A stretch of DNA of 64,000 nt from Buxus sempervirens (lineage: Eukaryota; Streptophyta; Magnoliopsida; Buxales; Buxaceae): assembly GCA_947561395.2 (NCBI GenBank), contig OX387187.1:23231829-23295828 (forward strand). Direction: 5' to 3'. Position 1 is the first letter of the stretch. Each line of letters opens with the position of its first letter. Positions 1 through 64,000 of the stretch are shown piece after piece. Position numbers and translations under genes: made by a program. The notes beneath the pieces are model-generated. The model searched no databases and had not been told where the DNA came from. It saw only the letters and a program-made list of their open reading frames with translations.

Positions 1-477
1 AAAAAATGCTAAAGCTGGAGAAATGTCACCAATATCGCCTTGATCATCAACAGTAAAAAAAAACAAAGGTTAGTCACCGGAGAATGAAGAATGAAAGTAA
101 TTAACCAGAATGCCCTTTTATATGTCTAAAAAAAAAATTTCTTTTTTTTAGTAGTATACAAGTTTCAATCAAATGATTTATAATACACTGTAAATCTTCT
201 GTGCCGGTACTGTGTGCCACCTATAGCGGCATGCCATGTGGCAGAGGAGAGAAAAAGACAACGTTTTTGCTAAACGGAGAGTGGGGCGTTAGCAGCCCTC
301 TCCTCCGTCCGGTTACATCCAAGCGGCGTTAAATGAAAAAAAAAAATAAAAAAAAAATACCGCTTTACCAGTGAAGACAACTGATTATTAGGAAATATGA
401 AGAGTCACCAATGGTCTGATATGGCTGTGAAGATGGAGGACTACGCTAGAGGCTATTAGACTTTCTTTTTTATACGT
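1..477. other. AT-rich intergenic stretch, no feature seen
   Basis: Long A and T runs and no convincing open frame or repeat. I see nothing to annotate here apart from the start of the repeat region that follows. Confidence 0.5.
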
Positions 478-845
478 CACTACAAAACACGAAGGAATAG
501 CAGGCAGACTTTTACCAACAGTAGGTACTTTTCGCCTCTAAAAGAACTTTTACGGGTAGTAAAAGCTATTCTCATCCCTAAAAGTCAGCACCAAAAATTT
601 TTGCGCGAAAACAGTATGGCGCCCGTTTTTTCCGCAGTACAAAAAGGCCCACACTGGCACGTGTACCGCCGGAAAATTAACTTTTACCGGAAATACCACT
701 TACTGCCACAAAATTTTATGACAGGAACTTCCCACAAAATAAAAGTGTTTTACCGGCAACTTATGACAACCGGTAAAAGCTCTTTTATTAGCAGTAAAAC
801 AGTTACTGCGGGTAAAAGTTCAAGAAGAGGTGAAAAAAATGTGTA
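478..845. mobile_element. CACTA-like terminal and subterminal repeat region (remnant)
   Basis: Begins with CACTACAAAA, the usual plant CACTA end. It is followed by many short direct and inverted copies of a GGTAAAAG / CTTTTACC motif, which is how CACTA subterminal regions look. A similar motif cluster (GTTGGTAAAA, CCAGTAAAA) lies at 3727–3935, but I could not find a matching TAGTG end or a 3-bp duplication. The call is therefore a remnant only, and the two clusters may or may not be the two ends of one element. Confidence 0.35.
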
Positions 846-865
846 AGCCAAGTACTAGCGATAAC

Positions 866-1179
866 CAAGGTTTACAGTTTCGGTTTTTATGCCCCCATCG
901 ATGCGTTTCGCTGGAGGAAATCGTCAATTTGCATCGTTAACGAAATGGACCGAAATTTCGAGCGAAACGGACGGCGTGCCGAGCGAAACGGACCAAAACA
1001 AAGAAAAAAATGTAAATTTTTTTTAGCGAAACGGAGCGGCGTGCCGTCGAAATTTCGCCGAAATCCAAAAAACCATAATTTTTTAGTTTTTTTGCCCATT
1101 AAAAATTTCCAACGTTTCGCCGGCGTGCCGTTCGGTGCCCTGGGCGGTACGCCTAGCGGCACCGAAACTTAAAACCTTG
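866..1179. mobile_element. hAT-type MITE, copy 1 (314 bp)
   Basis: Non-autonomous element with inverted ends CAAGGTTT … AAACCTTG, and longer imperfect ends through the TTTCGGT / ACCGAAA stretch. It is flanked by GCGATAAC (858–865) and GCGATAGC (1180–1187), an 8-bp duplication with one difference, as hAT elements make. The inside is unusually rich in CG-containing words such as GGCGTGCCG and CGAAACGG. A second copy of the same length is at 2678–2991. It has no coding capacity; the open frames across it on both strands are chance. Confidence 0.85.
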
Positions 1180-1308
1180 GCGATAGCTACCCAGTTAAAG
1201 CAATAAAAATCTGAGCGGGAGTTTTCCTGCTTTTGGAAACCGTGCGCAATTTTACTAACAATAGCTACTGCCAGTAAAAGTGTTCAACTCGCCCCTTCTT
1301 CAAAGCTT

Positions 1309-2086
1309 TTGTTTTCTTTCTCTGTTCTTCAGCATTTTTTCTCCTTGGAGCAGACTGAACTTTCATGGCTTCTGGCATCCCCTCTATTAGGGTACATCAC
1401 CGTCCACCTTGACCACGGCAATATTCAAAGTGTCATCTTCTCCGATGCAATTGCGGTCAGCACTCAAATCGTTGTTGGTTGTGTTGGTGCTGCAACTTCA
1501 GTTGGTGCTCTAATTTCAGAGAACGGCACTGAGGGCTTCACTTGTTTCATTGAAAGAGATCCCATGGAATAAAGCAGAGAACAGAGTACATCAACCGTTG
1601 CTTATTCTTCGAGAGAAGGAATTAAAGTGGTCCTTTATTACTCTATTCATTGCTAGCTCTTTATCTAACATTTTATTTTCCATTGCTAGAAACACAGAGT
1701 TGATGGTGGCGATTGGTCTCTTTGTTGGCTGCTTGATGGTTCTTCAAGGAGACATTTAAGGAATTATTTCCAAGCACAAAGGTATGTTATACCCTTCTAT
1801 TGCTTTTCTCATCCCTTGCTGATGCTTTCAGGTGTCATTCCTTTGTTGTTGTTGTACAGTAAGGCAATTCTAGTCGGCATCTTCTTCGCGTTAGGTCCTC
1901 CGTTGTTCTCACTAAGTTAATTTCTCTGTTTTTCACAATAAAGGGTTGGATCTTTCTTTCTCATGTTGCTAATGGTGGATTGCTACAGGTTTTGTGGTTA
2001 TGGTAAAACTTTACAGGACAAGAAAGAGTAGCAGTGGAGATGAAAAATCATCAAACAAAGACGCTCCTCTACTTGCAGTTCGGTGA
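1309..2086 (+). pseudogene. relic of an unrecognised multi-pass membrane protein gene
   Basis: Three reading stretches look like real protein rather than chance. 1309–1570 is hydrophobic (…LLASPLLGYITVHL…, …QIVVGCVGAATSVGALI…). 1600–1757 has SFITLFIASSLSNILF and ELMVAIGLFVGCLMVL as two probable membrane segments. The last block ends 2086 with a polar tail (SSSGDEKSSNKDAPLL). Between them, 1800–1920 also reads as a hydrophobic segment (GVIPLLLLYSKAILVGIF) after a CAG that could be a splice acceptor. The pieces lie in different frames, so this is either a several-exon gene or a broken copy. I do not recognise the family. It sits between MITEs and CACTA-like repeats, so it may be a captured fragment. 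Confidence 0.3.
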
Positions 2087-2159
2087 TTGCCAGATGACGA
2101 GATTATTATTTATTTTTTTATTCAACCTTTCAAGTTGAATAATTATTTTTAAATGCCTT

Positions 2160-2310
2160 TTTAATAGAACCGGCAATTTTTGGACCGGCCCGAACCCAAC
2201 TCATAAGAAACGGGTTCAGGTGGACTCATTTATTAGTTGGGTTGAGGTTTTCCTAACTCGTCCAAAAAAGGGTCAACCTAAACTGAACCCGTTGGGTACC
2301 CAATAATCAA
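2160..2310. repeat. AACCCAACC-rich degenerate repeat
   Basis: Short degenerate words of the AACCCAAC / GGGTTGAGG type on both strands. A similar stretch lies at 3570–3740, which ends in a GGTGGCAATT-like border on the minus strand. The two may be parts of one old element that the Mutator-like MITE later entered. Neither ends nor target duplication could be fixed. Confidence 0.3.
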
Positions 2311-2312
2311 AG

Positions 2313-3155
2313 GGCTTAGGATCCTCTGTGAAGCAGAGGATCCTTTGTGAAACGCAATCCAACGGTCCAAACGTTGGATCAAATTAAATGAAGGCTATCA
2401 AATATGGGGTACCTTAGGCAAACATTGGGGTACCCGATCATCTTGATAGAGGTACCTTCGACCTAACAATGGAGTACCTTTGTCAAATACGGGGTACCTC
2501 AGGTATCCCACTATAACCCGAAGCTACCTCCCTAAATTGTGGTAGGTACCTTCCAAAATAAGTTTAAGGTATCCCACTGTAAGCCCAAGGTGCCTTCATG
2601 TAAGTCTAAGGTACTCCTATATAAGCCTAAGGTACCCCCCATGGTAAGCCATATGCAGTCACCAAAATTAGCCTAAGCAATGTTTACAGTTTCGGTTTTT
2701 ATGCCCCCAGCGATGCGTTTCACTTGGGGAAATCGTCAATTTGCATCGTTGGCGAAACGGACCAAAATTTCGAGTGAAACGGGCGGCGTGTCAAGCCAAA
2801 CAGACCGAAACAGAGAAAAAAATGTAAATTTTTTTAGCGAAACGAAGCGGCGTGCCGTCGAAATTTCGCCGAAATCCAAAAAAACATAATTTTTAATTTT
2901 TTTTGCCCATTAAAAATTTTCCGCCGTGCCGCCGAAATGCCGTTCGGTGCCCTGGGCAGCACGCCCAGCGGTACCGAAACTTAAAACCTTGAGCCTAAGG
3001 TACCCCCTTCTAAGCCTAAGGTACCCTAATATAGGTCAAAGGTACCCCAATATAAGCCGAAGGTACCTCCCTACAGAGAGGATCGGACCAAATTAATTTG
3101 GTCCATTGGATTGCGCTTCACAGAGGATCCTCTGCTTCACAAAGGATCCGTTGCC
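2313..3155. mobile_element. Mutator-like fold-back MITE with internal GGTACC minisatellite
   Basis: Flanked by a perfect 9-bp duplication, TAATCAAAG (2304–2312 and 3156–3164), as Mutator-like elements make. The ends are inverted repeats of about 45 bp containing GGATCCTCTGTGAAG and GCAATCCA. Between them lies an array of degenerate units of about 30 bp, each carrying GGTACC. A hAT MITE has inserted into the array (2678–2991), so the element without its guest is about 521 bp. It has no coding capacity. Confidence 0.75.
2678..2991. mobile_element. hAT-type MITE, copy 2 (314 bp), nested
   Basis: Same family and same length as the copy at 866–1179, in the same orientation. It is flanked by a perfect 8-bp duplication, AGCCTAAG (2670–2677 and 2992–2999). 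It sits inside the minisatellite of the surrounding Mutator-like MITE and is therefore younger than it. Confidence 0.9.
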
Positions 3156-3164
3156 TAATCAAAG

Positions 3165-4755
3165 TATCAAACTAACACATACCTGAATAGAAACTAAAAA
3201 AAAGAAAAAAAGACCTTGGAAACCAAAGAAAAGAAAAAACATAAAAGTAAAAAAAACCTAAAAGAATATGACTTATGGATCTTAGAGCCATTATTGGTGA
3301 CTTAATGTTTAGTTTATTTTAATGTTCTTAAGAAAATTTAGTTGTGATCTTGTCACTAGCCTTTTTTTAGGTTCCTTAATGGTTATTAATTGATTTTTTT
3401 TTCTTTTTGGACTTTCTATTAAGTTATCATTAAAATCATATAGCTAACGCACGATTAGTTTTAGTGATAGTGTTAATATCACTTATAAAAACAATTGTCC
3501 ATGTTTGCATGATTTCTAATTTCTCTATAAACGTTAATTTAAAAAGAATTTATAAAAAAAATTAAGTTAAAATTAAACAGGTTGGGTTGGATTGAACCAG
3601 TTTATTTGTAGGTTGGGTTTAGTTCCACATACGATTTTTCAACCCGTTGGTAAACAGGTGAACCCGATCCAACCCATTTAAGGCTCAACCCGTTTACAAC
3701 TCCACCCAAACCCAACCCAACCCCCCAATTGCCACCTTTACCTTTTAGTGGCTGTAAATACCGTTGGTAAAAGGCAAAATAAGTTATTTTCGGAAACGTT
3801 TTTCCAGCGGCAATTTTCCGTTGGTAAAAATAATATATTAGTGGCAGGAAACTAATTGCCGCCAGTAAAACCATTATCGTCAGCATATTTTGAGGTGGTA
3901 GGTGCTTTTATTGACGGTAATGACATCTTTATCGCCAATAAAGATATGCTTGATGGATAGGCTTGATATGGAAAGTGATCTCATTCTCTGGAAAATGACA
4001 TACAAGATATTATAGATGGTAAGTCGTTTTCTGGAAAATTGCTAATTTTTTTTAGAAATGTTTTACATTCTATATTTTATATGGAAACAAAAAAAGCCTC
4101 ACTTTATCTCAAAATCGTTTTAGGCATTACATTTTATATCAAAACAAACAAGGCTTTAGTGAAAAAACACGGGTCGCTATTGCTAGCACTTTACTCTGTT
4201 AATTTACACGTTTGGAATCTACCGTGGGCTCTCACATCAACGAGGTCTATTTATTTTAATATTTTTAAATTTAAATTTTCGTTACAACCAATTGAATATT
4301 TGGCAATAAACTATTGGTTAATCTTTAACCGCATAGAGGATTTCAATCCAAATCAATAACTAGATCGACATTCCTACCCAAAAAAAGAAAAAACTAGATC
4401 GACATCTCCATTAAAAATAAAATAACTAGATCGACGTCTTTTTGGATTATGCATATCGTACAGGCTCATGTGTGTTCGACTCAATTTACATTTTTTCCAC
4501 GTGTCCTGACGGTCAATGTAAGGAATGGGGCCTTAACTAACAACGGCACGCCACTTACCGCCACTGTGAATAGACTCACCGGGTTTTGTGCCTGTGTTTT
4601 AATGAACGACAAGGACCGTTGAACCTAGTTTCGTAATTTCTCATCTATTGAAAGCCCATTTTGGCATAAACGTCTATCCATACTTAATTTGCGGTTAAAA
4701 ATCAGATTCCAGATCTCCCGAACTCGAGGTCGAAGGTCTTCGCAGCCTGTCTCTA
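3165..4755. other. intergenic stretch upstream of the coiled-coil gene
   Basis: Mostly AT-rich with no gene. It contains the AACCCAACC-type repeat at 3570–3740 and a CACTA-like subterminal cluster at 3727–3935. The last 250 bases before 4756 should hold the promoter and 5' leader of the host gene. I see no clear TATA box there; a CCACGTG word lies at 4498–4504. Confidence 0.4.
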
Positions 4756-7700
4756 ATGGCGGTTTCAGATGACACGGCGAAGCCATCGAACGAAGAGAAG
4801 CTCTTCTCTTCATATCTCGGCATCAGCTTCGCTGTTTTTCTAGGGTTTCTTCCGAGGTCGAGCATCTCCTTGATCTGCAAGCTCCAATCCCGCAATAGAA
4901 GCCTTTCTTTGAAGCTCTTCCAGGCAGAGGAGCATATTAGGCAAATGCAGTCCCGGAGGAAGGAGGACTCGAAGGCGAATGCTCGAGTAGTGGAGATATT
5001 TGCGAGTCACAGAAATGTATGGCAGCAAGAGGAGAAGAAGCTTTTGCAGCAGGTGGAGGCTTCGGCCGAGGAAATCGCACATTTGAGGGGAAGGATCGAA
5101 GTGTTGGAGAAATCGGAAGCGATGTTGAAGAGCTTGATGGAAAAGCTGCAGAGAGAGGTAGATGAGAGGGAGGAGATGATCAATTTCATGTCGAGAAGGA
5201 TGGAAGATGAGGATTTCACCGTGAAACCGGAGAAGCCATGTGAGAGTGATGAGTGTGCATCTCGTAGTAGAGGATGTTATAGTACAAGCAGTGAAGAATG
5301 CGATGATTTCGGCGATTATCGCTCGGATTTCTCTAGGATTGGTAAAATTGGAGTTTCAGAAGCATTAGGTCCGATCTCGGAGGAGTGCTGCTTTGCGGGA
5401 GGTAATGTTGCTCATGAAGTGGCTGTTCTTTATGCGCAACAGAGCGGCTTCAATGGCGATATCATTTCTCCGGTTTCGAAGGTCTGGACGGAGAGATCAA
5501 GCAGCTGGCAGGTTTGATCTTGTTGTAGTTGTTTTATTGTTGTGTTGTTTGAATAAAATCTAATAGACTACTATATAGGGAGCTTCCGTGATGCTATTTA
5601 TAAAATTGAGGTTTTTTTTTAACATTTATAGATTGCAGAACACATGCACTGTTCTTAGAAATTTCGATAAGATTACAGTAGTTCTTCATGAAAGTATTGG
5701 GTTCTGGCTTCAAAAGCTCCATGTTCATTTAGTGTCATTATTATTACAAGAGTATAAGCTAAATCCTTTAAGGTGCTTCATAGAACTGAGGCGATTAAAC
5801 ATTGATTTCAAACAGGAATCGAAGAGAAATTAAAGCAAGAAGGAACTCAACATTGGTAGACTGAAAATTTTGTTATTAGCAATTTTAATAAGATTAGAGT
5901 AGTTCTTTGCAAATGCATTACTTCAAGATATGTGGATATTATATCCTTTTCGCGGAGGTTTCAGATAAATCCTTGAAGAATTTATCAGCATTTGCATCCA
6001 CGTATTACCATTCTTGAGTAGAAACTGAGAGATTATTTCATAAGTTTCTTGTTGATGCTATTTTAAAGAATAGAAGTGATTCTATATAGGAGGAGAAATG
6101 TGTTATTCATAGGAATTTTAATATGCTTAAGAGTAGTTCATTACGAAAAAATTTGGGCTATGGGCTTGAAGTTCTATGGATGTCGATGGGCATTTCACAA
6201 GTGTATAAGCAAAATCCCAGAAGAGTCAACCAGTCTTTGAAGCTGCAGCTTCAACATTCTCATTAGCATCCTTAAAAGTATGAAATATATCTTTATGCCT
6301 TAGGAATATTCCTCTCTGACATATTGTGGATATAGTTTTTTTTGCACTCATTTTTTACTTATGTGAAAAATTGTATGCAGAAAAATGCATTTTTTTTCAG
6401 TTCTACCATTTCAAGCTAAACCCATTAGAAATCACTATCTCTGCTCAGTATATTCATTTCTGCCATCATTTTACATTCGAACTACCTCCTGTGGTTTTCC
6501 CTGATCTGGGGCTTCACTTATTGTACCTGAGCCCAAACTCGAACTACTAGATGTAGAACATCTCCGTCTCTGGTTGTCCTTTTGGATTAAGGGTTTGATT
6601 TCAACTGTTTGTTCTCACTTCTTTTTGTGATCCAAAAGCAAATTATTCATCATTAAAGAGGGGAAAAAAGGAGGCGACATTTTACAGGGCATTTTTTGTT
6701 TGAGTTACTTCAAATTTATTGCCCTTTGACTTTTGTACTTCAAATTTATTGCATTTTGTCTTTTGTGATTGTCTTATATTTATTTTATCTTTTTCATTTT
6801 CAATTCCCTCCAAAACGTTGTTTGCACACTTGAAAGTAACAGGATTTCCTTTAATCCCATTTTGGAAGTTTACTAAAACTTCCTACAACATATAAGTATT
6901 TGTTGACCCATAATGGGTTAGAGACCCAACAAGAAGAGCATGTTAGTATGTCTGTGTGGGGGTTGTCTGTGCATTTGCTGCCACTGCCTGTCTGCTGGCA
7001 TAGTTGTATCATGGATTGGCATTGTCTGGTGTTCAAAAATAGTAGAATAATATATCTTTTTATAAAAATTTAATATGTGTTTTTTAAATATTATTAATTA
7101 TATATTAATTGGCCATTGTAAATTGGTTGTGAAACGATTCATGTTTCCAAAATGTGTGTTAAATTATCGATTTTCAACTATCTTTTTGTCTCTATAATGA
7201 GACCTATATTAAATAGTTTCTTACGATACAAAGAGGTCAGCTTCTTCATTTTCTTCCATATTTTCATGGCACTATTAGATTAGTTTGAAGAGAGCCTTTC
7301 ATGCGTGATCACTAAGAAGCTCTGGTTTTTTATATCCTGGAGGTCGACCTCCAAAACCAGATTGCACCAGGGATTATGTTTCAGTAGGGCAAATTGATGT
7401 TAAGGACAGTGTTTTCATGATCATGCCTCGATCACCTGATAAGTTCTTCCGATTTCTTATATTTATTCTCTCATTAATCGTGTGCTGATATTGCATAATT
7501 TGATTATCTGCATATCAGTGAGTAATTTGTTAACTACCTAGAGTAAAAATACGTAATATTTCCCAACATTGTTATTTTTGGTTAACTTGTGCATTGATAG
7601 TTGCCATTCATCTATGCACAACTTTGCTATAAATCTGACTGTTATCAAGGACTGATTGATTTTTATAAGAAAGGAGATCTGTTAGACTTGTGGAATCAAC

Positions 7701-9910
7701 AGTTGATTGGAAAAGTAACATTTCTGCAATAATTTGTTCCCTTGGAGACAGGGTTTCTTGGTTTTCGTTGATTAATGGATTAAGTAGTTATAAGTTGATT
7801 ATTCACCATGTAATCCTCATATTGGATCTGTAACCTCAAGATCTGAAGAAGCAATCCTTTTTACTGAAGTCATCAACAACCTAAAAGATCCTATTTTCTC
7901 ATTTATGTTTACGCCACTAAATCAAGACATCGAAATAAATTCTATATGTCTAGGTTCCCTTTATCAACTCAAGGGATTTTCCAAGGTTCTGTAAGCTGTT
8001 GCCCTTTTTTTTGTTGAATAGTCTAGAGCATTAAATTTGTGGATTGATAAATTCATGATATATATTCATTTCCAATCAATATTTTCTTTTTTGCCAGGGT
8101 CTTAATCATGAATCTCTTGAGTCGATGTACCATATGAAGCATGTTGTAGCAAGGTAAATATAACACCCAGGGAGACAAGAACCTTCTGAAGTTAATTTAT
8201 TCAGCACTATTCAATTTACCATGGACAGAAAATTTCTTTATTGTTCAGAAGGGAGTCCCCCTGGAAGGTTGATGGTGAAACAACCGGAGTTTCCTCCAAG
8301 TTGAAATCGCTTGAACAGGAATTGCTGAATTTGGAAAGAATAGGTAAGAATGAGCTGTCAAAAGTTCCTTCATTGATGAGGAAGCAAGCAAAGCGATATC
8401 AAGCTCTTGCAGGAAAGATAGATGATCTATGCAGAATAATGGTAAGCAAAAAAAAAAAGACTTTTGTTATGCATCCAATGATTCAATAGAGAGCAAGTCC
8501 CATTTATATCAAAAAATGTTTTGCTGTGGAATTCTTATGAGTGTGTTATTTGAATATTTGGAAGATAATTACTACATAATTATTTGGTTATGTAATCAAA
8601 TCTTAGGTTTGTGTATTTATGATGATGATAGGCAATGAAATTCCCTACCTACCACTTGGATTCACTTATTGATGATTCTTCCAACCCTTGACATTATAAG
8701 AGCCCCCAAATCGTGTTTTAAAATGTACTGATAACTTCTATTCCAGAGCAAAATTTTATTATTATTGATAAAAACATGTGAAGAATTGTTCCAATGATGT
8801 GTACAAAAAGAGCTTCAATATGATCCAAAGAGATCCTTATTTTGGAGTATTTGGAATTCTCAGTAGTACAAACTGAGACTGTCTGAATTCTCCTGCTTGG
8901 ATGGTAGAGACATGGGATTGATGGAGTGATTATTCTTGAACTTATCTATTTGTTGCTTACAAATTAATTTCTATGTGAAGTTCTGTAGTGAGAATTAGTA
9001 GGCCAACCTAGGTTGGATAAATTCCATCTCATAAGTGGAACCATATGGAGAAAAGCAGACATCCAAAACAGAACCCAGTTTCTTACCAACATGAAGGGTG
9101 ATGGACAATTTCTGGATCCCTGAAGGATGATGGTTGATTTCAATGTGGTTGGATGAAACTCAGAAAATTCCAAAAGATAAAAGTTAGATGAAATTTCTTT
9201 AGTATTTCGGTAATATAGTATAATAAAGGGTTTTAATCGTAATCTAATATATTTCCATGATCAATGAAATCAAATCTATCATACTCCTAATGTTGCATCT
9301 TGCCTACTAAGTAACACTAAAACAATAGTTGGTCACCTGTAAAACAGTTTTTATTTTGCATGTACTTTTTCTTTCTTAATTTTTAGCTTTTATTTAGTGC
9401 CTTCACCATTGTTACTACTGCTGCTGTTGCTATTGCTGCTATGAGTCATTGTTGACATTCTTGTCTTCTTCGTTATTTCCTCACCTACTTTTAAATTCTC
9501 TTATTAAGAAACTATTTACTTCTAAAAAAATGTCTTCTCCCTCTTATTTCTTTCAGCAAGCAAGCGACCCATGTGAGCCGACACTCAGTTCAGAGTTCCG
9601 AACTCAAAGGCAAACTGAGTTTTTGATTGAAGCATTTCGACTCCAGCAGCGTGCAATAGAAACTAGACAAAAGCTAACGGCATTGCAGACTGAAATGGGG
9701 AAGAGTTATTTCAGTGATGAGCTCGAGGGTCAGGGGAAGCTGACTACAAGAAGGTCCTTGGACTCCATTACAAATAACTTTAAAGAAATCCAGAGGAACT
9801 TGGAGATTTGGTTGGCAAGAATTATGGGAGATCTGGAAGGAATTCTTGCCAGAGATGGTGCTTCACGTGTAAGAGAATATTACATACCTAGATATCCTTT
9901 TGTTCAGTAG
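4756..9910 (+). CDS. plant coiled-coil protein with an N-terminal hydrophobic segment, four exons, 452 aa
   Basis: The only intact host gene in the window. Exons: 4756–5511, 8098–8153, 8249–8441 and 9557–9910. All introns are GT–AG and the phases match (0, 2, 0), giving one frame of 452 residues. The start is the first ATG, in a good context (CTAATGGCG). Residues 16–33 (LFSSYLGISFAVFLGFLP) form one likely membrane segment. About residues 35–155 are a long heptad-rich coiled coil with many E, K and R, followed by an acidic and serine-rich linker (170–200). Exon 2 begins GLNHESLESMYHMKH. Exons 3–4 carry two more helical, coil-prone blocks, and the protein ends in the aromatic tail REYYIPRYPFVQ. 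It looks like a membrane-tethered structural or scaffold protein, but I do not recognise a named family and assign no function. Exon 1 has the G+C level of a coding region; the introns are AT-rich. Confidence 0.85.
5512..8097 (+). other. intron 1 of the coiled-coil gene (2.6 kb)
   Basis: Starts GTTTGATC right after the CAG at 5511 and ends in a T-rich tract plus TTGCCAG at 8097. AT-rich with no recognisable element. The open frames in it (for example at 5588–5833 and 6326–6550) have no protein-like composition. Confidence 0.75.
8442..9556 (+). other. intron 3 of the coiled-coil gene (1.1 kb)
   Basis: Begins GTAAGC after an ATG codon and ends with a pyrimidine tract and TTTCAG at 9556. The open frame that runs into exon 4 from 9449 is intron sequence up to the acceptor. 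No element was recognised. Confidence 0.75.
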
Positions 9911-12900
9911 ATTTCCTGATATTACTTACCTCTTTGATGTCTTGATTGTGTTTTTATACTATCCTGGTTCCACACCAAATCTTTGATTGATCCATGCCTT
10001 TAAAAATACAAATTAAACTTTTTGGTTTTTTCTCTTTATCCAGTTGGGATGATCTTTTAGCCCTAAAAAAATTTATTTTTCTTAAGAAATGGATCAATCA
10101 GGTTTGGTATGTGAATGACTTCAGTAATGATAATCTGAAGCACACAAAGGCCTTCAACCGGTAAACAACTTAAGATTTGGTTGGCATGTATAAAATATAT
10201 ATTGATTTTACAGGGATACAATCCCTAAACTTGTAGTAAAGAACCATTCACCCATAAGAGATCGGATAGGCCACCGTATCTCGCATCTTTAATTGTTTGG
10301 GCAGGTCCATATTTTAGAAACTTATGAATTGACGTAGGGTAACCAGGTGAAGATCCATTAAAAGCCACACTAATTTTTCTTAAAAGGGAGGGAAAAACAA
10401 AGAAAGGAAAAAGGGAAGCGTTCTTTTACTTCCCAACATTTCTGCCTAATCAAACAAATTGGAAGCAGAGGCAAAGGAAGATGTGTTTGGAAAGCCGTGT
10501 AATGAGGATGGAGATCCCACCAATATTTGTTGCAGGGTTACTACATATTTATATTGTTTGCCCTTTGTCATGTAGTTTAGATGGTCTGAACTATTATCAA
10601 TGTATTGGTTATATAATAATGTTAATCATCCATTATGTGCGCACCTTCCTCCTGGTAGGTTTGCACTTACTCGCTTTGTGTTTTGCCTTGGACTGACTCG
10701 CTTTGTGTTTTAACTTTTTGGTCTAATGTTTGAAGTCGATTTATTTTAAGTTTGGAGCCGCTACTATTTATATTTTTAGTTTGGAGTCGTCACTATATAA
10801 GGGTGTAAGCAGTTATTTTGCCTTCCCGTATCCTAAAAAAACCTCCAAATAATCCAACGGTGTTCAGAAAGAGGTACATACGCATGCATCGAAACTACCA
10901 AAAGTTAACACGAGTTGTATTATCAATCTTGAGTTTTTTTTAAAAATCGAGGCTACTATAAGCATTGTATGATTATAAAATCTGGGCTATTTTAAGCTAT
11001 GATTATTTAAATTCGAGTAACACAATAAGTGGGACATGTATGTGGGTTATCATATAGAACTCAAATTGTCTACGATGTAACCTTGTGATGTCAAACACGT
11101 AGGTAATTAGGGTTTGAAATCATCTAATGCCTTTTACTACAGTGTACCATGCAACTTGATTGAGATGTTGTCATGTAGAGCATCCAAATATTGCAAAAGT
11201 TTGTGCTCTAGAAAATGTGAAAAAATTTCTTGTTAAAAAATACCCTAACTAGGAAATTATCTACGATTCATATGACAGCATCTCACTTGAGCTACATGGT
11301 CGATTACAGTAAATTGCGGCATGTTGTTTCATCATGATAATTGGTGACCTTTTTTTTTTTTAAAACTTTTCTTTTTCTCTGTCATCGTTTCTACACCTCT
11401 CAATGCACCCAGGGTTGAGGATGATTGCTTTTGAGTTTCTAGCCCTCTATGAAATTCAAGCTACTCAAGCTAAATTTTCAAATTCTACCTAGATCTGATC
11501 ACAGTAAGGGTGGAGCATATTCTACGTAGGATATGAGCGCATCATACATAGGACATAAACGTATTCTACGTAGGATACGAGTGCATTATACGTGGACACA
11601 AACATGTTTTACCTACAATAAAATGACACTATTTTTTATTTTTGAAAAGTGATCTTTCAAGTTAATTATTTTTGAAAAGTGACACTTTTTGTAAAATGAG
11701 ATATTGGTGGACTAGTTTTGTGAATGTAAAAAAATTAAAATTAATCAAAAATTCATATAAATATTTTATCAGAGAATCATGGCTTTATATCTTCTTTCTT
11801 ATGAAGTCACTCAATAAACAATGAAGCCAGTTATCATTCTTCGGGTGTTTCTAGCACGCGTGAAGGCAATAATATGCTTTTCTCTTGGTTTTCTGTCCTA
11901 ATTCCTCCATCCAGTTGGTTTAATCCCAACACATTCAACAATCAACATTATACAAGTAAAAAGGTACATGAGAAGATTAAGCAAGACTTGAGATGTTACT
12001 TTATAGTTAAGATAGGAGGCTTTGGGTGGCGTTCGTTGTGGCCTGGTTTCTTTCTTTATTACCGTTTGACCGATGCTGTATGTGCTTCCGTTACCTCTAT
12101 CTTTAATGAAATCATCATCACCCATCAAAATGAAAATGATATGCCAAAGCACGTGGTATATCTTCTGTAGATTATTTGAAAGGAAGTCAGGATAAGCACT
12201 ACTTCATGACTTCCATAAAAGATGTTCCCATCATTTTCGGTTCGACTCGGGGATGCGTGAGTGCATAGGCGTGTCAGCATCTATGCCAATGCAAGGAGTC
12301 AAAAACTTTTGACCCCGACACCGATCGCACGTAAAATCGGATAGGTTGCGGTTTAGATATGACCCAGTCACCTGTAGATTTGGAGACTTTGACGATTGCT
12401 GAGAAGATTGAGGTTTGTCCTTCAAAGTTCTTCCCCTAATTTTATGGCAACATGGACGACAACCACGTTGGTTATGGCCATTTGATGTAGAATCTGTAGG
12501 AACTGAGTGCCGTGTGGGGTGATGGCCACTTTAAAGATAGATAGCGATGAGAATAAATAAAAAGTAAAAAAAAACCAACAATATCTCAGTACCTACCGCT
12601 TGTTTCCTTATAGCCGTGATCAGAGTATAGAGAGGAGATCGGGGGCCGCCTTAACAATTACTGGTTCCGGGGTGCACATAGTGACTGCCCTTAGCCTTGG
12701 TTGAAGGAGCAAGCAAGATTGTACCTAGCCGTGATTGGAGTAGGGCATATCTTCTTAGCCTTGTCCAAGAGGAGTAAAGGGAATCTCCATGTGTTGTTGC
12801 GATAGAAAGCAACAGGAGGATATGCTACTTCATGCTATGAGGAGAGCATATGAGTATGGTGGTCCGAGGAGACCAGGAAAGCTAAATGTAGTTGTGTTGT

Positions 12901-13147
12901 GTGTTGATCGAGGGATTTTTTTTTCTTGCTTGCAGTTCCTTATTTATAAACTGTTTTGCTTGATCGACAAGCCTCCCAACGAACCCACTTTTAGGAAGTT
13001 GAACCCCACATTGTACAAACATTCCACATTTTTAGGAAGTGGGGGACCCTTCCCATATTTTTAGAGAGTTCTTATCTTGTGAAATTTTTCCCAACAAATC
13101 CTACGTAATTGGGGGTTTCTTAATGGACCTCATTTCCCTATTTTAGG
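9911..13147. other. intergenic DNA downstream of the coiled-coil gene
   Basis: No gene supported. AT-rich throughout, with short open frames that lack coding character. It contains one dispersed repeat at 11505–11740. Confidence 0.5.
11505..11740 (+). repeat. dispersed repeat with short TACGTAGGA-type internal units
   Basis: About three degenerate units built on CTACGTAGGATA(T/C)GAG, followed by ATGACACTATTTTTTATTTT and two GAAAAGTGA boxes. A clear relative lies on the opposite strand at 63150–63405 with the same order of boxes. No ends or target duplications could be fixed. Confidence 0.6.
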
Positions 13148-13253
13148 GAGACTTGTAACCACATCGGACTCTAATTTACCAAGGAAACTCGTAAGCACAT
13201 AGGACTCTATTTTATCAGGAGACTTGTAGCTAAGTAGGTCTCTAATTTACCGC
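13148..13253. repeat. degenerate tandem repeat, about 46–50 bp unit, 2–3 copies
   Basis: Units of the form GAGACTTGTA … GGACTCTAATTTACC follow one another, each with several differences. Confidence 0.45.
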
Positions 13254-13282
13254 CGGGCTACGGTGGGTGTAAACAAAGATAT

Positions 13283-13475
13283 ACTAGTTGGGTGCACGTG
13301 CAGAACTACACGTAGAGGATGGAACAGTTGCAGGGTTTCAATTTAAAAGTTGAAGGTGGTTATATGTTAGGATTGTTTTGTTTGTGACGTGTAAAGTTTG
13401 AAAAAAAAAAAGAAAGAAGGGGGCCTATAACCAAAGAGTTTACCCCTCTCCTCTTTACTAATAATATATATAGAT
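13283..13475 (+). repeat. dispersed ACTAG…TAGTAATA-type repeat, copy 1
   Basis: Starts near ACTAGTTGGGTGCACGTG, contains GATTGTTTTGTTTG, and ends CCCCTCTCCTCTTTACTAATA. It matches the tandem pair at 63401–63755 in layout and wording. Each copy has a palindrome-like word near its start (here GGTGCACGTGC; CACGCGCTACGCGTG in another copy). The class is unknown; it could be a non-autonomous element. Confidence 0.5.
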
Positions 13476-13730
13476 GAGTCTTTTTCTAGTTCGACTAGGA
13501 CACAGTTTGGGAAGTTTAGTATAAACTCTACAGGGACCAATGGCGGAACCACCTTAGAGCTAGAGGGGGCAATTGCCCCCCTTAAAATTTTATTTTTTAA
13601 TTTAAAGTATATTTTTTCTTATATGTTTTAATTGAAATTTATGTTTTGCCCCCTTTAAAATTTCTGGTTTGCCCCCCCCCCCCCCCCCCTAACTCATTAA
13701 AATTTCTATATTTCATGAGAAGTGTTAATG

Positions 13731-13899
13731 AAGGATTCAAATCACCTGCTGGGTGCCCAACACTGCTGGGCATCCAGCAGCCAATGTGACAGGGCCACAT
13801 CATAGGCAACCCTGACACAAGCCAAGGCTGCCGATGATGTAGCCTATCTTTTTGGATTCCCATTGGCTGCTAGATGCCCAGCAGGGGATGTGAATCCTT
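13731..13899. mobile_element. fold-back MITE (169 bp)
   Basis: The arms begin AAGGATTCA and end TGAATCCTT, and continue as a long imperfect inverted repeat (CTGCTGGGTGCCC … GATGCCCAGCAG; CAGCAGCCAATG … CATTGGCTGCT). The loop is about 50 bp. The target duplication is unclear (TTAATG / AATTGA). Confidence 0.55.
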
Positions 13900-14395
13900 A
13901 ATTGAAAATTTTTTTGGCCCCTCAGATTTGGAGTCCTAGTTCCGCCATTGTAGACACCCCAAAATTGCACGATTTTTTATAATTCTTGAAGGAGAGAAAT
14001 ATTTTATTGGGAATTTCAATTTTTAGCATTGGGTTTGAGATCCTTAACCCATTTGAATCCAAAGCCGCAAAGGAAAAGGCCCGAATTCAATCTTTTATGC
14101 AAAGTCAAACTTTTTCGGGTTGAATTTTGTTGACTTTTGACCCCAGAAAATGAAATATTCTTTAAAGCAAGATTTGAAGATAATTTTTCCCGGTAATTAG
14201 GTTTTTATCAATGTTATTGCATAAATGAATTTTTTTAGATTTTAAATCTTGATGAATACCTTGGTATTAACATGTTGAATCTTTTTACCGGACCTGAAAA
14301 ATCGGAATTTAGCCTGGAACTGGAAAGTTGACTTTTTATTCACTTGGAATTTAGGTCGGGAAATATTTTTAATGGATTCAAATGGGGGGGTGTTT

Positions 14396-14479
14396 GCTTA
14401 TTTACATGTAATATCTTAAGTAAATGGAGATTAAAAAATACGAGGACATTTACATAAACGATATTACATGTAAATAAGC
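14396..14479. repeat. 20-bp perfect inverted repeat (small fold-back)
   Basis: Arm 14396–14415 (GCTTATTTACATGTAATATC) is repeated in inverted form at 14460–14479 with a 44-base loop. It follows GGGGGGGTGTTT, so it may be a tiny MITE inside solo LTR D. No target duplication was assigned. Confidence 0.6.
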
Positions 14480-14522
14480 CTGGCCTGTGCAGCTAAGGCT
14501 CAAAGCCAACCAAAAATGTGCT

Positions 14523-14790
14523 GACCGTAGTATATATGCGGTTTTGGTTAATTTGGTCTGAACTGCCCTGTATGTGCGGTTGCAACCGCATACACAGCAC
14601 GGTTAATGTTCATGCCTCTTGCATGAGCTGCCACGTGGCTTCCGGAAGCTTCGGCCGTTGAGCCACGTCGACAGCAATCATGACGAGCGTAACTAAATTG
14701 AAACCGCCCTGTATGTGCGGTTGAGTTGAATTTGCCTAGAAACCGCACATATAGTGACGGTTCTGTAGAAACCGCACTGTGTATGCGGTT
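14523..14790 (+). promoter_or_regulatory. array of six AACCG-N11-CGGTT dyads in the U3 of solo LTR D
   Basis: Units at 14523–14543, 14561–14581, 14584–14604, 14702–14722, 14741–14762 and 14770–14790. Five are exactly 21 bp and one is 22 bp. The outer arms are near-constant (two units have one arm base changed). The spacer is variable but often of the CTGTATGTG type. The array is laid out as two triplets around a stretch with CCACGTGGC. It lies upstream of the TATA box. Confidence 0.8.
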
Positions 14791-16856
14791 TTGGCTGTTT
14801 CAAGGATTTGCGAAATGGCTCAATTTCTGAGCCTTATTTACGCATATTACCTCTCTCTCAGGGACTTGAACTCCCTATTTCACCCTCTGAAACTTGCTAA
14901 ATTACTCCAATTCAAGCCTTTAAGGAGAATTGGAATAATCTAGAAGAGTTTTTTGGCATACACTTGGGACTTTTCTACCCTTGGGACTTTTCTACTCTTG
15001 GCTTTGCCTATAAATAGAGGGGTCCTCCTCTTGCAAATGGCTGACAATTTGAGGCATAGAAGCTCTGCAAGAAGGAGGAGAAACTCTGCTGGATTGTCTA
15101 CTCAACTGTTCAAGCTACTAAAGGTAAAGCTCATTTGAGTTTATTGCTTCCTCTTTACATTCTAACAATCTCTCATCTTCTACCTTTCTATAGTGTAAGG
15201 CCCTGGTGATTGTTTGTAGCCCCAAACCTCTTCCAAAGTACCTGGGATTTCTCTCTAGCCGTAAAACGTGAAGAGAGAGCCTTGGGAAAAAGAAGTAGGA
15301 ATGGATCCTCTAGGCTTAGAACTCACAAATGATGAAAAGCATGCTGTATGGTTATTTTGAACCTTTGAATGCTTCTCTGATCTATTTTGTATTTGGAGAA
15401 GATGCACAAATCCATGCTCTCAATAGCAATGGATTTCAACCTTCTCCTAGAAATGTGATTTCCACATCTTCACACACACTTTTCACTATTTTTCATCGAA
15501 TAGGCTAGATCTCGGATTTCCGTGTTAAATACGGGAAATCTGAGATTATTGGCCTTAGAATGAATTTTAGAACTTCATGAGATGGTTTCCATTGATTTCT
15601 AAGTATTTTGGTCGAATTCACTTGCACACATGCACCATTTTGGCTTTCTCTTCAAAAGTTTTCAAAACAGGGCAGCATCTGTTGCCTGGCTTAGAATGCT
15701 TATAACTTCATCCTCAGGATGCATTTTTGAGTGATTTTAAAGACATGTGATAGATGAGTTGGCCTACTTCATATCTGAAAATTTTCGTTTACTTTTATGA
15801 AGCCATTTTTTGACACCATCTATTCAAAGTTTGTAAGTCAGTTCAGCCCAGATTGCTGAACTTGCCACTTTGATGATGCACCATTTGCTCAGTTTTAATC
15901 CATTTTGAGTGATTTCAGTTTCTGACTTTTCCTTGAGAAGTCTATTTTCATTTTCAATTGGTTTCAGCTGATTTTGATCTGGTTTGTGCCTTGGGTGCTC
16001 AGTTGACTCAGAGATGCTTGCTGGCATAGTCCAGAGCTAATCTGTGGTCTCCTAGGCCTGTTCAAGAGAGCACACAAGCCACATCTGGTTAGAGTGTGGG
16101 GTGAGACTTACTTCTTTAGAAAGATGGCACAACATACTTCTTCCATATCAATTTTCATAGATTTTTACTGAGCCAAACTCCACGAATAGAACTTTGAAAA
16201 TGCCTACTCATCGCTTTTTTTAAGTTATAACAGCAGATTTCAGATGTGGATTTCTCTCTCATTTTTAATCGGATTGAGCTGAATGTTTTACTGTATATTC
16301 TACTATATACCAGTGTTCAAATGGCTTTGGTTTCATTGGATTTGGATTTAAATTGAATGAGTTATGGTTAATCGAAGCTTTCAAGCTCTTTTGGTCTGAT
16401 TTCTCCAGATTTTCCTTAGCTTGATTTTTTTTTTTTACTTTGATTTCCATTCACTCATGAAGTTTTAGAAGTGATGAATCCATGAAGAGAGTCTAAGTTC
16501 ATTAGATTTCTCATGTGAAATGGTCACACACATTGTGCTTATTGTAAGCACCTCTTTGTTCATTTTCATTAGCAATCAATTTTTGGTATGAGCAAGCATG
16601 TGGCAACCATCTTAGACGGATGAGTGGGGGTGCCTAACACCTTCCCCCGCTCATAAATAATTCCCCTTACCTAATCTCTGGATTTTTCCATATATTAGAG
16701 CTACTTTGGCTCTATTTGGCTTTCATGAACCATTTGGTATCCATTCACACCTTAACATGAATGATGGCAACTCTTACATTTATCGATCCCCGCGTGACGA
16801 TATCGGAAGTCATCATAGATGACATTTTCCATGTCTCACAGCCACTGACAGGGACC

Positions 16857-17293
16857 GGACACAAATTGTTTGATCCCTAGTCCCGGTTTGGTATGCTTCA
16901 TGATGAAGGCCTATTTGGCTACTTACTATTATGCTACTTAGGTGCATGAACCAATAAAGCAAAAGCTAGCCGTTCCTTTTCAAGGTAACTATTTTTCTAA
17001 TAAATTTAAGCATATAATATCAGTTAATAATTGATATAAAATAATTTATATATCTCTACCCCAATATGATTAAGACTTATTTGCTCCGGAAATCTGTAAG
17101 ACCCATAATTACAAAAGCCAAGCACCCAGTCCAAGCCTTCTATGTTCAAGAGAGAGAAAAAGTTAAAATACGTACGGAAAAGTTACTAATTTAGTTCTTA
17201 ACCGAATGAGTAAGATGAATGGGATATGGACTTCTTATTTATGCTAATTTAGGACTAATCCAATCACAACTAGAATTTTTAGTTTCTCTCTCC
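16857..17293. other. short intergenic stretch
   Basis: AT-rich, no gene or repeat recognised. Confidence 0.4.
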
Positions 17294-17302
17294 CTCCTAA
17301 TA

Positions 17303-17678
17303 AGTCCCGTATTTGCTGGAGCCTAACGCTGGTAGATCGGCTGGAACCTCCATAAATCTTCGCCATGTGTCCTTAATTTATTATTAACTACAACCAAATT
17401 AATCACCGGGTACAACTCAATTATCAAGGGTACAACATAATTTAGCATAGGATACAACTCAACTCTTCGTGGGTACAACCCAATGTACATATCATAAGGT
17501 ACAATTCAACTTATCATGGGTACAATCCCATTCATCATGGGGTAGAACCCAATTTATCGTTGGGTACAACCAATTTCATCATGATAGGATAGTATGATGA
17601 ATGAGTAGGACACATGACGAAGATCGGTAGATGCTCCAGCCGATCTTCCACACAAGAGGCTCCAGCCGATGTGAGGGC
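17303..17678. mobile_element. Mutator-like fold-back MITE with GGGTACAAC minisatellite
   Basis: Flanked by a perfect 9-bp duplication CTCCTAATA (17294–17302 and 17679–17687). The ends are partly inverted (GCTGGAGCC … GGCTCCAGC; GTAGATCGGCTGGA against TCCAGCCGATCTTCC). The middle (17400–17590) is a row of degenerate units of about 30 bp, each with GGGTACAACC. This is the same plan as the element at 2313–3155, but the sequence is different. Confidence 0.7.
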
Positions 17679-19450
17679 CTCCTAATAGGCTTAAATTTTA
17701 ACACGGAAAAATCCACTTGGGCAACTAATTGGGTATCTTATCTTTTTTTTTTTTTTTGAAGAGAAAGTGGAAAATATATTATGATAGAATGAAACGTGGT
17801 ATTGACCTACCACCAAAATCATTAAGTACAAGATGATAGATCTGAGGAAGTGTGAGACATGGGAAAAAAAATCAAATCCTATGACTTCCTCCAATCATCA
17901 CACAGGATCAAATAAAACAAAGAGTCGCCACCATTCAATTTAGGTGTGAATGGACACCAAAATATCAAATAAGCACAAAAGGCAAATTTTAGGGTAAAAA
18001 TAACCCTCTTTAAAAAAACAACCAGAGATGGGTAAGGGGATTAAGTTATGAACAGGGGAAGGTGTTAGGCACCCCTATTCATCCACACAAGGTGGTTGCC
18101 AGGTTTTGTTCATATTAAAATAAAAGAAAAAGCTTGCTATAAAAATCACGAAAAAATCACAAAAGACAAATTGTATGGTCTTCTCATACGAATAGTCTGA
18201 TTGATCCAGAACTTTCAAATATGATCATACCATTCCTAGGGTTTCATGATCAAAATAAAATTGAGATAAAATCAATTTAAAGTGAAAAATCCAAAAATCT
18301 GACTTCAAGTTAAATTCTAGAAATCTAGAAAAATATGATTTTTATAAAATATTTCAAAATTTAACTTGAACAGTCCAGGATATAGGTAAAGCCCAAATTT
18401 CACATTAAATCAGAAAATAAAAACCAAAAATACCCACATAGATGAAAAACATCAAAAGGGGAGAACTTAGACCGTAGGGTCTTCTCTCAAAAATAGAAAA
18501 GGACTCCAAAACCATATCATGAAACCCTAGAAGTTACTTTTAGGCTTCTAGATCCAGATCTACCATATTGATCATGATAAATCCAGAATCTTAGCCTAAT
18601 ATCACGAAAATCACGAAAACAATGCTATAGGTGCAAAAGTGGCAAAAATCCAAATTTTAGGAAAAAGTGGGGATCTCATGCTATAATCATCATGAACTCA
18701 TAGGATTCATCCAGATATAAAATAAAATCATTAAAACATGATCATGATATCAAAAGCAGCCATATCTCACAGATTTGAGCACATGGGGGTCTACCCTACG
18801 GATCCACCTGTTCTCTTTTCCCCTAGCTCTTTCTTCACGTTTTACGGCTATAGAGGATTCTTGAGGCACTTGGAGGTAGGTTTGGGTACACAAACACAAT
18901 CAGAGGCCTTATTCTAGAAAAAAAGGAAAAAAACAGATATGGGGTTCTATTCTAGGGATCCACCTGTTCCCCTTTCCCCTAGCTCTCTCTTCACGTTTTA
19001 CGGCTAGAGAGACTCTTGAGGTACTTAGAGACAAGTTTAGGAAGACAAATATAACAGATGGCCTTATTCTACAGCAATGGAGAAGACTAGATTTAATTCT
19101 AGAATTGAAAACTGAAAATAAAAGGGATAAGGGACTTACCTGGATTAAGCAAGCAAGGCAGCAGGAGTTCTTCTCTTCTCTTGGAGTTCCTTGGACTTCA
19201 AAATTTCGTGGCCTTTTGCTTAAGGAGAGACCCTCTATTTATAAGCAAAGCCAGGGGCATGGTTGGTCCAAGGTTTGGCAAGATAGAGTTTCAGATTGAG
19301 TTAAACACAAGGATAATGCCAATCCTTGGCCAACAAGGATAAATGAGATAATTCGAACAGATAAATAAGGGAATTTGCTTATCCAAGAGAGATATTTTGG
19401 TGCAGATAAGGCTCAAAAATAAAAAAGGTAAAATTCGCACAAAGACCCCG

Positions 19451-19557
19451 TGCCCGTATATATATTACGGTCGCGCCCTGCCCGTATTATTAATACGGGC
19501 ACGCCGTGCCCGTATATCAACTGCGGGCATGACCAGACCGTAAACAAAATACGGGCA
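19451..19557 (-). promoter_or_regulatory. four TGCCCGTA-N7-TACGGGCA dyads at 28-bp spacing (solo LTR A)
   Basis: Units at 19451–19473, 19479–19501, 19507–19529 and 19535–19557. Each is exactly 23 bp and starts exactly 28 bp after the one before. The arms are near-palindromic; the N7 spacer differs in every unit. The array lies about 100 bp inside the 5' end of the LTR in its own orientation. Element B inserted directly at the end of the last unit. Confidence 0.85.
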
Positions 19558-21963
19558 TGTGAGACATGGAAATGTCATCTAGGATGACCTCCGACATCGT
19601 CACGCGGGGATCGATAAATGTAAGAGTCACCACCATCCATCTTAAGGTGTAAATGGACACCATGTGGTTCATGAAAGCCAAATAGAGCCAAAGTAGCTCT
19701 AATATATAGAAAAATCCAGAGATTGGGTAAGGGAAATTATTTATGAGCAAGGGAAGGTATTAGGCACCCCCACTCATCTGTCTAAGACGGTTGCCACATG
19801 CTTGCTTATGCTATAAATTGTTTGCTAATGAAATGGACAAAAAAGTGCTTATAACAAGCACAATGTATGTGACCATTCCACATGAGAAGTCTAATGAGCT
19901 TAGACTCTCTTTGTGGATCCATCACTCCTAAGACTTCATGAGTGAATAAAATCAAAGTAAAAAACAAAGAAAATCAAGCTAAGGCAAATCTAGAGAAATG
20001 AGATCAAAAGAGCTTGAAAGCTTCGATTAACCATAACTTACTCAATTTAAATCCAAATCCAATGAAACCAAAGCCATTAGAAAACTGGTATATATTAGAG
20101 TGTACAGTAAAAATTTCAACTCAATCCAATTTAAAATGAGAGAGAAATCCACATCTAAAATTTGCTGTTATAACTTGGAAAAAGTGATGAGTAGGCATTT
20201 TCAAAGTCCTATTCGTGGAGTTTGGCTCAATAAAATTCCATAAAAATTGGTATGGAGGAAGTATGTAATGCCCTCTTTCCAAAGAAAAAAGTCTCACCCC
20301 AAACTCTATCCGGATGCGACTTGTGTGCTCTCTTGAATAGGCCTAGAAGACCACAAATTAGCTCTGGACTATGCCAGCGAGCACCTCTGAGTCAATCAAG
20401 CACAGGCCTCAAATCAAATCAAAATCTACTGAAACCAGCTGGAAATGAAAATAGACTTCTCAAGGAAAACTCAGAAATTATAATCACTCAAAACGGATTA
20501 AAATTGAATAAACGGTGCACCATCAAAGCGGCAAGTTCAGCAATCTGGGCTGAACTGACTTACAAACTTTGAACAGATGGTGTCAAAAATTGGCAACATG
20601 AAAGTGGACGAACTTTTCCAGCTATAAAATAGGCACATCCATCTATCACATGTCCTTGGAATCACTCAAAAATTCATCCGGAGGATGAAGTTATAAGCAT
20701 TCCAAGACAGGCCACAGATCTGCCCTGTTTTGAAGATTTTGAATAGAAAAATGGAAACCAGTGCATGTGGATTCGACCAAAACCTTAAAAATCAACAAAA
20801 AACCATCTCATGGAGTTCTAAAATTCATTTTGGAGCCAATGGATTCAGATTTCCCGTATTGAACATGGAAATCCAAGATCTAGCTTCTTTTATAAAAAAA
20901 TGGTGGAAAGTGTGTGAATATGTGAAAATTCACTCCCTAGGAGGATGATGGAATCCTTTGATACTGAGAGCAAGGATTCACATATTTCTCCATGAGCAAG
21001 TGCAAAATATCAGAAAATAAACATCCATAGGTTTAAAATAACCACATAGCATGCTCTTCATCACTTGTAGGTTCTAAGCCTAGAGGATCCATTCCACCTT
21101 CCTTTTCCCAAGGCTCTCTCTTCACGTTTTACGGCTAGAGAGGATTCCCAGGTACTTTGGAAGGGGTTTGGGGCTAGCAAACAATCACAAGTTGGCTTTA
21201 CACTACAGAAAGGTAGAAGTTGGGAGTGAAATGTAAAGAGGGTGCTGGAAATGTAAAGAACTTTACCTTGGTAGCTTTGAACACTTGAGTAAACAATCCA
21301 GCAGAGCTTCTCCTTTTTCTTGGAGAGCTTCTAAGCCTCAAATTGTCAGCCATTTGCAAGAGGAGGACCCCTCTATTTATAGGCCAAGCCAAGGGTAGAA
21401 GAGTCCCAAGGGTAGGCCTAAAAGGCCTTCTAGATTATTCCAAATCTCCTCCAAGGCTTGAATTGGAGTAATTCAGCAAGTTTCGGAGGGTGAAATAGGG
21501 AGTTCAAGTCCCCGAGATAGAGGTAATATGCGTAAATAAGGCTCAGAGATCGAGCCATTTCGCAAATCCCCGAAACAGCCAAAACCGCATACACAGTACA
21601 GTTTCAACACAACCGTCACTCAAAGTGCGGTTCATATGCAAACTTAACCAAACCGCACATATAGGACGGTTCAATTCAGTTACGCTCGTCATAATTGCTG
21701 TCGACGTGGCTCAACGGCCGAAGCTTCGCGAAGCCACGTGGCAGCTCACGCAACAAGCATGGATATCAACCGTGCTGTGTGTGCGGTTGCAACCGCACAT
21801 ACAGGGCGGTTGAGACCAAAATTACAAAAACCGTATACTCAGTACGGTTGGCATATTTTTTTGATTGTGTTTGAATGTTTGACATATGTTAAGGCTCAAA
21901 TAAGACTTTTAAAGTTTATTTGGAGTATTCTCTTATATGGAAGTGCAATTTGGGGTGTCTACA
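19558..21963 (-). repeat. 3' LTR of element B (2,406 bp)
   Basis: Nearly identical to 52900–55306. It contains six dyads (21583–21849), the TATA region near 21385 (minus strand) and CTTCACGTTTTACGGCTAG at 21120–21138. Confidence 0.9.
21583..21849 (-). promoter_or_regulatory. six AACCG-N11-CGGTT dyads in U3 of the 3' LTR of B
   Basis: Units at 21583–21604, 21611–21632, 21651–21671, 21768–21788, 21791–21811 and 21829–21849, of 21 or 22 bp. Two triplets flank a stretch with CCACGTGGC. The nearest unit is about 113 bp from the LTR 5' end. Confidence 0.85.
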
Positions 21964-21977
21964 ACTTCCCCCTCTTC
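21964..21977 (-). other. polypurine tract of element B
   Basis: On the minus strand, GAAGAGGGGGAAGT lies directly before the TG that opens the 3' LTR, as expected for the plus-strand primer of LTR elements. Confidence 0.8.
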
Positions 21978-22306
21978 GCTGGAATTGGAATCAATTAACA
22001 GTGGAGAGCAAAAAGACCCGCAAATTGCGCTTCCCAAGATCATGTCCATTCGATCATGAGCTGCAAGAATTCCAACTTGGTTTTTGAAAAAGAATTTGTT
22101 TAGAGGATCTGATGAAAAGTCCCTAACCTTAAGGGGTAAATCCTCTTCTCGCGTCTCAAAGAGCACTCGTGGCTATGAAGTGAGATTTGAGCAAATTTTT
22201 AAAGCAAAAGTTGATAGGGTGGTGCTTCTTGCAATTCACAACTATCTTGGACATAGATCTTTTGAAAAGGATTGGAAAAGGTTTTGAAAATTTATTTTTG
22301 GGTACC

Positions 22307-22404
22307 AACCGTACTGAACATGCGGTTTTAGCAATTTCTATTTCAACCGTTCTGTATGTGCGGTTTTCGACAAGATTAATACCAACCGTTCTGTATGTGC
22401 GGTT
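22307..22404 (+). promoter_or_regulatory. three AACCG-N11-CGGTT dyads upstream of antisense gene 1
   Basis: Units at 22307–22327, 22345–22365 and 22384–22404, each exactly 21 bp, starting 38–39 bp apart. They lie just before the G+C-rich leader of the plus-strand gene at 23690–26486. Confidence 0.85.
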
Positions 22405-23689
22405 TTCTAGGTTGCATATAAGCGAGACCGCGACCGCGAGTGGCTTCACTTTGCTTGCGAAAAACCCTGGAATATCAGAGCTTACCTTTCTTCTCGCGAC
22501 CGCGCCTTCTCTCCGGTCCTCGATTCTTTCTTCTCCGGTGCCGTCACCTCCTCCGGCGACCTCTTCTTTTTCCGGTGGTTCTTCACTCTCTTCCGGTGGA
22601 CCAAACTTTTTTGAGTGATTGATAATCCCGGCGGTGACTGTAGCCTCCGGCGAACACCTCCTACTGCCCTCTGGTCTGCGCCTGCTCCCTACGACCGCCA
22701 CTCCAGTCGACCGTCCTCTACATTCCTGGTGAGGTCGAGTTCTTATTTCCTTGCCAGACTTATCTCTCGGCTGATACAGGTAAGTGGCCGCATCCTTGAT
22801 CCTACTTGCAAACAATTAGTCCGAAAGTCTTGTGCTTTGATTCCACGATTGCCTGAGCCATGTCCGAATTTGATTCTTGCTATTGATTTACTGCATTGGT
22901 TGCCCTGTTGTCAATGGGATAAAATCCCCAATTTTGCATATGCCCTTTGCATGTATTAATCTGAACTCAATCATGAGAAATGTTGCTCAGATTTCTGATA
23001 TGATTTGGGTTATTTGCTCCTGATTGAGAGATTCCCCAATTTCTGTGCTTGCTGACAGCCTAGGTTTATCTGAATTTTGCCATAACATTTCGCCATTCTT
23101 TTGAAGGCCATTGCTGTCGGCCTCTCTAGTATCTGTATCTGTTCATGCTAGTGTGCGTCTGATTTTTCTTGGTTGGCATTCTATTTGTTTCTGTTGTTTG
23201 GGATGGGGCACAGATTTTTCTCCCTGCCTTACTTGTATGCCGGCATTGATTGGCTTTGGATCCGATTGATGCCGATACCCTATTAGCATAAATGGGATTG
23301 AACCAGAAACAATAACTTGAGCTGAACATCCAGAAACTTATCAGAATTCTAAACATGAATTGAAAATTCCGAATAGCTTGCTTCAAAAATCTCTTTTCTC
23401 TCTCCTTTTATTTATTTATTTATTTATAAGAAAGACATATAGGAAATTTTGTTTCTTATATATAATTCTTATATATAACAGAGATAATAAAGAAATTAAT
23501 AACGAATGGAAGAAATCAAATTCTGGTTTGGCGGGGCACTTTTTGAAGTGCTTCCTCCGATCTCCATTTTTCCTGCAAACAAAACAACTTGATTAATCCA
23601 TAGCCCTACTGAAGAAATCATGAATAAGACCTACTGGCTTTAAGTGTTACAAAAGATAATGAATTTCTCCCTGCACTCTGATCCTGTAG

Positions 23690-26486
23690 ATGGCCCGTAC
23701 ACATCGCGCTTCTCGGGGTCCCGCAGATGAGCCTTCATCGTCGAGGGTTCGGAGGGATCCGGCCGATGTGGCATCTTCTTCTAGGACCGAGCCGGACCCT
23801 GATCCTTCTTCTCCCAGCAGTCTGGAGCTTTCAGATTCAGACTCTAGAGCGTCTGGGGATTCGTTGGAGTCGGCACCCGAGGTATTCTCTCTTCTTTTCA
23901 AAAAACAGACCTCTCTTTTTACCACATTCAATCTGAAACCCTCTCATTTGCTTTTCTAGCCCGTTGCCGAGGTTCAAGAGCGTAGGGGAGCTCGTCGTAG
24001 AGGTAGGGCAGGAGCCCGGGTGACTCATGTTGCCATTCCTGCGGAGATAGCGGATCAGATCCGAGATACCCCTCTCCTCCATTATTTGACGACGCATCCT
24101 TCGGCGGGCGTCAGGGCCGACATCCCTCTTGCTTATCCTTCTTCCTATTTCCGCGGGAGCTGGGCCCTTTTTGCTGATGTAGTAGCGGCCTGTTCGACTC
24201 CTTTGCGTCGAGAGATGGGCCGCTTTGGATTTGGCCCTTTCATCACCATCACTGGCGTTCGTCAGGATCGGCCTTTGATCCTGGCCCTGATGGAGCGATT
24301 TTTCCCAGAGACCTTGAGCTTTCATCTGCCTGACGTGGAGATTGGTATTCGCCCCTCCGACTTCGCTCTTATTACTGGGATCAGGATGACTGGAGATGTC
24401 ATCGCCGAGATGGATCGGCCGGCGGATTTGGAGATCGCCGAGCTCTTGGGGTATGATGAGATGCCAGTGGGGGCATGAGACCGGAGCAGGATCACTCGCA
24501 TTTCCCGGACATGGTTGAGGGAGACATTTCTGCGGAGGGGATATAGCACCTTAGCAGCGGAGCATCCCAGTTTTCCCGTGGCCTTCCGATTTCTTTTCCT
24601 TTTGATGATGGGATCATGCTTCTGCTTGGAGGACACTACTTCAATCAGTCCCCATTTCCTGAGTCTTCTTCGAGATCTGCACCGAGCGAGGGAGTACGCT
24701 TGGGGCCAGCTTGTCTACGGCACCCTGTTAGCGGGCCTACGACGAGTGGTTTCTGGCCTATCCTCTCCCAGAGGGGCTGGAGTGGGTTGCAGATTCTTTT
24801 GGCCCTTTCTGCAGGTATAAATGACTTTCTTTCTTTTTTCCTTTCTTTTTCTTCTTTCTTTTTCTTTTTTCTTTTTTCTCTTTTCTTTTTTTTCTTTTTC
24901 TTCTCTTTTTTGTCTTTGCTTATCTCTCTTTTTTTCTTTTAGTTCTTTGCTCGAGTCTACGTGGCCCATTTTCGCCCTACCTTCACACTGCCTGAGGGGA
25001 CGTTTCCCTTGGCCCGCCGGTGGAATCGGATTAGGCGCGACTCAGAGAAGAGTCGCCCTAGGTCGGCCAGGGCTCACCTAGACAGGACCTTCAGGAGAGA
25101 GGTAAGTACTTCTTCTTTTCTTTCTTTCTTTTTCTTTCTTTTTTCTTTTTGTCAGAATCTGACATTCTCCTCTGTTTATCCTCAGCTATTTGTTCCCCGT
25201 CTCGACGGCCTGCACGACGAGTTGGCTTTTCAGCCCTTTGTGGACGACGCTTTCGCCTTGGATCAGCGGCGCCAGAGGTACCCATTCTTCATCGGGCAGT
25301 TGGGTAGCATATGGTACCTCGGCGAGCGCTTCTTCTTCCAGCATACTGGAGAGCTCCGGATCCCAGTGGCTCCTCCAGCTACAGCACCTTTCACCCCTCC
25401 TGGTCCATTCGACCCTGCTCACTTCGGTGAGTGGGAGGCAGGAGATGCCCTTTTAGTCGATGGTGACTATGATACCTGGTTCGGGCAGGTCTCAGTGGGC
25501 TGTCTGATGCAGCCCATGCCCGTTCAAGGTGGAGTTACTGAGATAGGAGGGGTGGTGATCCGCCTATACGATACCACGGTATGAATCTCCTTTCCTTGTG
25601 CAGTCTTTTAGTCTTCCTTTCTTATTTACAGATATCTTTTCTCTTCTTATCTCATTTCAGGAGGCACAGCTAGAGGAGGTCCGGCCTAGATATGCGGATC
25701 TGGAGCGCCAGCTGGCAGAGAGGGACGCTGCCATAGCTGAGAGTGACGTCATCATCACTGGGCAGGCCGCTCTTATTGCCGACTTGCGGGCCCAGTTGGC
25801 CAGTGCTCAGGGCCAGGCGGGGCCTTCAGGAGCTCAGGTCTGTCTTTTTTAGTTTCTGTATTTTTTCCTTTATCTTTTCTGCTTCTGATCAATCTGTCTT
25901 TGCCTTTCAGGAGGATGTGGCAGCTTCGCCATCCAGTTCTCGTACTCTATCCTTTTCCTTAGGAGCTGCAGAGATCCCAGAGAGAGAGACTGAGGTGGCG
26001 GCCGAGGCTACTTCTGCTGCTGGAGTTCCCGAGTCAGCCGAGGTGCCCGAGGTTGTACCCTTGCCTGAGACTGCTCCTGTATCTGAGCTAGAGACCGCTC
26101 TGGAGACGGCGGAGGGTGACTCAGATGTTCCTGTGGTTCCTGAGGTGGCTGTGCCCGTGAGAGAGGAGGGGATGCCAGATGTAGCTGAGCCCGAGGTGGC
26201 AGAGGTGCGTGATGCAGCGGATCCCACAGATTCCGCTCCTGCTGTTAAGGATTCCCGGGTTCTAGAGCTGGTCCCTTTGGCGACGGATACTTCAGTCTCC
26301 TGCTTCATGGACCTGTCTCGGGATGATCCAGTTCCAGCCTCGTCTACTGATCCTGCGCCTCCTGCTGACCCGGTGCCTCCTGCTAGTCCTTCTACTCCTG
26401 CTGAGCCGTCTTTTCCTGCTAGCCAGCGCTTCTCAGATCATTTCTTCATCCGGCAGCGACGGCGAGGTAGAGGCGAGGGAGATTGA
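23690..26486 (+). CDS. antisense gene 1 of element B: plant mobile domain-like protein
   Basis: Runs opposite to gag–pol near the 3' end of the element. A probable leader intron (GTAAGTGG from 22780 to TGTAG at 23689) precedes the ATG at 23690. The coding blocks (23690–23880, 23960–24815, 24943–25100, 25186–25580, 25660–25838, 25911–26486) are split by T-rich GT…AG stretches that look like normal plant introns. The second block has the plant mobile domain style (WALFADVV, GRFGFGPFITITG, SFHLPDVEIGIRPSDFALIT). Later blocks give a coiled coil (ERQLAERDAAIAESDVIITG) and a long P/E/A/V-rich tail. The G+C content is much higher than in the flanks. Such antisense genes are known in Tat-lineage elements. 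As a fossil part it shows about one break. Confidence 0.6.
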
Positions 26487-26717
26487 CCTGTAGGAGATAG
26501 GTTTAGATTAGGATTCATTTGATATTTGTATATAAAACATGATGTATCCATTTGCAATTATATGAAAAAAAAGAGAAAATTATTTATTTTTGTTTCTTTT
26601 CTTGTAATTTTTTGTTTATTTGTGTATGTTTATCATGTTGCAACTGCTATAAAGGTAACAGGTTTTTTGGGGAACATGACTTATTAAAAGAAAGAGGAAA
26701 AACTGTTTTTGTGCAAA

Positions 26718-26835
26718 AACCGTACATACAGGGCGGTTATGCAAGAACCGTGCTTATCCCGCGGTTTTTAAACTTTGCGGGAATGCAACCGCACATTAAG
26801 TGCGGTTCAGGCATAACCGTTCTGTGTATGCGGTT
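26718..26835 (+). promoter_or_regulatory. four AACCG-N11-CGGTT dyads upstream of antisense gene 2
   Basis: Units at 26718–26738, 26746–26766, 26787–26807 and 26815–26835, all exactly 21 bp. They end about 130 bp before the ATG at 26967 and so occupy the likely promoter or leader. Confidence 0.85.
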
Positions 26836-26966
26836 TTTGCCCTTAGGTTATTTTAAAGCCACGAATTGCGGGCAGGACGTCATTTTGACGTATTGCTTAG
26901 GTCAGAAACCCCCTTTTTCGGCGATTTTCTCTCTTCTAGCTGCCTTTAATCCACTTTTGCCCATTA

Positions 26967-28620
26967 ATGGCTTCTGATTCAGCTTCTGTGCCATCTTCAT
27001 CTTCTGTACCTGAAACATTAGCACCTAGGCCAAAAATTAGGTCCAAACCTCCCAATTTGACTAGGTATGCCATTGTAGATGCTTATTATGAAAGGTGGGT
27101 TGATTCAATGACCCCACAGGATGAGATAGATTGGGATTCTGCCAATCTAGGCCACCTTCTCTCAATCCCAAAGGTTCCCTTAAAATGGGAAATCATAGAT
27201 GCATTGATTGGGCATTGGGAACCCCAATTGAACCTCTTTCGGTTTGGGGAAAAAGAGATGACCCCTACAGTCGAGGAGGTTGAAACCATCCTCAACCTTA
27301 GGTTCTCCAAGAAAGTTGTCAACCCACCTCTCAAACCAAGCTTCAAAAAGGAAGCCTCTACCTTTTTAGGAATTAACAAGAAAGAGTTAGGGGAAGCTGA
27401 CGCCTTATTGACTCTATCAAAGTCATTTTTGACTGAAAAGCTGTTGAATAGCCCAAACCAATCGGCTCGGTTCAATGCTTTGACCTTGATAGTGGTCAAC
27501 CAACTTTTATTCCCCCGAGGTGATAGCGAGGTTGATTTATCCCTCATTTCAGTCATTTGCCAAGTTAGGGAGCTTGAAAGGCTTGCCCCTATGATCCTGG
27601 ATGAAATATACCAGGCCTTGACTGACTGCTATCACCGGAAGCAGAAAAGTTTCCTCGCCTGCGCCCCTATACTTCAGGTAAAATCTGAACCTCTTTCTTT
27701 GAATTACAGCTTTTATTGCAAAATTGAGATTTTCTAAGTTAGAAATGCTTCCCTTTTATTTGCAGCTCTGGCTACTTGACCACCTGAGTCAAGTTGAAGA
27801 GATAACCCGCCGCTTCTTCCCCAGATTGAACATTCCTGTCCTGATGAGCAACAGGGGGTGTCCCAACATCCACGGTGGCAAACAGGGATGGTTTGCTTTC
27901 TTGGGGACGCTTCAGGATGACCAGGTGAGATGGCCTGGTGCTTATCAGCCTTCTGTCGAGACAGTGATCAGCTTCTCCGATCAGAATTTCGCTGTGCTCA
28001 TGGGCTTGAGGTCTGCCTTGCTCTACTTGCCTTTGAGGGTCATCCGGCAGTTTGGAGAGGAGGTACACGGGATTTTGGTACCTCAAGGATATGAAGAGTT
28101 CATAGGTCCGCTCACCCCGGCCACCATGGGACTATGCTTCCACCTGTTGAAGGACTGGTCGCAGGCTTGCTTCTTGAGAGGTCCTGTCTTCTCCAAATTG
28201 CATGAGAAGGACTATCTCTTTTGGATTAGAGAGCAGGTGCAGAGCTGCGCTTCTGTACCGGTGGATCCTCCTGCTATCCCGTGTCCTACTTATGAGGACC
28301 TCTTGGAGACTGAGCGGGCTTCTCATAGACGGCTTCAGCACATATGGGTGGAGGAGGCCCGAACTTTGAGATTGGAGAAGGAGGATCTGGAGAGACGGTT
28401 ATCAGAGCAGATACAGGCCCGTCGCTTCGAGGTGAGAGCCGCGTGGCGTAGGCATGATGAGACCATGACCAGGCTCAGAGATATGAGGACCACGCAGACC
28501 CTCTCAGATGACGTCATCTCATTCCTCAGTGACCCAGATGCAGAGGGGGCTGAAAGGCTTGTGGCGGTTCAGGCGGCTCGGATCAGAGAGCTTGAGGAAA
28601 GGCTAGGGGATAGAGATTAG
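26967..28620 (+). CDS. antisense gene 2 of element B: DUF7745-type protein
   Basis: Two coding blocks, 26967–27678 and 27766–28620, separated by a short stretch with GTAAAATC at one side and TTTGCAG at the other, a likely intron. The first block has the layout seen in plant DUF7745-type, transposon-associated proteins: WVDSMTPQDEIDW, ALIGHWEPQLNLFRFGEKEM, TPTVEEVETIL, then CAPILQ. The second block ends in a coiled coil rich in R and E (ERLVAVQAARIRELEERLGD). It is a part of the fossil element; both blocks look open. Function unknown. I rate it a candidate DNA-binding or regulatory protein only by inference from the dyad arrays. Confidence 0.6.
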
Positions 28621-29028
28621 CCCCTTTTATTGTATTTTTTCTTTTTTACACTTTTGTACAAAGAGAAACTCCACTAGTGGAAAGATAGAGAATACAAAAT
28701 AGGTTTTTATACTATTGGCCTCAGAACTCTCATATGCTGACAGTTTTAATGAAAAGTCACTGATTTCTCATCATCGGCCAAAATATAATTTTCATTTTTG
28801 TGTGTTTTTATTGTAAGTTAGTCCATAATGCTTTAATCCCATATAGTTGGATGAATTGAAGTAAGTTGGGCAAAAAGGGTATTTCAGTTAATGAGGAGGA
28901 AGCCATTTCGTCCCCCTTGGAACCTTTAGACTCATCCCCAAGTTTCCTTCCCACTTCCAGGGGGTATACCATAGCCTACTGGTTCAGTCCTGTGTGGAAA
29001 ATTTGCTCAATTCAATTCTGCTGCCCAA

Positions 29029-29142
29029 AACCGTGCATTCAGAACGGTTTAGCCAAAACCGTCTTCAATATGCGGTTGCATAGCCCTTCCGCCAAAACCG
29101 TAGTAAAAGGGCGGTTTGGTTCAATCTGTATCCCAAGTGCGG
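29029..29142 (+). promoter_or_regulatory. three AACCG-N11-CGGTT dyads plus a degenerate one, behind integrase
   Basis: Units at 29029–29049, 29057–29077 and 29096–29116, each 21 bp, then a half-conserved unit ending at 29142. They lie between the end of antisense gene 2 and the end of integrase. Confidence 0.8.
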
Positions 29143-29659
29143 TTGGTGACCTTTTTCTTGTTTCTTTCTTTTCTTTTATTCTTTTTTCTTTTGCCTTTTC
29201 TTTGCCAATATTGCCCCTAGTGCCTGTTATGGTTTTCACTAGGACCGGCTTATTTATTCCGTCATTGCCCTTTCAACACCGCGAGCTTGAAGGAATACAC
29301 CCAGATCACCAAGGACTTGACCAATAGGACGAAATGAAGGCTGGATTGAGTTTATGAAAGAAGGTTATTATAGGCTCAAAATTTTGACATCTTGAAAATG
29401 GGACAACTGGGCTTACAGCTATAATGGATGCGACCCCCATTCCCAATATTGGCCTTTTTTTCCTTTTCTCTGTATTTGGCCCTTCTTTGCTATTTTCCTT
29501 TTTGTGTTTTTTTCTATTAACCTTGCCCCAGTCGCGACTGTAAGCTCCAGTTTGGGTTCTTTAAAACACGAACAGGCTTAACTTGGTTTAATCTAGGGAT
29601 ATTAAAATTTGTGAGGGATAAAGAAAAATGGCCTCGGATCATTTCTTTGTGATATTCCT

Positions 29660-31381
29660 TCAAGGGAAATATTGTTTGACTGCATCGGAGTTAATTGGCT
29701 CAGGAAAATCTGCCCCATCCATTTCTGCCAAGATGAGAGCGCCTCCAGACAAGACCTTCTTCACTACATAAGGTCCTTCCCAATTTGGCTTAAACTTTCC
29801 GCGAGGGTCTTCCAGAAATGGCATCTTCTTTAAGACTAAATTACCCACTTGGAAAGCTCTGGGCTTCACCTTTTTATTGTAGGCTCTGGCCATTCTCTTC
29901 TGATACAGTTGACCGTGGCAAAGCGCATTCAAACACTTTTCTTCTATCAAATTGAGTTGCTCATATCTAGACCGAACCCATTCAGCCTCTTCAAGTTCTG
30001 TTTCCATAAGCACTCTCAATGAAGGGATTTCTACTTCAACAGGTAAGACTACCTCCGTTCCATAAACCAAGGAATACGGCGTTGCCCCAGTAGAAGTTCG
30101 GATTGAGGTTCTGTAAGCATGGAGAGCAAATGGTAACATCTCGTGCCAATCCCTATAGCTCACTACCATCTTCTGGATTATTTTATTTATGTTCTTATTC
30201 GCCGCTTCTACTGCTCCATTCATCTTCGGCCTGTATGGGGCTTACTTGTGATGAGTTATCTGAAACTGCTCACACATCTTCTTCATATCCTTGTTCTTAA
30301 TATTTGAAGCATTGTCTGAAACTATGGCTTTTGGCAACCCATAGCGACAAATTATGTTGTGCTTCAGGAACTTAAGAACATGGTTTCCTGTAATATTTGC
30401 ATACGAAGCAGCTTCAACCCACTTTGTAAAATAGTCGATTGCCACTAGAATGAACCGGTGTCCATTAGACGCTTTTGGAGAAATCATCCCAATGACGTCA
30501 ATACCCCACATAGAGAAAGGCCATGGAGAGGTCATGCTGTGCAACTCACTTGGTGGTGCATGCTTATTGTCAGCGTATATTTGGCACAAATGGCATCTCT
30601 TAACATGTAGGCAACAATCGTGCTCCATTGTAGACCAATAATATCCCAATCGCAGTATTTTCCTTGCGAGCATGTGTCCATTCATATGCGGCCCACAGAC
30701 TCCTCCGTGCACTGTTTCAATCAACCTTTCTACTTCAACCTTGGTGACGCATCTGAGTAGAACATTACTGTAAGATCTCTTGTATAGCTGCCCACCACTT
30801 AGGAGGAACTGCCCTGCTAACCTCTGTATTGTTCTTTTTTCAGTAGGACTAGCGCTTTCTGGAAAACTTTGATTATTCAAGAAATTCTTGATATCTTGAA
30901 ACCATGGTATTTCTGCTTCTTGCGCTCCTTCTAAAACAAGACAATAAGCTGGCTCGTCTCTGACTTCAATTTCAAGTGGTTGTATGTCTACCCCTTCCGG
31001 AATACTAACCATCGAAGCCAATGTCGCCAAGGCATCCGCAAACTGATTTTTAGACCTTGGCATATAGCTAAAAGAAATTCGAGTAAATTTGGTACTTATT
31101 TCTTCCAAATATTGGTGATATGGGATCAATTTATGATCTTTGGTTTTCCATTCCCCAGTTGTTTGGAAGATGATAAGACTCGAATCCCCATATACGTCAA
31201 GTTCTTGAACATCATGATTTAGAGCAACTTGCAATCCGATTATACATGCTTCATACTCTGCTATGTTGTTCGTGCACTGAAACCTCAATTTCACTGCGAT
31301 TGGGATATGTAAACCATCTGGCTTCACTAATACTGCGCCGATCCCATTTCCATTCATATTTGCAGCCCCATCAAAGAACAT
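29660..31381 (-). CDS. element B: second RNase H and integrase region
   Basis: Fossil coding region on the minus strand. It opens with a second RNase H domain (MFFDGAANMNGNGIGAVLV; IAEYEACIIGLQVALN; FADALATLASMV) of the kind that marks the Tat lineage. Then come a zinc-binding HHCC integrase start (HMLARKIL … CHLCQIYADNKHAPP), an integrase core (WGIDVIGMI; YFTKWVEAASYAN) and an integrase tail (WEGPYVVKKVLSGGALILAE). It ends at about 29660. It is not whole; about one break is visible. Confidence 0.85.
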
Positions 31382-32100
31382 CTACCAGGAGTCTTCACTT
31401 TCTTCCTCTTCAGCAAATAAGATAGCCTCATCAAGGAAATTCGTCTTAAGAGGTTGATAATCTGGTAATGGATGCTCAGCTAGATGATCAGCAATTGCCT
31501 GACCTTTAATTGCTTTTTGAGTGACATATGTCAGGTCGAATTCCGAAAGCAAAAGCTGCCATTTTGCTGTTCTACTAGTTAAAGCCGGCTTTTCAAACAG
31601 ATATTTTAACGAATCCATCCTGGAAATCAACAAAGTTGAATAGCTTAAGAAATAGTGCCTAAGCCTCTGAGTTGCCCAGACCAAAGCGCAACAAGTCTTT
31701 TCCAAAGGCGAATATCTCGTCTCATAATCTGTGAACTTCTTGCTCAAATAATAGATAGCCTTTTCTTTTCTACCTGTTTCATCATGCTGCCCCAATACAC
31801 ATCCCATTGATGTTTCTAAAACTGATAGATACAGAATCAATGGTTTTCCTGGAGTTGGCGGTACTAGAACAGGTGGATTTAACAGATAGTCCTTTATTTT
31901 GTCAAATGCTTGTTGGCAATCCTCATTCCATATAGTTGGGTTATTCTTCCTTAGAAGCTTAAAGATCGGCTCGCAAATAGCAGTGAGTTGTGCTATGAAC
32001 CGGCTAATATACTGTATTCTTCCCAGAAAACCCCTAACTTCCATTTCAGTCTTAGGAGATGGCATCTCAATGATTGCTTTTGCTTTAGACGGGTCTATCT
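31382..32100 (-). CDS. element B: end of reverse transcriptase and first RNase H
   Basis: Fossil part. On the minus strand it reads VRGFLGRIQYISRFIAQLT, YETRYSPLEKTCCALVWA, LRHYFLSY and LLLSEFDLTYVTQKAIKGQA, the usual RT connection and RNase H of Gypsy elements. Solo LTR E lies directly upstream of it. Confidence 0.85.
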
Positions 32101-32709
32101 TGTAACGCCCCGGATCCGTGTTGTTCAATAAAGATATAACACGTCTCATAGAGGTTACGCAAGGATCGTTAATCAATTTATGATCACTGGATAATCATAT
32201 AGCTATAACCTGACAGAGTGCACATTTCCATTTATGCAAAATTGTAACATTTAAACTGAACTAGAATCGTATGGTTCAACCCCAATTAAACTTTAATACA
32301 TCTCAGTTAATTCAAAGTTCTCAAATTCAGAACAGATAACCTACTAGTCTAAGGAAGGTAATAGTAATCCTCCTCCCTATAAGCCTCAGCAGGATCTACC
32401 CCAGTAATCGCCTCACCACGAGTATCTGAAAAACAAACAAGACAAACAACGGAGTGAGATACGAATATCTCAGCGAGTAGCACATGCATGCAGAAATAGT
32501 TGATCACAATTTAAACTATGCATCGACAAACACTGAATACGGTTAAACAACCAACATCAATTCTCAAATCGAAATTCAAGACCGGTTCTAATCAAACAAA
32601 TCACATCTCAGTTAAGTACGGTAACACATCGATTGGTCAATGTCATGACTATCGTTTAGTTGATAAATTAAGCATGCCAAGTAGACACTCCACACCTCCA
32701 TGTACACAG

Positions 32710-32830
32710 TTCCGGCCTACTCAGGGTTTCGGATACTCTGAAATGATGGCCTACTCAGGGTTTCGTCATCCAATGTAGGCCTACTCCCCGGGTTTCTGCA
32801 TTGACAACCAGGCCTACTCAGGGTTTCTGG
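32710..32830. repeat. short tandem repeat, GGCCTACTCAGGGTTTC units
   Basis: About four imperfect copies inside solo LTR E. Confidence 0.6.
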
Positions 32831-33449
32831 CTGCTCTACACCGGTCGTGGCAACACACAAGGCCATGCAATTCCAACAACCAACAATAACATCACATTAC
32901 TAAGCTTAAACATCTGGATCCAGGACAAGCTAAACCAAAACAGTAAAACATCGTATAATCTCAATTCCAATATCAAAGTAAAACCATTCATTCCACATCA
33001 TGTAAAACTCATCACAGTTCATCACCTGTCCCTCTGGACCAAGCAGTACCTCAAGTACTTTCAGTATTTTCTCATTTCCGTAACACATGCCATTTGGAAA
33101 CAAAACTCAATTCATTCATAACAGGAAAATCTTTACAATATATTTAAAGTTTCCAAACAAGTGAAACCAGAATATAATAATTCCTCAATCAAAACAGTGT
33201 ATAAAACAAAGGAAATGTACTAGTAACTCTTAGTGGGTTGGTATCCGGCATAACATTCATAAATAACCTAAACTCAACTTGAAAGCTTTTAAGAAGTTCA
33301 CTAAATTTTCCTCTAATAGTTTCCTAGGCAAAATAGATTCCCAGGGTTCCCAAACAAGTGAATAGTGAAGTGGTTTAATCCTCAAGTAACCCAAATACTC
33401 TTAGTTAAATCAAATCTCCAATTCAGTAAGCAAAATAGGGTCTGCCGCT

Positions 33450-33715
33450 CACTTCCTGAGGTGGGCGCGAGGTGAGCGCCGGTCGGCGGTAAGGAAATGG
33501 GGTAAAATCGACCTACCGCTCACTCGACGCTAGGTGAGCGCGAGGTAAGCGCCAGACGGGCGTGAGGTGGGCGCGAGATGAGCGCGAGATGAGCGCAGGG
33601 TTTTCTACTGAGCGCGAGCTGAGCGCCAGCCGGGCGTGAGCTCGGCGGTGGGTCGTGTTTAACGGGGCGCCTACCTCTTAGGTGAGCGCCGGTGAGCGCG
33701 AGGTGAGCGGATACC
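33450..33715. repeat. G+C-rich degenerate repeat, GAGGTGAGCGC type
   Basis: Many 9–12-bp units such as GGTGAGCGC, GGTGGGCGC and GATGAGCGC, in sharp contrast to the AT-rich surroundings within solo LTR E. Confidence 0.7.
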
Positions 33716-34625
33716 CCCTGTGATTTTCATTTCTCTGTTATTTCAAGATCTACATGACTGGCCGGTTTGTTTATCTCTGTAATTGTTCCACAACACTCCT
33801 AATACTCCCAGAAGACTTCCCAACCATATTTGGATTTAATCTAAACACTTTTAAATAAAAGATAAAATTCAATCTCCGAACTCTGTTCATGTCATTTCCA
33901 GAAAACCAGAAAACCAGAAAAACTCATACATCATTTAAGATACAAAACATGCATCAGAATAATCTCGAGAAAACATAAAACACAAAACCCCAGTTGTAAA
34001 TCAGTGCTACTCACCTGAATGCGACTTATTCCAAAATATAGCAAAACCTCGGCCGATCACCACTCCGGCCACGCATGCGAACACAGAAACTACCCAACCA
34101 ATTCGTCTCGAACAGGGAGAAAGAACCCACTCAACTTTAACTCCGAAGCCCTTCTCTTACCCCTCGCGATACTTGTTCTTCACGAGCACAGAACCCTAGT
34201 CGCCACACTCTCCAGCCGATTCTCCTGAGCTCCTGAGTATTAGACTAACAACAATATTTCCGTAAGTACATACGCGTATTCTCTTAAACCTAAAACCCTA
34301 CTTTCCCTATTTGCACATTACCTTGCGAGATACATATGCCGCTCGATCAACCCTTTTAACCCCTTGATCCTATGCATGCTCGCCCACCGGAAACACTACA
34401 TGTTCCGCATCCATTTACGTTAATAAGCACATAACTATACTTTAATAATAATAATGATAATAATACGATTTTTCGGAAAAATGGCTATATAACGCCTGTA
34501 CATACGAGTATGGGCTAAGCCCTCAAACCACAAAATAACCTGATAAACACAGTTTATACATCAAAATAAATAACTAAATAAATAAATAAATAAATAAATA
34601 ACTCACAAAAAATCAGGGTCTTACA

Positions 34626-34739
34626 TATCTCAATCCCTCTTCTGCTGACAATGAATCCCAATAATTTCCCTGATGTGGCTCCAAAAACACACTTTGCTGG
34701 ATTAAGTCTTAAGCTATATTTCCTTAGACGGTCGAATAC
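34626..34739 (-). other. element B: middle piece of reverse transcriptase between two guests
   Basis: A 114-base fossil piece left between solo LTR E and the Copia element. On the minus strand it carries RT-type sequence ([17 protein letters not shown]). It shows that both guests entered the same RT gene. Confidence 0.8.
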
Positions 34740-35777
34740 TGTAAGTGTGAAAACTCACACTCCTTTTTATGGCAAATGATTGACAAATTATGTCTTCTAA
34801 TGAAGCTTCAAGATGTGCAGATTAAACAATGAAAATTCAGTGAATTTAGTAAAGAAGAAGAAGTTGATGCCACCACACTGCTACCACGCCGCTGCCACCC
34901 CGCTGGCAGCGCATAAGGGTAATTAGTGTTTTGAAAGAAAGGTCCGTGCACATGCCGCTTACTCTCCCGCTAGCAACTCACTAGCAGCGCGCTTGTAAGT
35001 GATTCAACTTACTCTGAGCGGGACTTGAGTTCGCTTCCAGCCGTCTACATCGATGGCTTCACGACGCCACCAGCGCTCGACGCGATCTGGGTTTTATTCT
35101 TTAAATAGACGTGTTATAATTTTTAATTGGGACTTTTTTCTTTGGATCATTTTGATTTCGGATCTTGAGGTGGTTGAGATTCGATCAAATCTTCTTTAGA
35201 GAGTTGGCGATCGAGTGAGGGGGAGATCTGAGATAGATCACCTGGAATTGAAGATAGAGGATTCTTTTGCAATTCGGAACTTCATCTGATCATGTGATCG
35301 CCTGGACTGGTGATCAGCTTTGATTGATGCGTAGGTGGATTCCTACTGCATTGGATCGTCTCAGTGGATTCTGAGGTGATTGTTGCGATCTGGATTGATC
35401 GTGTCTTGCAGCTTGTGGATTCAAGCTGTGTTGCAGTTCGTGGATTCGAACTGTGGATCACTGGTGAGTGATTGTTTGCGATCTGGACTGATCGTGTTCT
35501 GCAGCTTGTGGATTCAAGCTGTGTTGCAGTTTGTGGATTCGAACTGTGGATTGCTGTTGAGTGAGTCCAATTGTAAAGGTTAAGTATGTACTCCTTTGTA
35601 ATTGTCTTTTCATTCAATAGTGGATTTTCGAAGGGTTAGTCGCCTCATATAGACTCGAGGTTTTTCCTGGATCTGGATCCAGGTTTCCTCGTATAATTCT
35701 CTGTGTATTGTTTCCACATTGTTAAATTCTGTATTGTTGTAGATCGTGGACCTATAGAGTAGTCTTCTACTCTTTCA
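34740..35777 (+). repeat. 5' LTR of the Copia element (1,038 bp)
   Basis: Opens TGTAAGTGTGAAAACTCACA, itself an inverted repeat (GTGTGA … TCACAC), and closes CTCTTTCA. It contains the hairpin row at 35296–35546 with a partial tandem duplication of about 90 bp. Confidence 0.93.
35296..35546 (+). repeat. row of hairpins with constant TGGATT loop (5' LTR)
   Basis: GTAGG-TGGATT-CCTAC (35331–35346), CTCAG-TGGATT-CTGAG (35360–35375), CGATC-TGGATT-GATCG (35386–35401), AGCTTG-TGGATT-CAAGCT (35410–35427) and CAGTTCG-TGGATT-CGAACTG (35434–35453). Then CGATC-TGGACT-GATCG, and further copies of the fourth and fifth types (35503–35520 and 35527–35546). A longer one with TGGACT lies at the start. The stems differ completely while the loop stays the same. 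Confidence 0.8.
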
Positions 35778-35779
35778 AG

Positions 35780-35791
35780 TGGTATCGGAGC
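35780..35791 (+). other. primer binding site of the Copia element (initiator tRNA-Met type)
   Basis: TGGTATCGGAGC begins two bases after the 5' LTR. It matches the usual Copia site TGGTATCAGAGC at 11 of 12 positions. A 7-bp hairpin (CACTTTG … CAAAGTG) follows at about 35803–35826. Confidence 0.85.
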
Positions 35792-35837
35792 CTATTCACT
35801 TTGAATTGCTATACAAAGTGTGATCTAGATCTATAGC

Positions 35838-37748
35838 ATGGATTTTGGAAAAGAAGGAGGATCTGCCTCTAGACCTCCATTATTTGAAGGTAACAATTAT
35901 TCTTACTGGAAAGCAAGAATAAGAGCTTACCTGAAATCAATCGATGAGCGTGTCTGGCTCTCAGTTTATAATGGTTATCATCCACCTGTGATCACAACAG
36001 AAGTAGGTGTTGTGATCCCTAAACCTCATGATCAGTGGACTAAAACTAAATCTGATCAATGTGGATGGAACAACAAGGCAATGAATGCCTTGTTTTGTGC
36101 TGTTAGTGTTGAGGAATTCAGGAGAATTTCCTCATGTGAATTTGCTAAGGAAGCTTGGGACACTCTTGAGGTCACTCATGAAGGAACCTCAGCTGTCAAG
36201 CTTTCCAGACTTCAAAGACTTACTACATCTTTCGAAACTCTATATATGAAAGATGATGAGTCTTTTGATGAGTTTTATGCTAAACTCTCTGATATTGTTA
36301 ATTCTAGTTTTAATCTTGGAGAAAAAATCTCTACATCAAAGGTTATTAGAAAAATCTTAAGATCTTTGCCTGAAAGATTCAGACCTAAAGTAACTGCAAT
36401 ACAAGAGGCAAAAGATGTAGATAACATGAGAATTGAAGATCTGGTAGGATCTTTACAGACTTATGAGCTAGATCTGAATATTCCAAAAAGAAATAAAGGA
36501 ATAGCTCTAAAATCTGTAAAATCTGTAAATACTGACGAATCAGATAATTCTGATGTTGATATGGATGAACTTGTTCTCTTAGCCAAAAAGTTTAAGAAAA
36601 TGTTTAAAAAGAGACAATCAAATTCTTCATCATCCATGGACAGATCAAATAGGAGATCTGATAAGAAAATGTCTGATCCGAGAAAGGAGAAGAAATTTTC
36701 TCAGAATGATGAAGTCCAATGTTACAAATGTAGAGGATTTGGACATGTTGCATCTGATTGTCCCTCAAAGGATAAAAAGAAAAAGACTAATTATCAGGTT
36801 ACTTGGGATGACAGTAACACTGATAATTCTTCACAATCTGATGAGGATATCTCTGCTAATTTTACTGCTTTCAATTCTTTTTACTCATCCTCTTCTGGTA
36901 GTTCAATCTCTGGAATTGCAGGAGATAATAAAGAGACTTTATCAGATGATGAAGAAGAACTACAAGAAGCCTACAATCAGCTCTATAAGGAATTCAATAG
37001 AGCTCAGAAGAAAGTCAAGAAACTGAGTAAAAAATTGAAGGAATCAGAAACAGAGAAAAATAAAGCTATTGCAGAAATAGATTCACTAAATCAGAAGTTA
37101 CTTGAAAGACATACCAAAGAAGATTTTCTGGTAACTTCTTTAACTGAAAAAACTAAAAAACTAAAAGAAAAGGAAGCTCAGATTTCTGTACTTCAAGGTA
37201 AAGTGAGTGAACTTGAGAAAGTTTCAAATTTAAGTAAATCTGATGTTTCAAATTTTTCTGCAGGAAATCCTCAAATTAATGAGGAATCAATTTCAAAGGA
37301 AGTTCTTGAAAGCTCAAATTCTGCTGAAAAGAGAATGAGTGTAAGTAATCAAAACAAGGAATCTTCACAGAAAATTTCTGCTGGAGAAGTAAGACCAACA
37401 GGTAAATCTTCAACTTCTGAGAAATCTAAATCTGTACAGTTTAGAAATGCTGGCAAGTCTAGAAATGTTGATTTTTCTGAACATAGGTTCATACCTGTAT
37501 GCCATCACTGCAATAAAAAGGGTCATATAAGACCAAAGTGCTATGCACTGTATGGTTTCCCTGATGGATATTTTGATTATAAGAGAAAAGTGAATCAAAG
37601 TCAGTCCCTGGACTTGTACAACAGATTTGACTCCCTGTTAAAATTGACTGAAACATTAAATCAGGAAGTCACAAATCTGTCAAAGAAGCTTCCTTCAAAA
37701 ACTCAAGTAGTTGATGAAGGTACTTTTCAGAAGACTCCTGAAAAATAG
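35838..37748 (+). CDS. Copia element gag
   Basis: 636-residue frame of the SIRE-type element. The N-terminal part has the Copia gag layout (FEGNNYSYWKARIRAYLKS; WDTLEVTHEGTSAVKLSRLQ; residues about 15–130). A zinc knuckle CYKCRGFGHVASDC lies near residue 297 and a second CHHCNKKGHIRPKC near 555. Between them is a long acidic and coiled-coil region (about 370–470), typical of large Sirevirus gags. Gag and pol are in the same frame, separated by a UAG, the arrangement for which read-through is known in SIRE1. Confidence 0.9.
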   Translation: MDFGKEGGSASRPPLFEGNNYSYWKARIRAYLKSIDERVWLSVYNGYHPPVITTEVGVVIPKPHDQWTKTKSDQCGWNNKAMNALFCAVSVEEFRRISSCEFAKEAWDTLEVTHEGTSAVKLSRLQRLTTSFETLYMKDDESFDEFYAKLSDIVNSSFNLGEKISTSKVIRKILRSLPERFRPKVTAIQEAKDVDNMRIEDLVGSLQTYELDLNIPKRNKGIALKSVKSVNTDESDNSDVDMDELVLLAKKFKKMFKKRQSNSSSSMDRSNRRSDKKMSDPRKEKKFSQNDEVQCYKCRGFGHVASDCPSKDKKKKTNYQVTWDDSNTDNSSQSDEDISANFTAFNSFYSSSSGSSISGIAGDNKETLSDDEEELQEAYNQLYKEFNRAQKKVKKLSKKLKESETEKNKAIAEIDSLNQKLLERHTKEDFLVTSLTEKTKKLKEKEAQISVLQGKVSELEKVSNLSKSDVSNFSAGNPQINEESISKEVLESSNSAEKRMSVSNQNKESSQKISAGEVRPTGKSSTSEKSKSVQFRNAGKSRNVDFSEHRFIPVCHHCNKKGHIRPKCYALYGFPDGYFDYKRKVNQSQSLDLYNRFDSLLKLTETLNQEVTNLSKKLPSKTQVVDEGTFQKTPEK

Positions 37749-37781
37749 ATTTGGGTAAGGAAAGATTCATTAGTTGCTAAT

Positions 37782-40700
37782 GTGGTTCATGTAGCTTTAA
37801 AAGCTCATGATGTCAACATGTGGTACTTGGACAGTGGTTGTTCAAGACACATGTGTGGTCATAAGGCTATGTTCAGTACTTTTGAAGAATACTTTGGTGG
37901 AAGTGTTACATTTGGTGATGGAAGCACCTCCCAGGTCAAAGGTAAAGGAACTGTTACAGGTCCAAATGGAGTTTGCTTAAAGAATGTTCTATTTGTATCT
38001 GGTTTGAAGGCAAATCTTATCAGTATTAGCCAATTATGTGATTCCAGATTATTTGTTAATTTCACCAGAAAAGAATGCAAAATATTGGATAAATCTGGTA
38101 GAACTGTTCTTGTAGGTGAAAGAACAAGTGATAATTGCTATGGAATTATTGGAAACAATGAGTGTTCTTTAAAATCCTCCATAGGCAATGAAATTGATTT
38201 GTGGCATAGAAGACTTGGTCACATTAACTATAGAGATTTGTCAAAAATCTCTAAGTCTGAGCTGGTTAGAGGAATTCCCAAGTTTGGGAAAAATAAAAAG
38301 AAAGGAATGTGTGGTCCTTGCAACCAAGGAAAGCAAATCAAAGCCACACACAAGAAAACCAACATTGTAGGAACATCAAGACCATTAGAACTGATTCATA
38401 TGGATTTAATGGGACCTACAAAGACTGAAAGTCTGGGAGGAAAGAAGTATATATTTGTTGCTGTAGATGACTACAGCAGATATACCTGGGTAGATTTTCT
38501 AAGAGAAAAATCCGAATGTTTCAACTGTTTTAAACATCTGTGCTGTCAAATTCAAGTTGAAAAGAACTTGCAATTAGGAAAGATTGTTAGAATCAGATCT
38601 GATCATGGGACAGAATTTGAGAATCAAATGTTTTCCAATTTCTGTGAAGAACAAGGAATCAAACATGAATTTTCTGCTCCTAGGACCCCACAACAAAATG
38701 GAGTTGTGGAAAGGAAGAACAGAGTTTTACAAGAAATGGCTAGAACCATGATGATAGCCAAGAAAATTTCAACAAAATTCTGGGTTGAAGCTATAAACAC
38801 TGTCTGTTACATTAGTAACAGAGTTTATATCAGATCTGGGTGGAAACAAACTCCCTATGAACTTTGGAAAGGAAAACAGCCAAACTTGAAATATTTCAGA
38901 GTATTTGGAAGTAAATGTTATATCTTAAGGGACAGAAAAAATCTAGGAAAATTTGATTCTAAAAGTGATGAAGGAATTTTTCTAGGATATTCTTCTTCTA
39001 GTAGAGCATACAGAGTTTTTAATTTGCAAAAATCTGTTGTAATGGAATCTATAAATGTGCTAATTGATGATGAAGGTATTGACAGTGAATTTTTGCAGGC
39101 TGTAGATGAAGAGGATGAAATCAAAGATGCTTCCTCAAGCATTGAAGTGGTTCCTCTGACAAAAACTCTCAAAGATCATCCTACTGAGCAAATTGTTGGA
39201 AATATTTCAGATGGTGTCAGAACAAGACATCAGGTACATAATGAGGTAATATTTTCTTCTTATCTCTATCAATTTGAGCCAAAATCTTATAAAGATGCAT
39301 TGTTGGATGATTCTTGGTTGAATGCTATGCATGAAGAACTGAATCAATTTACTAGAAATAATGTTTGGGAATTGGTTGAAAGACCCTCTGATCTGAATGT
39401 GATAGGAACCAAGTGGATTTTTAAGAACAAATCTGATGAGAATGGGATAGTAACCAGAAATAAGGCTAGGCTTGTTGCTCAGGGGTATACTCAAGTAGAA
39501 GGAATAGATTTTGATGAAACCTTTGCTCCTGTAGCTAGGTTAGAATCTATCAGATTACTGTTGTCTATTGCATGTTACTTGAAGTTTAAACTGTTTCAAA
39601 TGGATGTTAAGAGTGCATTCTTGAATGGATATCTGAATGAAGAGGTCTATGTAGAGCAACCTAAAGGATTTGAGGACACAAATCATCCTAAATATGTCTA
39701 TAAACTGAAAAAAGCCTTGTATGGACTCAAACAAGCTCCTAGAGCTTGGTATGAGAGACTCACCTCTTTTTTACTTGAATCTGGTTTTATGAGAGGAAAT
39801 GTGGATAAAACTCTCTTTATTCAAAGAGAGTCCAAACATATTTTGATTGCTCAAATCTATGTTGATGACATAGTGTTTGGGTCCACTTCTGAAAATCATG
39901 CTCACTCCTTTGCTGACTTAATGAAAAGTGAATTTGAAATGAGTATGATGGGTGAACTGAACTTTTTCTTAGGTCTTCAGATTTATCAATCTCAACAAGG
40001 AATTTTTTTCTCTCAAGCAAAATATTCAAGAAATCTTGTTAAAAGATTCAGCTTAACTCATGCTAAACATGCTAGGACTCCTATGAGTACTAGTTTAAAA
40101 CTTGGAAAAGATGAATCTGGAAAAGTTGTAGACCCTACCCTGTACAGAGGAATGATTGGGAGTCTACTGTACTTAACAGCAAGTAGACTTGATATAAGCT
40201 TTAGTGTTGGAGTTTGTGCTAGATATCAGGCTAATCCTAAAGAATCCCATCTGAATGCAGTAAAAAGAATTATAAAATATGTTAATGGAACTGTTGATCT
40301 GGGAATCTGGTTTTCCAAAGAGACAAACCCACATCTTACTGGATACACTGATGCTGATTGGGCTGGGTGTATGGATGACAGAAAAAGTACCTCTGGTGGT
40401 TGTTTTTACATGGGGAATAATCTCATTGCCTGGTTAAGCAAGAAACAAAACTGTGTTTCTCTGAGTACTGCTGAAGCTGAGTATATTGCTGCAGGAAGCA
40501 GTTGTACTCAACTTATCTGGATGAAACAAATGTTATCAGATTATGGGTTAGATCAAGATCAAATGATTCTCTTCTGTGATAATCAAAGTGCCATAAATAT
40601 TTCTAAGAATCCTGTTCAACACTCAAGGACCAAACATATAGATATCAGGCATCACTTTATAAGAGAGTTGATTGAAGACAAAACTGTTATGATTGAATAT

Positions 40701-40802
40701 ATATCTACTGAAAAACAGTTGGCTGACATTTTTACTAAACCTTTAGATCAGAACAGATTTGAAACTCTTAGGAAATCCCTAGGAGTATGCTCTCAAAACT
40801 GA
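37782..40802 (+). CDS. Copia element pol: protease, integrase, RT, RNase H
   Basis: The frame continues from the gag region. Protease: [13 protein letters not shown]. Integrase: the [11 protein letters not shown]…CGPCNQGK zinc part, then the DDE core ([31 protein letters not shown]). [39 protein letters not shown]. RNase [41 protein letters not shown]. The order and motifs are those of Ty1/Copia, and the frame appears open throughout. Confidence 0.95.
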
Positions 40803-41994
40803 AAATCAGGTTCTGTTTTGAGTTAATTTTGATGTAAAATGTCTTACATATCTGCTCAAAATGAATTTGTGTGTTCTTATTACTAAGATCTGTTTTCAGG
40901 AAGATTGAGTTTATGCATATTGACAGAAATGTCTTATTTCTAACCAGCAACTTTGTCTGAAACACCTTTACGTATAGAAGCTTATTGTGTGGTAAAGCTT
41001 GGGATCTATAGGCTATCACCTTTATGAAAAGAAAAGTTTTGGAAATGGCTGCCATAGAGAGTAGAGTGAAAGCCACTGTAAATCTCAAAAAGAAAAAGAG
41101 AAAGAAGGTATATTCTTGGAATGAACTGTAAACTCAGGTTTTTTAAGGGTCAATGCCTTCTTTAAAAAGAAAATAAAAAGAGATCAGAAAAGGCTGCCTA
41201 TCTCTGATGTGCGAAAGCCACCAAAATGAAGTTGGGATATGTCTATACTTTTCAAGATTGTTTACACTGAAATAGCCTTCTATATGTATGCAGTGTAAAA
41301 GTAAAAAATGTTGCTCATTTCTCACAAGCATTGATTCATTAATATGCATATGTGCTTATTATCTTGAAGAAAATTTATAGTATGAGAAACCATGAAGGAA
41401 ATTTTGCTCTTTGATATGAAATGTACCACATCTGAATTAACTTTGATAGGTACTTCAAGATCAGTTTTGTGATAAGTACTTCTTAGATTGAATAAGTTGA
41501 TTATCTGGATGTTCTTTTGGTTTAGCTAAAATCTTAGCTTTGTGTTTGGAAGTATGAGGCTGTCATGAAGAATAGTTCAAACCTCTTTTATAAATTTCTG
41601 CCTTTAATCTGTGTTTTTCTTTGTGTGTGCATGTGCACCTTCTACGTCGCTAGAAGCGTGCATGTAGCCTTCTCTAGTTTTGCTTGCTCTGGCACTTGCC
41701 CATTTCTACATCGCCAGTTGCTTGCTGGCAGCGTACTCTGTTTGCCTATATATAGGTGAAATTGCGGTCATTTTTTTACCCCTGTTCTTTTTCACCCTCT
41801 TCATTTTCCCTCGCCTCTCGCGTCATGTCCCGGTGCTGCCGTCGCTGTCACCTTCTTCCTTCCTGCCCACTGTTCAGGTTTTTTTTTACTGTCTTTGTCC
41901 TGCTTCTTCATTTTCTGCTTCCTAGTTCAGTAGTTTTCTCTCATTATTCTAAGCTAGGGTTTAGTAGATTTTTCAGCCATTAGGGCTTTCTCGT
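40803..41994 (+). other. Copia element: stretch between pol and third frame
   Basis: About 1.2 kb without a clear gene. T-rich towards 41750–42030, just before the third frame, which may be an intron or leader. Confidence 0.5.
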
Positions 41995-43347
41995 TTGTTG
42001 GTTGGTTCTGTCTGTTTTCTCTTTCTCTTTCATTTTTTCATCATGCCTCTCAAGAGAAAGTCAAGAACTGATTCTCCTTCAACATCGTCTCCTCCTGTGA
42101 GATCTCCTTCTGTGAGTTCTTCTCCTATTATTTCTTCTCCTCCAATGAGACCCCCTTCCCCTTCTCATTCTTTTGAACCGTTTGTGGGGAATGGTTTATC
42201 TGATTTCAATGAATTCTTCAAGCACAGGCCACTTCTTCTGGAAAGGGCCATCAAGCTTGAGTCATTTTCTGAATCCCCTTTCTACTCATTGTTTTCGGAC
42301 AATGGTTGGAAAAAATTTGCTTTACTCGGTGGTTTTGCTTATCCGGACCTGGTCCGAGAATTTTACTCTAATCTTCATCATCTCCATCTTGCCAATCAAG
42401 GCTCTGTCAAAGCCTATGTCAGAGGAATCTCTTTCGACTTCTCGAAAGAGCTTATTTCCTCTCTTCTTGAACTGCCTCTTGTTGACTCTCCCTCCTTTAA
42501 CTTTCTTGAGTCACATTCTGATCCTCCTATGGAGTCCATCATTCCTTCTCTAATAGTTCAGGGTGCTCCCACTTCCATCAAGAATAAGCCCAACTATATG
42601 CCTCATGGCTCTCTTCAAGATTTTCTCCGAATCTTGAATCTGTTTGTGTGTGCTTCTCTTGTTCCATCTGATCATCACTCAGAGATCTCTCACCCTCGGG
42701 CAAGACTTCTTCATGCCATCTGGAACAGAGAAAGTATCTGTATTCCTTCCATTATCTTCCATCAGATCCTTCAGTCTCGGAATTTAAAATCCAAGACTGC
42801 AGCTTTTCCTTTTGGAATATTCATCTCTTACCTGTGTGTTCATCAGGGGGTACTCCCTGATCCGACTGAATTGATCATTCATCCCCGTCCTCCCATTGAT
42901 TCCTCCACTCTGACCCGAAGTAAATGAGCAAATCCGTTTCTGTTGGTGTCTTCTGAACCCTCCTCTTCTCAGTCCTCTCTGTCCAGCTCTGATGCTGTGG
43001 CTATCATGGAGAAACTGAATTCCATGCAAGCTTCTCAGGAGGCTTTCAATTCAGAGGTTAGGTCTCACATGCTCATGATGAGCATGTTCAAATCAGAGAC
43101 CCAAGAGAAGCTGGGGCAATTGGCAAAGGATGTTGATTTTACATGTGGAGAAGTACAAAGGGACGTTGCTGCTCAGCAACGTATGCAAAATGAAGCGGAT
43201 CATTTTCTGGAATGCATTCGGAAGACTCAGCTGGAGATGGATCACAAACTCAGTTGGCTGCACTCCAGATCCCAAGATGCATACAAGCACTACTCCAGGA
43301 CTTGGGAACCCAAACCTCCTTCCAGAAAGGGGGAGAAATTTGGATGA
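41995..43347 (+). CDS. Copia element third frame region (plant transposon-associated domain)
   Basis: 41995–42927 encodes a 310-residue product (the better start is MPLKRKSRTDSPSTS, at 42043). It has a serine- and proline-rich N-terminus and a domain of the kind annotated as putative plant transposon protein (GWKKFALLGGFAYPDLVREF, VKAYVRGISFDFSKELISSL). 42943–43347 adds a coiled-coil block (VAIMEKLNSMQASQEAF; VQRDVAAQQRMQNEADHF). SIRE elements have an extra frame at this place, sometimes called env-like; I see no membrane segment or signal peptide. As an element part it is given as a fossil region, with about one break at most. Confidence 0.6.
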
Positions 43348-43714
43348 TGCTGCTGTTGATGGTTTGGCTGTTTCTGTTGATGGTTTGGCTGGGTTGTTGC
43401 TGATGCTTGCTGCTGCCTGTTATTTTTTTGCTGTGGATATGATGTTTTTTTTGTTGTGTTCTGTTCTGGTTGTTTTCTCTTGAATATGGGTGTAAAAGGG
43501 GAGTGATAAGTAAGGGGGAGAAAATGTTTTTCTTTCTTGAACATTGTATATGATTCTGTTATCTGTATATCTTTTGTAAATGAATGAAATTCTGGATTCG
43601 TCAAAATCATTGTGTCTCTCTTTAACAGTGTGGGTTTAAAATTCTTAAATGGAAATAATCATTAACTGAGGTTGATATTAAACACTGGTGTAAGGTTGTT
43701 GTCAGGCATTTGCC

Positions 43715-43724
43715 AAGGGGGAGA
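43715..43724 (+). other. polypurine tract of the Copia element
   Basis: AAGGGGGAGA just before the TG of the 3' LTR. Confidence 0.85.
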
Positions 43725-43725
43725 T

Positions 43726-44761
43726 TGTAAGTGTAAAAACTCACACTCCTTTTTATAGCAAATGATTGACAAATTATGTCTTCTAATGAAGCTTCAAGAT
43801 GCGCAGATTAAACAATGAAAATTCAGTGAATTTAGTAAAGAAGAAGAAGTTGATGCCACCACACTGCTACCACGCCGCTGCCACCCCGCTTGCAGCGCAT
43901 AAGGGAATTAGTGTTTTGAAAGAAAGGTCCGTGCACATGCCGCTTACTCTCCCGCTAGCAGCTCGCTAGCAGCGCGCTTGTAACTGATTCAACTTACTCT
44001 GAGCGGGACTTGAGTTCGCTTCCAGCCGTCTACATCGATCGCTTCACGACGCCACCAGCGCTCGACGCGATCTGGGTTTTATTCTTTAAATAGACGTGTT
44101 GTAATTTTTAATTGGACTTTTTTCTTTGGATCATTTTGATTTCGGATCTTGAGGTGGTTGAGATTCGATCAAATCTTCTTTAGAGAGTTGGCGATCGAGT
44201 GAGGGGGAGATCTGAGATAGATCACCTGGAATTGAAGATAGAGGATTCTTCTTCAATTCGGAACTTCATCTGATCATGTGATCGTCTGGACTGGTGATCG
44301 GCTTTGATTGATGCGTAGGTGGATTCCTACTGCATTGGATCGTCTCAGTGGATTCTGAGGTGATTGTTGCGATCTGGATTGATCGTGTTCTGCAGCTTGT
44401 GGATTCAAGCTGTGTTACAGTTCGTGGATTCGAACTGTGGATCACTGGTGAGTGATTGTTTGCGATCTGGACTGATCGTGTTCTGCAGCTTGTGGATTCA
44501 AGCTATGTTGCAGTTTGTGGATTCGAACTGTGGATTGCTGTTGAGTGAGTCCAATTGTAAAGGTTAAGTATGTACTCCTTTGTAATTGTCTTTTCATTCA
44601 ATAGTAGATTTTCGAAGGGTTAGTCGCCTCATATAGACTCGAGGTTTTTCCTGGATCTGGATCCAGGTTTCCTCGTATAATTCTCTGTGTATTGTTTCCG
44701 CATTGTTAAATTCTGAATTGTTGTAGATCGTGGACCTATAGAGTAGTCTTCTACTCTTTCA
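43726..44761 (+). repeat. 3' LTR of the Copia element (1,036 bp)
   Basis: Matches 34740–35777 with about 20 differences by eye. The hairpin row is repeated (for example 44315–44330, 44344–44359 and 44370–44385). Confidence 0.93.
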
Positions 44762-44766
44762 AATAC

Positions 44767-45840
44767 CCTCTTTAGATTGATCAAGTGGTCTTCCTCTTCA
44801 CATGATTTGGCGATCATATCATCCACATAGACCTCCATTTCTTTGTGGATCATATCATGGAAAAGGGCTGTCATGGCTCGCTGATATGTTGCCCCGGCAT
44901 TCTTCAATCCAAAAGGCATGACGGTGTAGTGAAAGGTTCCCCAAGGAGTGATAAAAGCGATTTTCTCTTGATCTTCCTTTGCCATTTTGATTTGGTTATA
45001 TCCGGAAAAGCCATCCATAAAAGAGAACAAGCTGTGCACTGCCGTATTATCAACCAAGATGTCGATGTGTGGCAAAGGAAAATCATCCTTCGGGCTCGCC
45101 TTATTCAAGTCTCTGTAATCTACACACATCCTGACTTTTCCATCTTTCTTTGGAACCGGGACTATATTAGCTAGCCAATCAGGGTATGTGGACACTGCCA
45201 AAAACCCGGCTTGAAACTGTTTCACCACTTCATCCTTGACTTTTAAAGTCCACTCTGGTTTCAACCTTCTCAATTTCTGCTTAATAGGCTTTACTCCTGG
45301 CAGGATCGGCAGCCTGTGTACAACCATGTCTGTATCCAATCCTGGCATATCCCGATAAAACCATGCGAACACGTCCTTGTAATCGGCCAAGAATTGGGAC
45401 ATTTCCTTCTGTTGCATATCGGACAAGCACGCACCAATCTTTACAATTTTTTGGTCCTCTTCGGTTCCCAGGTTTATGTAAATGGTTTCTTCAATATTAG
45501 GTTGAATACCCTTTTCGTGACGCTCCAATTGATATGATATTTCTCTTGGAAGGTCATCGTCTTCGGCCTCGATCTCCTCTTCGATCCCCATTAGATCAAA
45601 GTCGAGCTCGAGGTCGAAGTCATATTCAACTTGCTCTAATTCAGTCTGTATATATGGTTCATAAGCAGTCTGGACCATTTTGAAAGCTTTAGATTTTCTA
45701 GAAAAAATTGAAAAATCTTTTTGGGTTTTTTGAGAACCTTCTAAAGAGGCTTTTCCTGAAGATGAAGATTCATTAAAACCTTCAGGAAAAGGGCAATCCA
45801 CTAATGGAGTTTTTTTTTGGAGGCCGCAGCTGATTGCCAA
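44767..45840 (-). CDS. element B: first part of reverse transcriptase
   Basis: Fossil part on the minus strand: WLANIVPVPKKDGKVRMCVD, YRDLNKASPKDDFPLPHID, FMDGFSGYNQIKMA, FGLKNAGATYQRAM and YVDDMIAKS, the standard Gypsy RT blocks in order. It stops at the Copia insertion. Confidence 0.9.
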
Positions 45841-47106
45841 CCATATGCAGCCTCAAATGTCAAAGGGACCTCTTCCCAATTTTTTAGTGCAAAGCCCTCT
45901 GGAGCAGGTGGTACAGTGCAAACCTGCTCTTCCTCAAGCTCTTGATCTGATACCATCATTACCGGATTTGAAAAACTGCCCTTTTTTGCTTCGGGGCTGA
46001 GTTCAAAGGTGACTTCATCTGGGATCTTGATTGAGGCCCAGTCAATAAAAGGAACCTCTTTTCCTGCTTTCTCTCTTCCTTCATCCTCTGTCATTGCAAA
46101 GAATGCCCCTGCCTCTTCTGTGAAATCCTGCTACTCTTGTGGCAGTGGCTCAGGCTCATCCATGGCTTTGGGCGCCAAAGTGGGTGAGAGGGGGATAAAA
46201 GGTTGAAGGGTTGAGGTAAAAGGTTTTCTGAAAGGATTATCATTAAAATATGGAGGTCTGGAGGAATCTGAAGGAGGAGACAATTGAATGGTATGAGAGG
46301 GCTTCGGAAAAGTTTCCCTTAAATGAGGGAGTTTTCCTTGATTTTTTTTCCCTTTCATTACCATTTTCTTTTTGTGATCCCCTCTTCCATCTTCTTATTT
46401 TCATCCCTAGTCCTGCTCGTGGGACTAGCCTCTGTGCCTCTATGGGCTCCACTCTACCTTGTAGATTAATTCCCAACCCCTTCCCTGGGTGGAAATTGCA
46501 ATCTTTCAGAACCTTCTCCACCATCTTGTTGGTGCATGTCAACTTCTCATTCTTTTTTAGACACCCCCCAGGTATGAAGTTGACTGTTTCAAACTGAAAA
46601 GAATGAAACGTAATTTTGTCTGCCGTTAATTCTACATTAATGAAAGGTACGTCAGGTGGTATGACGGGAGGGACTAGACTCTCGGCTAGGACAGTTATCA
46701 CCCTTTGACCCCTTATATATTTTACTCTTTGATGAAGGGTGGATGGTATAGCCCTAGCTGAGTGGATCCACGGCCTTCCCATAAGTAGATTGAAGGCAGC
46801 CGGAATATCTATCACTTCGAATGTGATATTAAAGATATTGGGTCCGATGGTAATCGGCAATTCAATCTCCCCTAGAAAGTGTGTTTTGGAGCTATCAAAA
46901 GCTCTCACTATCCTTCCGTTCTGCTTTATTTTAGACTGGTCCAGACCAAGCCTTACAAATGTTACCAAGGGACAGACGTTTAAGGCTGACCCATTGTCAA
47001 TTAGGACCCGGGCTATCATGCTACCCTTACAAAGCACAGTGATGTGCAAAGGGTCCACATGATAACATCCACCAGGACTTATCTCGCTTTCTGAAAAGCT
47101 TATCAC
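45841..47106 (-). CDS. element B: protease region and linker to RT
   Basis: Fossil part. The minus strand has the aspartic protease core MIARVLIDNGSALNVCPL, then FNLLMGRPWIHSARAIPSTL, both typical for Gypsy/Tat. A G-patch-like stretch (FHPGKGLGINLQGRVEPIE; PRAGLGM) follows, as often seen in this lineage. About two breaks are visible before RT. Confidence 0.8.
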
Positions 47107-47121
47107 ATTGTGAGATAAGAT

Positions 47122-49655
47122 CTAGCCGATCATCATGCCGAGCTGGTCTGGCTCAATTGTCTTAGGCACATGAGCACTCTGGAGTACCTTTATTAATGAG
47201 TCCCTATGCTTTTCTGAATTAAGCAATAATCCCAGTATTGATATCTGGGCAGGGACCTTGATTAATTGGTCGACAATGTTGAATTCACTCTTTTTCAGTA
47301 TTTTTAGGAGGTCTGCTGCCTCATCATTTATAACCTGGGGGGTGTCTTCCCCTATCTTGGCCTTCCCCTTCTGGACTTGCTCTGCCTCTTTCTTTTCTTG
47401 TTCCTTTCCTTCCACACATCTCCCTGATCTTGTCATGAGATTTACCTCCTCCTGACCCTGATTCCTGGCCACTGGGATAGTGGTCGTATAACCCTCGCTG
47501 TAATTCCAAGGTACAGCAGTTTCTGAATAGGAGGGTTTAGGGACGTTAAATACCAAGGGTTGGAGATGAGACCTTGGTACAGGAGTTGATGTGGGAATGA
47601 GGTTAGAAGAAGGCACCTCAATAACCAGAGGCGAGGATTGCCTGGGTTCCTTGGGTTGAGAGGATTTCAAGGTCTGAGAAGAAACGGATGTAATTGATGC
47701 TGTGGTGGGGTCATAATTAATGACCAAAGGTGGTTTAGACGATGAAGTAGGTGGAGGAGCAACAGCCTGGTTGCAATTAATGATGAGAGGGGGTTTGATT
47801 ACATTAAGCTGGGCCATGAGGGAAGCGGCCCGGTTTAAAGAGGCATTAATGTCCTCTGCAATCTTGCCATTTCCTTTACTTCCAGAAATGACATTGATTT
47901 GTTCCCCTATATCTTCTTGGTCAAAATAGACCTTAACGGACGTCCTTATTGGTGCAATTAACTGCGAGGGATCAAACGTCCTAGGTCCAGAAGAGATGGT
48001 CCCTACAAAATTGGAAGGACCAGCCCCATTATGCTGGGGCACAGGATTCTGACCAATGTCAGTCCTGGCGGGAGAGGGTGCAGCCGTGTTAAACAACAAG
48101 GTTCCCTGATCGATCAAATCCTGAATTGCATGTTTTAATGGCCAACACCTGTCTGTAGGGTGTCCTGGTGCACCCATATGGTATTCACAGGTGGTGGAGG
48201 GATCGAAATTCTTTCCCTTCGAAGCATTCGGATTTGGTTCTTTCAGGGTAACATACCCCGCGTTTAACAGAGATGGCAATAGCTGGGACGGAGTCACAAG
48301 AAGAGGGGAAAGGACCCTATTCCTTCTGGACGCCATCCAAGCGTCTCTCTCCTCTTTCTAGAATACCCTTTTTTGATTGGGCATTGCTGCTTGAGGAACA
48401 TTAATATTGAGAGGGTTTTGATAGGTCGATTGTGGCTGCACTGGGCTGGATGGAGTTGCAGAAATATTGACGTGAATTGGTTTCTTGGGTGGTTGGAGTT
48501 GTACCATATTTACTTCCCCTTCCTTCTGCCCTCCGTTCCTTCTTGCCCCATTTTTTTGCTTCTGGGCAGAAGGATTAGAAGTGGGCTCTTGCTGACGAGC
48601 CGAGGCAGTGTGGTCATAAATTCACCCGGATCTGATTCCATCCTCAATCCGGTCTGCAACTTGCACTAGAGCAGCAAAGCTGGTGGTAATCTGACCCACC
48701 AAGTGATTGTAAAATGGCTGCCCCAGTGTGCCAATGAAGGTGGTAACCATCTCTGGTTCCATCATGGGAGGCCTAACCTGAGAGGCGGTTTCCCTCCACC
48801 TTTTGGCATATTGCCTGACTGTCTCTTCTCTTCCCTTGCTCATCTTCATCATATCATACCTGTCGGCACGATGTCAGCATTGAAACGGTACTGAGCAAGG
48901 AAAGCATCAGCTAGGTCCTTCCACCTTCTGATTCTGCCGTGGTCCACAGTTGCAAACCATCTCAAGGCTGCCCCAGTTAGGCTTCTCTGGAATAGCTGGA
49001 TCAGGATGCCATCATCCCGGCCAAATTGGCACAACGCCCCACAGTAGAGCTTCAGATGGCTCATTGGGCAGCCGGTGCCGTCATATTTCTCGAAGTCCGG
49101 GCACTTAAATTTGGCCGATAGGCACGCGTCGGGGTACATGCAGAGATCTTTAAAATTGGTACCACCCAATGTGTTGATCCCCCTTACTTCTTTTAGCTCC
49201 TCTTGAATGGACTCCAGCTTGTCCAAAAATTTTCTCTCCACTTCTACCCTCAGCCTCTCCTTTTCTTTTTCCTTCTCCCTCTCATATTCAGATTCCTCCT
49301 CCCGGATCAAGATAGGTTCGGGGGTTGGCTGGTAGAGTTCAGGTTGAGGTGGAATAGGTTGGATTGGTGGTGGAAGGTCAGTCTGGGGTTGAGCTGGTGG
49401 TGCATTATGGGATGATGAAGCCTGGTGAACCTGAGCCTGCGCCTGCATCTGAGCCTGAGTGGCTTGATTGGCCAGCAAATTCTCCAGTAGTTTTGTCATC
49501 CCTGCCACTTGCTCTTGCAGTTGAGCAAAGGCTTCGACAGACACAGTAGATTGTTCTTCAATAGGATTCATAGTGGCAGATTTCAATCTCTGAGAACGTC
49601 GAGGAGCAATGATTGCAGTAGAAACCGAAAACCTTGTGTAAAAGAAAAAAGACAA
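47122..49655 (-). CDS. element B: gag region
   Basis: Fossil part on the minus strand. The likely protein start is MNPIEEQSTVSVEAFAQLQE, near 49571. It continues into a Q/P-rich stretch and the retrotransposon gag core (CPDFEKYDGTGCPMSHLKLY; FQRSLTGAALRWFATVD; WKDLADAFLAQYRFN; ETVRQYAKRWRETASQVRP). Near the C-terminus there is a zinc-knuckle-like CEYHMGAPGHPTDRC with WPLKHAIQDLIDQG, as in Tat gags. Several breaks. Confidence 0.85.
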
Positions 49656-50049
49656 AGAAAAAATATTAGTATCCCATTAAATCAATTTTACACACCTATG
49701 CATGCATGCATGTAGGCTTGGTGAACATGAGTTTGGGATTTTCCTTGTATTCATATTTTTTTGCCTTTTGGATTTATGGTTAAAATAACCTTATTAGAAT
49801 GAGGTGATTGATACGAAAAAGATCAAACCATAGAAATTCTGTTGGGGTATTCTAGGGCCTCCAACATGTCCCACAAAAAAATGAGATGTCCAAAGTAAAA
49901 ATCCTTAGACAAACTCGAGACTTGGAATTACGCAAGCTTCCAAGGGCTTATGCTTTGGAATTAAGGCTTCCACAACCTCCTGAAATTACGCAGGCTTTCA
50001 GGTGCCTATGATTTTCTAAATTCAGGCTTTAGAAGGCCTATGAAGGTTT

Positions 50050-50480
50050 TGAAAAAGATCTGGAATTTCAGGCTTCCAGGGATCCTATGAGTTTCTAAAT
50101 TCAGGCTTTAGAAGGCCTATGAGATTTTGGAAGAAATCTGGAATTTCAGGCTTCCAGGGTCCTATGAGTTTCTAAATTAAGGCTTTAGAAGGCCTATGAG
50201 ATTTTTGAAAAAATCTGGAATTTCAGGCTTCCAGGGTCCTATGAGTTTCTAAATTCAGGCTTTAGAAGGCCTATGAGATTTTTGAAAAAATCTAGAATTT
50301 CAGGCTTCCAGGAATCCTATGAGTTTCTAAATTCAGGCTTTAGAAGGCCTATGAGAATTTTGAAAAAATCTGGAATTTCAGGCTTCCAGGAATCCTATGA
50401 GTTTCTAAATTCAGGCTTTAGAAGGCCTATGAGATTTTTGAAAAAATCTGGAATTTCAGGCTTCCAGGAATCCTATGATT
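50050..50480. repeat. tandem repeat in the leader of B, about 77-bp unit, 5–6 copies
   Basis: Units contain GGAATTTCAGGCTTCCAGG, CTATGAGTTTCTAAATTCAG and GCTTTAGAAGGCCTATGAG. The open frame over it (MRFLKKSGISGFQESYEF…) is only the repeat read through. Weaker copies extend upstream to about 49920. Confidence 0.8.
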
Positions 50481-51205
50481 TGATTTTCTGAAATTCCAAG
50501 GCTTTCAGATGCCTGAAATATTTTTGATTTTCCCCCTTAGGTGTTTTGAGTTAAAAAGAGACTCAATTTGCCTTTAAGGTGATGATTCATTTGAAATTTT
50601 CTTTTATTCAAAATTTTAAATGATTTGACTTGGAATTCAAAGGTTTCCAAATGACCTATGATTTGGAATCTTAAAAGTTTGAACACTTTATGCTTAAAGA
50701 TTTCTTATTTTTGGTTAGAATTTGTTCCATTTCAAAAGAGTTGAGCTTCCTTTTCTTTACTCTTGGTTTAGATCCCACTTTAAACTTAAAACATGCTTTG
50801 GAAGCTTATTATGATTTCCCAGTTCAATTTATGATATTGAAGTATGATTAGGTTGATTATTTGAACCAATTTTCTTTTAATCATTTACTTCACTTAAGAC
50901 GGGTTAAGCGGTCAAATTGGACAAAAAGAGCCCAATGTGGACTTAACCCCCAAGTTGAGGTGCTTGACCTGTTTTTTGGTTTGAGCCAACTTTTATTTTA
51001 TCATTTCCACCTTTGAGTTGAGTTGATTTGTTCAATTTAGGTGAAAATGTTAAAAATGACCTTAATCTCTTGGTTTGGGTGGATTTGGAATGGTTTATAT
51101 GCCATTTATCTTATTTAGCACACCTGCCCACTTGCTTATATGACTTAGGGATAAAAGGACCCAGAAATGTTTAATTAGCAAGGCTAGAATGGGATTTCGG
51201 CTTAA

Positions 51206-51292
51206 AACCGTGCATTCAGGACGGTTTGGTCCAAACCGTATGATACATGCGGTTGCAGCGAAAATGCAGACAACCGTATACTCAGAACGGTT
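51206..51292 (-). promoter_or_regulatory. three AACCG-N11-CGGTT dyads in the leader of B
   Basis: Units at 51206–51226, 51234–51254 and 51272–51292, each exactly 21 bp. Confidence 0.85.
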
Positions 51293-52880
51293 GTAAGCCG
51301 AAAATGAGATTTTCGATTTGTTTCTTTTTCCAATTGGTTTCATTAGCTTGGTTAAATGCCCAAACACACTGTTCACCATTGGGTGGCTTCCAGACTACCC
51401 CAAATTGGGCATTTGACACATCAAATGGCATTAAAAGCCCGCTTAGACCATGAATTTCTTGAGGTTGCATGGGGAGACCACAGATATGCACAAACAGATC
51501 TTTTAAAATAAAAGAAATGTGTTACAATACAAATTGGCCTTCAAGGGCATGAATTAAAATAAAATTACAATTTTAGCCTCCTTGGGCTTGAGAATCCAAA
51601 TAAAAAAGAAAAAGAAAAGGCCCTTTTGCACCATCAGCTCCTGGGTGACCTTCACACACAAATTCCCTGCAAGAAATAGGATTAGCCATATTCATACAAA
51701 GGAGGGCCTAGGCTCCCTCCTAAAAATGGACACCTAATGCATGGAATTTGGGACTTTTGGGTGCCTCCTATGGGCATTTGGGTAGAATGACACCTAAGAA
51801 GAGTAAAAACTCTCTCTAAGGGCTACACCAATCCTAGGCTAACAGTAATTTTCTGGGAAAAACAAAATCCCAACAAATGGACACCATGAGCATGCTTTTT
51901 ACAAAGTATAGAGGATATCATAAGGAATCAACTGAAAATACCTTGTTACCTCATGTTTACCTTCAAAATGGTGTCCATATCATACCTCGGGTCACCTGAG
52001 CCATGCAAGACGGCCTTCCCTCAATTACAAACCCTTTCCCCATCGTATTTGGTTTATTTTGGCCAAAAGGGTGTTTCTCCACCTTCGCGTAGGGGTTTTG
52101 GGTTTTGGCTTATTGGCAACTTAGAGCTCAAGCCTAGTGTATGACCAGAATTCTAGATCTACCATGTCATCACATCATTGGCTCAAAGTCTCTAAGGTGA
52201 ATGTTTTCACTTTCGCTTTCCGAAGTAACGACCTCGGTGCGCCAAGCTACACACATTCTTGTTCAACTTCCTATAGGTGATAGGTAGGCTGTGTAAAAAA
52301 TAAAAAAAAAGTGCTCAAGTGCATTTGAAAAAGAGGGTCACATTCAACACAACGTCCCACCCTTGCCACTCTTTTTTCATATTCATGCAAGCGCAATCCA
52401 AAAACCACCAAGGCATGATATAGAGATCATTTGTGATAGATAAACATGAAAACATCAAGGTAATAAAAAAACCTAGCATGCTCAATCTAAACATGCATTC
52501 ACCCACTCATGCAAACATGAAAGCATGTTATCATGTTATACAACAATAGCATTTGATTATGGTGAGCATGCTTGACATATTCAAAACATCTCTCAAAAAG
52601 AATTCAGATCTCATGCTCATGACATTTAATCACAAATCAAAGCATGCTATCATGGAAACATAGTGATCTAGCATGGTAAGACTAATTAGGCCTTCCTAAG
52701 CATGGTTCTAAACATACTCAAGCATGGAAATCACACACCCTATTCTCATGGGTCTCATATGCTCTCAAACAGAAGCACACAAATCAAAATATACTTATTA
52801 TAAACAAACAAAAAGCAAACAATCAACAAAATCAATCAAAGCATGATCAAGCAATCCAAGGATGGCTCAATTCCACTAAT

Positions 52881-52897
52881 CCCCAGCAGAGTCGCCA
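52881..52897 (-). other. primer binding site candidate of element B
   Basis: On the minus strand TGGCGACTCTGCTGGGG starts two bases after the CA that ends the 5' LTR. It begins TGG as a site for a CCA-ended tRNA should. Ogre elements use tRNA-Arg; the tRNA here is not proven. Confidence 0.7.
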
Positions 52898-52899
52898 GT

Positions 52900-55306
52900 T
52901 GTGAGACATGGAAATGTCATCTAGGATGACCTCCGATATCGTCACGCGGGGATAGATAAATGTAAGAGTCACCACCATCCATCTTAAGGTGTGAATGGAC
53001 ACCATGTGGTTCATGAAAGCCAAATAGAGCCAAAGTAGCTCTAATATATAGAAAAATCCAGAGATTGGGTAAGGGGAATTATTTATGAGCAGGGGAAGGT
53101 ATTAGGCACCCCCACTCATCCGTCTAAGACGGTTGCCACATGCTTGCTTATGCTATAAATTGTTTGCTAATGAAATGGACAAAAAAGTGCTTATAACAAG
53201 CACAATGTATGTGACCATTCCACATGAGAAGTCTAATGAGCTTAGACTCTCTTTGTGGATCCATCACTCCTAAGACTTCATGAGTGAATAAAATCAAAGT
53301 AAAAAACAAAGAAAATCAAGCTAAGGCAAATCTGGAGAAATGAGATCAAAAGAGCTTGAAAGCTTCGATTAACCATAACTTACTCAATTTAAATCCAAAT
53401 CCAATGAAACCAAAGCCATTAGAAAACTGGTATATAGTAGAGTGTACAGTAAAAATTTCAACTCAATCCAACTTAAAATGAGAGAGAAATCCACATCTAA
53501 AATTTGCTGTTATAACTTGGAAAAAGTGATGAGTAGGCATTTTCAAAGTCCTATTCGTGGAGTTTGGCTCAATAAAATTCCATAAAAATTGGTATGGAGG
53601 AAGTATGTAATGCCCTCTTTCCAAAGAAAAACGTCTCACCCCAAACTCTATCCGGATGCGACTTGTGTGCTCTCTTGAATAGGCCTAGAAGACCACAGAT
53701 TAGCTCTGGACTATGCCAGCGAGCACCTCTGAGTCAATCAAGCACACAGGCCTCAAATCAAATCAAAATCTGCTGAAACCAGCTGGAAATGAAAATAGAC
53801 TTCTTAAGGAAAACTCAGAAATTAGAATCACTCAAAACGGATTAAAATTGAATAAACGGTGCACCATCAAAGCGGCAAGTTCAGCAATCTGGGCTGAACT
53901 GACTTACAAACTTTGAACAGATGGTGTCAAAAATTGGCAACATGAAAGTGGACGAAATTTTCCAGATATAAAATAGGCACATCCATCTATCACATGTCTT
54001 TAAAATCACTCAAAAATTCATCCGGAGGATGAAGTTATAAGCATTCCAAGACAGGCCACAGATCTGCCCTGTTTTGAAGATTTTGAATAGAAAAATGGAA
54101 ACCAGTGCATGTGGATTCGACCAAAACCTTAAAAATCAACAAAAAACCATCTCATGGAGTTCTAAAATTCATTTTGGAGCCAATGGATTCAGATTTCCCG
54201 TATTGAACATGGAAATCCAAGATCTAGATTCTTTTATAAAAATATGGTGGAAAGTGTGTGAATATGTGAAAATTCACTCCCTAGGAGGAGGATGGAATCC
54301 TTTGCTACTGAGAGCAAGGATTCACATATTTCTCCATGAGCAAGTGCAAAATATCAGAAAATAAACATCCATAGGTTTAAAATAACCACATAGCATGCTC
54401 TTCATCACTTGTAGGTTCTAAGCCTAGAGGATCCATTCCACCTTCCTTTTCTCAAGGCTCTCTCTTCACGTTTTACGGCTAGAGAGGATTCCCAGGTACT
54501 TTGGAAGGGGTTTGGGGCTAGCAAACAATCACAAGTTGGCTTTACACTACAGAAAAGTAGAAGTTGGGAGTGAAATGTAAAGAGGGTGCTGGAAATGTAA
54601 AGAACTTTACCTTGGTAGCTTTGAACACTTGAGTAAACAATCCAACAGAGCTTCTCCTTTTTCTTGCAGAGCTTCTAAGCCTCAAATTGTCAGCCATTTG
54701 CAAGAGGAGGACCCCTCTATTTCTAGGCCAAGCCAAGGGTAGAAGAGTCCCAAGGGTAGGCCTAAAAGGCCTTCTAGATTATTCCAAATCTCCTCCAAGG
54801 CTTGAATTGGAGTAATTCAGCAAGTTTCGGAGGGTGAAATAGGGAGTTCAAGTCCCTGAGAGAGAGGTAATATGCGTAAATAAGGCTCAGAGATCGAGCC
54901 ATTTCGCAAATCCCCGAAACAGCCAAAACCGCATACACAGTACGGTTTCAACACAACCGTCACTCAAAGTGCGGTTCATATGCAAACTTAACCAAACCGC
55001 ACATACAGGACGGTTCAATTCAGTTACGCTCGTCATGATTGCTGTCGACGTGGCTCAACGGCTGAAGCTTCGCGAAGTCACGTGGCAGCTCACGCAACAA
55101 GCATGGATATCAACCGTGCTGTGTGTGCAGTTGCAACCGCACATACAGGGCGGTTGAGACCAAAATTACAAAAACCGTATACTCAGTACGGTTGGCATAT
55201 TTTTTGATTGTTTTTGAATGTTTGACATATGTTAAGGCTCAAATAAGACTTTTAAAGTTTATTTGGAGTATTCTCTTATATGGAAGTGCAATTTGGGGTG
55301 TCTACA
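52900..55306 (-). repeat. 5' LTR of element B (2,407 bp)
   Basis: In its orientation it opens TGTAGACACCCC at 55306 and closes CCATGTCTCACA at 52900. It differs from the 3' LTR by about 1–2 bases per 100 by eye. Confidence 0.9.
54927..55193 (-). promoter_or_regulatory. six AACCG-N11-CGGTT dyads in U3 of the 5' LTR of B
   Basis: Units at 54927–54947, 54955–54976, 54995–55015, 55112–55132, 55135–55155 and 55173–55193. Five are 21 bp and one is 22 bp. They are upstream of the TATA region of the LTR. Confidence 0.85.
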
Positions 55307-55786
55307 GGGCATGACCAGTTTGGCCAGATTTTACACTTTTTTGACATGTTTTAAATCCCAATTAATATTTTCACTTATTTTCTCATTTTTAGTGCAATTT
55401 GGGGTGTCTACAGGAAGGACCTGATGCGTCTAGAAACAAGGGAAATGGTCTAAGGCGAAAGTTGCCAAACCATTGGTGACAGAGTTTGCTTCTCTAAATA
55501 TTTTGGCAAAAACAACAGAGTGGAAAAGAGAACAGAGATGACGCGCCTCATCGAGGAGATAGTCAATTCACCAGATATGAGAATTGGCAGACGTGAGGCA
55601 GGATATCCTAACCTAAGAGTCACTCTCTATAATAATCTTTTCAGCATTTATAGCAAGCGCACACTTAAGGCCTTCGATGAGCGCATGAGCTTCCGCTTGA
55701 ATGCATGGCATCAGAAATACCAATGGAGTGTGCCAAGGCACATTTGACTCTTCCGTCCGCGTCCCGAACCACGACCCCTATAGCAG

Positions 55787-56178
55787 TATCTTATCATAAC
55801 GCACTATCCAGATGATTTTGGAAACAAAATCAAGGGGATGCATGATATCGTCTGACGCCACTTAATGCCTAATAGGGGTATCTTATCATAACTCGGGTTG
55901 AAATCGTCTGTCGCCTTTAATGTGCGGTAGACTTTGTAGCGTCCGTGGGGTGCTGCCAATCCCACGAATGCTATGTATTCACATTTCCCAATGCACTTCA
56001 CTGGGAAAATGTGATGCACAGCATTCATGGGATGCTCCACATGGCAGCATCCCACGGACGCTACAAAGTCTGCTGCACATTATGGCGGCAGACGATTTCA
56101 TCCCTCATAACCCACTATCGAGATAATTTTGGAAACAAAATCGAGGGGATGCATGATATCGTCGGACGCCACTTAACG
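55787..56178. repeat. tandem duplication of about 90 bp, second copy split by a MITE
   Basis: TATCTTATCATAAC, then CACTATC(C/G)AGAT(G/A)ATT, TTGGAAACAAAATC and ATGCATGATATCGTC, ending CGCCACTTAA(T/C)G. Copy 1 is 55787–55877. Copy 2 starts at 55878, is interrupted at 55895–56104, and ends at 56178. Confidence 0.7.
55895..56104. mobile_element. Mutator-like fold-back MITE (210 bp)
   Basis: The ends GGGTTGAAATCGTCTG and CAGACGATTTCATCCC are inverted, and the arms stay paired for about 60 bp (ACTTTGTAGCGTCCGTGGG). The flanks TCATAACTC (55886–55894) and TCATAACCC (56105–56113) make a 9-bp duplication with one difference. The middle is also an imperfect hairpin, so nearly the whole element can fold back. 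Confidence 0.75.
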
Positions 56179-56396
56179 CTGTCATGGAGTGTAAGTGGGA
56201 TGTTGCCATCTGAGGTATGTCATATTTAGGGTTTTTTCAGCAAATATTTTTTTCTTCTACATATTCAAATGCAAAAGCTCTGCAATTATTGAATGCTGCA
56301 TGTGTAATCAAATTGCATTGATCGCTGCAATTAATAGCCGCATACGACTCCAAATGCAAAACAAGTGTCCATATGACTCTCTTTTCTCACTCTCTC

Positions 56397-56830
56397 TTTT
56401 TTTTTTTTAAGTAAGAAACATAGAAGGATATTATTAAAAAGACCTGGGAATACAAATTCCCCTTGTGTCATCTATCAAAACAGTAGACAGAGATGGGGAG
56501 GTGAAGAAATCCAACTACAAAGCAAACCTATCTATCACGAAATTTGCTAAAAAATCAGCAGCCGGGCTGCCTTCTCGTAAAGTGTGAGAGAAACGAACTT
56601 CAATTGCATCAAAGCTAGTTAATAACTCCTATATCTGATAAGTGGCGGGAAAAGTCCATGTAACTTTGTGCCACTTTTCCACAACACTAAAACCATCAAA
56701 AAGTTTCCTCTTAAAATGGCGGGAAAATGATATCAAGGAAAGGAAATTACTCTTGAGATTTCCATACAAACAAATACACAGCCTTAGAATCCAAACTATA
56801 GGTTGACCAAATCTTACGTGTATGAACAAT
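56397..56830 (-). mobile_element. 5'-truncated LINE, 3' end with RNase H piece
   Basis: A T run at 56397–56408 is the poly-A tail on the minus strand. Upstream of it on that strand one reads ELLTSFDAIEVRFSHTLREG followed by SPAADFLANFVIDRFAL, the end of a plant LINE RNase H. The 5' limit and target duplication were not found. Confidence 0.65.
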
Positions 56831-57161
56831 TAGGTTAAAAAAAAATTACAAACTAACTGGCAGCTTCTTTAGTTAGTTTGTATGCAACGTGTTTAGCATA
56901 ACCAGTTTGGCACCTAACATGGCAACTAATGAGACCAAGCGACGTGATGATTACCCAATGATATTGGATTCTTGCATGGATATAGTCTCTTCTTCTGACT
57001 TTAGCAACTAACACCCTCTTTCTTCTGACTTCTAGACACCTGAGACCCCCATAAATACATGAAGATGTTTTGCTGATCAGCACATGAGACTTGCCACCTC
57101 TAGCAAATTGCCTCTTCATAACCCCATAACATCAGCGTTTCTTTCTTGAGGTTTCTCCAAT
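56831..57161. other. stretch between LINE remnant and BAHD relic
   Basis: The minus strand has GYAKHVAYKLTKEAAS, which resembles the end of an RNase H domain, so another old LINE piece is possible. Nothing else seen. Confidence 0.3.
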
Positions 57162-57963
57162 ATGACTATGAAGGTTCAAGTCATGTCCCAAGAGATCATC
57201 AACCCATCCTCCCCAACTACCCAAAAGCTTAGAATTTTCAAGCTTTCACTATTAGATCAGCTTGCTCCTTCAGAAAACACTCCAGTTATCTTCTTATACC
57301 CACCCACCATTACCGGCAAAACCGGAGCCACCAGACGATCGAATCGGCTCAAGAATTCCCTGTCGGGACACACTGACTAGATTCTACCCACTCGCCGGAA
57401 GAATCAAAGATGAGATCTCGATCGAGTGCCACGATGAGGGGGTTCATTATTTAGAAGCTCAAGTCAATTGTCACCTCATGGAGTTTCTCATAGGTCCTGA
57501 TGTCAAGTTACTGAATCAGTATCTTCCATTTGACCTGTATTGCACTAATTCCACCTCCATTAATGATGTCCAATTAGCTATTCAGGTGAACAACTTCGAT
57601 TGTGGGGTAATGGCTTTGGGTCTCTGCGTTTTACACAAGATAGTCGATTGTGCTTCATTGAGCACTTTCGTTAATGCTTGGGCTGCCACAGCTTGAGGAT
57701 CAAATGAAGCAGTACAACCCAGTTTCAGTTCTTCCTCTCTCTTTCCCCAGAGAGATTCACTGGGAGGGTTTACACTGAACACCATGAATTTTTCAGGGAA
57801 CCCCATTACAAGAAGATTTGTGTTTGATGCTTCTAACATAAAAGCCCTCAAGTTGAAAGCAAGCAAAGGCATTTACGGAAAGCCACCCTATTTACATCCT
57901 ATATGACAAACGAATAAGAAAAGGGCACATGGTGCCTATGTTGCTTATTTAGGCCATGGCATC

Positions 57964-60263
57964 TGTAGACACCCCAAATTGCACAAACAATCATCAAAAA
58001 TCATTATCTCCTTGAAAGCCAGAACAGAAATTGAAGAAAATAAACTTTTACCTGTATCCGGATACTCAGGCCGGATACAAGTACTCCTTCCTGTATCTGG
58101 TTACTCATACCGGATACATGTGAGCCTTAGTGTATCCGGTACCATGTACCGTATACCTTAAGGCCCTTTTGTATCCGGTCTGATATACCGGATACATTAA
58201 GTTTGCTCAAAATTAGGGTTTTCCGAGAGCTTTTCACTTTTACCATCATATCCCTCATTAAATGAGTGGAAATCGCGGAAATAGCCTTAGGGTTAAGGTT
58301 GGTGGGCTATAGACATTATGTTGTGTCTACCATTCTCACCAACCCTAACCCTAGCCTTTGCCTATAAATAGGAGGCTCCTCCTCAAGCAAATGGACTCAA
58401 CTCTTGTTTTGAATTCTCGCAAAGAAGAACTCCAAGAGAAGAAGAAAACCGCTGCGGAATCGCCTCCAGAACTTAGGTAAGCCTCAACTTTTCTTTTTAT
58501 TTTCTGTCTTTATATTCCTAGATCTAGATCTCTTCTTCTACCTTTCTGTAGTGTAAAGCCTTGTTTGTATGTGTGGAAATCCTTCCCCGGCTCAAAGTAT
58601 CTCAAGACTCCCCTAGCCGTAAAACGTGAAGGCGGATCTAGGAGAAACGAGACTGGGGATTGACCCTAGTGCTAGAACCCATGTAGCATAAGACCTTTTT
58701 GATTGATTGAAAACCGTTCCATATTCAAAGAACCCTTGATTATCTTGAAGAACCGTGTTTAACGGGGAGAGAGAACAGAGGGAAACGATAATTGAACGGA
58801 ACCATAGGCTGTATTAGAACCCTATTTGGATGAATATGTATGCATGCTATTGATCTTGTTTGGTTTTTTACACTTGCACATACATATCACTATTTTGGCG
58901 GGATAGGCTCATATTTGGGGTTTATTGCATTTATTGTGATAAATCTCAAATAAATGGCCTCAATCAATTCTGGAATGCCTTTTGGATGATTTTTAAAGTA
59001 TTTGTGTTCATCTTGCACGAATCACATATTTGTATCAATTTTCGGATTTGGTTTTTTCTTCAAGAATGGCTTAGCTTGACAGCACTTGTACCCCTACTTC
59101 GGACGCCCATAACTTCATCATCCGGATGAATTTTGGGGCGATTCCAAAACCATGGGAAAGGTGAGGCTGTCTAGTTCATGTCCACCAAATTTCACAAATT
59201 TCTATCTAGCGGATTTTTGACACCTCTCTGTCGAAGTGGAGTGGACAGTTTAGGTTCAAATACAGAACTTGTCACTTTGACGGAGCGCCATGTGTTCGAT
59301 TTAAGTCTGATTCGAATGATTTTTGTTTCTATGCACTCCTTTATGAGTCTATTTTCAAATCCAGTTGGTTTCATAATTTTTGGATTCCATTTGAATTATT
59401 GGTAGCCGATTTACTCAGAACTGTTCATTTGTACTTTTCTGGGTAAATCTGTGATTTTGGGGGCCTGTTTGGGAGACCACCCAAGGCACATCCGAAGGGA
59501 TTCTTGTATGAGACTAGTTTCTATTGAAAGATGGCCATACAGACTTCAATCACACCAAATTTCGTGGATTTTTATGTAGTGGATTTTTCTAGACAATTTT
59601 CCAAAGTTGCCCACTTATCACTTTTAAAAATCCCCAGCAGCAACTTCAAAGGAGCATAACTCCTAGGATTTTTATCGGAATGGATTGAAATTTTGTATGA
59701 AACTCTTATTTACCCTAATCTTTCAAATGGATTTGGTTTGGTTCAATTTAATATTGGATTTGAATGATTTTAAGGCAAATGGCATACTTTTTACCAAACT
59801 TCCCGGATTTGATTCAACTTGGTTTTGAGCAACTTGTGCTTTGATTTCCATCCTTTTGTGGTATTCCAGAAATGATATTGACATAAGAGAGGATCTAGAA
59901 TCCATTTAGATCTTCATGTGAAAATATCACACATTAGTCCTTTTTCAAGGTTTTCTATGATTTTAGCAAGCTTTCTATTTTTGCATGAACATACACTTGG
60001 CTACCACTTCGTGTGGATGAATGGGGGTGCCTAACACCTTCCCCCGTTCATAATCTAATCCCCTTACCCATCTCTGGATTTTATTTTCAAGTAGGATTGT
60101 TTTTATCCTATAATGTTTTTTTTTTCACTTTTTGCTTATTTTGAATTCTTTGGTGTCCATTCTCACCCCAAAATCATGAATGGTGGCGACTCTCCCGTTT
60201 TTGCGTTGAGCCCGTGTGTTGACGGAGGGATGATCATTCCGGTGATTTTTCCCATGTCTCACA
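57964..60263 (+). mobile_element. solo LTR C, Tat/Ogre-type (2,300 bp)
   Basis: From TGTAGACACCCC to CCCATGTCTCACA with a perfect 5-bp duplication GCATC (57959–57963 and 60264–60268). TATA region in CCTATAAATAGGAGG near 58370, CTAGCCGTAAAACGTGAAGG at 58612–58631, and GGGTGCCTAACACCTTCCCC near 60024. Its U3 array (58053–58196) has its own dyad type. Related to LTRs A, B and D but clearly a separate family. No internal region. Confidence 0.9.
58053..58196 (+). promoter_or_regulatory. four TGTATCCGG-N9-CCGGATACA dyads at 39-bp spacing (solo LTR C)
   Basis: Units at 58053–58079, 58092–58118, 58131–58157 and 58170–58196. Each is exactly 27 bp, and each starts exactly 39 bp after the one before. 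The N9 spacers differ. They lie 89 bp inside the LTR 5' end and upstream of the TATA box. Confidence 0.9.
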
Positions 60264-60268
60264 GCATC

Positions 60269-61275
60269 AAAGCACGTAGGCCTTGCACAATTGGGCAGGC
60301 CACGTCAACATGCACACAAAACCAAGAATACAGTTCGAGCCACGCAAGCCAATGCGACAAAACCACATTCACAACTATCAGAAGATCATGCAATCGGTCG
60401 TTCAAGAGTAACCTATTTTAAGATCGTGGCTGAGCGGTTATCTTTCTGGAACAGAAGACTGAAGACGGCCAACCACCATGAAGATCATGCAAGAGTAGGA
60501 CGTTGAGCAACCGTCAAGGATCGGCTATAAAAGGCACAACTTCGAAGAACTCGATGACACAATCCATCCAACCACAACCGGTTATTATATTATTTTGATC
60601 ATCCGTGATCTTTATCCCCTCTCCTACACTGTAGCCAGAAGGATAAACTAGGACTTCTCTCACTGCTTCCAGTCGCAGTGACATCTTAGACCCCTCTTTA
60701 CTCCGATTAACACTAGAATCTTGCCACCGGAGAGTAAGTTGAGGCCGCCCCTGACTCGCAGTTCTGTGTTTACAAAATCCCGAACAGCCAGTCCCGAGAC
60801 TCGCTCTGATCATGCCAGGTGACTTGTGTATTTTCGGGTAAGCAGCAATCCAAGGTGAACCCCCTGAATTGGCTTCGCTAGCAGCCGCTCCCTTCCTCCT
60901 GTGCTTATACCCGATTACGGCTATAAGACCATGACAGGCCGGTTCTGCAAGCCCTGTCAGTTTTCTTTTTACTTTTTGTTTCCCTTTTGAGGATTATCTG
61001 TTGTCGCTTTCGGCTCGTCGGCCAATTTTATAATAAAGGATTTGTGTGCCATTAGTCGCTTTCGCTTTCAAACACTTACAAGAACCCAAACGAAGACCGA
61101 ACCCCTAGTCTTCATATCATCACCTGACCGATTTTATTACAGGTGACTTGCAGTACGACTGAACCGATCCTGGTTTAGATTTGGAACAGGTGCCCGGGGT
61201 CAGGGCTCGACCCAAAATCATTGTATCAAACGATACTGGCACTCCCACGTAAAGACACATTATCAACACCGACAC
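60269..61275 (+). mobile_element. LTR-like sequence inside the BAHD relic (host of solo LTR C)
   Basis: Together with 57880–57958 this makes about 1.1 kb that separates the BAHD halves once solo LTR C is set aside. GGCTATAAAAGG (about 60523) looks like an LTR promoter. An AATAAAGGATTTG polyadenylation-like stretch lies near 61032, and TGGCACTCCCACG near 61230 resembles a Gypsy primer binding site. Exact ends and target duplication were not found. Confidence 0.4.
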
Positions 61276-62084
61276 ATGTCCACACCGGCCCAATTTCGGA
61301 GCAACACACCCACAAGCGTAGAAGTTGTTTCTTCCCTCATTTGGAGATCCGCCATGGCTGCATCAAGAACAAGACGCAGGACTTCGAGGCCGTCAATGGT
61401 GGTTCACGCAGTGAATCTCTGGGGAAGGATGACGGAACCATTGCCAGGACACTCAATAGGGAACATACTTGCGTTAGCAACGGCTTCTTCTCCAACTGGT
61501 AGTGACAACAAATTGGATCAACTGGTGTTTCGACTTTGAGAAGCCATTACAAAGATCGACGGAGACTACATAAGGAAGGTACAAAGTGAGAATGAAAAAG
61601 AGTTCTTGATGCTTTGGCAGTCATTTATAAAGGAGGCTGAGATGTTCTATGATGATGGAGTGGATTGTTACTGGTTCAGTAGCTGGTGTAGGTTCCCTGT
61701 ATATGAAGCTGATTTTGGGTGGGGAAAGCCTGTGTGGGTGAGCAGTGTTAGCTTGCCTAGCAAGAATGCTGTCATTTTAATGGATGCCAACAATGGTGAT
61801 GGAATAGAAGCATGGGTGACACTGGAGTAAGAAGAGATGGCATTGTTTGAGAAGGATCAGGATCTGAAAACATTTTCTTTGCTTAACCCATGAATCAATT
61901 GTTGTTGTTGAGGCTGATATGCATGAAGTATCTTTCATTCAAAAACTGTATCAGTACATTTAAGTAATGCAACTTCATTTATTGAAATAAAATATTTTAA
62001 ATGGAATCAATTTTATTTCATGCTGAGACTTTGGATGAAAGTTGACATCATCATAGAAAGCATTTCTTCTAGAGCCAAAATCCG

Positions 62085-62440
62085 GTGGTGGAATTTGAAT
62101 GTGTGTGCCCCCTCCTGACATGGGCATCCATCCATGCGTTTCACGCTGGCACCACTGAGTGGGTCCAAGTGAAACGCTCTCATCATCATAATCTAGTTCC
62201 CATCAATGTGGGGTCAGCAACACGAATCTTGTCTCTCTATCCCGCTCTATCAAAAATCATATTTTTAGTTAATTTATTTCTTTGTAAATCTTATTTTATA
62301 GACTTCATCCATGTCTTTCTAGGTCTCTCTCTTGCTAGCATAAGCCATTCAATCTGCATACTCTTACACCTTCTAATAGACGCATCTCTAGGTCTCCGCT
62401 TTATATGACCAAACCACCTTAACCTAATTTACGCTATTTT
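62085..62440 (-). mobile_element. RTE-type LINE, 3' end fragment
   Basis: On the minus strand it reads RLRWFGHIKRRPRDASIRRC, then LARERPRKTWMKSI and DKIRVADPTLMGTRL, the well-known tail of plant RTE-type LINE reverse transcriptases. 5'-truncated and with stops. The non-coding tail may reach back to about 62060. Confidence 0.75.
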
Positions 62441-63149
62441 AAATATGTTATTTATTTTTTTAAAATATTTTAAATAAGAATAGCCTAAGTAGTTGTCATC
62501 CAGATTCTGAAATTCTAGATCAACCAAGTATCATGGAAGTTATTAATAAGTAAACATTATTATAAGTTTATGACTTCTCAAGATAAATTTTAATAATACA
62601 TCCAATTTGTTGAGTCAACCATACCTATGCTTTTTGCTCTTTGCATACTCTAAATAGTACTTTACACCCATCACCTTTGACTTAATTTCTTTAAAAATAT
62701 CCCATTAATTAACTACGTATCGCATTGCAAGAGACAGCACAAGCTCACATTGCAGTGGATGGGAACTTAAATTAGACAGCATGAGTACGTGACCTTGACG
62801 TGCAACTGCGTTGTGTAATGCAATTACGTGGTTGGTGTTCTTAGTTTCTATATTTCAATTTGCTAAAAGTTAGTGAGAAACTGCAATTTAAAGGATCCAC
62901 GTACGGGAAGGTTTGAAATGTTTTGGAACAAAAAATATAATAATCTATTACTATTATAAAGCTAATCCCCTCTACATTTATACCCAAAACACCCTGCAAT
63001 TTTTTCCTAATTTACTCCAAAACCAAGGTTTGTTACTTCCATATTATCATAACTAACTGCCTCGGTAACATTCTATTCTCAAAAGTCCCTTCTTGCCCTT
63101 CTTTGTTTGAAATTATTTTGCGGGAAAATTATGAAAAAAGTCTCTTTTT
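62441..63149. other. AT-rich intergenic stretch
   Basis: No gene, repeat or RNA recognised. Confidence 0.4.
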
Positions 63150-63405
63150 GGCCTCTATTTATAAAAACAGTCCATAAGATCTCATTTTACAAAAATAGAT
63201 CACTTTTCAAAAGCAATTAACCTTAAGGGCCACTCTTCAAAAAAATTAAAAAATAGTATCATTTTATGTTTGTCCGCGTGTGATGCACACTCATATTCAT
63301 GTAGAATGCACTAATGTCCTATGTAAGATATGCCCACGTAGATGCACTTGTGTCTACATACAATGCACTTGTGTCCCAAGTAAAGTGATCTTCAAATTTA
63401 ACTAG
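63150..63405 (-). repeat. dispersed repeat, relative of 11505–11740 in opposite orientation
   Basis: On the minus strand: ACACAAGTGCAT units (three to four, with TACGTGG or TACATAGGACAT), then AAATGATACTATTTTTTA, GAAAAGTGATC and TGTAAAATGAGATCT. The order is as in the other copy. Confidence 0.6.
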
Positions 63406-63755
63406 AGATCTGCACGTGCTACGCGTGTAGAAACCATAGGCCCACTTAGATAAACATTCTTACAACATGTTTAGAATAGTGAGGGATTGTTTTGTTTGAG
63501 GAGAACAATGTTTAGAAAAATAAAAGAAGGGCCAGAATCTAGAAGGAATATTCCCCCCTCTTCTCTTTAGTAATACTAGGGGGTTGCACGCGCTACGCGT
63601 GTAAAAAACGTGGGCCCACTTTGATAAACAGTCAAGCCAAGGTAGTTACAATAGTGGGGGATTATTTTGTTTGGGAAGGGTATTACTTGGAAAAAGAAAA
63701 GGGGGGCCAGAATCTAGAGGGAATATTCCCCCCTCTTCTCTTTATATATAGTATA
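63401..63755 (+). repeat. tandem pair of the ACTAG…TAGTAATA-type repeat
   Basis: Unit 1 is 63401–63574 and unit 2 is 63575 to about 63755. Both open ACTAG and contain CTACGCGTGTA, TGGGCCCACTT or TAGGCCCACTT, GATTGTTTTGTTTG or GATTATTTTGTTTG, then GGGCCAGAATCTAGA and TTCCCCCCTCTTCTCTTTA. A more distant third copy is at 13283–13475. Confidence 0.65.
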
Positions 63756-64000
63756 GATTATCTCTTTAGTAATATTATAGATTATCTATTATTTTTGAAA
63801 AATGATCATGTAATTTAATTATGATTGACTGCTTTTATAATTATCCACGAAAAGTGAACCGTTGTTTTCCCCTATTAAAATTAGGGAGACCATTTTAGGG
63901 TCTAATTTGACAATGGATTGAAATTAAATTTTATATAACTTCAATTATTCTCTGAATTTACGATAGAAAACTGGATTGAAAACTATCATTTCCGCTGACA

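Follow-up and report, generated by a model that had tools for sequence, protein, structure and literature searches.

In the U3 of Tnt1 (copia), tandem regulatory boxes known as BII boxes differ between subfamilies; to our knowledge, neither matching internal arrays nor a change of both arms around a fixed core is known for that element. The nearest known thing to the arrays described here is found in Sireviruses (Ty1/copia), whose palindrome arrays carry a CGG/CCG core in 12 of the 13 motifs given in the available part of the Sirevirus account (Bousios et al. 2010, PMC2829016). According to the same part, the motifs cluster upstream of the TATA in the LTR and again upstream of the ENV gene, with 77 of 79 linker copies found upstream of ENV, and are reported absent from classic Ty1/copia elements. 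VANDAL transposons offer a second comparison. In the accessible text of PMC5735166 and PMC10398659, their motifs are short tandem repeats in non-coding DNA, including introns and the upstream regions of the transposon's own genes; they are family-specific, and turnover of the repeats is rapid. Lastly, antisense genes occur in Retand, Ogre and Grande elements. Their function is described as unknown in the available parts of PMC7264820 and PMC11963269, and no target sites of their proteins are given in those of PMC11963269, PMC7264820 and PMC6317226, whereas the element B described below has dyad arrays ahead of both of its antisense genes as well as in its LTR.

The window, that is, the whole stretch of DNA analysed, comprises 64,000 nt of Buxus sempervirens contig OX387187.1 (23,231,829-23,295,828, forward strand). 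Solo LTR A lies on the minus strand in two pieces, a main part at 17851..19557 and the first 101 bp, its 5′ end, at 55312..55412; its ends are TGTAGACACCCC and ATGTCTCACA, and a 5-bp target duplication, GGAAG, flanks it on both sides. The two pieces are separated by the full-length element B, which inserted in the last arm of the array of A with a target duplication GGGCA/GGGCA. The Tat-type LTRs of B, both on the minus strand, are found at 19558..21963 (3′ LTR) and 52900..55306 (5′ LTR) and are 98.5% identical. Solo LTR C, at 57964..60263 on the plus strand, is bounded by a 5-bp duplication (GCATC/GCATC). A further solo LTR, D (13949..16840, plus strand), which did not figure in the earlier note, is B-like, 85% identical to B and with the same array layout. 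A, C and D are all relatives of B by their LTRs.

The assignment of B to a lineage follows from its pol and from one of its extra genes. A stretch at 44629..49676 (minus strand) holds gag, whose Pfam match is weak and below cut-off, a G-patch part and reverse transcriptase, and is separated by a nested Ty1/copia element from the 3′ part of pol (29660..32194, minus strand). This 3′ part consists of three stop-to-stop frames, and is therefore interrupted by stops; it shows RT_RNaseH in 31382-32194, followed by RVT_3/RNase_H and integrase in 30242-31381. A second RNase H between RNase H and integrase defines the Tat lineage in the available text of PMC6317226, and B has this arrangement. Two antisense genes are carried on the plus strand. 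The first, aORF1 (23690..26486), has several likely exons, read by eye, and matches the plant mobile domain (PMD) in two successive pieces of 29.6 and 23.5 bits, for a PF10536 cut-off of 34.9; in this copy, an in-frame stop lies between both pieces, at 24476. The second, aORF2 (26967..28620, likely exons 26967-27677 and 27766-28620), is stop-free up to its last codon and scores 36.3 bits against the same Pfam cut-off of 34.9, with DUF7745 also above its cut-off. A PMD gene is a feature common in Ogre, present in 57% of Ogre elements according to the part of PMC6317226 at hand. Judging from these domains, B would belong to the Tat lineage of Ty3/gypsy, and be an Ogre rather than a Retand by its PMD gene alone.

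Several searches around these genes gave no relatives. With the first half of aORF2 as query, a search for protein homologues yielded 842 candidates, all of which failed to pass, and a sequence comparison of this piece to the PDB returned three matches at chance level; a single-sequence AlphaFold model of exon 1 had a mean pLDDT of 39 and was discarded. The 379-residue RNase H/integrase piece found no relatives in viral_contigs. Two conserved words of the LTR were also searched: the hit of the first to a phage contig (L001) was, once read, a chance 18-mer, and the second had no match in viral_contigs; its four hits in genome_contigs were to bacterial contigs, which were set aside on the basis of their titles.

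Each LTR contains an array of dyads. Array A (19451..19557, minus strand) has four 23-bp dyads TGCCCGTA-N7-TACGGGCA, starting at 19451, 19479, 19507 and 19535, that is, with a period of exactly 28 bp and 11 bp between cores; mismatches to the consensus are 2, 0, 1 and 2 over 16 arm positions. Array C (58053..58196, plus strand) has four 27-bp dyads TGTATCCGG-N9-CCGGATACA, starting at 58053, 58092, 58131 and 58170, with a period of exactly 39 bp, 22 bp between cores, and 0, 1, 2 and 0 mismatches over 18 arm positions. Both regular arrays are as the earlier note had described them, and so is the AACCG-N11-CGGTT dyad of B. In the 5′ LTR of B (54927..55193, minus strand), the array counts six AACCG-N11/12-CGGTT dyads, of which one carries a single mismatch, in two groups of three at LTR positions 114-380; the 3′ LTR array (21583..21849, minus strand) matches it. 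Exact copies number 27 in the window (24 N11, 3 N12), all of them in B or D. The arrays begin at LTR positions of about 102 in A, 114 in the B 5′ LTR and 90 in C, and the TATA regions follow at 416, 584 and 400, respectively. A common start some 90-115 bp inside the LTR, as proposed, therefore applies to these three and not to D, whose array starts at about 575 because extra sequence precedes it.

The arms had been considered unrelated between families. They are not: in A, B, C and D alike, CCG and CGG stand 11 bp apart, measured between their inner ends. Loop size is 7 in A, 11 in B and 9 in C, and the consensus core distance is 11 throughout. The window contains 36 copies of CCG-N11-CGG, whereas 200 dinucleotide shuffles averaged 1.83 copies and reached at most 7; among the 1,984 combinations of inverted trinucleotide and spacing tested, this one ranks first. 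Of the 36 copies, 31 fall within arrays and none outside elements A-D; the remainder are at LTR 3′ ends (16790, 19591 and 52933) and in B at 22500 and 25681. The core is exact in 4 of 4 units of A and in 2 of 4 of C, and three B/D dyads have N12 instead of N11. Three random dyads of such sizes share any trinucleotide at equal inner distance in about 0.001 of draws. Of the 20 gaps between neighbouring cores, 18 measure 11 or 22 bp to within 1 bp. Around the core, the letters vary by family and are alike in both arms, over 2-5 bp outside it and, in A and C, also over one or two positions inside. Replacement of the motif with retention of place and dyad form is consequently a partial description: dyad form, array design and, in three of the four families, place in U3 are kept, and part of the arm letters do change, alike in both arms, but the shared CCG/CGG core stays. 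Similarity beyond the core was not significant. The spacer consensus of B compared to C, outside CCG/CGG, gave p 0.80 (all 11 positions) or 0.19 (inner 9), and compared to the inner 7 of A, p 0.12; an inner spacer that by eye seemed common to B and C (CTGAGTAT in one unit each) was thus dropped.

The constant periods of 28 and 39 suggest tandem duplication, and the arrays might be functionless products of such duplication acting on chance palindromes. We consider this very improbable. Mean identity is 0.84 in arms and 0.40 in spacers for A, 0.92 and 0.39 for C, and 0.97 and 0.43 for B; arms are kept while spacers and linkers diverged, so that array growth is not of a plain microsatellite type. 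When the 5′ LTR of B is compared to D, the arms also prove to be the slower-changing part: they differ at 3 of 60 positions, whereas the rest of the array differs at 24 of 140 (p 0.014) and the sequence downstream of it at 273 of 2,013 (p 0.03). The same holds for CpGs, of which 10 of 12 are kept in arms, compared to 6 of 13 in the remaining U3/array and 14 of 33 in the part of the LTR that follows (p 0.02 for arms versus this last part). The arrays of B could all derive from a single module, so that their units do not count as independent. Finally, the recurrence of the core and gap lengths in separate families also speaks against neutral duplication.

Alternatively, the dyads may act as nucleic-acid structures: RNA hairpins in U3, a cruciform, or double-stranded RNA drawing small RNAs. 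All 8 Tat array segments tested fold better than their shuffle mean (z -1.9 to -11.7), although such folding is expected of any tandem dyad array. Palindromes of Sireviruses are small-RNA hotspots in the available part of PMC5311732, and a change of both arms between families would equally fit stem covariation. Against this, it is the loop that varies by family while the CCG-CGG distance is fixed; the B arms pair over 5 bp only; complementarity of the inner spacers is below expectation (27 pairs versus 37.7); and, by eye, mismatched units show no paired change inside a family. A hairpin-like series in a copia LTR of the window has the opposite pattern, with a constant loop and changing stems. 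Taken together, we regard a structural role as improbable.

The arrays had been described as an LTR feature, and B dyads also occur outside LTRs, at four internal places. Array 1 (22307..22404, plus strand, 3 dyads) is situated about 1.3 kb ahead of the likely ATG of aORF1 and 10 bp before CATATAAG (22415-22422). Array 2 (26718..26835, plus strand, 4 dyads), which as a whole is a strong inverted repeat, lies 131 bp ahead of the aORF2 ATG. Array 3 (29029..29144, plus strand, 3 exact and 1 relaxed dyads) separates the end of aORF2 from that of pol and has no clear promoter next to it. Array 4 (51206..51292, minus strand, 3 dyads) is in the leader between the 5′ LTR and gag, with CATATAAGC close by at 51142-51134. 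Two of the four thus lie upstream of antisense genes of PMD type, and all 13 exact internal sites avoid the coding stretches listed above (p 0.06 with the cluster as unit). The presence of CATATAAG next to two internal arrays was considered as a special signal and rejected; the window holds 7 copies of it, which makes its presence by itself a weak indication.

We tentatively favour, at somewhat less than even confidence, the reading that a DNA-binding protein, probably dimeric, recognises the arrays as cis-regulatory sites, the first candidate being the antisense PMD proteins of the element family itself, acting like VANC. The protein would grip the half-sites CCG and CGG, 11 bp apart, and adjacent sites would follow one or two helical turns on, at gaps of 11 or 22 bp. 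The core CCG-N11-CGG is fixed and the family-specific flanks shift on both arms together, a pattern that joint change of the protein and its sites would be expected to leave. In B, the sites lie in the LTR ahead of the TATA region, in the leader ahead of gag and ahead of both antisense genes; with this placement, a single protein could control or shield all of these promoters. We infer promoters for the antisense genes, and the effect of binding would be activating or anti-silencing. Given the stop in aORF1 and its PMD pieces below cut-off, a functional pair would have to be supplied by other copies. Weighing against this proposal are array 3, which lacks a clear promoter, and the 1.3 kb between array 1 and the aORF1 ATG. 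In A and C, both solo LTRs, antisense genes are not visible.

A close rival, which we hold to be possible if somewhat doubtful, is that a dimer of a host transcription factor binds CCG-N11-CGG, with flanks following paralogues or expression niches and the antisense genes simply driven by the same factor. The U3 boxes of Tnt1 and the Sirevirus palindromes are thought to act so. One core with differing family flanks suits a single class of host factor. The available part of PMC2829016 describes LTR cis-boxes as often being host stress-factor sites in repeats; there, the matches in PLACE to Sirevirus palindromes with a CGG-CCG core were chiefly sites of stress factors. Such a factor is harder to reconcile with flanks that switch by family on both arms, and with 3-4 dyads at each of the four internal places of B, including the leader and the regions upstream of two antisense genes; nor do we know of a plant factor with a CCG-N11-CGG site.

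Compared to the known systems, the likeness to Sirevirus motifs lies in the many palindromic units, the CGG/CCG core and the family-specific extra letters. The arrays here would work like Sirevirus motifs, ahead of TATA and of an extra gene, without Sirevirus membership, B having gypsy-type domains and A, C and D being its LTR relatives. The extra genes are antisense PMD genes here and ENV in Sireviruses, core distance varies by element there (Table 3 of PMC2829016) and is 11 in every family consensus here, and the available part of that account mentions neither antisense PMD genes nor an 11/22 gap rule. If the reading as protein-binding sites is correct, the palindrome-array design of Sireviruses also exists in gypsy-type elements, by convergence or by a shared binding mode. 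As to VANDALs, these are MULE DNA transposons, whereas the present elements are LTR retrotransposons; the VANC21 motif, YAGTATTAY, is arrayed in a single orientation (the string "palindrom" does not occur in the accessible text of PMC5735166), whereas the sites here are dyads; and binding is proven for VANC and predicted here. The comparison with VANC drawn in the earlier note gains from the recurrence of B dyads upstream of element genes, while a binder made by the element is presumed.

In its full form, the proposal would be a self-regulating, VANC-like system of Tat/Ogre elements, in which antisense PMD proteins bind CCG-N11-CGG at promoters and families diverge via flank changes on both arms; we rate this as rather unlikely. 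If true, it would give sequence-specific DNA binding to the antisense PMD genes of retrotransposons and, by extension, to host MAIN/MAIL1, for which direct chromatin contact in Arabidopsis is left open in the available part of a 2023 paper (PMC9899485). The defined site, CCG-N11-CGG with family flanks and a gap of 11 or 22 bp, allows a direct test of antisense-gene function and of DNA contact by PMD. Because four other one-mismatch matches exist elsewhere in the window, we note as a lead only that one B half-site, at 22319, matches the Arabidopsis DOWN motif CATGCAGTTT with one mismatch.

The earlier note had described the arms of the dyads (units of two inverted arms around a spacer) as unrelated among LTR families A, B and C. 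This was not borne out: placed in register, all three contain the same core, CCG-N11-CGG, with A reading TGC.CCG.TA-N7-TA.CGG.GCA, B reading AA.CCG-N11-CGG.TT and C reading TGTAT.CCG.G-N9-C.CGG.ATACA. The core is exact in 4 of the 4 A units and 2 of the 4 C units. It occurs 36 times in the window, compared to a mean of 1.83 and a maximum of 7 in 200 shuffles, and at any other inner distance between 0 and 40 the CCG/CGG pair is found 2 to 12 times. All 36 copies lie within elements A-D, 31 of them within arrays; the other five are at LTR 3′ ends (three) or elsewhere in B (two). Among random draws of three dyads with the arm and loop sizes of A, B and C, about 0.1% had any trinucleotide in common at the same inner distance. 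The reported array layout was confirmed, with four units at a period of exactly 28 bp in A and four at exactly 39 bp in C. Exact AACCG-N11/12-CGGTT sites number 27 in B and D together.

Judged by its elements, the window is plant-like, and it holds four related LTR families of Tat type. Element B is full-length, on the minus strand, with LTRs (19558-21963 and 52900-55306) 98.5% identical; stops and a nested Ty1/copia element break up its coding parts. The insertion point of B, marked by the target duplication GGGCA (19553-19557 / 55307-55311), is exactly the last dyad arm of the array in solo LTR A (17851-19557 plus 55312-55412, minus strand). Solo LTRs A and C (57964-60263, plus) each have a perfect 5-bp target duplication, and solo LTR D (13949-16840, plus), 85% identical to B, has GCCAT/GCCAC. 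A shares 55-57% of aligned columns with the other LTRs, and C 57%. The TATA region is conserved (TATAAATAG, with GAAATAG in the B 5′ LTR), and the CTAGCCGTAAAACGTGAAG box is kept exactly. LTR D also carries a MITE-like insert, judged by eye (14387-14480), with complementary ends (TTATTTACATGTAATATC ... GATATTACATGTAAATAA), and a putative BAHD acyltransferase gene fragment, also recognised by eye, lies just before LTR C (57256-57696).

Mean pairwise identity of arms and spacers was respectively 0.84 and 0.40 in A, 0.92 and 0.39 in C, and 0.97 and 0.43 in B (19 units, 5 from the 5′ LTR and 14 internal, leaving out the N12 unit); linkers between units scored 0.60 (A) and 0.42 (C). When the B 5′ LTR is aligned with D, 3 of 60 arm columns differ, versus 11/67 in spacers, 24/140 in the remaining array and 273/2,013 after the array. 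CpGs were kept at 10 of 12 positions in arms, 6/13 in the rest of the U3/array and 14/33 after it; p-values for this B/D arm and CpG constraint are modest (0.01-0.04). Once units are oriented, B spacers have an asymmetric consensus, YNCTGWRTRTR, a column homozygosity of 6.28 (maximum 4.15 in 60 shuffles) and a mean identity of 0.55. The B site is therefore a pseudo-dyad. This inner consensus is not significantly common to C, nor to the inner 7 positions of A; over all 11 positions the comparison with A gives p 0.00025, but includes the paired TA letters of A.

Gaps, measured from the CGG of one site to the CCG of the next, are 11 in A (3/3), 22 in C (3/3), and 11, 21-24 or 6 in B. With the homologous D and B 3′ LTR set aside, along with the gap that separates the two groups in each LTR, 18 of 20 gaps match 11 or 22 to within 1 bp. 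The binomial value, 1.5×10−5, overstates the significance: gaps within an array are not independent, and the B arrays at 29029 and 51206 resemble copies of a single module. From the sequence of this one window and its four LTR families, the dyads are likely the sites of a DNA-binding dimer, since the CCG-CGG distance is fixed despite loops of 7, 11 and 9 and arms of 8, 5 and 9 (A, B, C), family-specific letters change on both arms, and gaps correspond to one or two helical turns. Such a dimer would grip CCG and CGG from one helix face, and the spacing of neighbouring sites would suit it. Alternatively, the dyads could act as hairpins, but these would not need a fixed core distance.

Besides both LTRs, B dyads form four internal arrays. 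Array 1 (22307-22404) is followed 10 bp on by CATATAAG, weak promoter evidence as the window has 7 copies of it; the likely ATG of the antisense gene aORF1 comes 1.3 kb after the array. Array 2 (26718-26835) lies 131 bp before the ATG of the second, aORF2. Array 3 (29029-29144) separates the end of aORF2 from that of pol, with no clear promoter adjoining. Array 4 (51206-51292) belongs to the leader before gag, and CATATAAGC follows it at 63 bp. None of the 13 exact internal sites falls in the listed coding stretches (10,609 of 21,127 bp); with the four clusters as unit, p is 0.06. With the same site occurring in the LTR, in the leader and before each antisense gene, a single regulator could act on B as a whole. 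Three separate observations concern these regions. The four-dyad array at 26710-26840, where unit orientations alternate, forms a single large inverted repeat over its whole length (fold −75.4 kcal/mol, z −11.7). The leader between 5′ LTR and gag holds a 78-bp tandem repeat (6.3 copies, 49991-50478). Within one B dyad, CATGCGGTTT (22319-22328) is one base off CATGCAGTTT, the DOWN motif that in Arabidopsis is linked to genes dependent on MAIN/MAIL1; the rest of the window has four further matches with one mismatch.

Both antisense genes are on the plus strand, antisense to gag/pol. aORF2 (26967-28620; one likely intron, no earlier stop) matches DUF7745 (70.1 bits) and the plant mobile domain, PMD (36.3 bits, cut-off 34.9), in exon 1. 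aORF1 (likely ATG 23690, to 26486) has several likely introns and is interrupted by an in-frame stop at 24476; its PMD match is split into two consecutive pieces, both below the cut-off. By analogy, PMD proteins encoded by the element family are candidate binders of the dyads and might act like VANC; a host factor comes close behind. The VANC proteins of VANDAL elements act through motifs of this kind, repeated in introns of VANB21/VANC21 and upstream of VANA21 (PMC5735166). Sirevirus palindromes, placed upstream of both TATA and ENV, have a CGG-CCG core to which each family adds letters of its own (PMC2829016); this is the same design as in the Tat dyads, but in Ty1/copia (PMC2829016). Palindromes of this type were later described as small-RNA hotspots (PMC5311732). 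Among the matches listed from the open-access literature, we saw none describing such dyads for Tat/Ogre elements, whose arrays bring a testable protein candidate to a known palindrome design.

In the Ty1/copia element nested in B, which begins near 34740, the LTRs carry a series of hairpins (35325-35550 and 44310-44535), with a constant loop, TGGATT, and differing complementary stems (GTAGG, CTCAG, CGATC, CAGCTTG, CAGTTCG, CAGCTTG). Stems of 5-8 bp flank 12 of the 17 TGGATT in the two LTRs (6/9 and 6/8), and stems of at most 2 bp the 47 copies elsewhere in the window. The first five hairpins fold cleanly (z −5.2), and a loop that stays the same while its stems vary suggests an RNA signal. An extra ORF inside this element (41968-42927) matches Pfam Transposase_32 (PF20167, E 8e-28).
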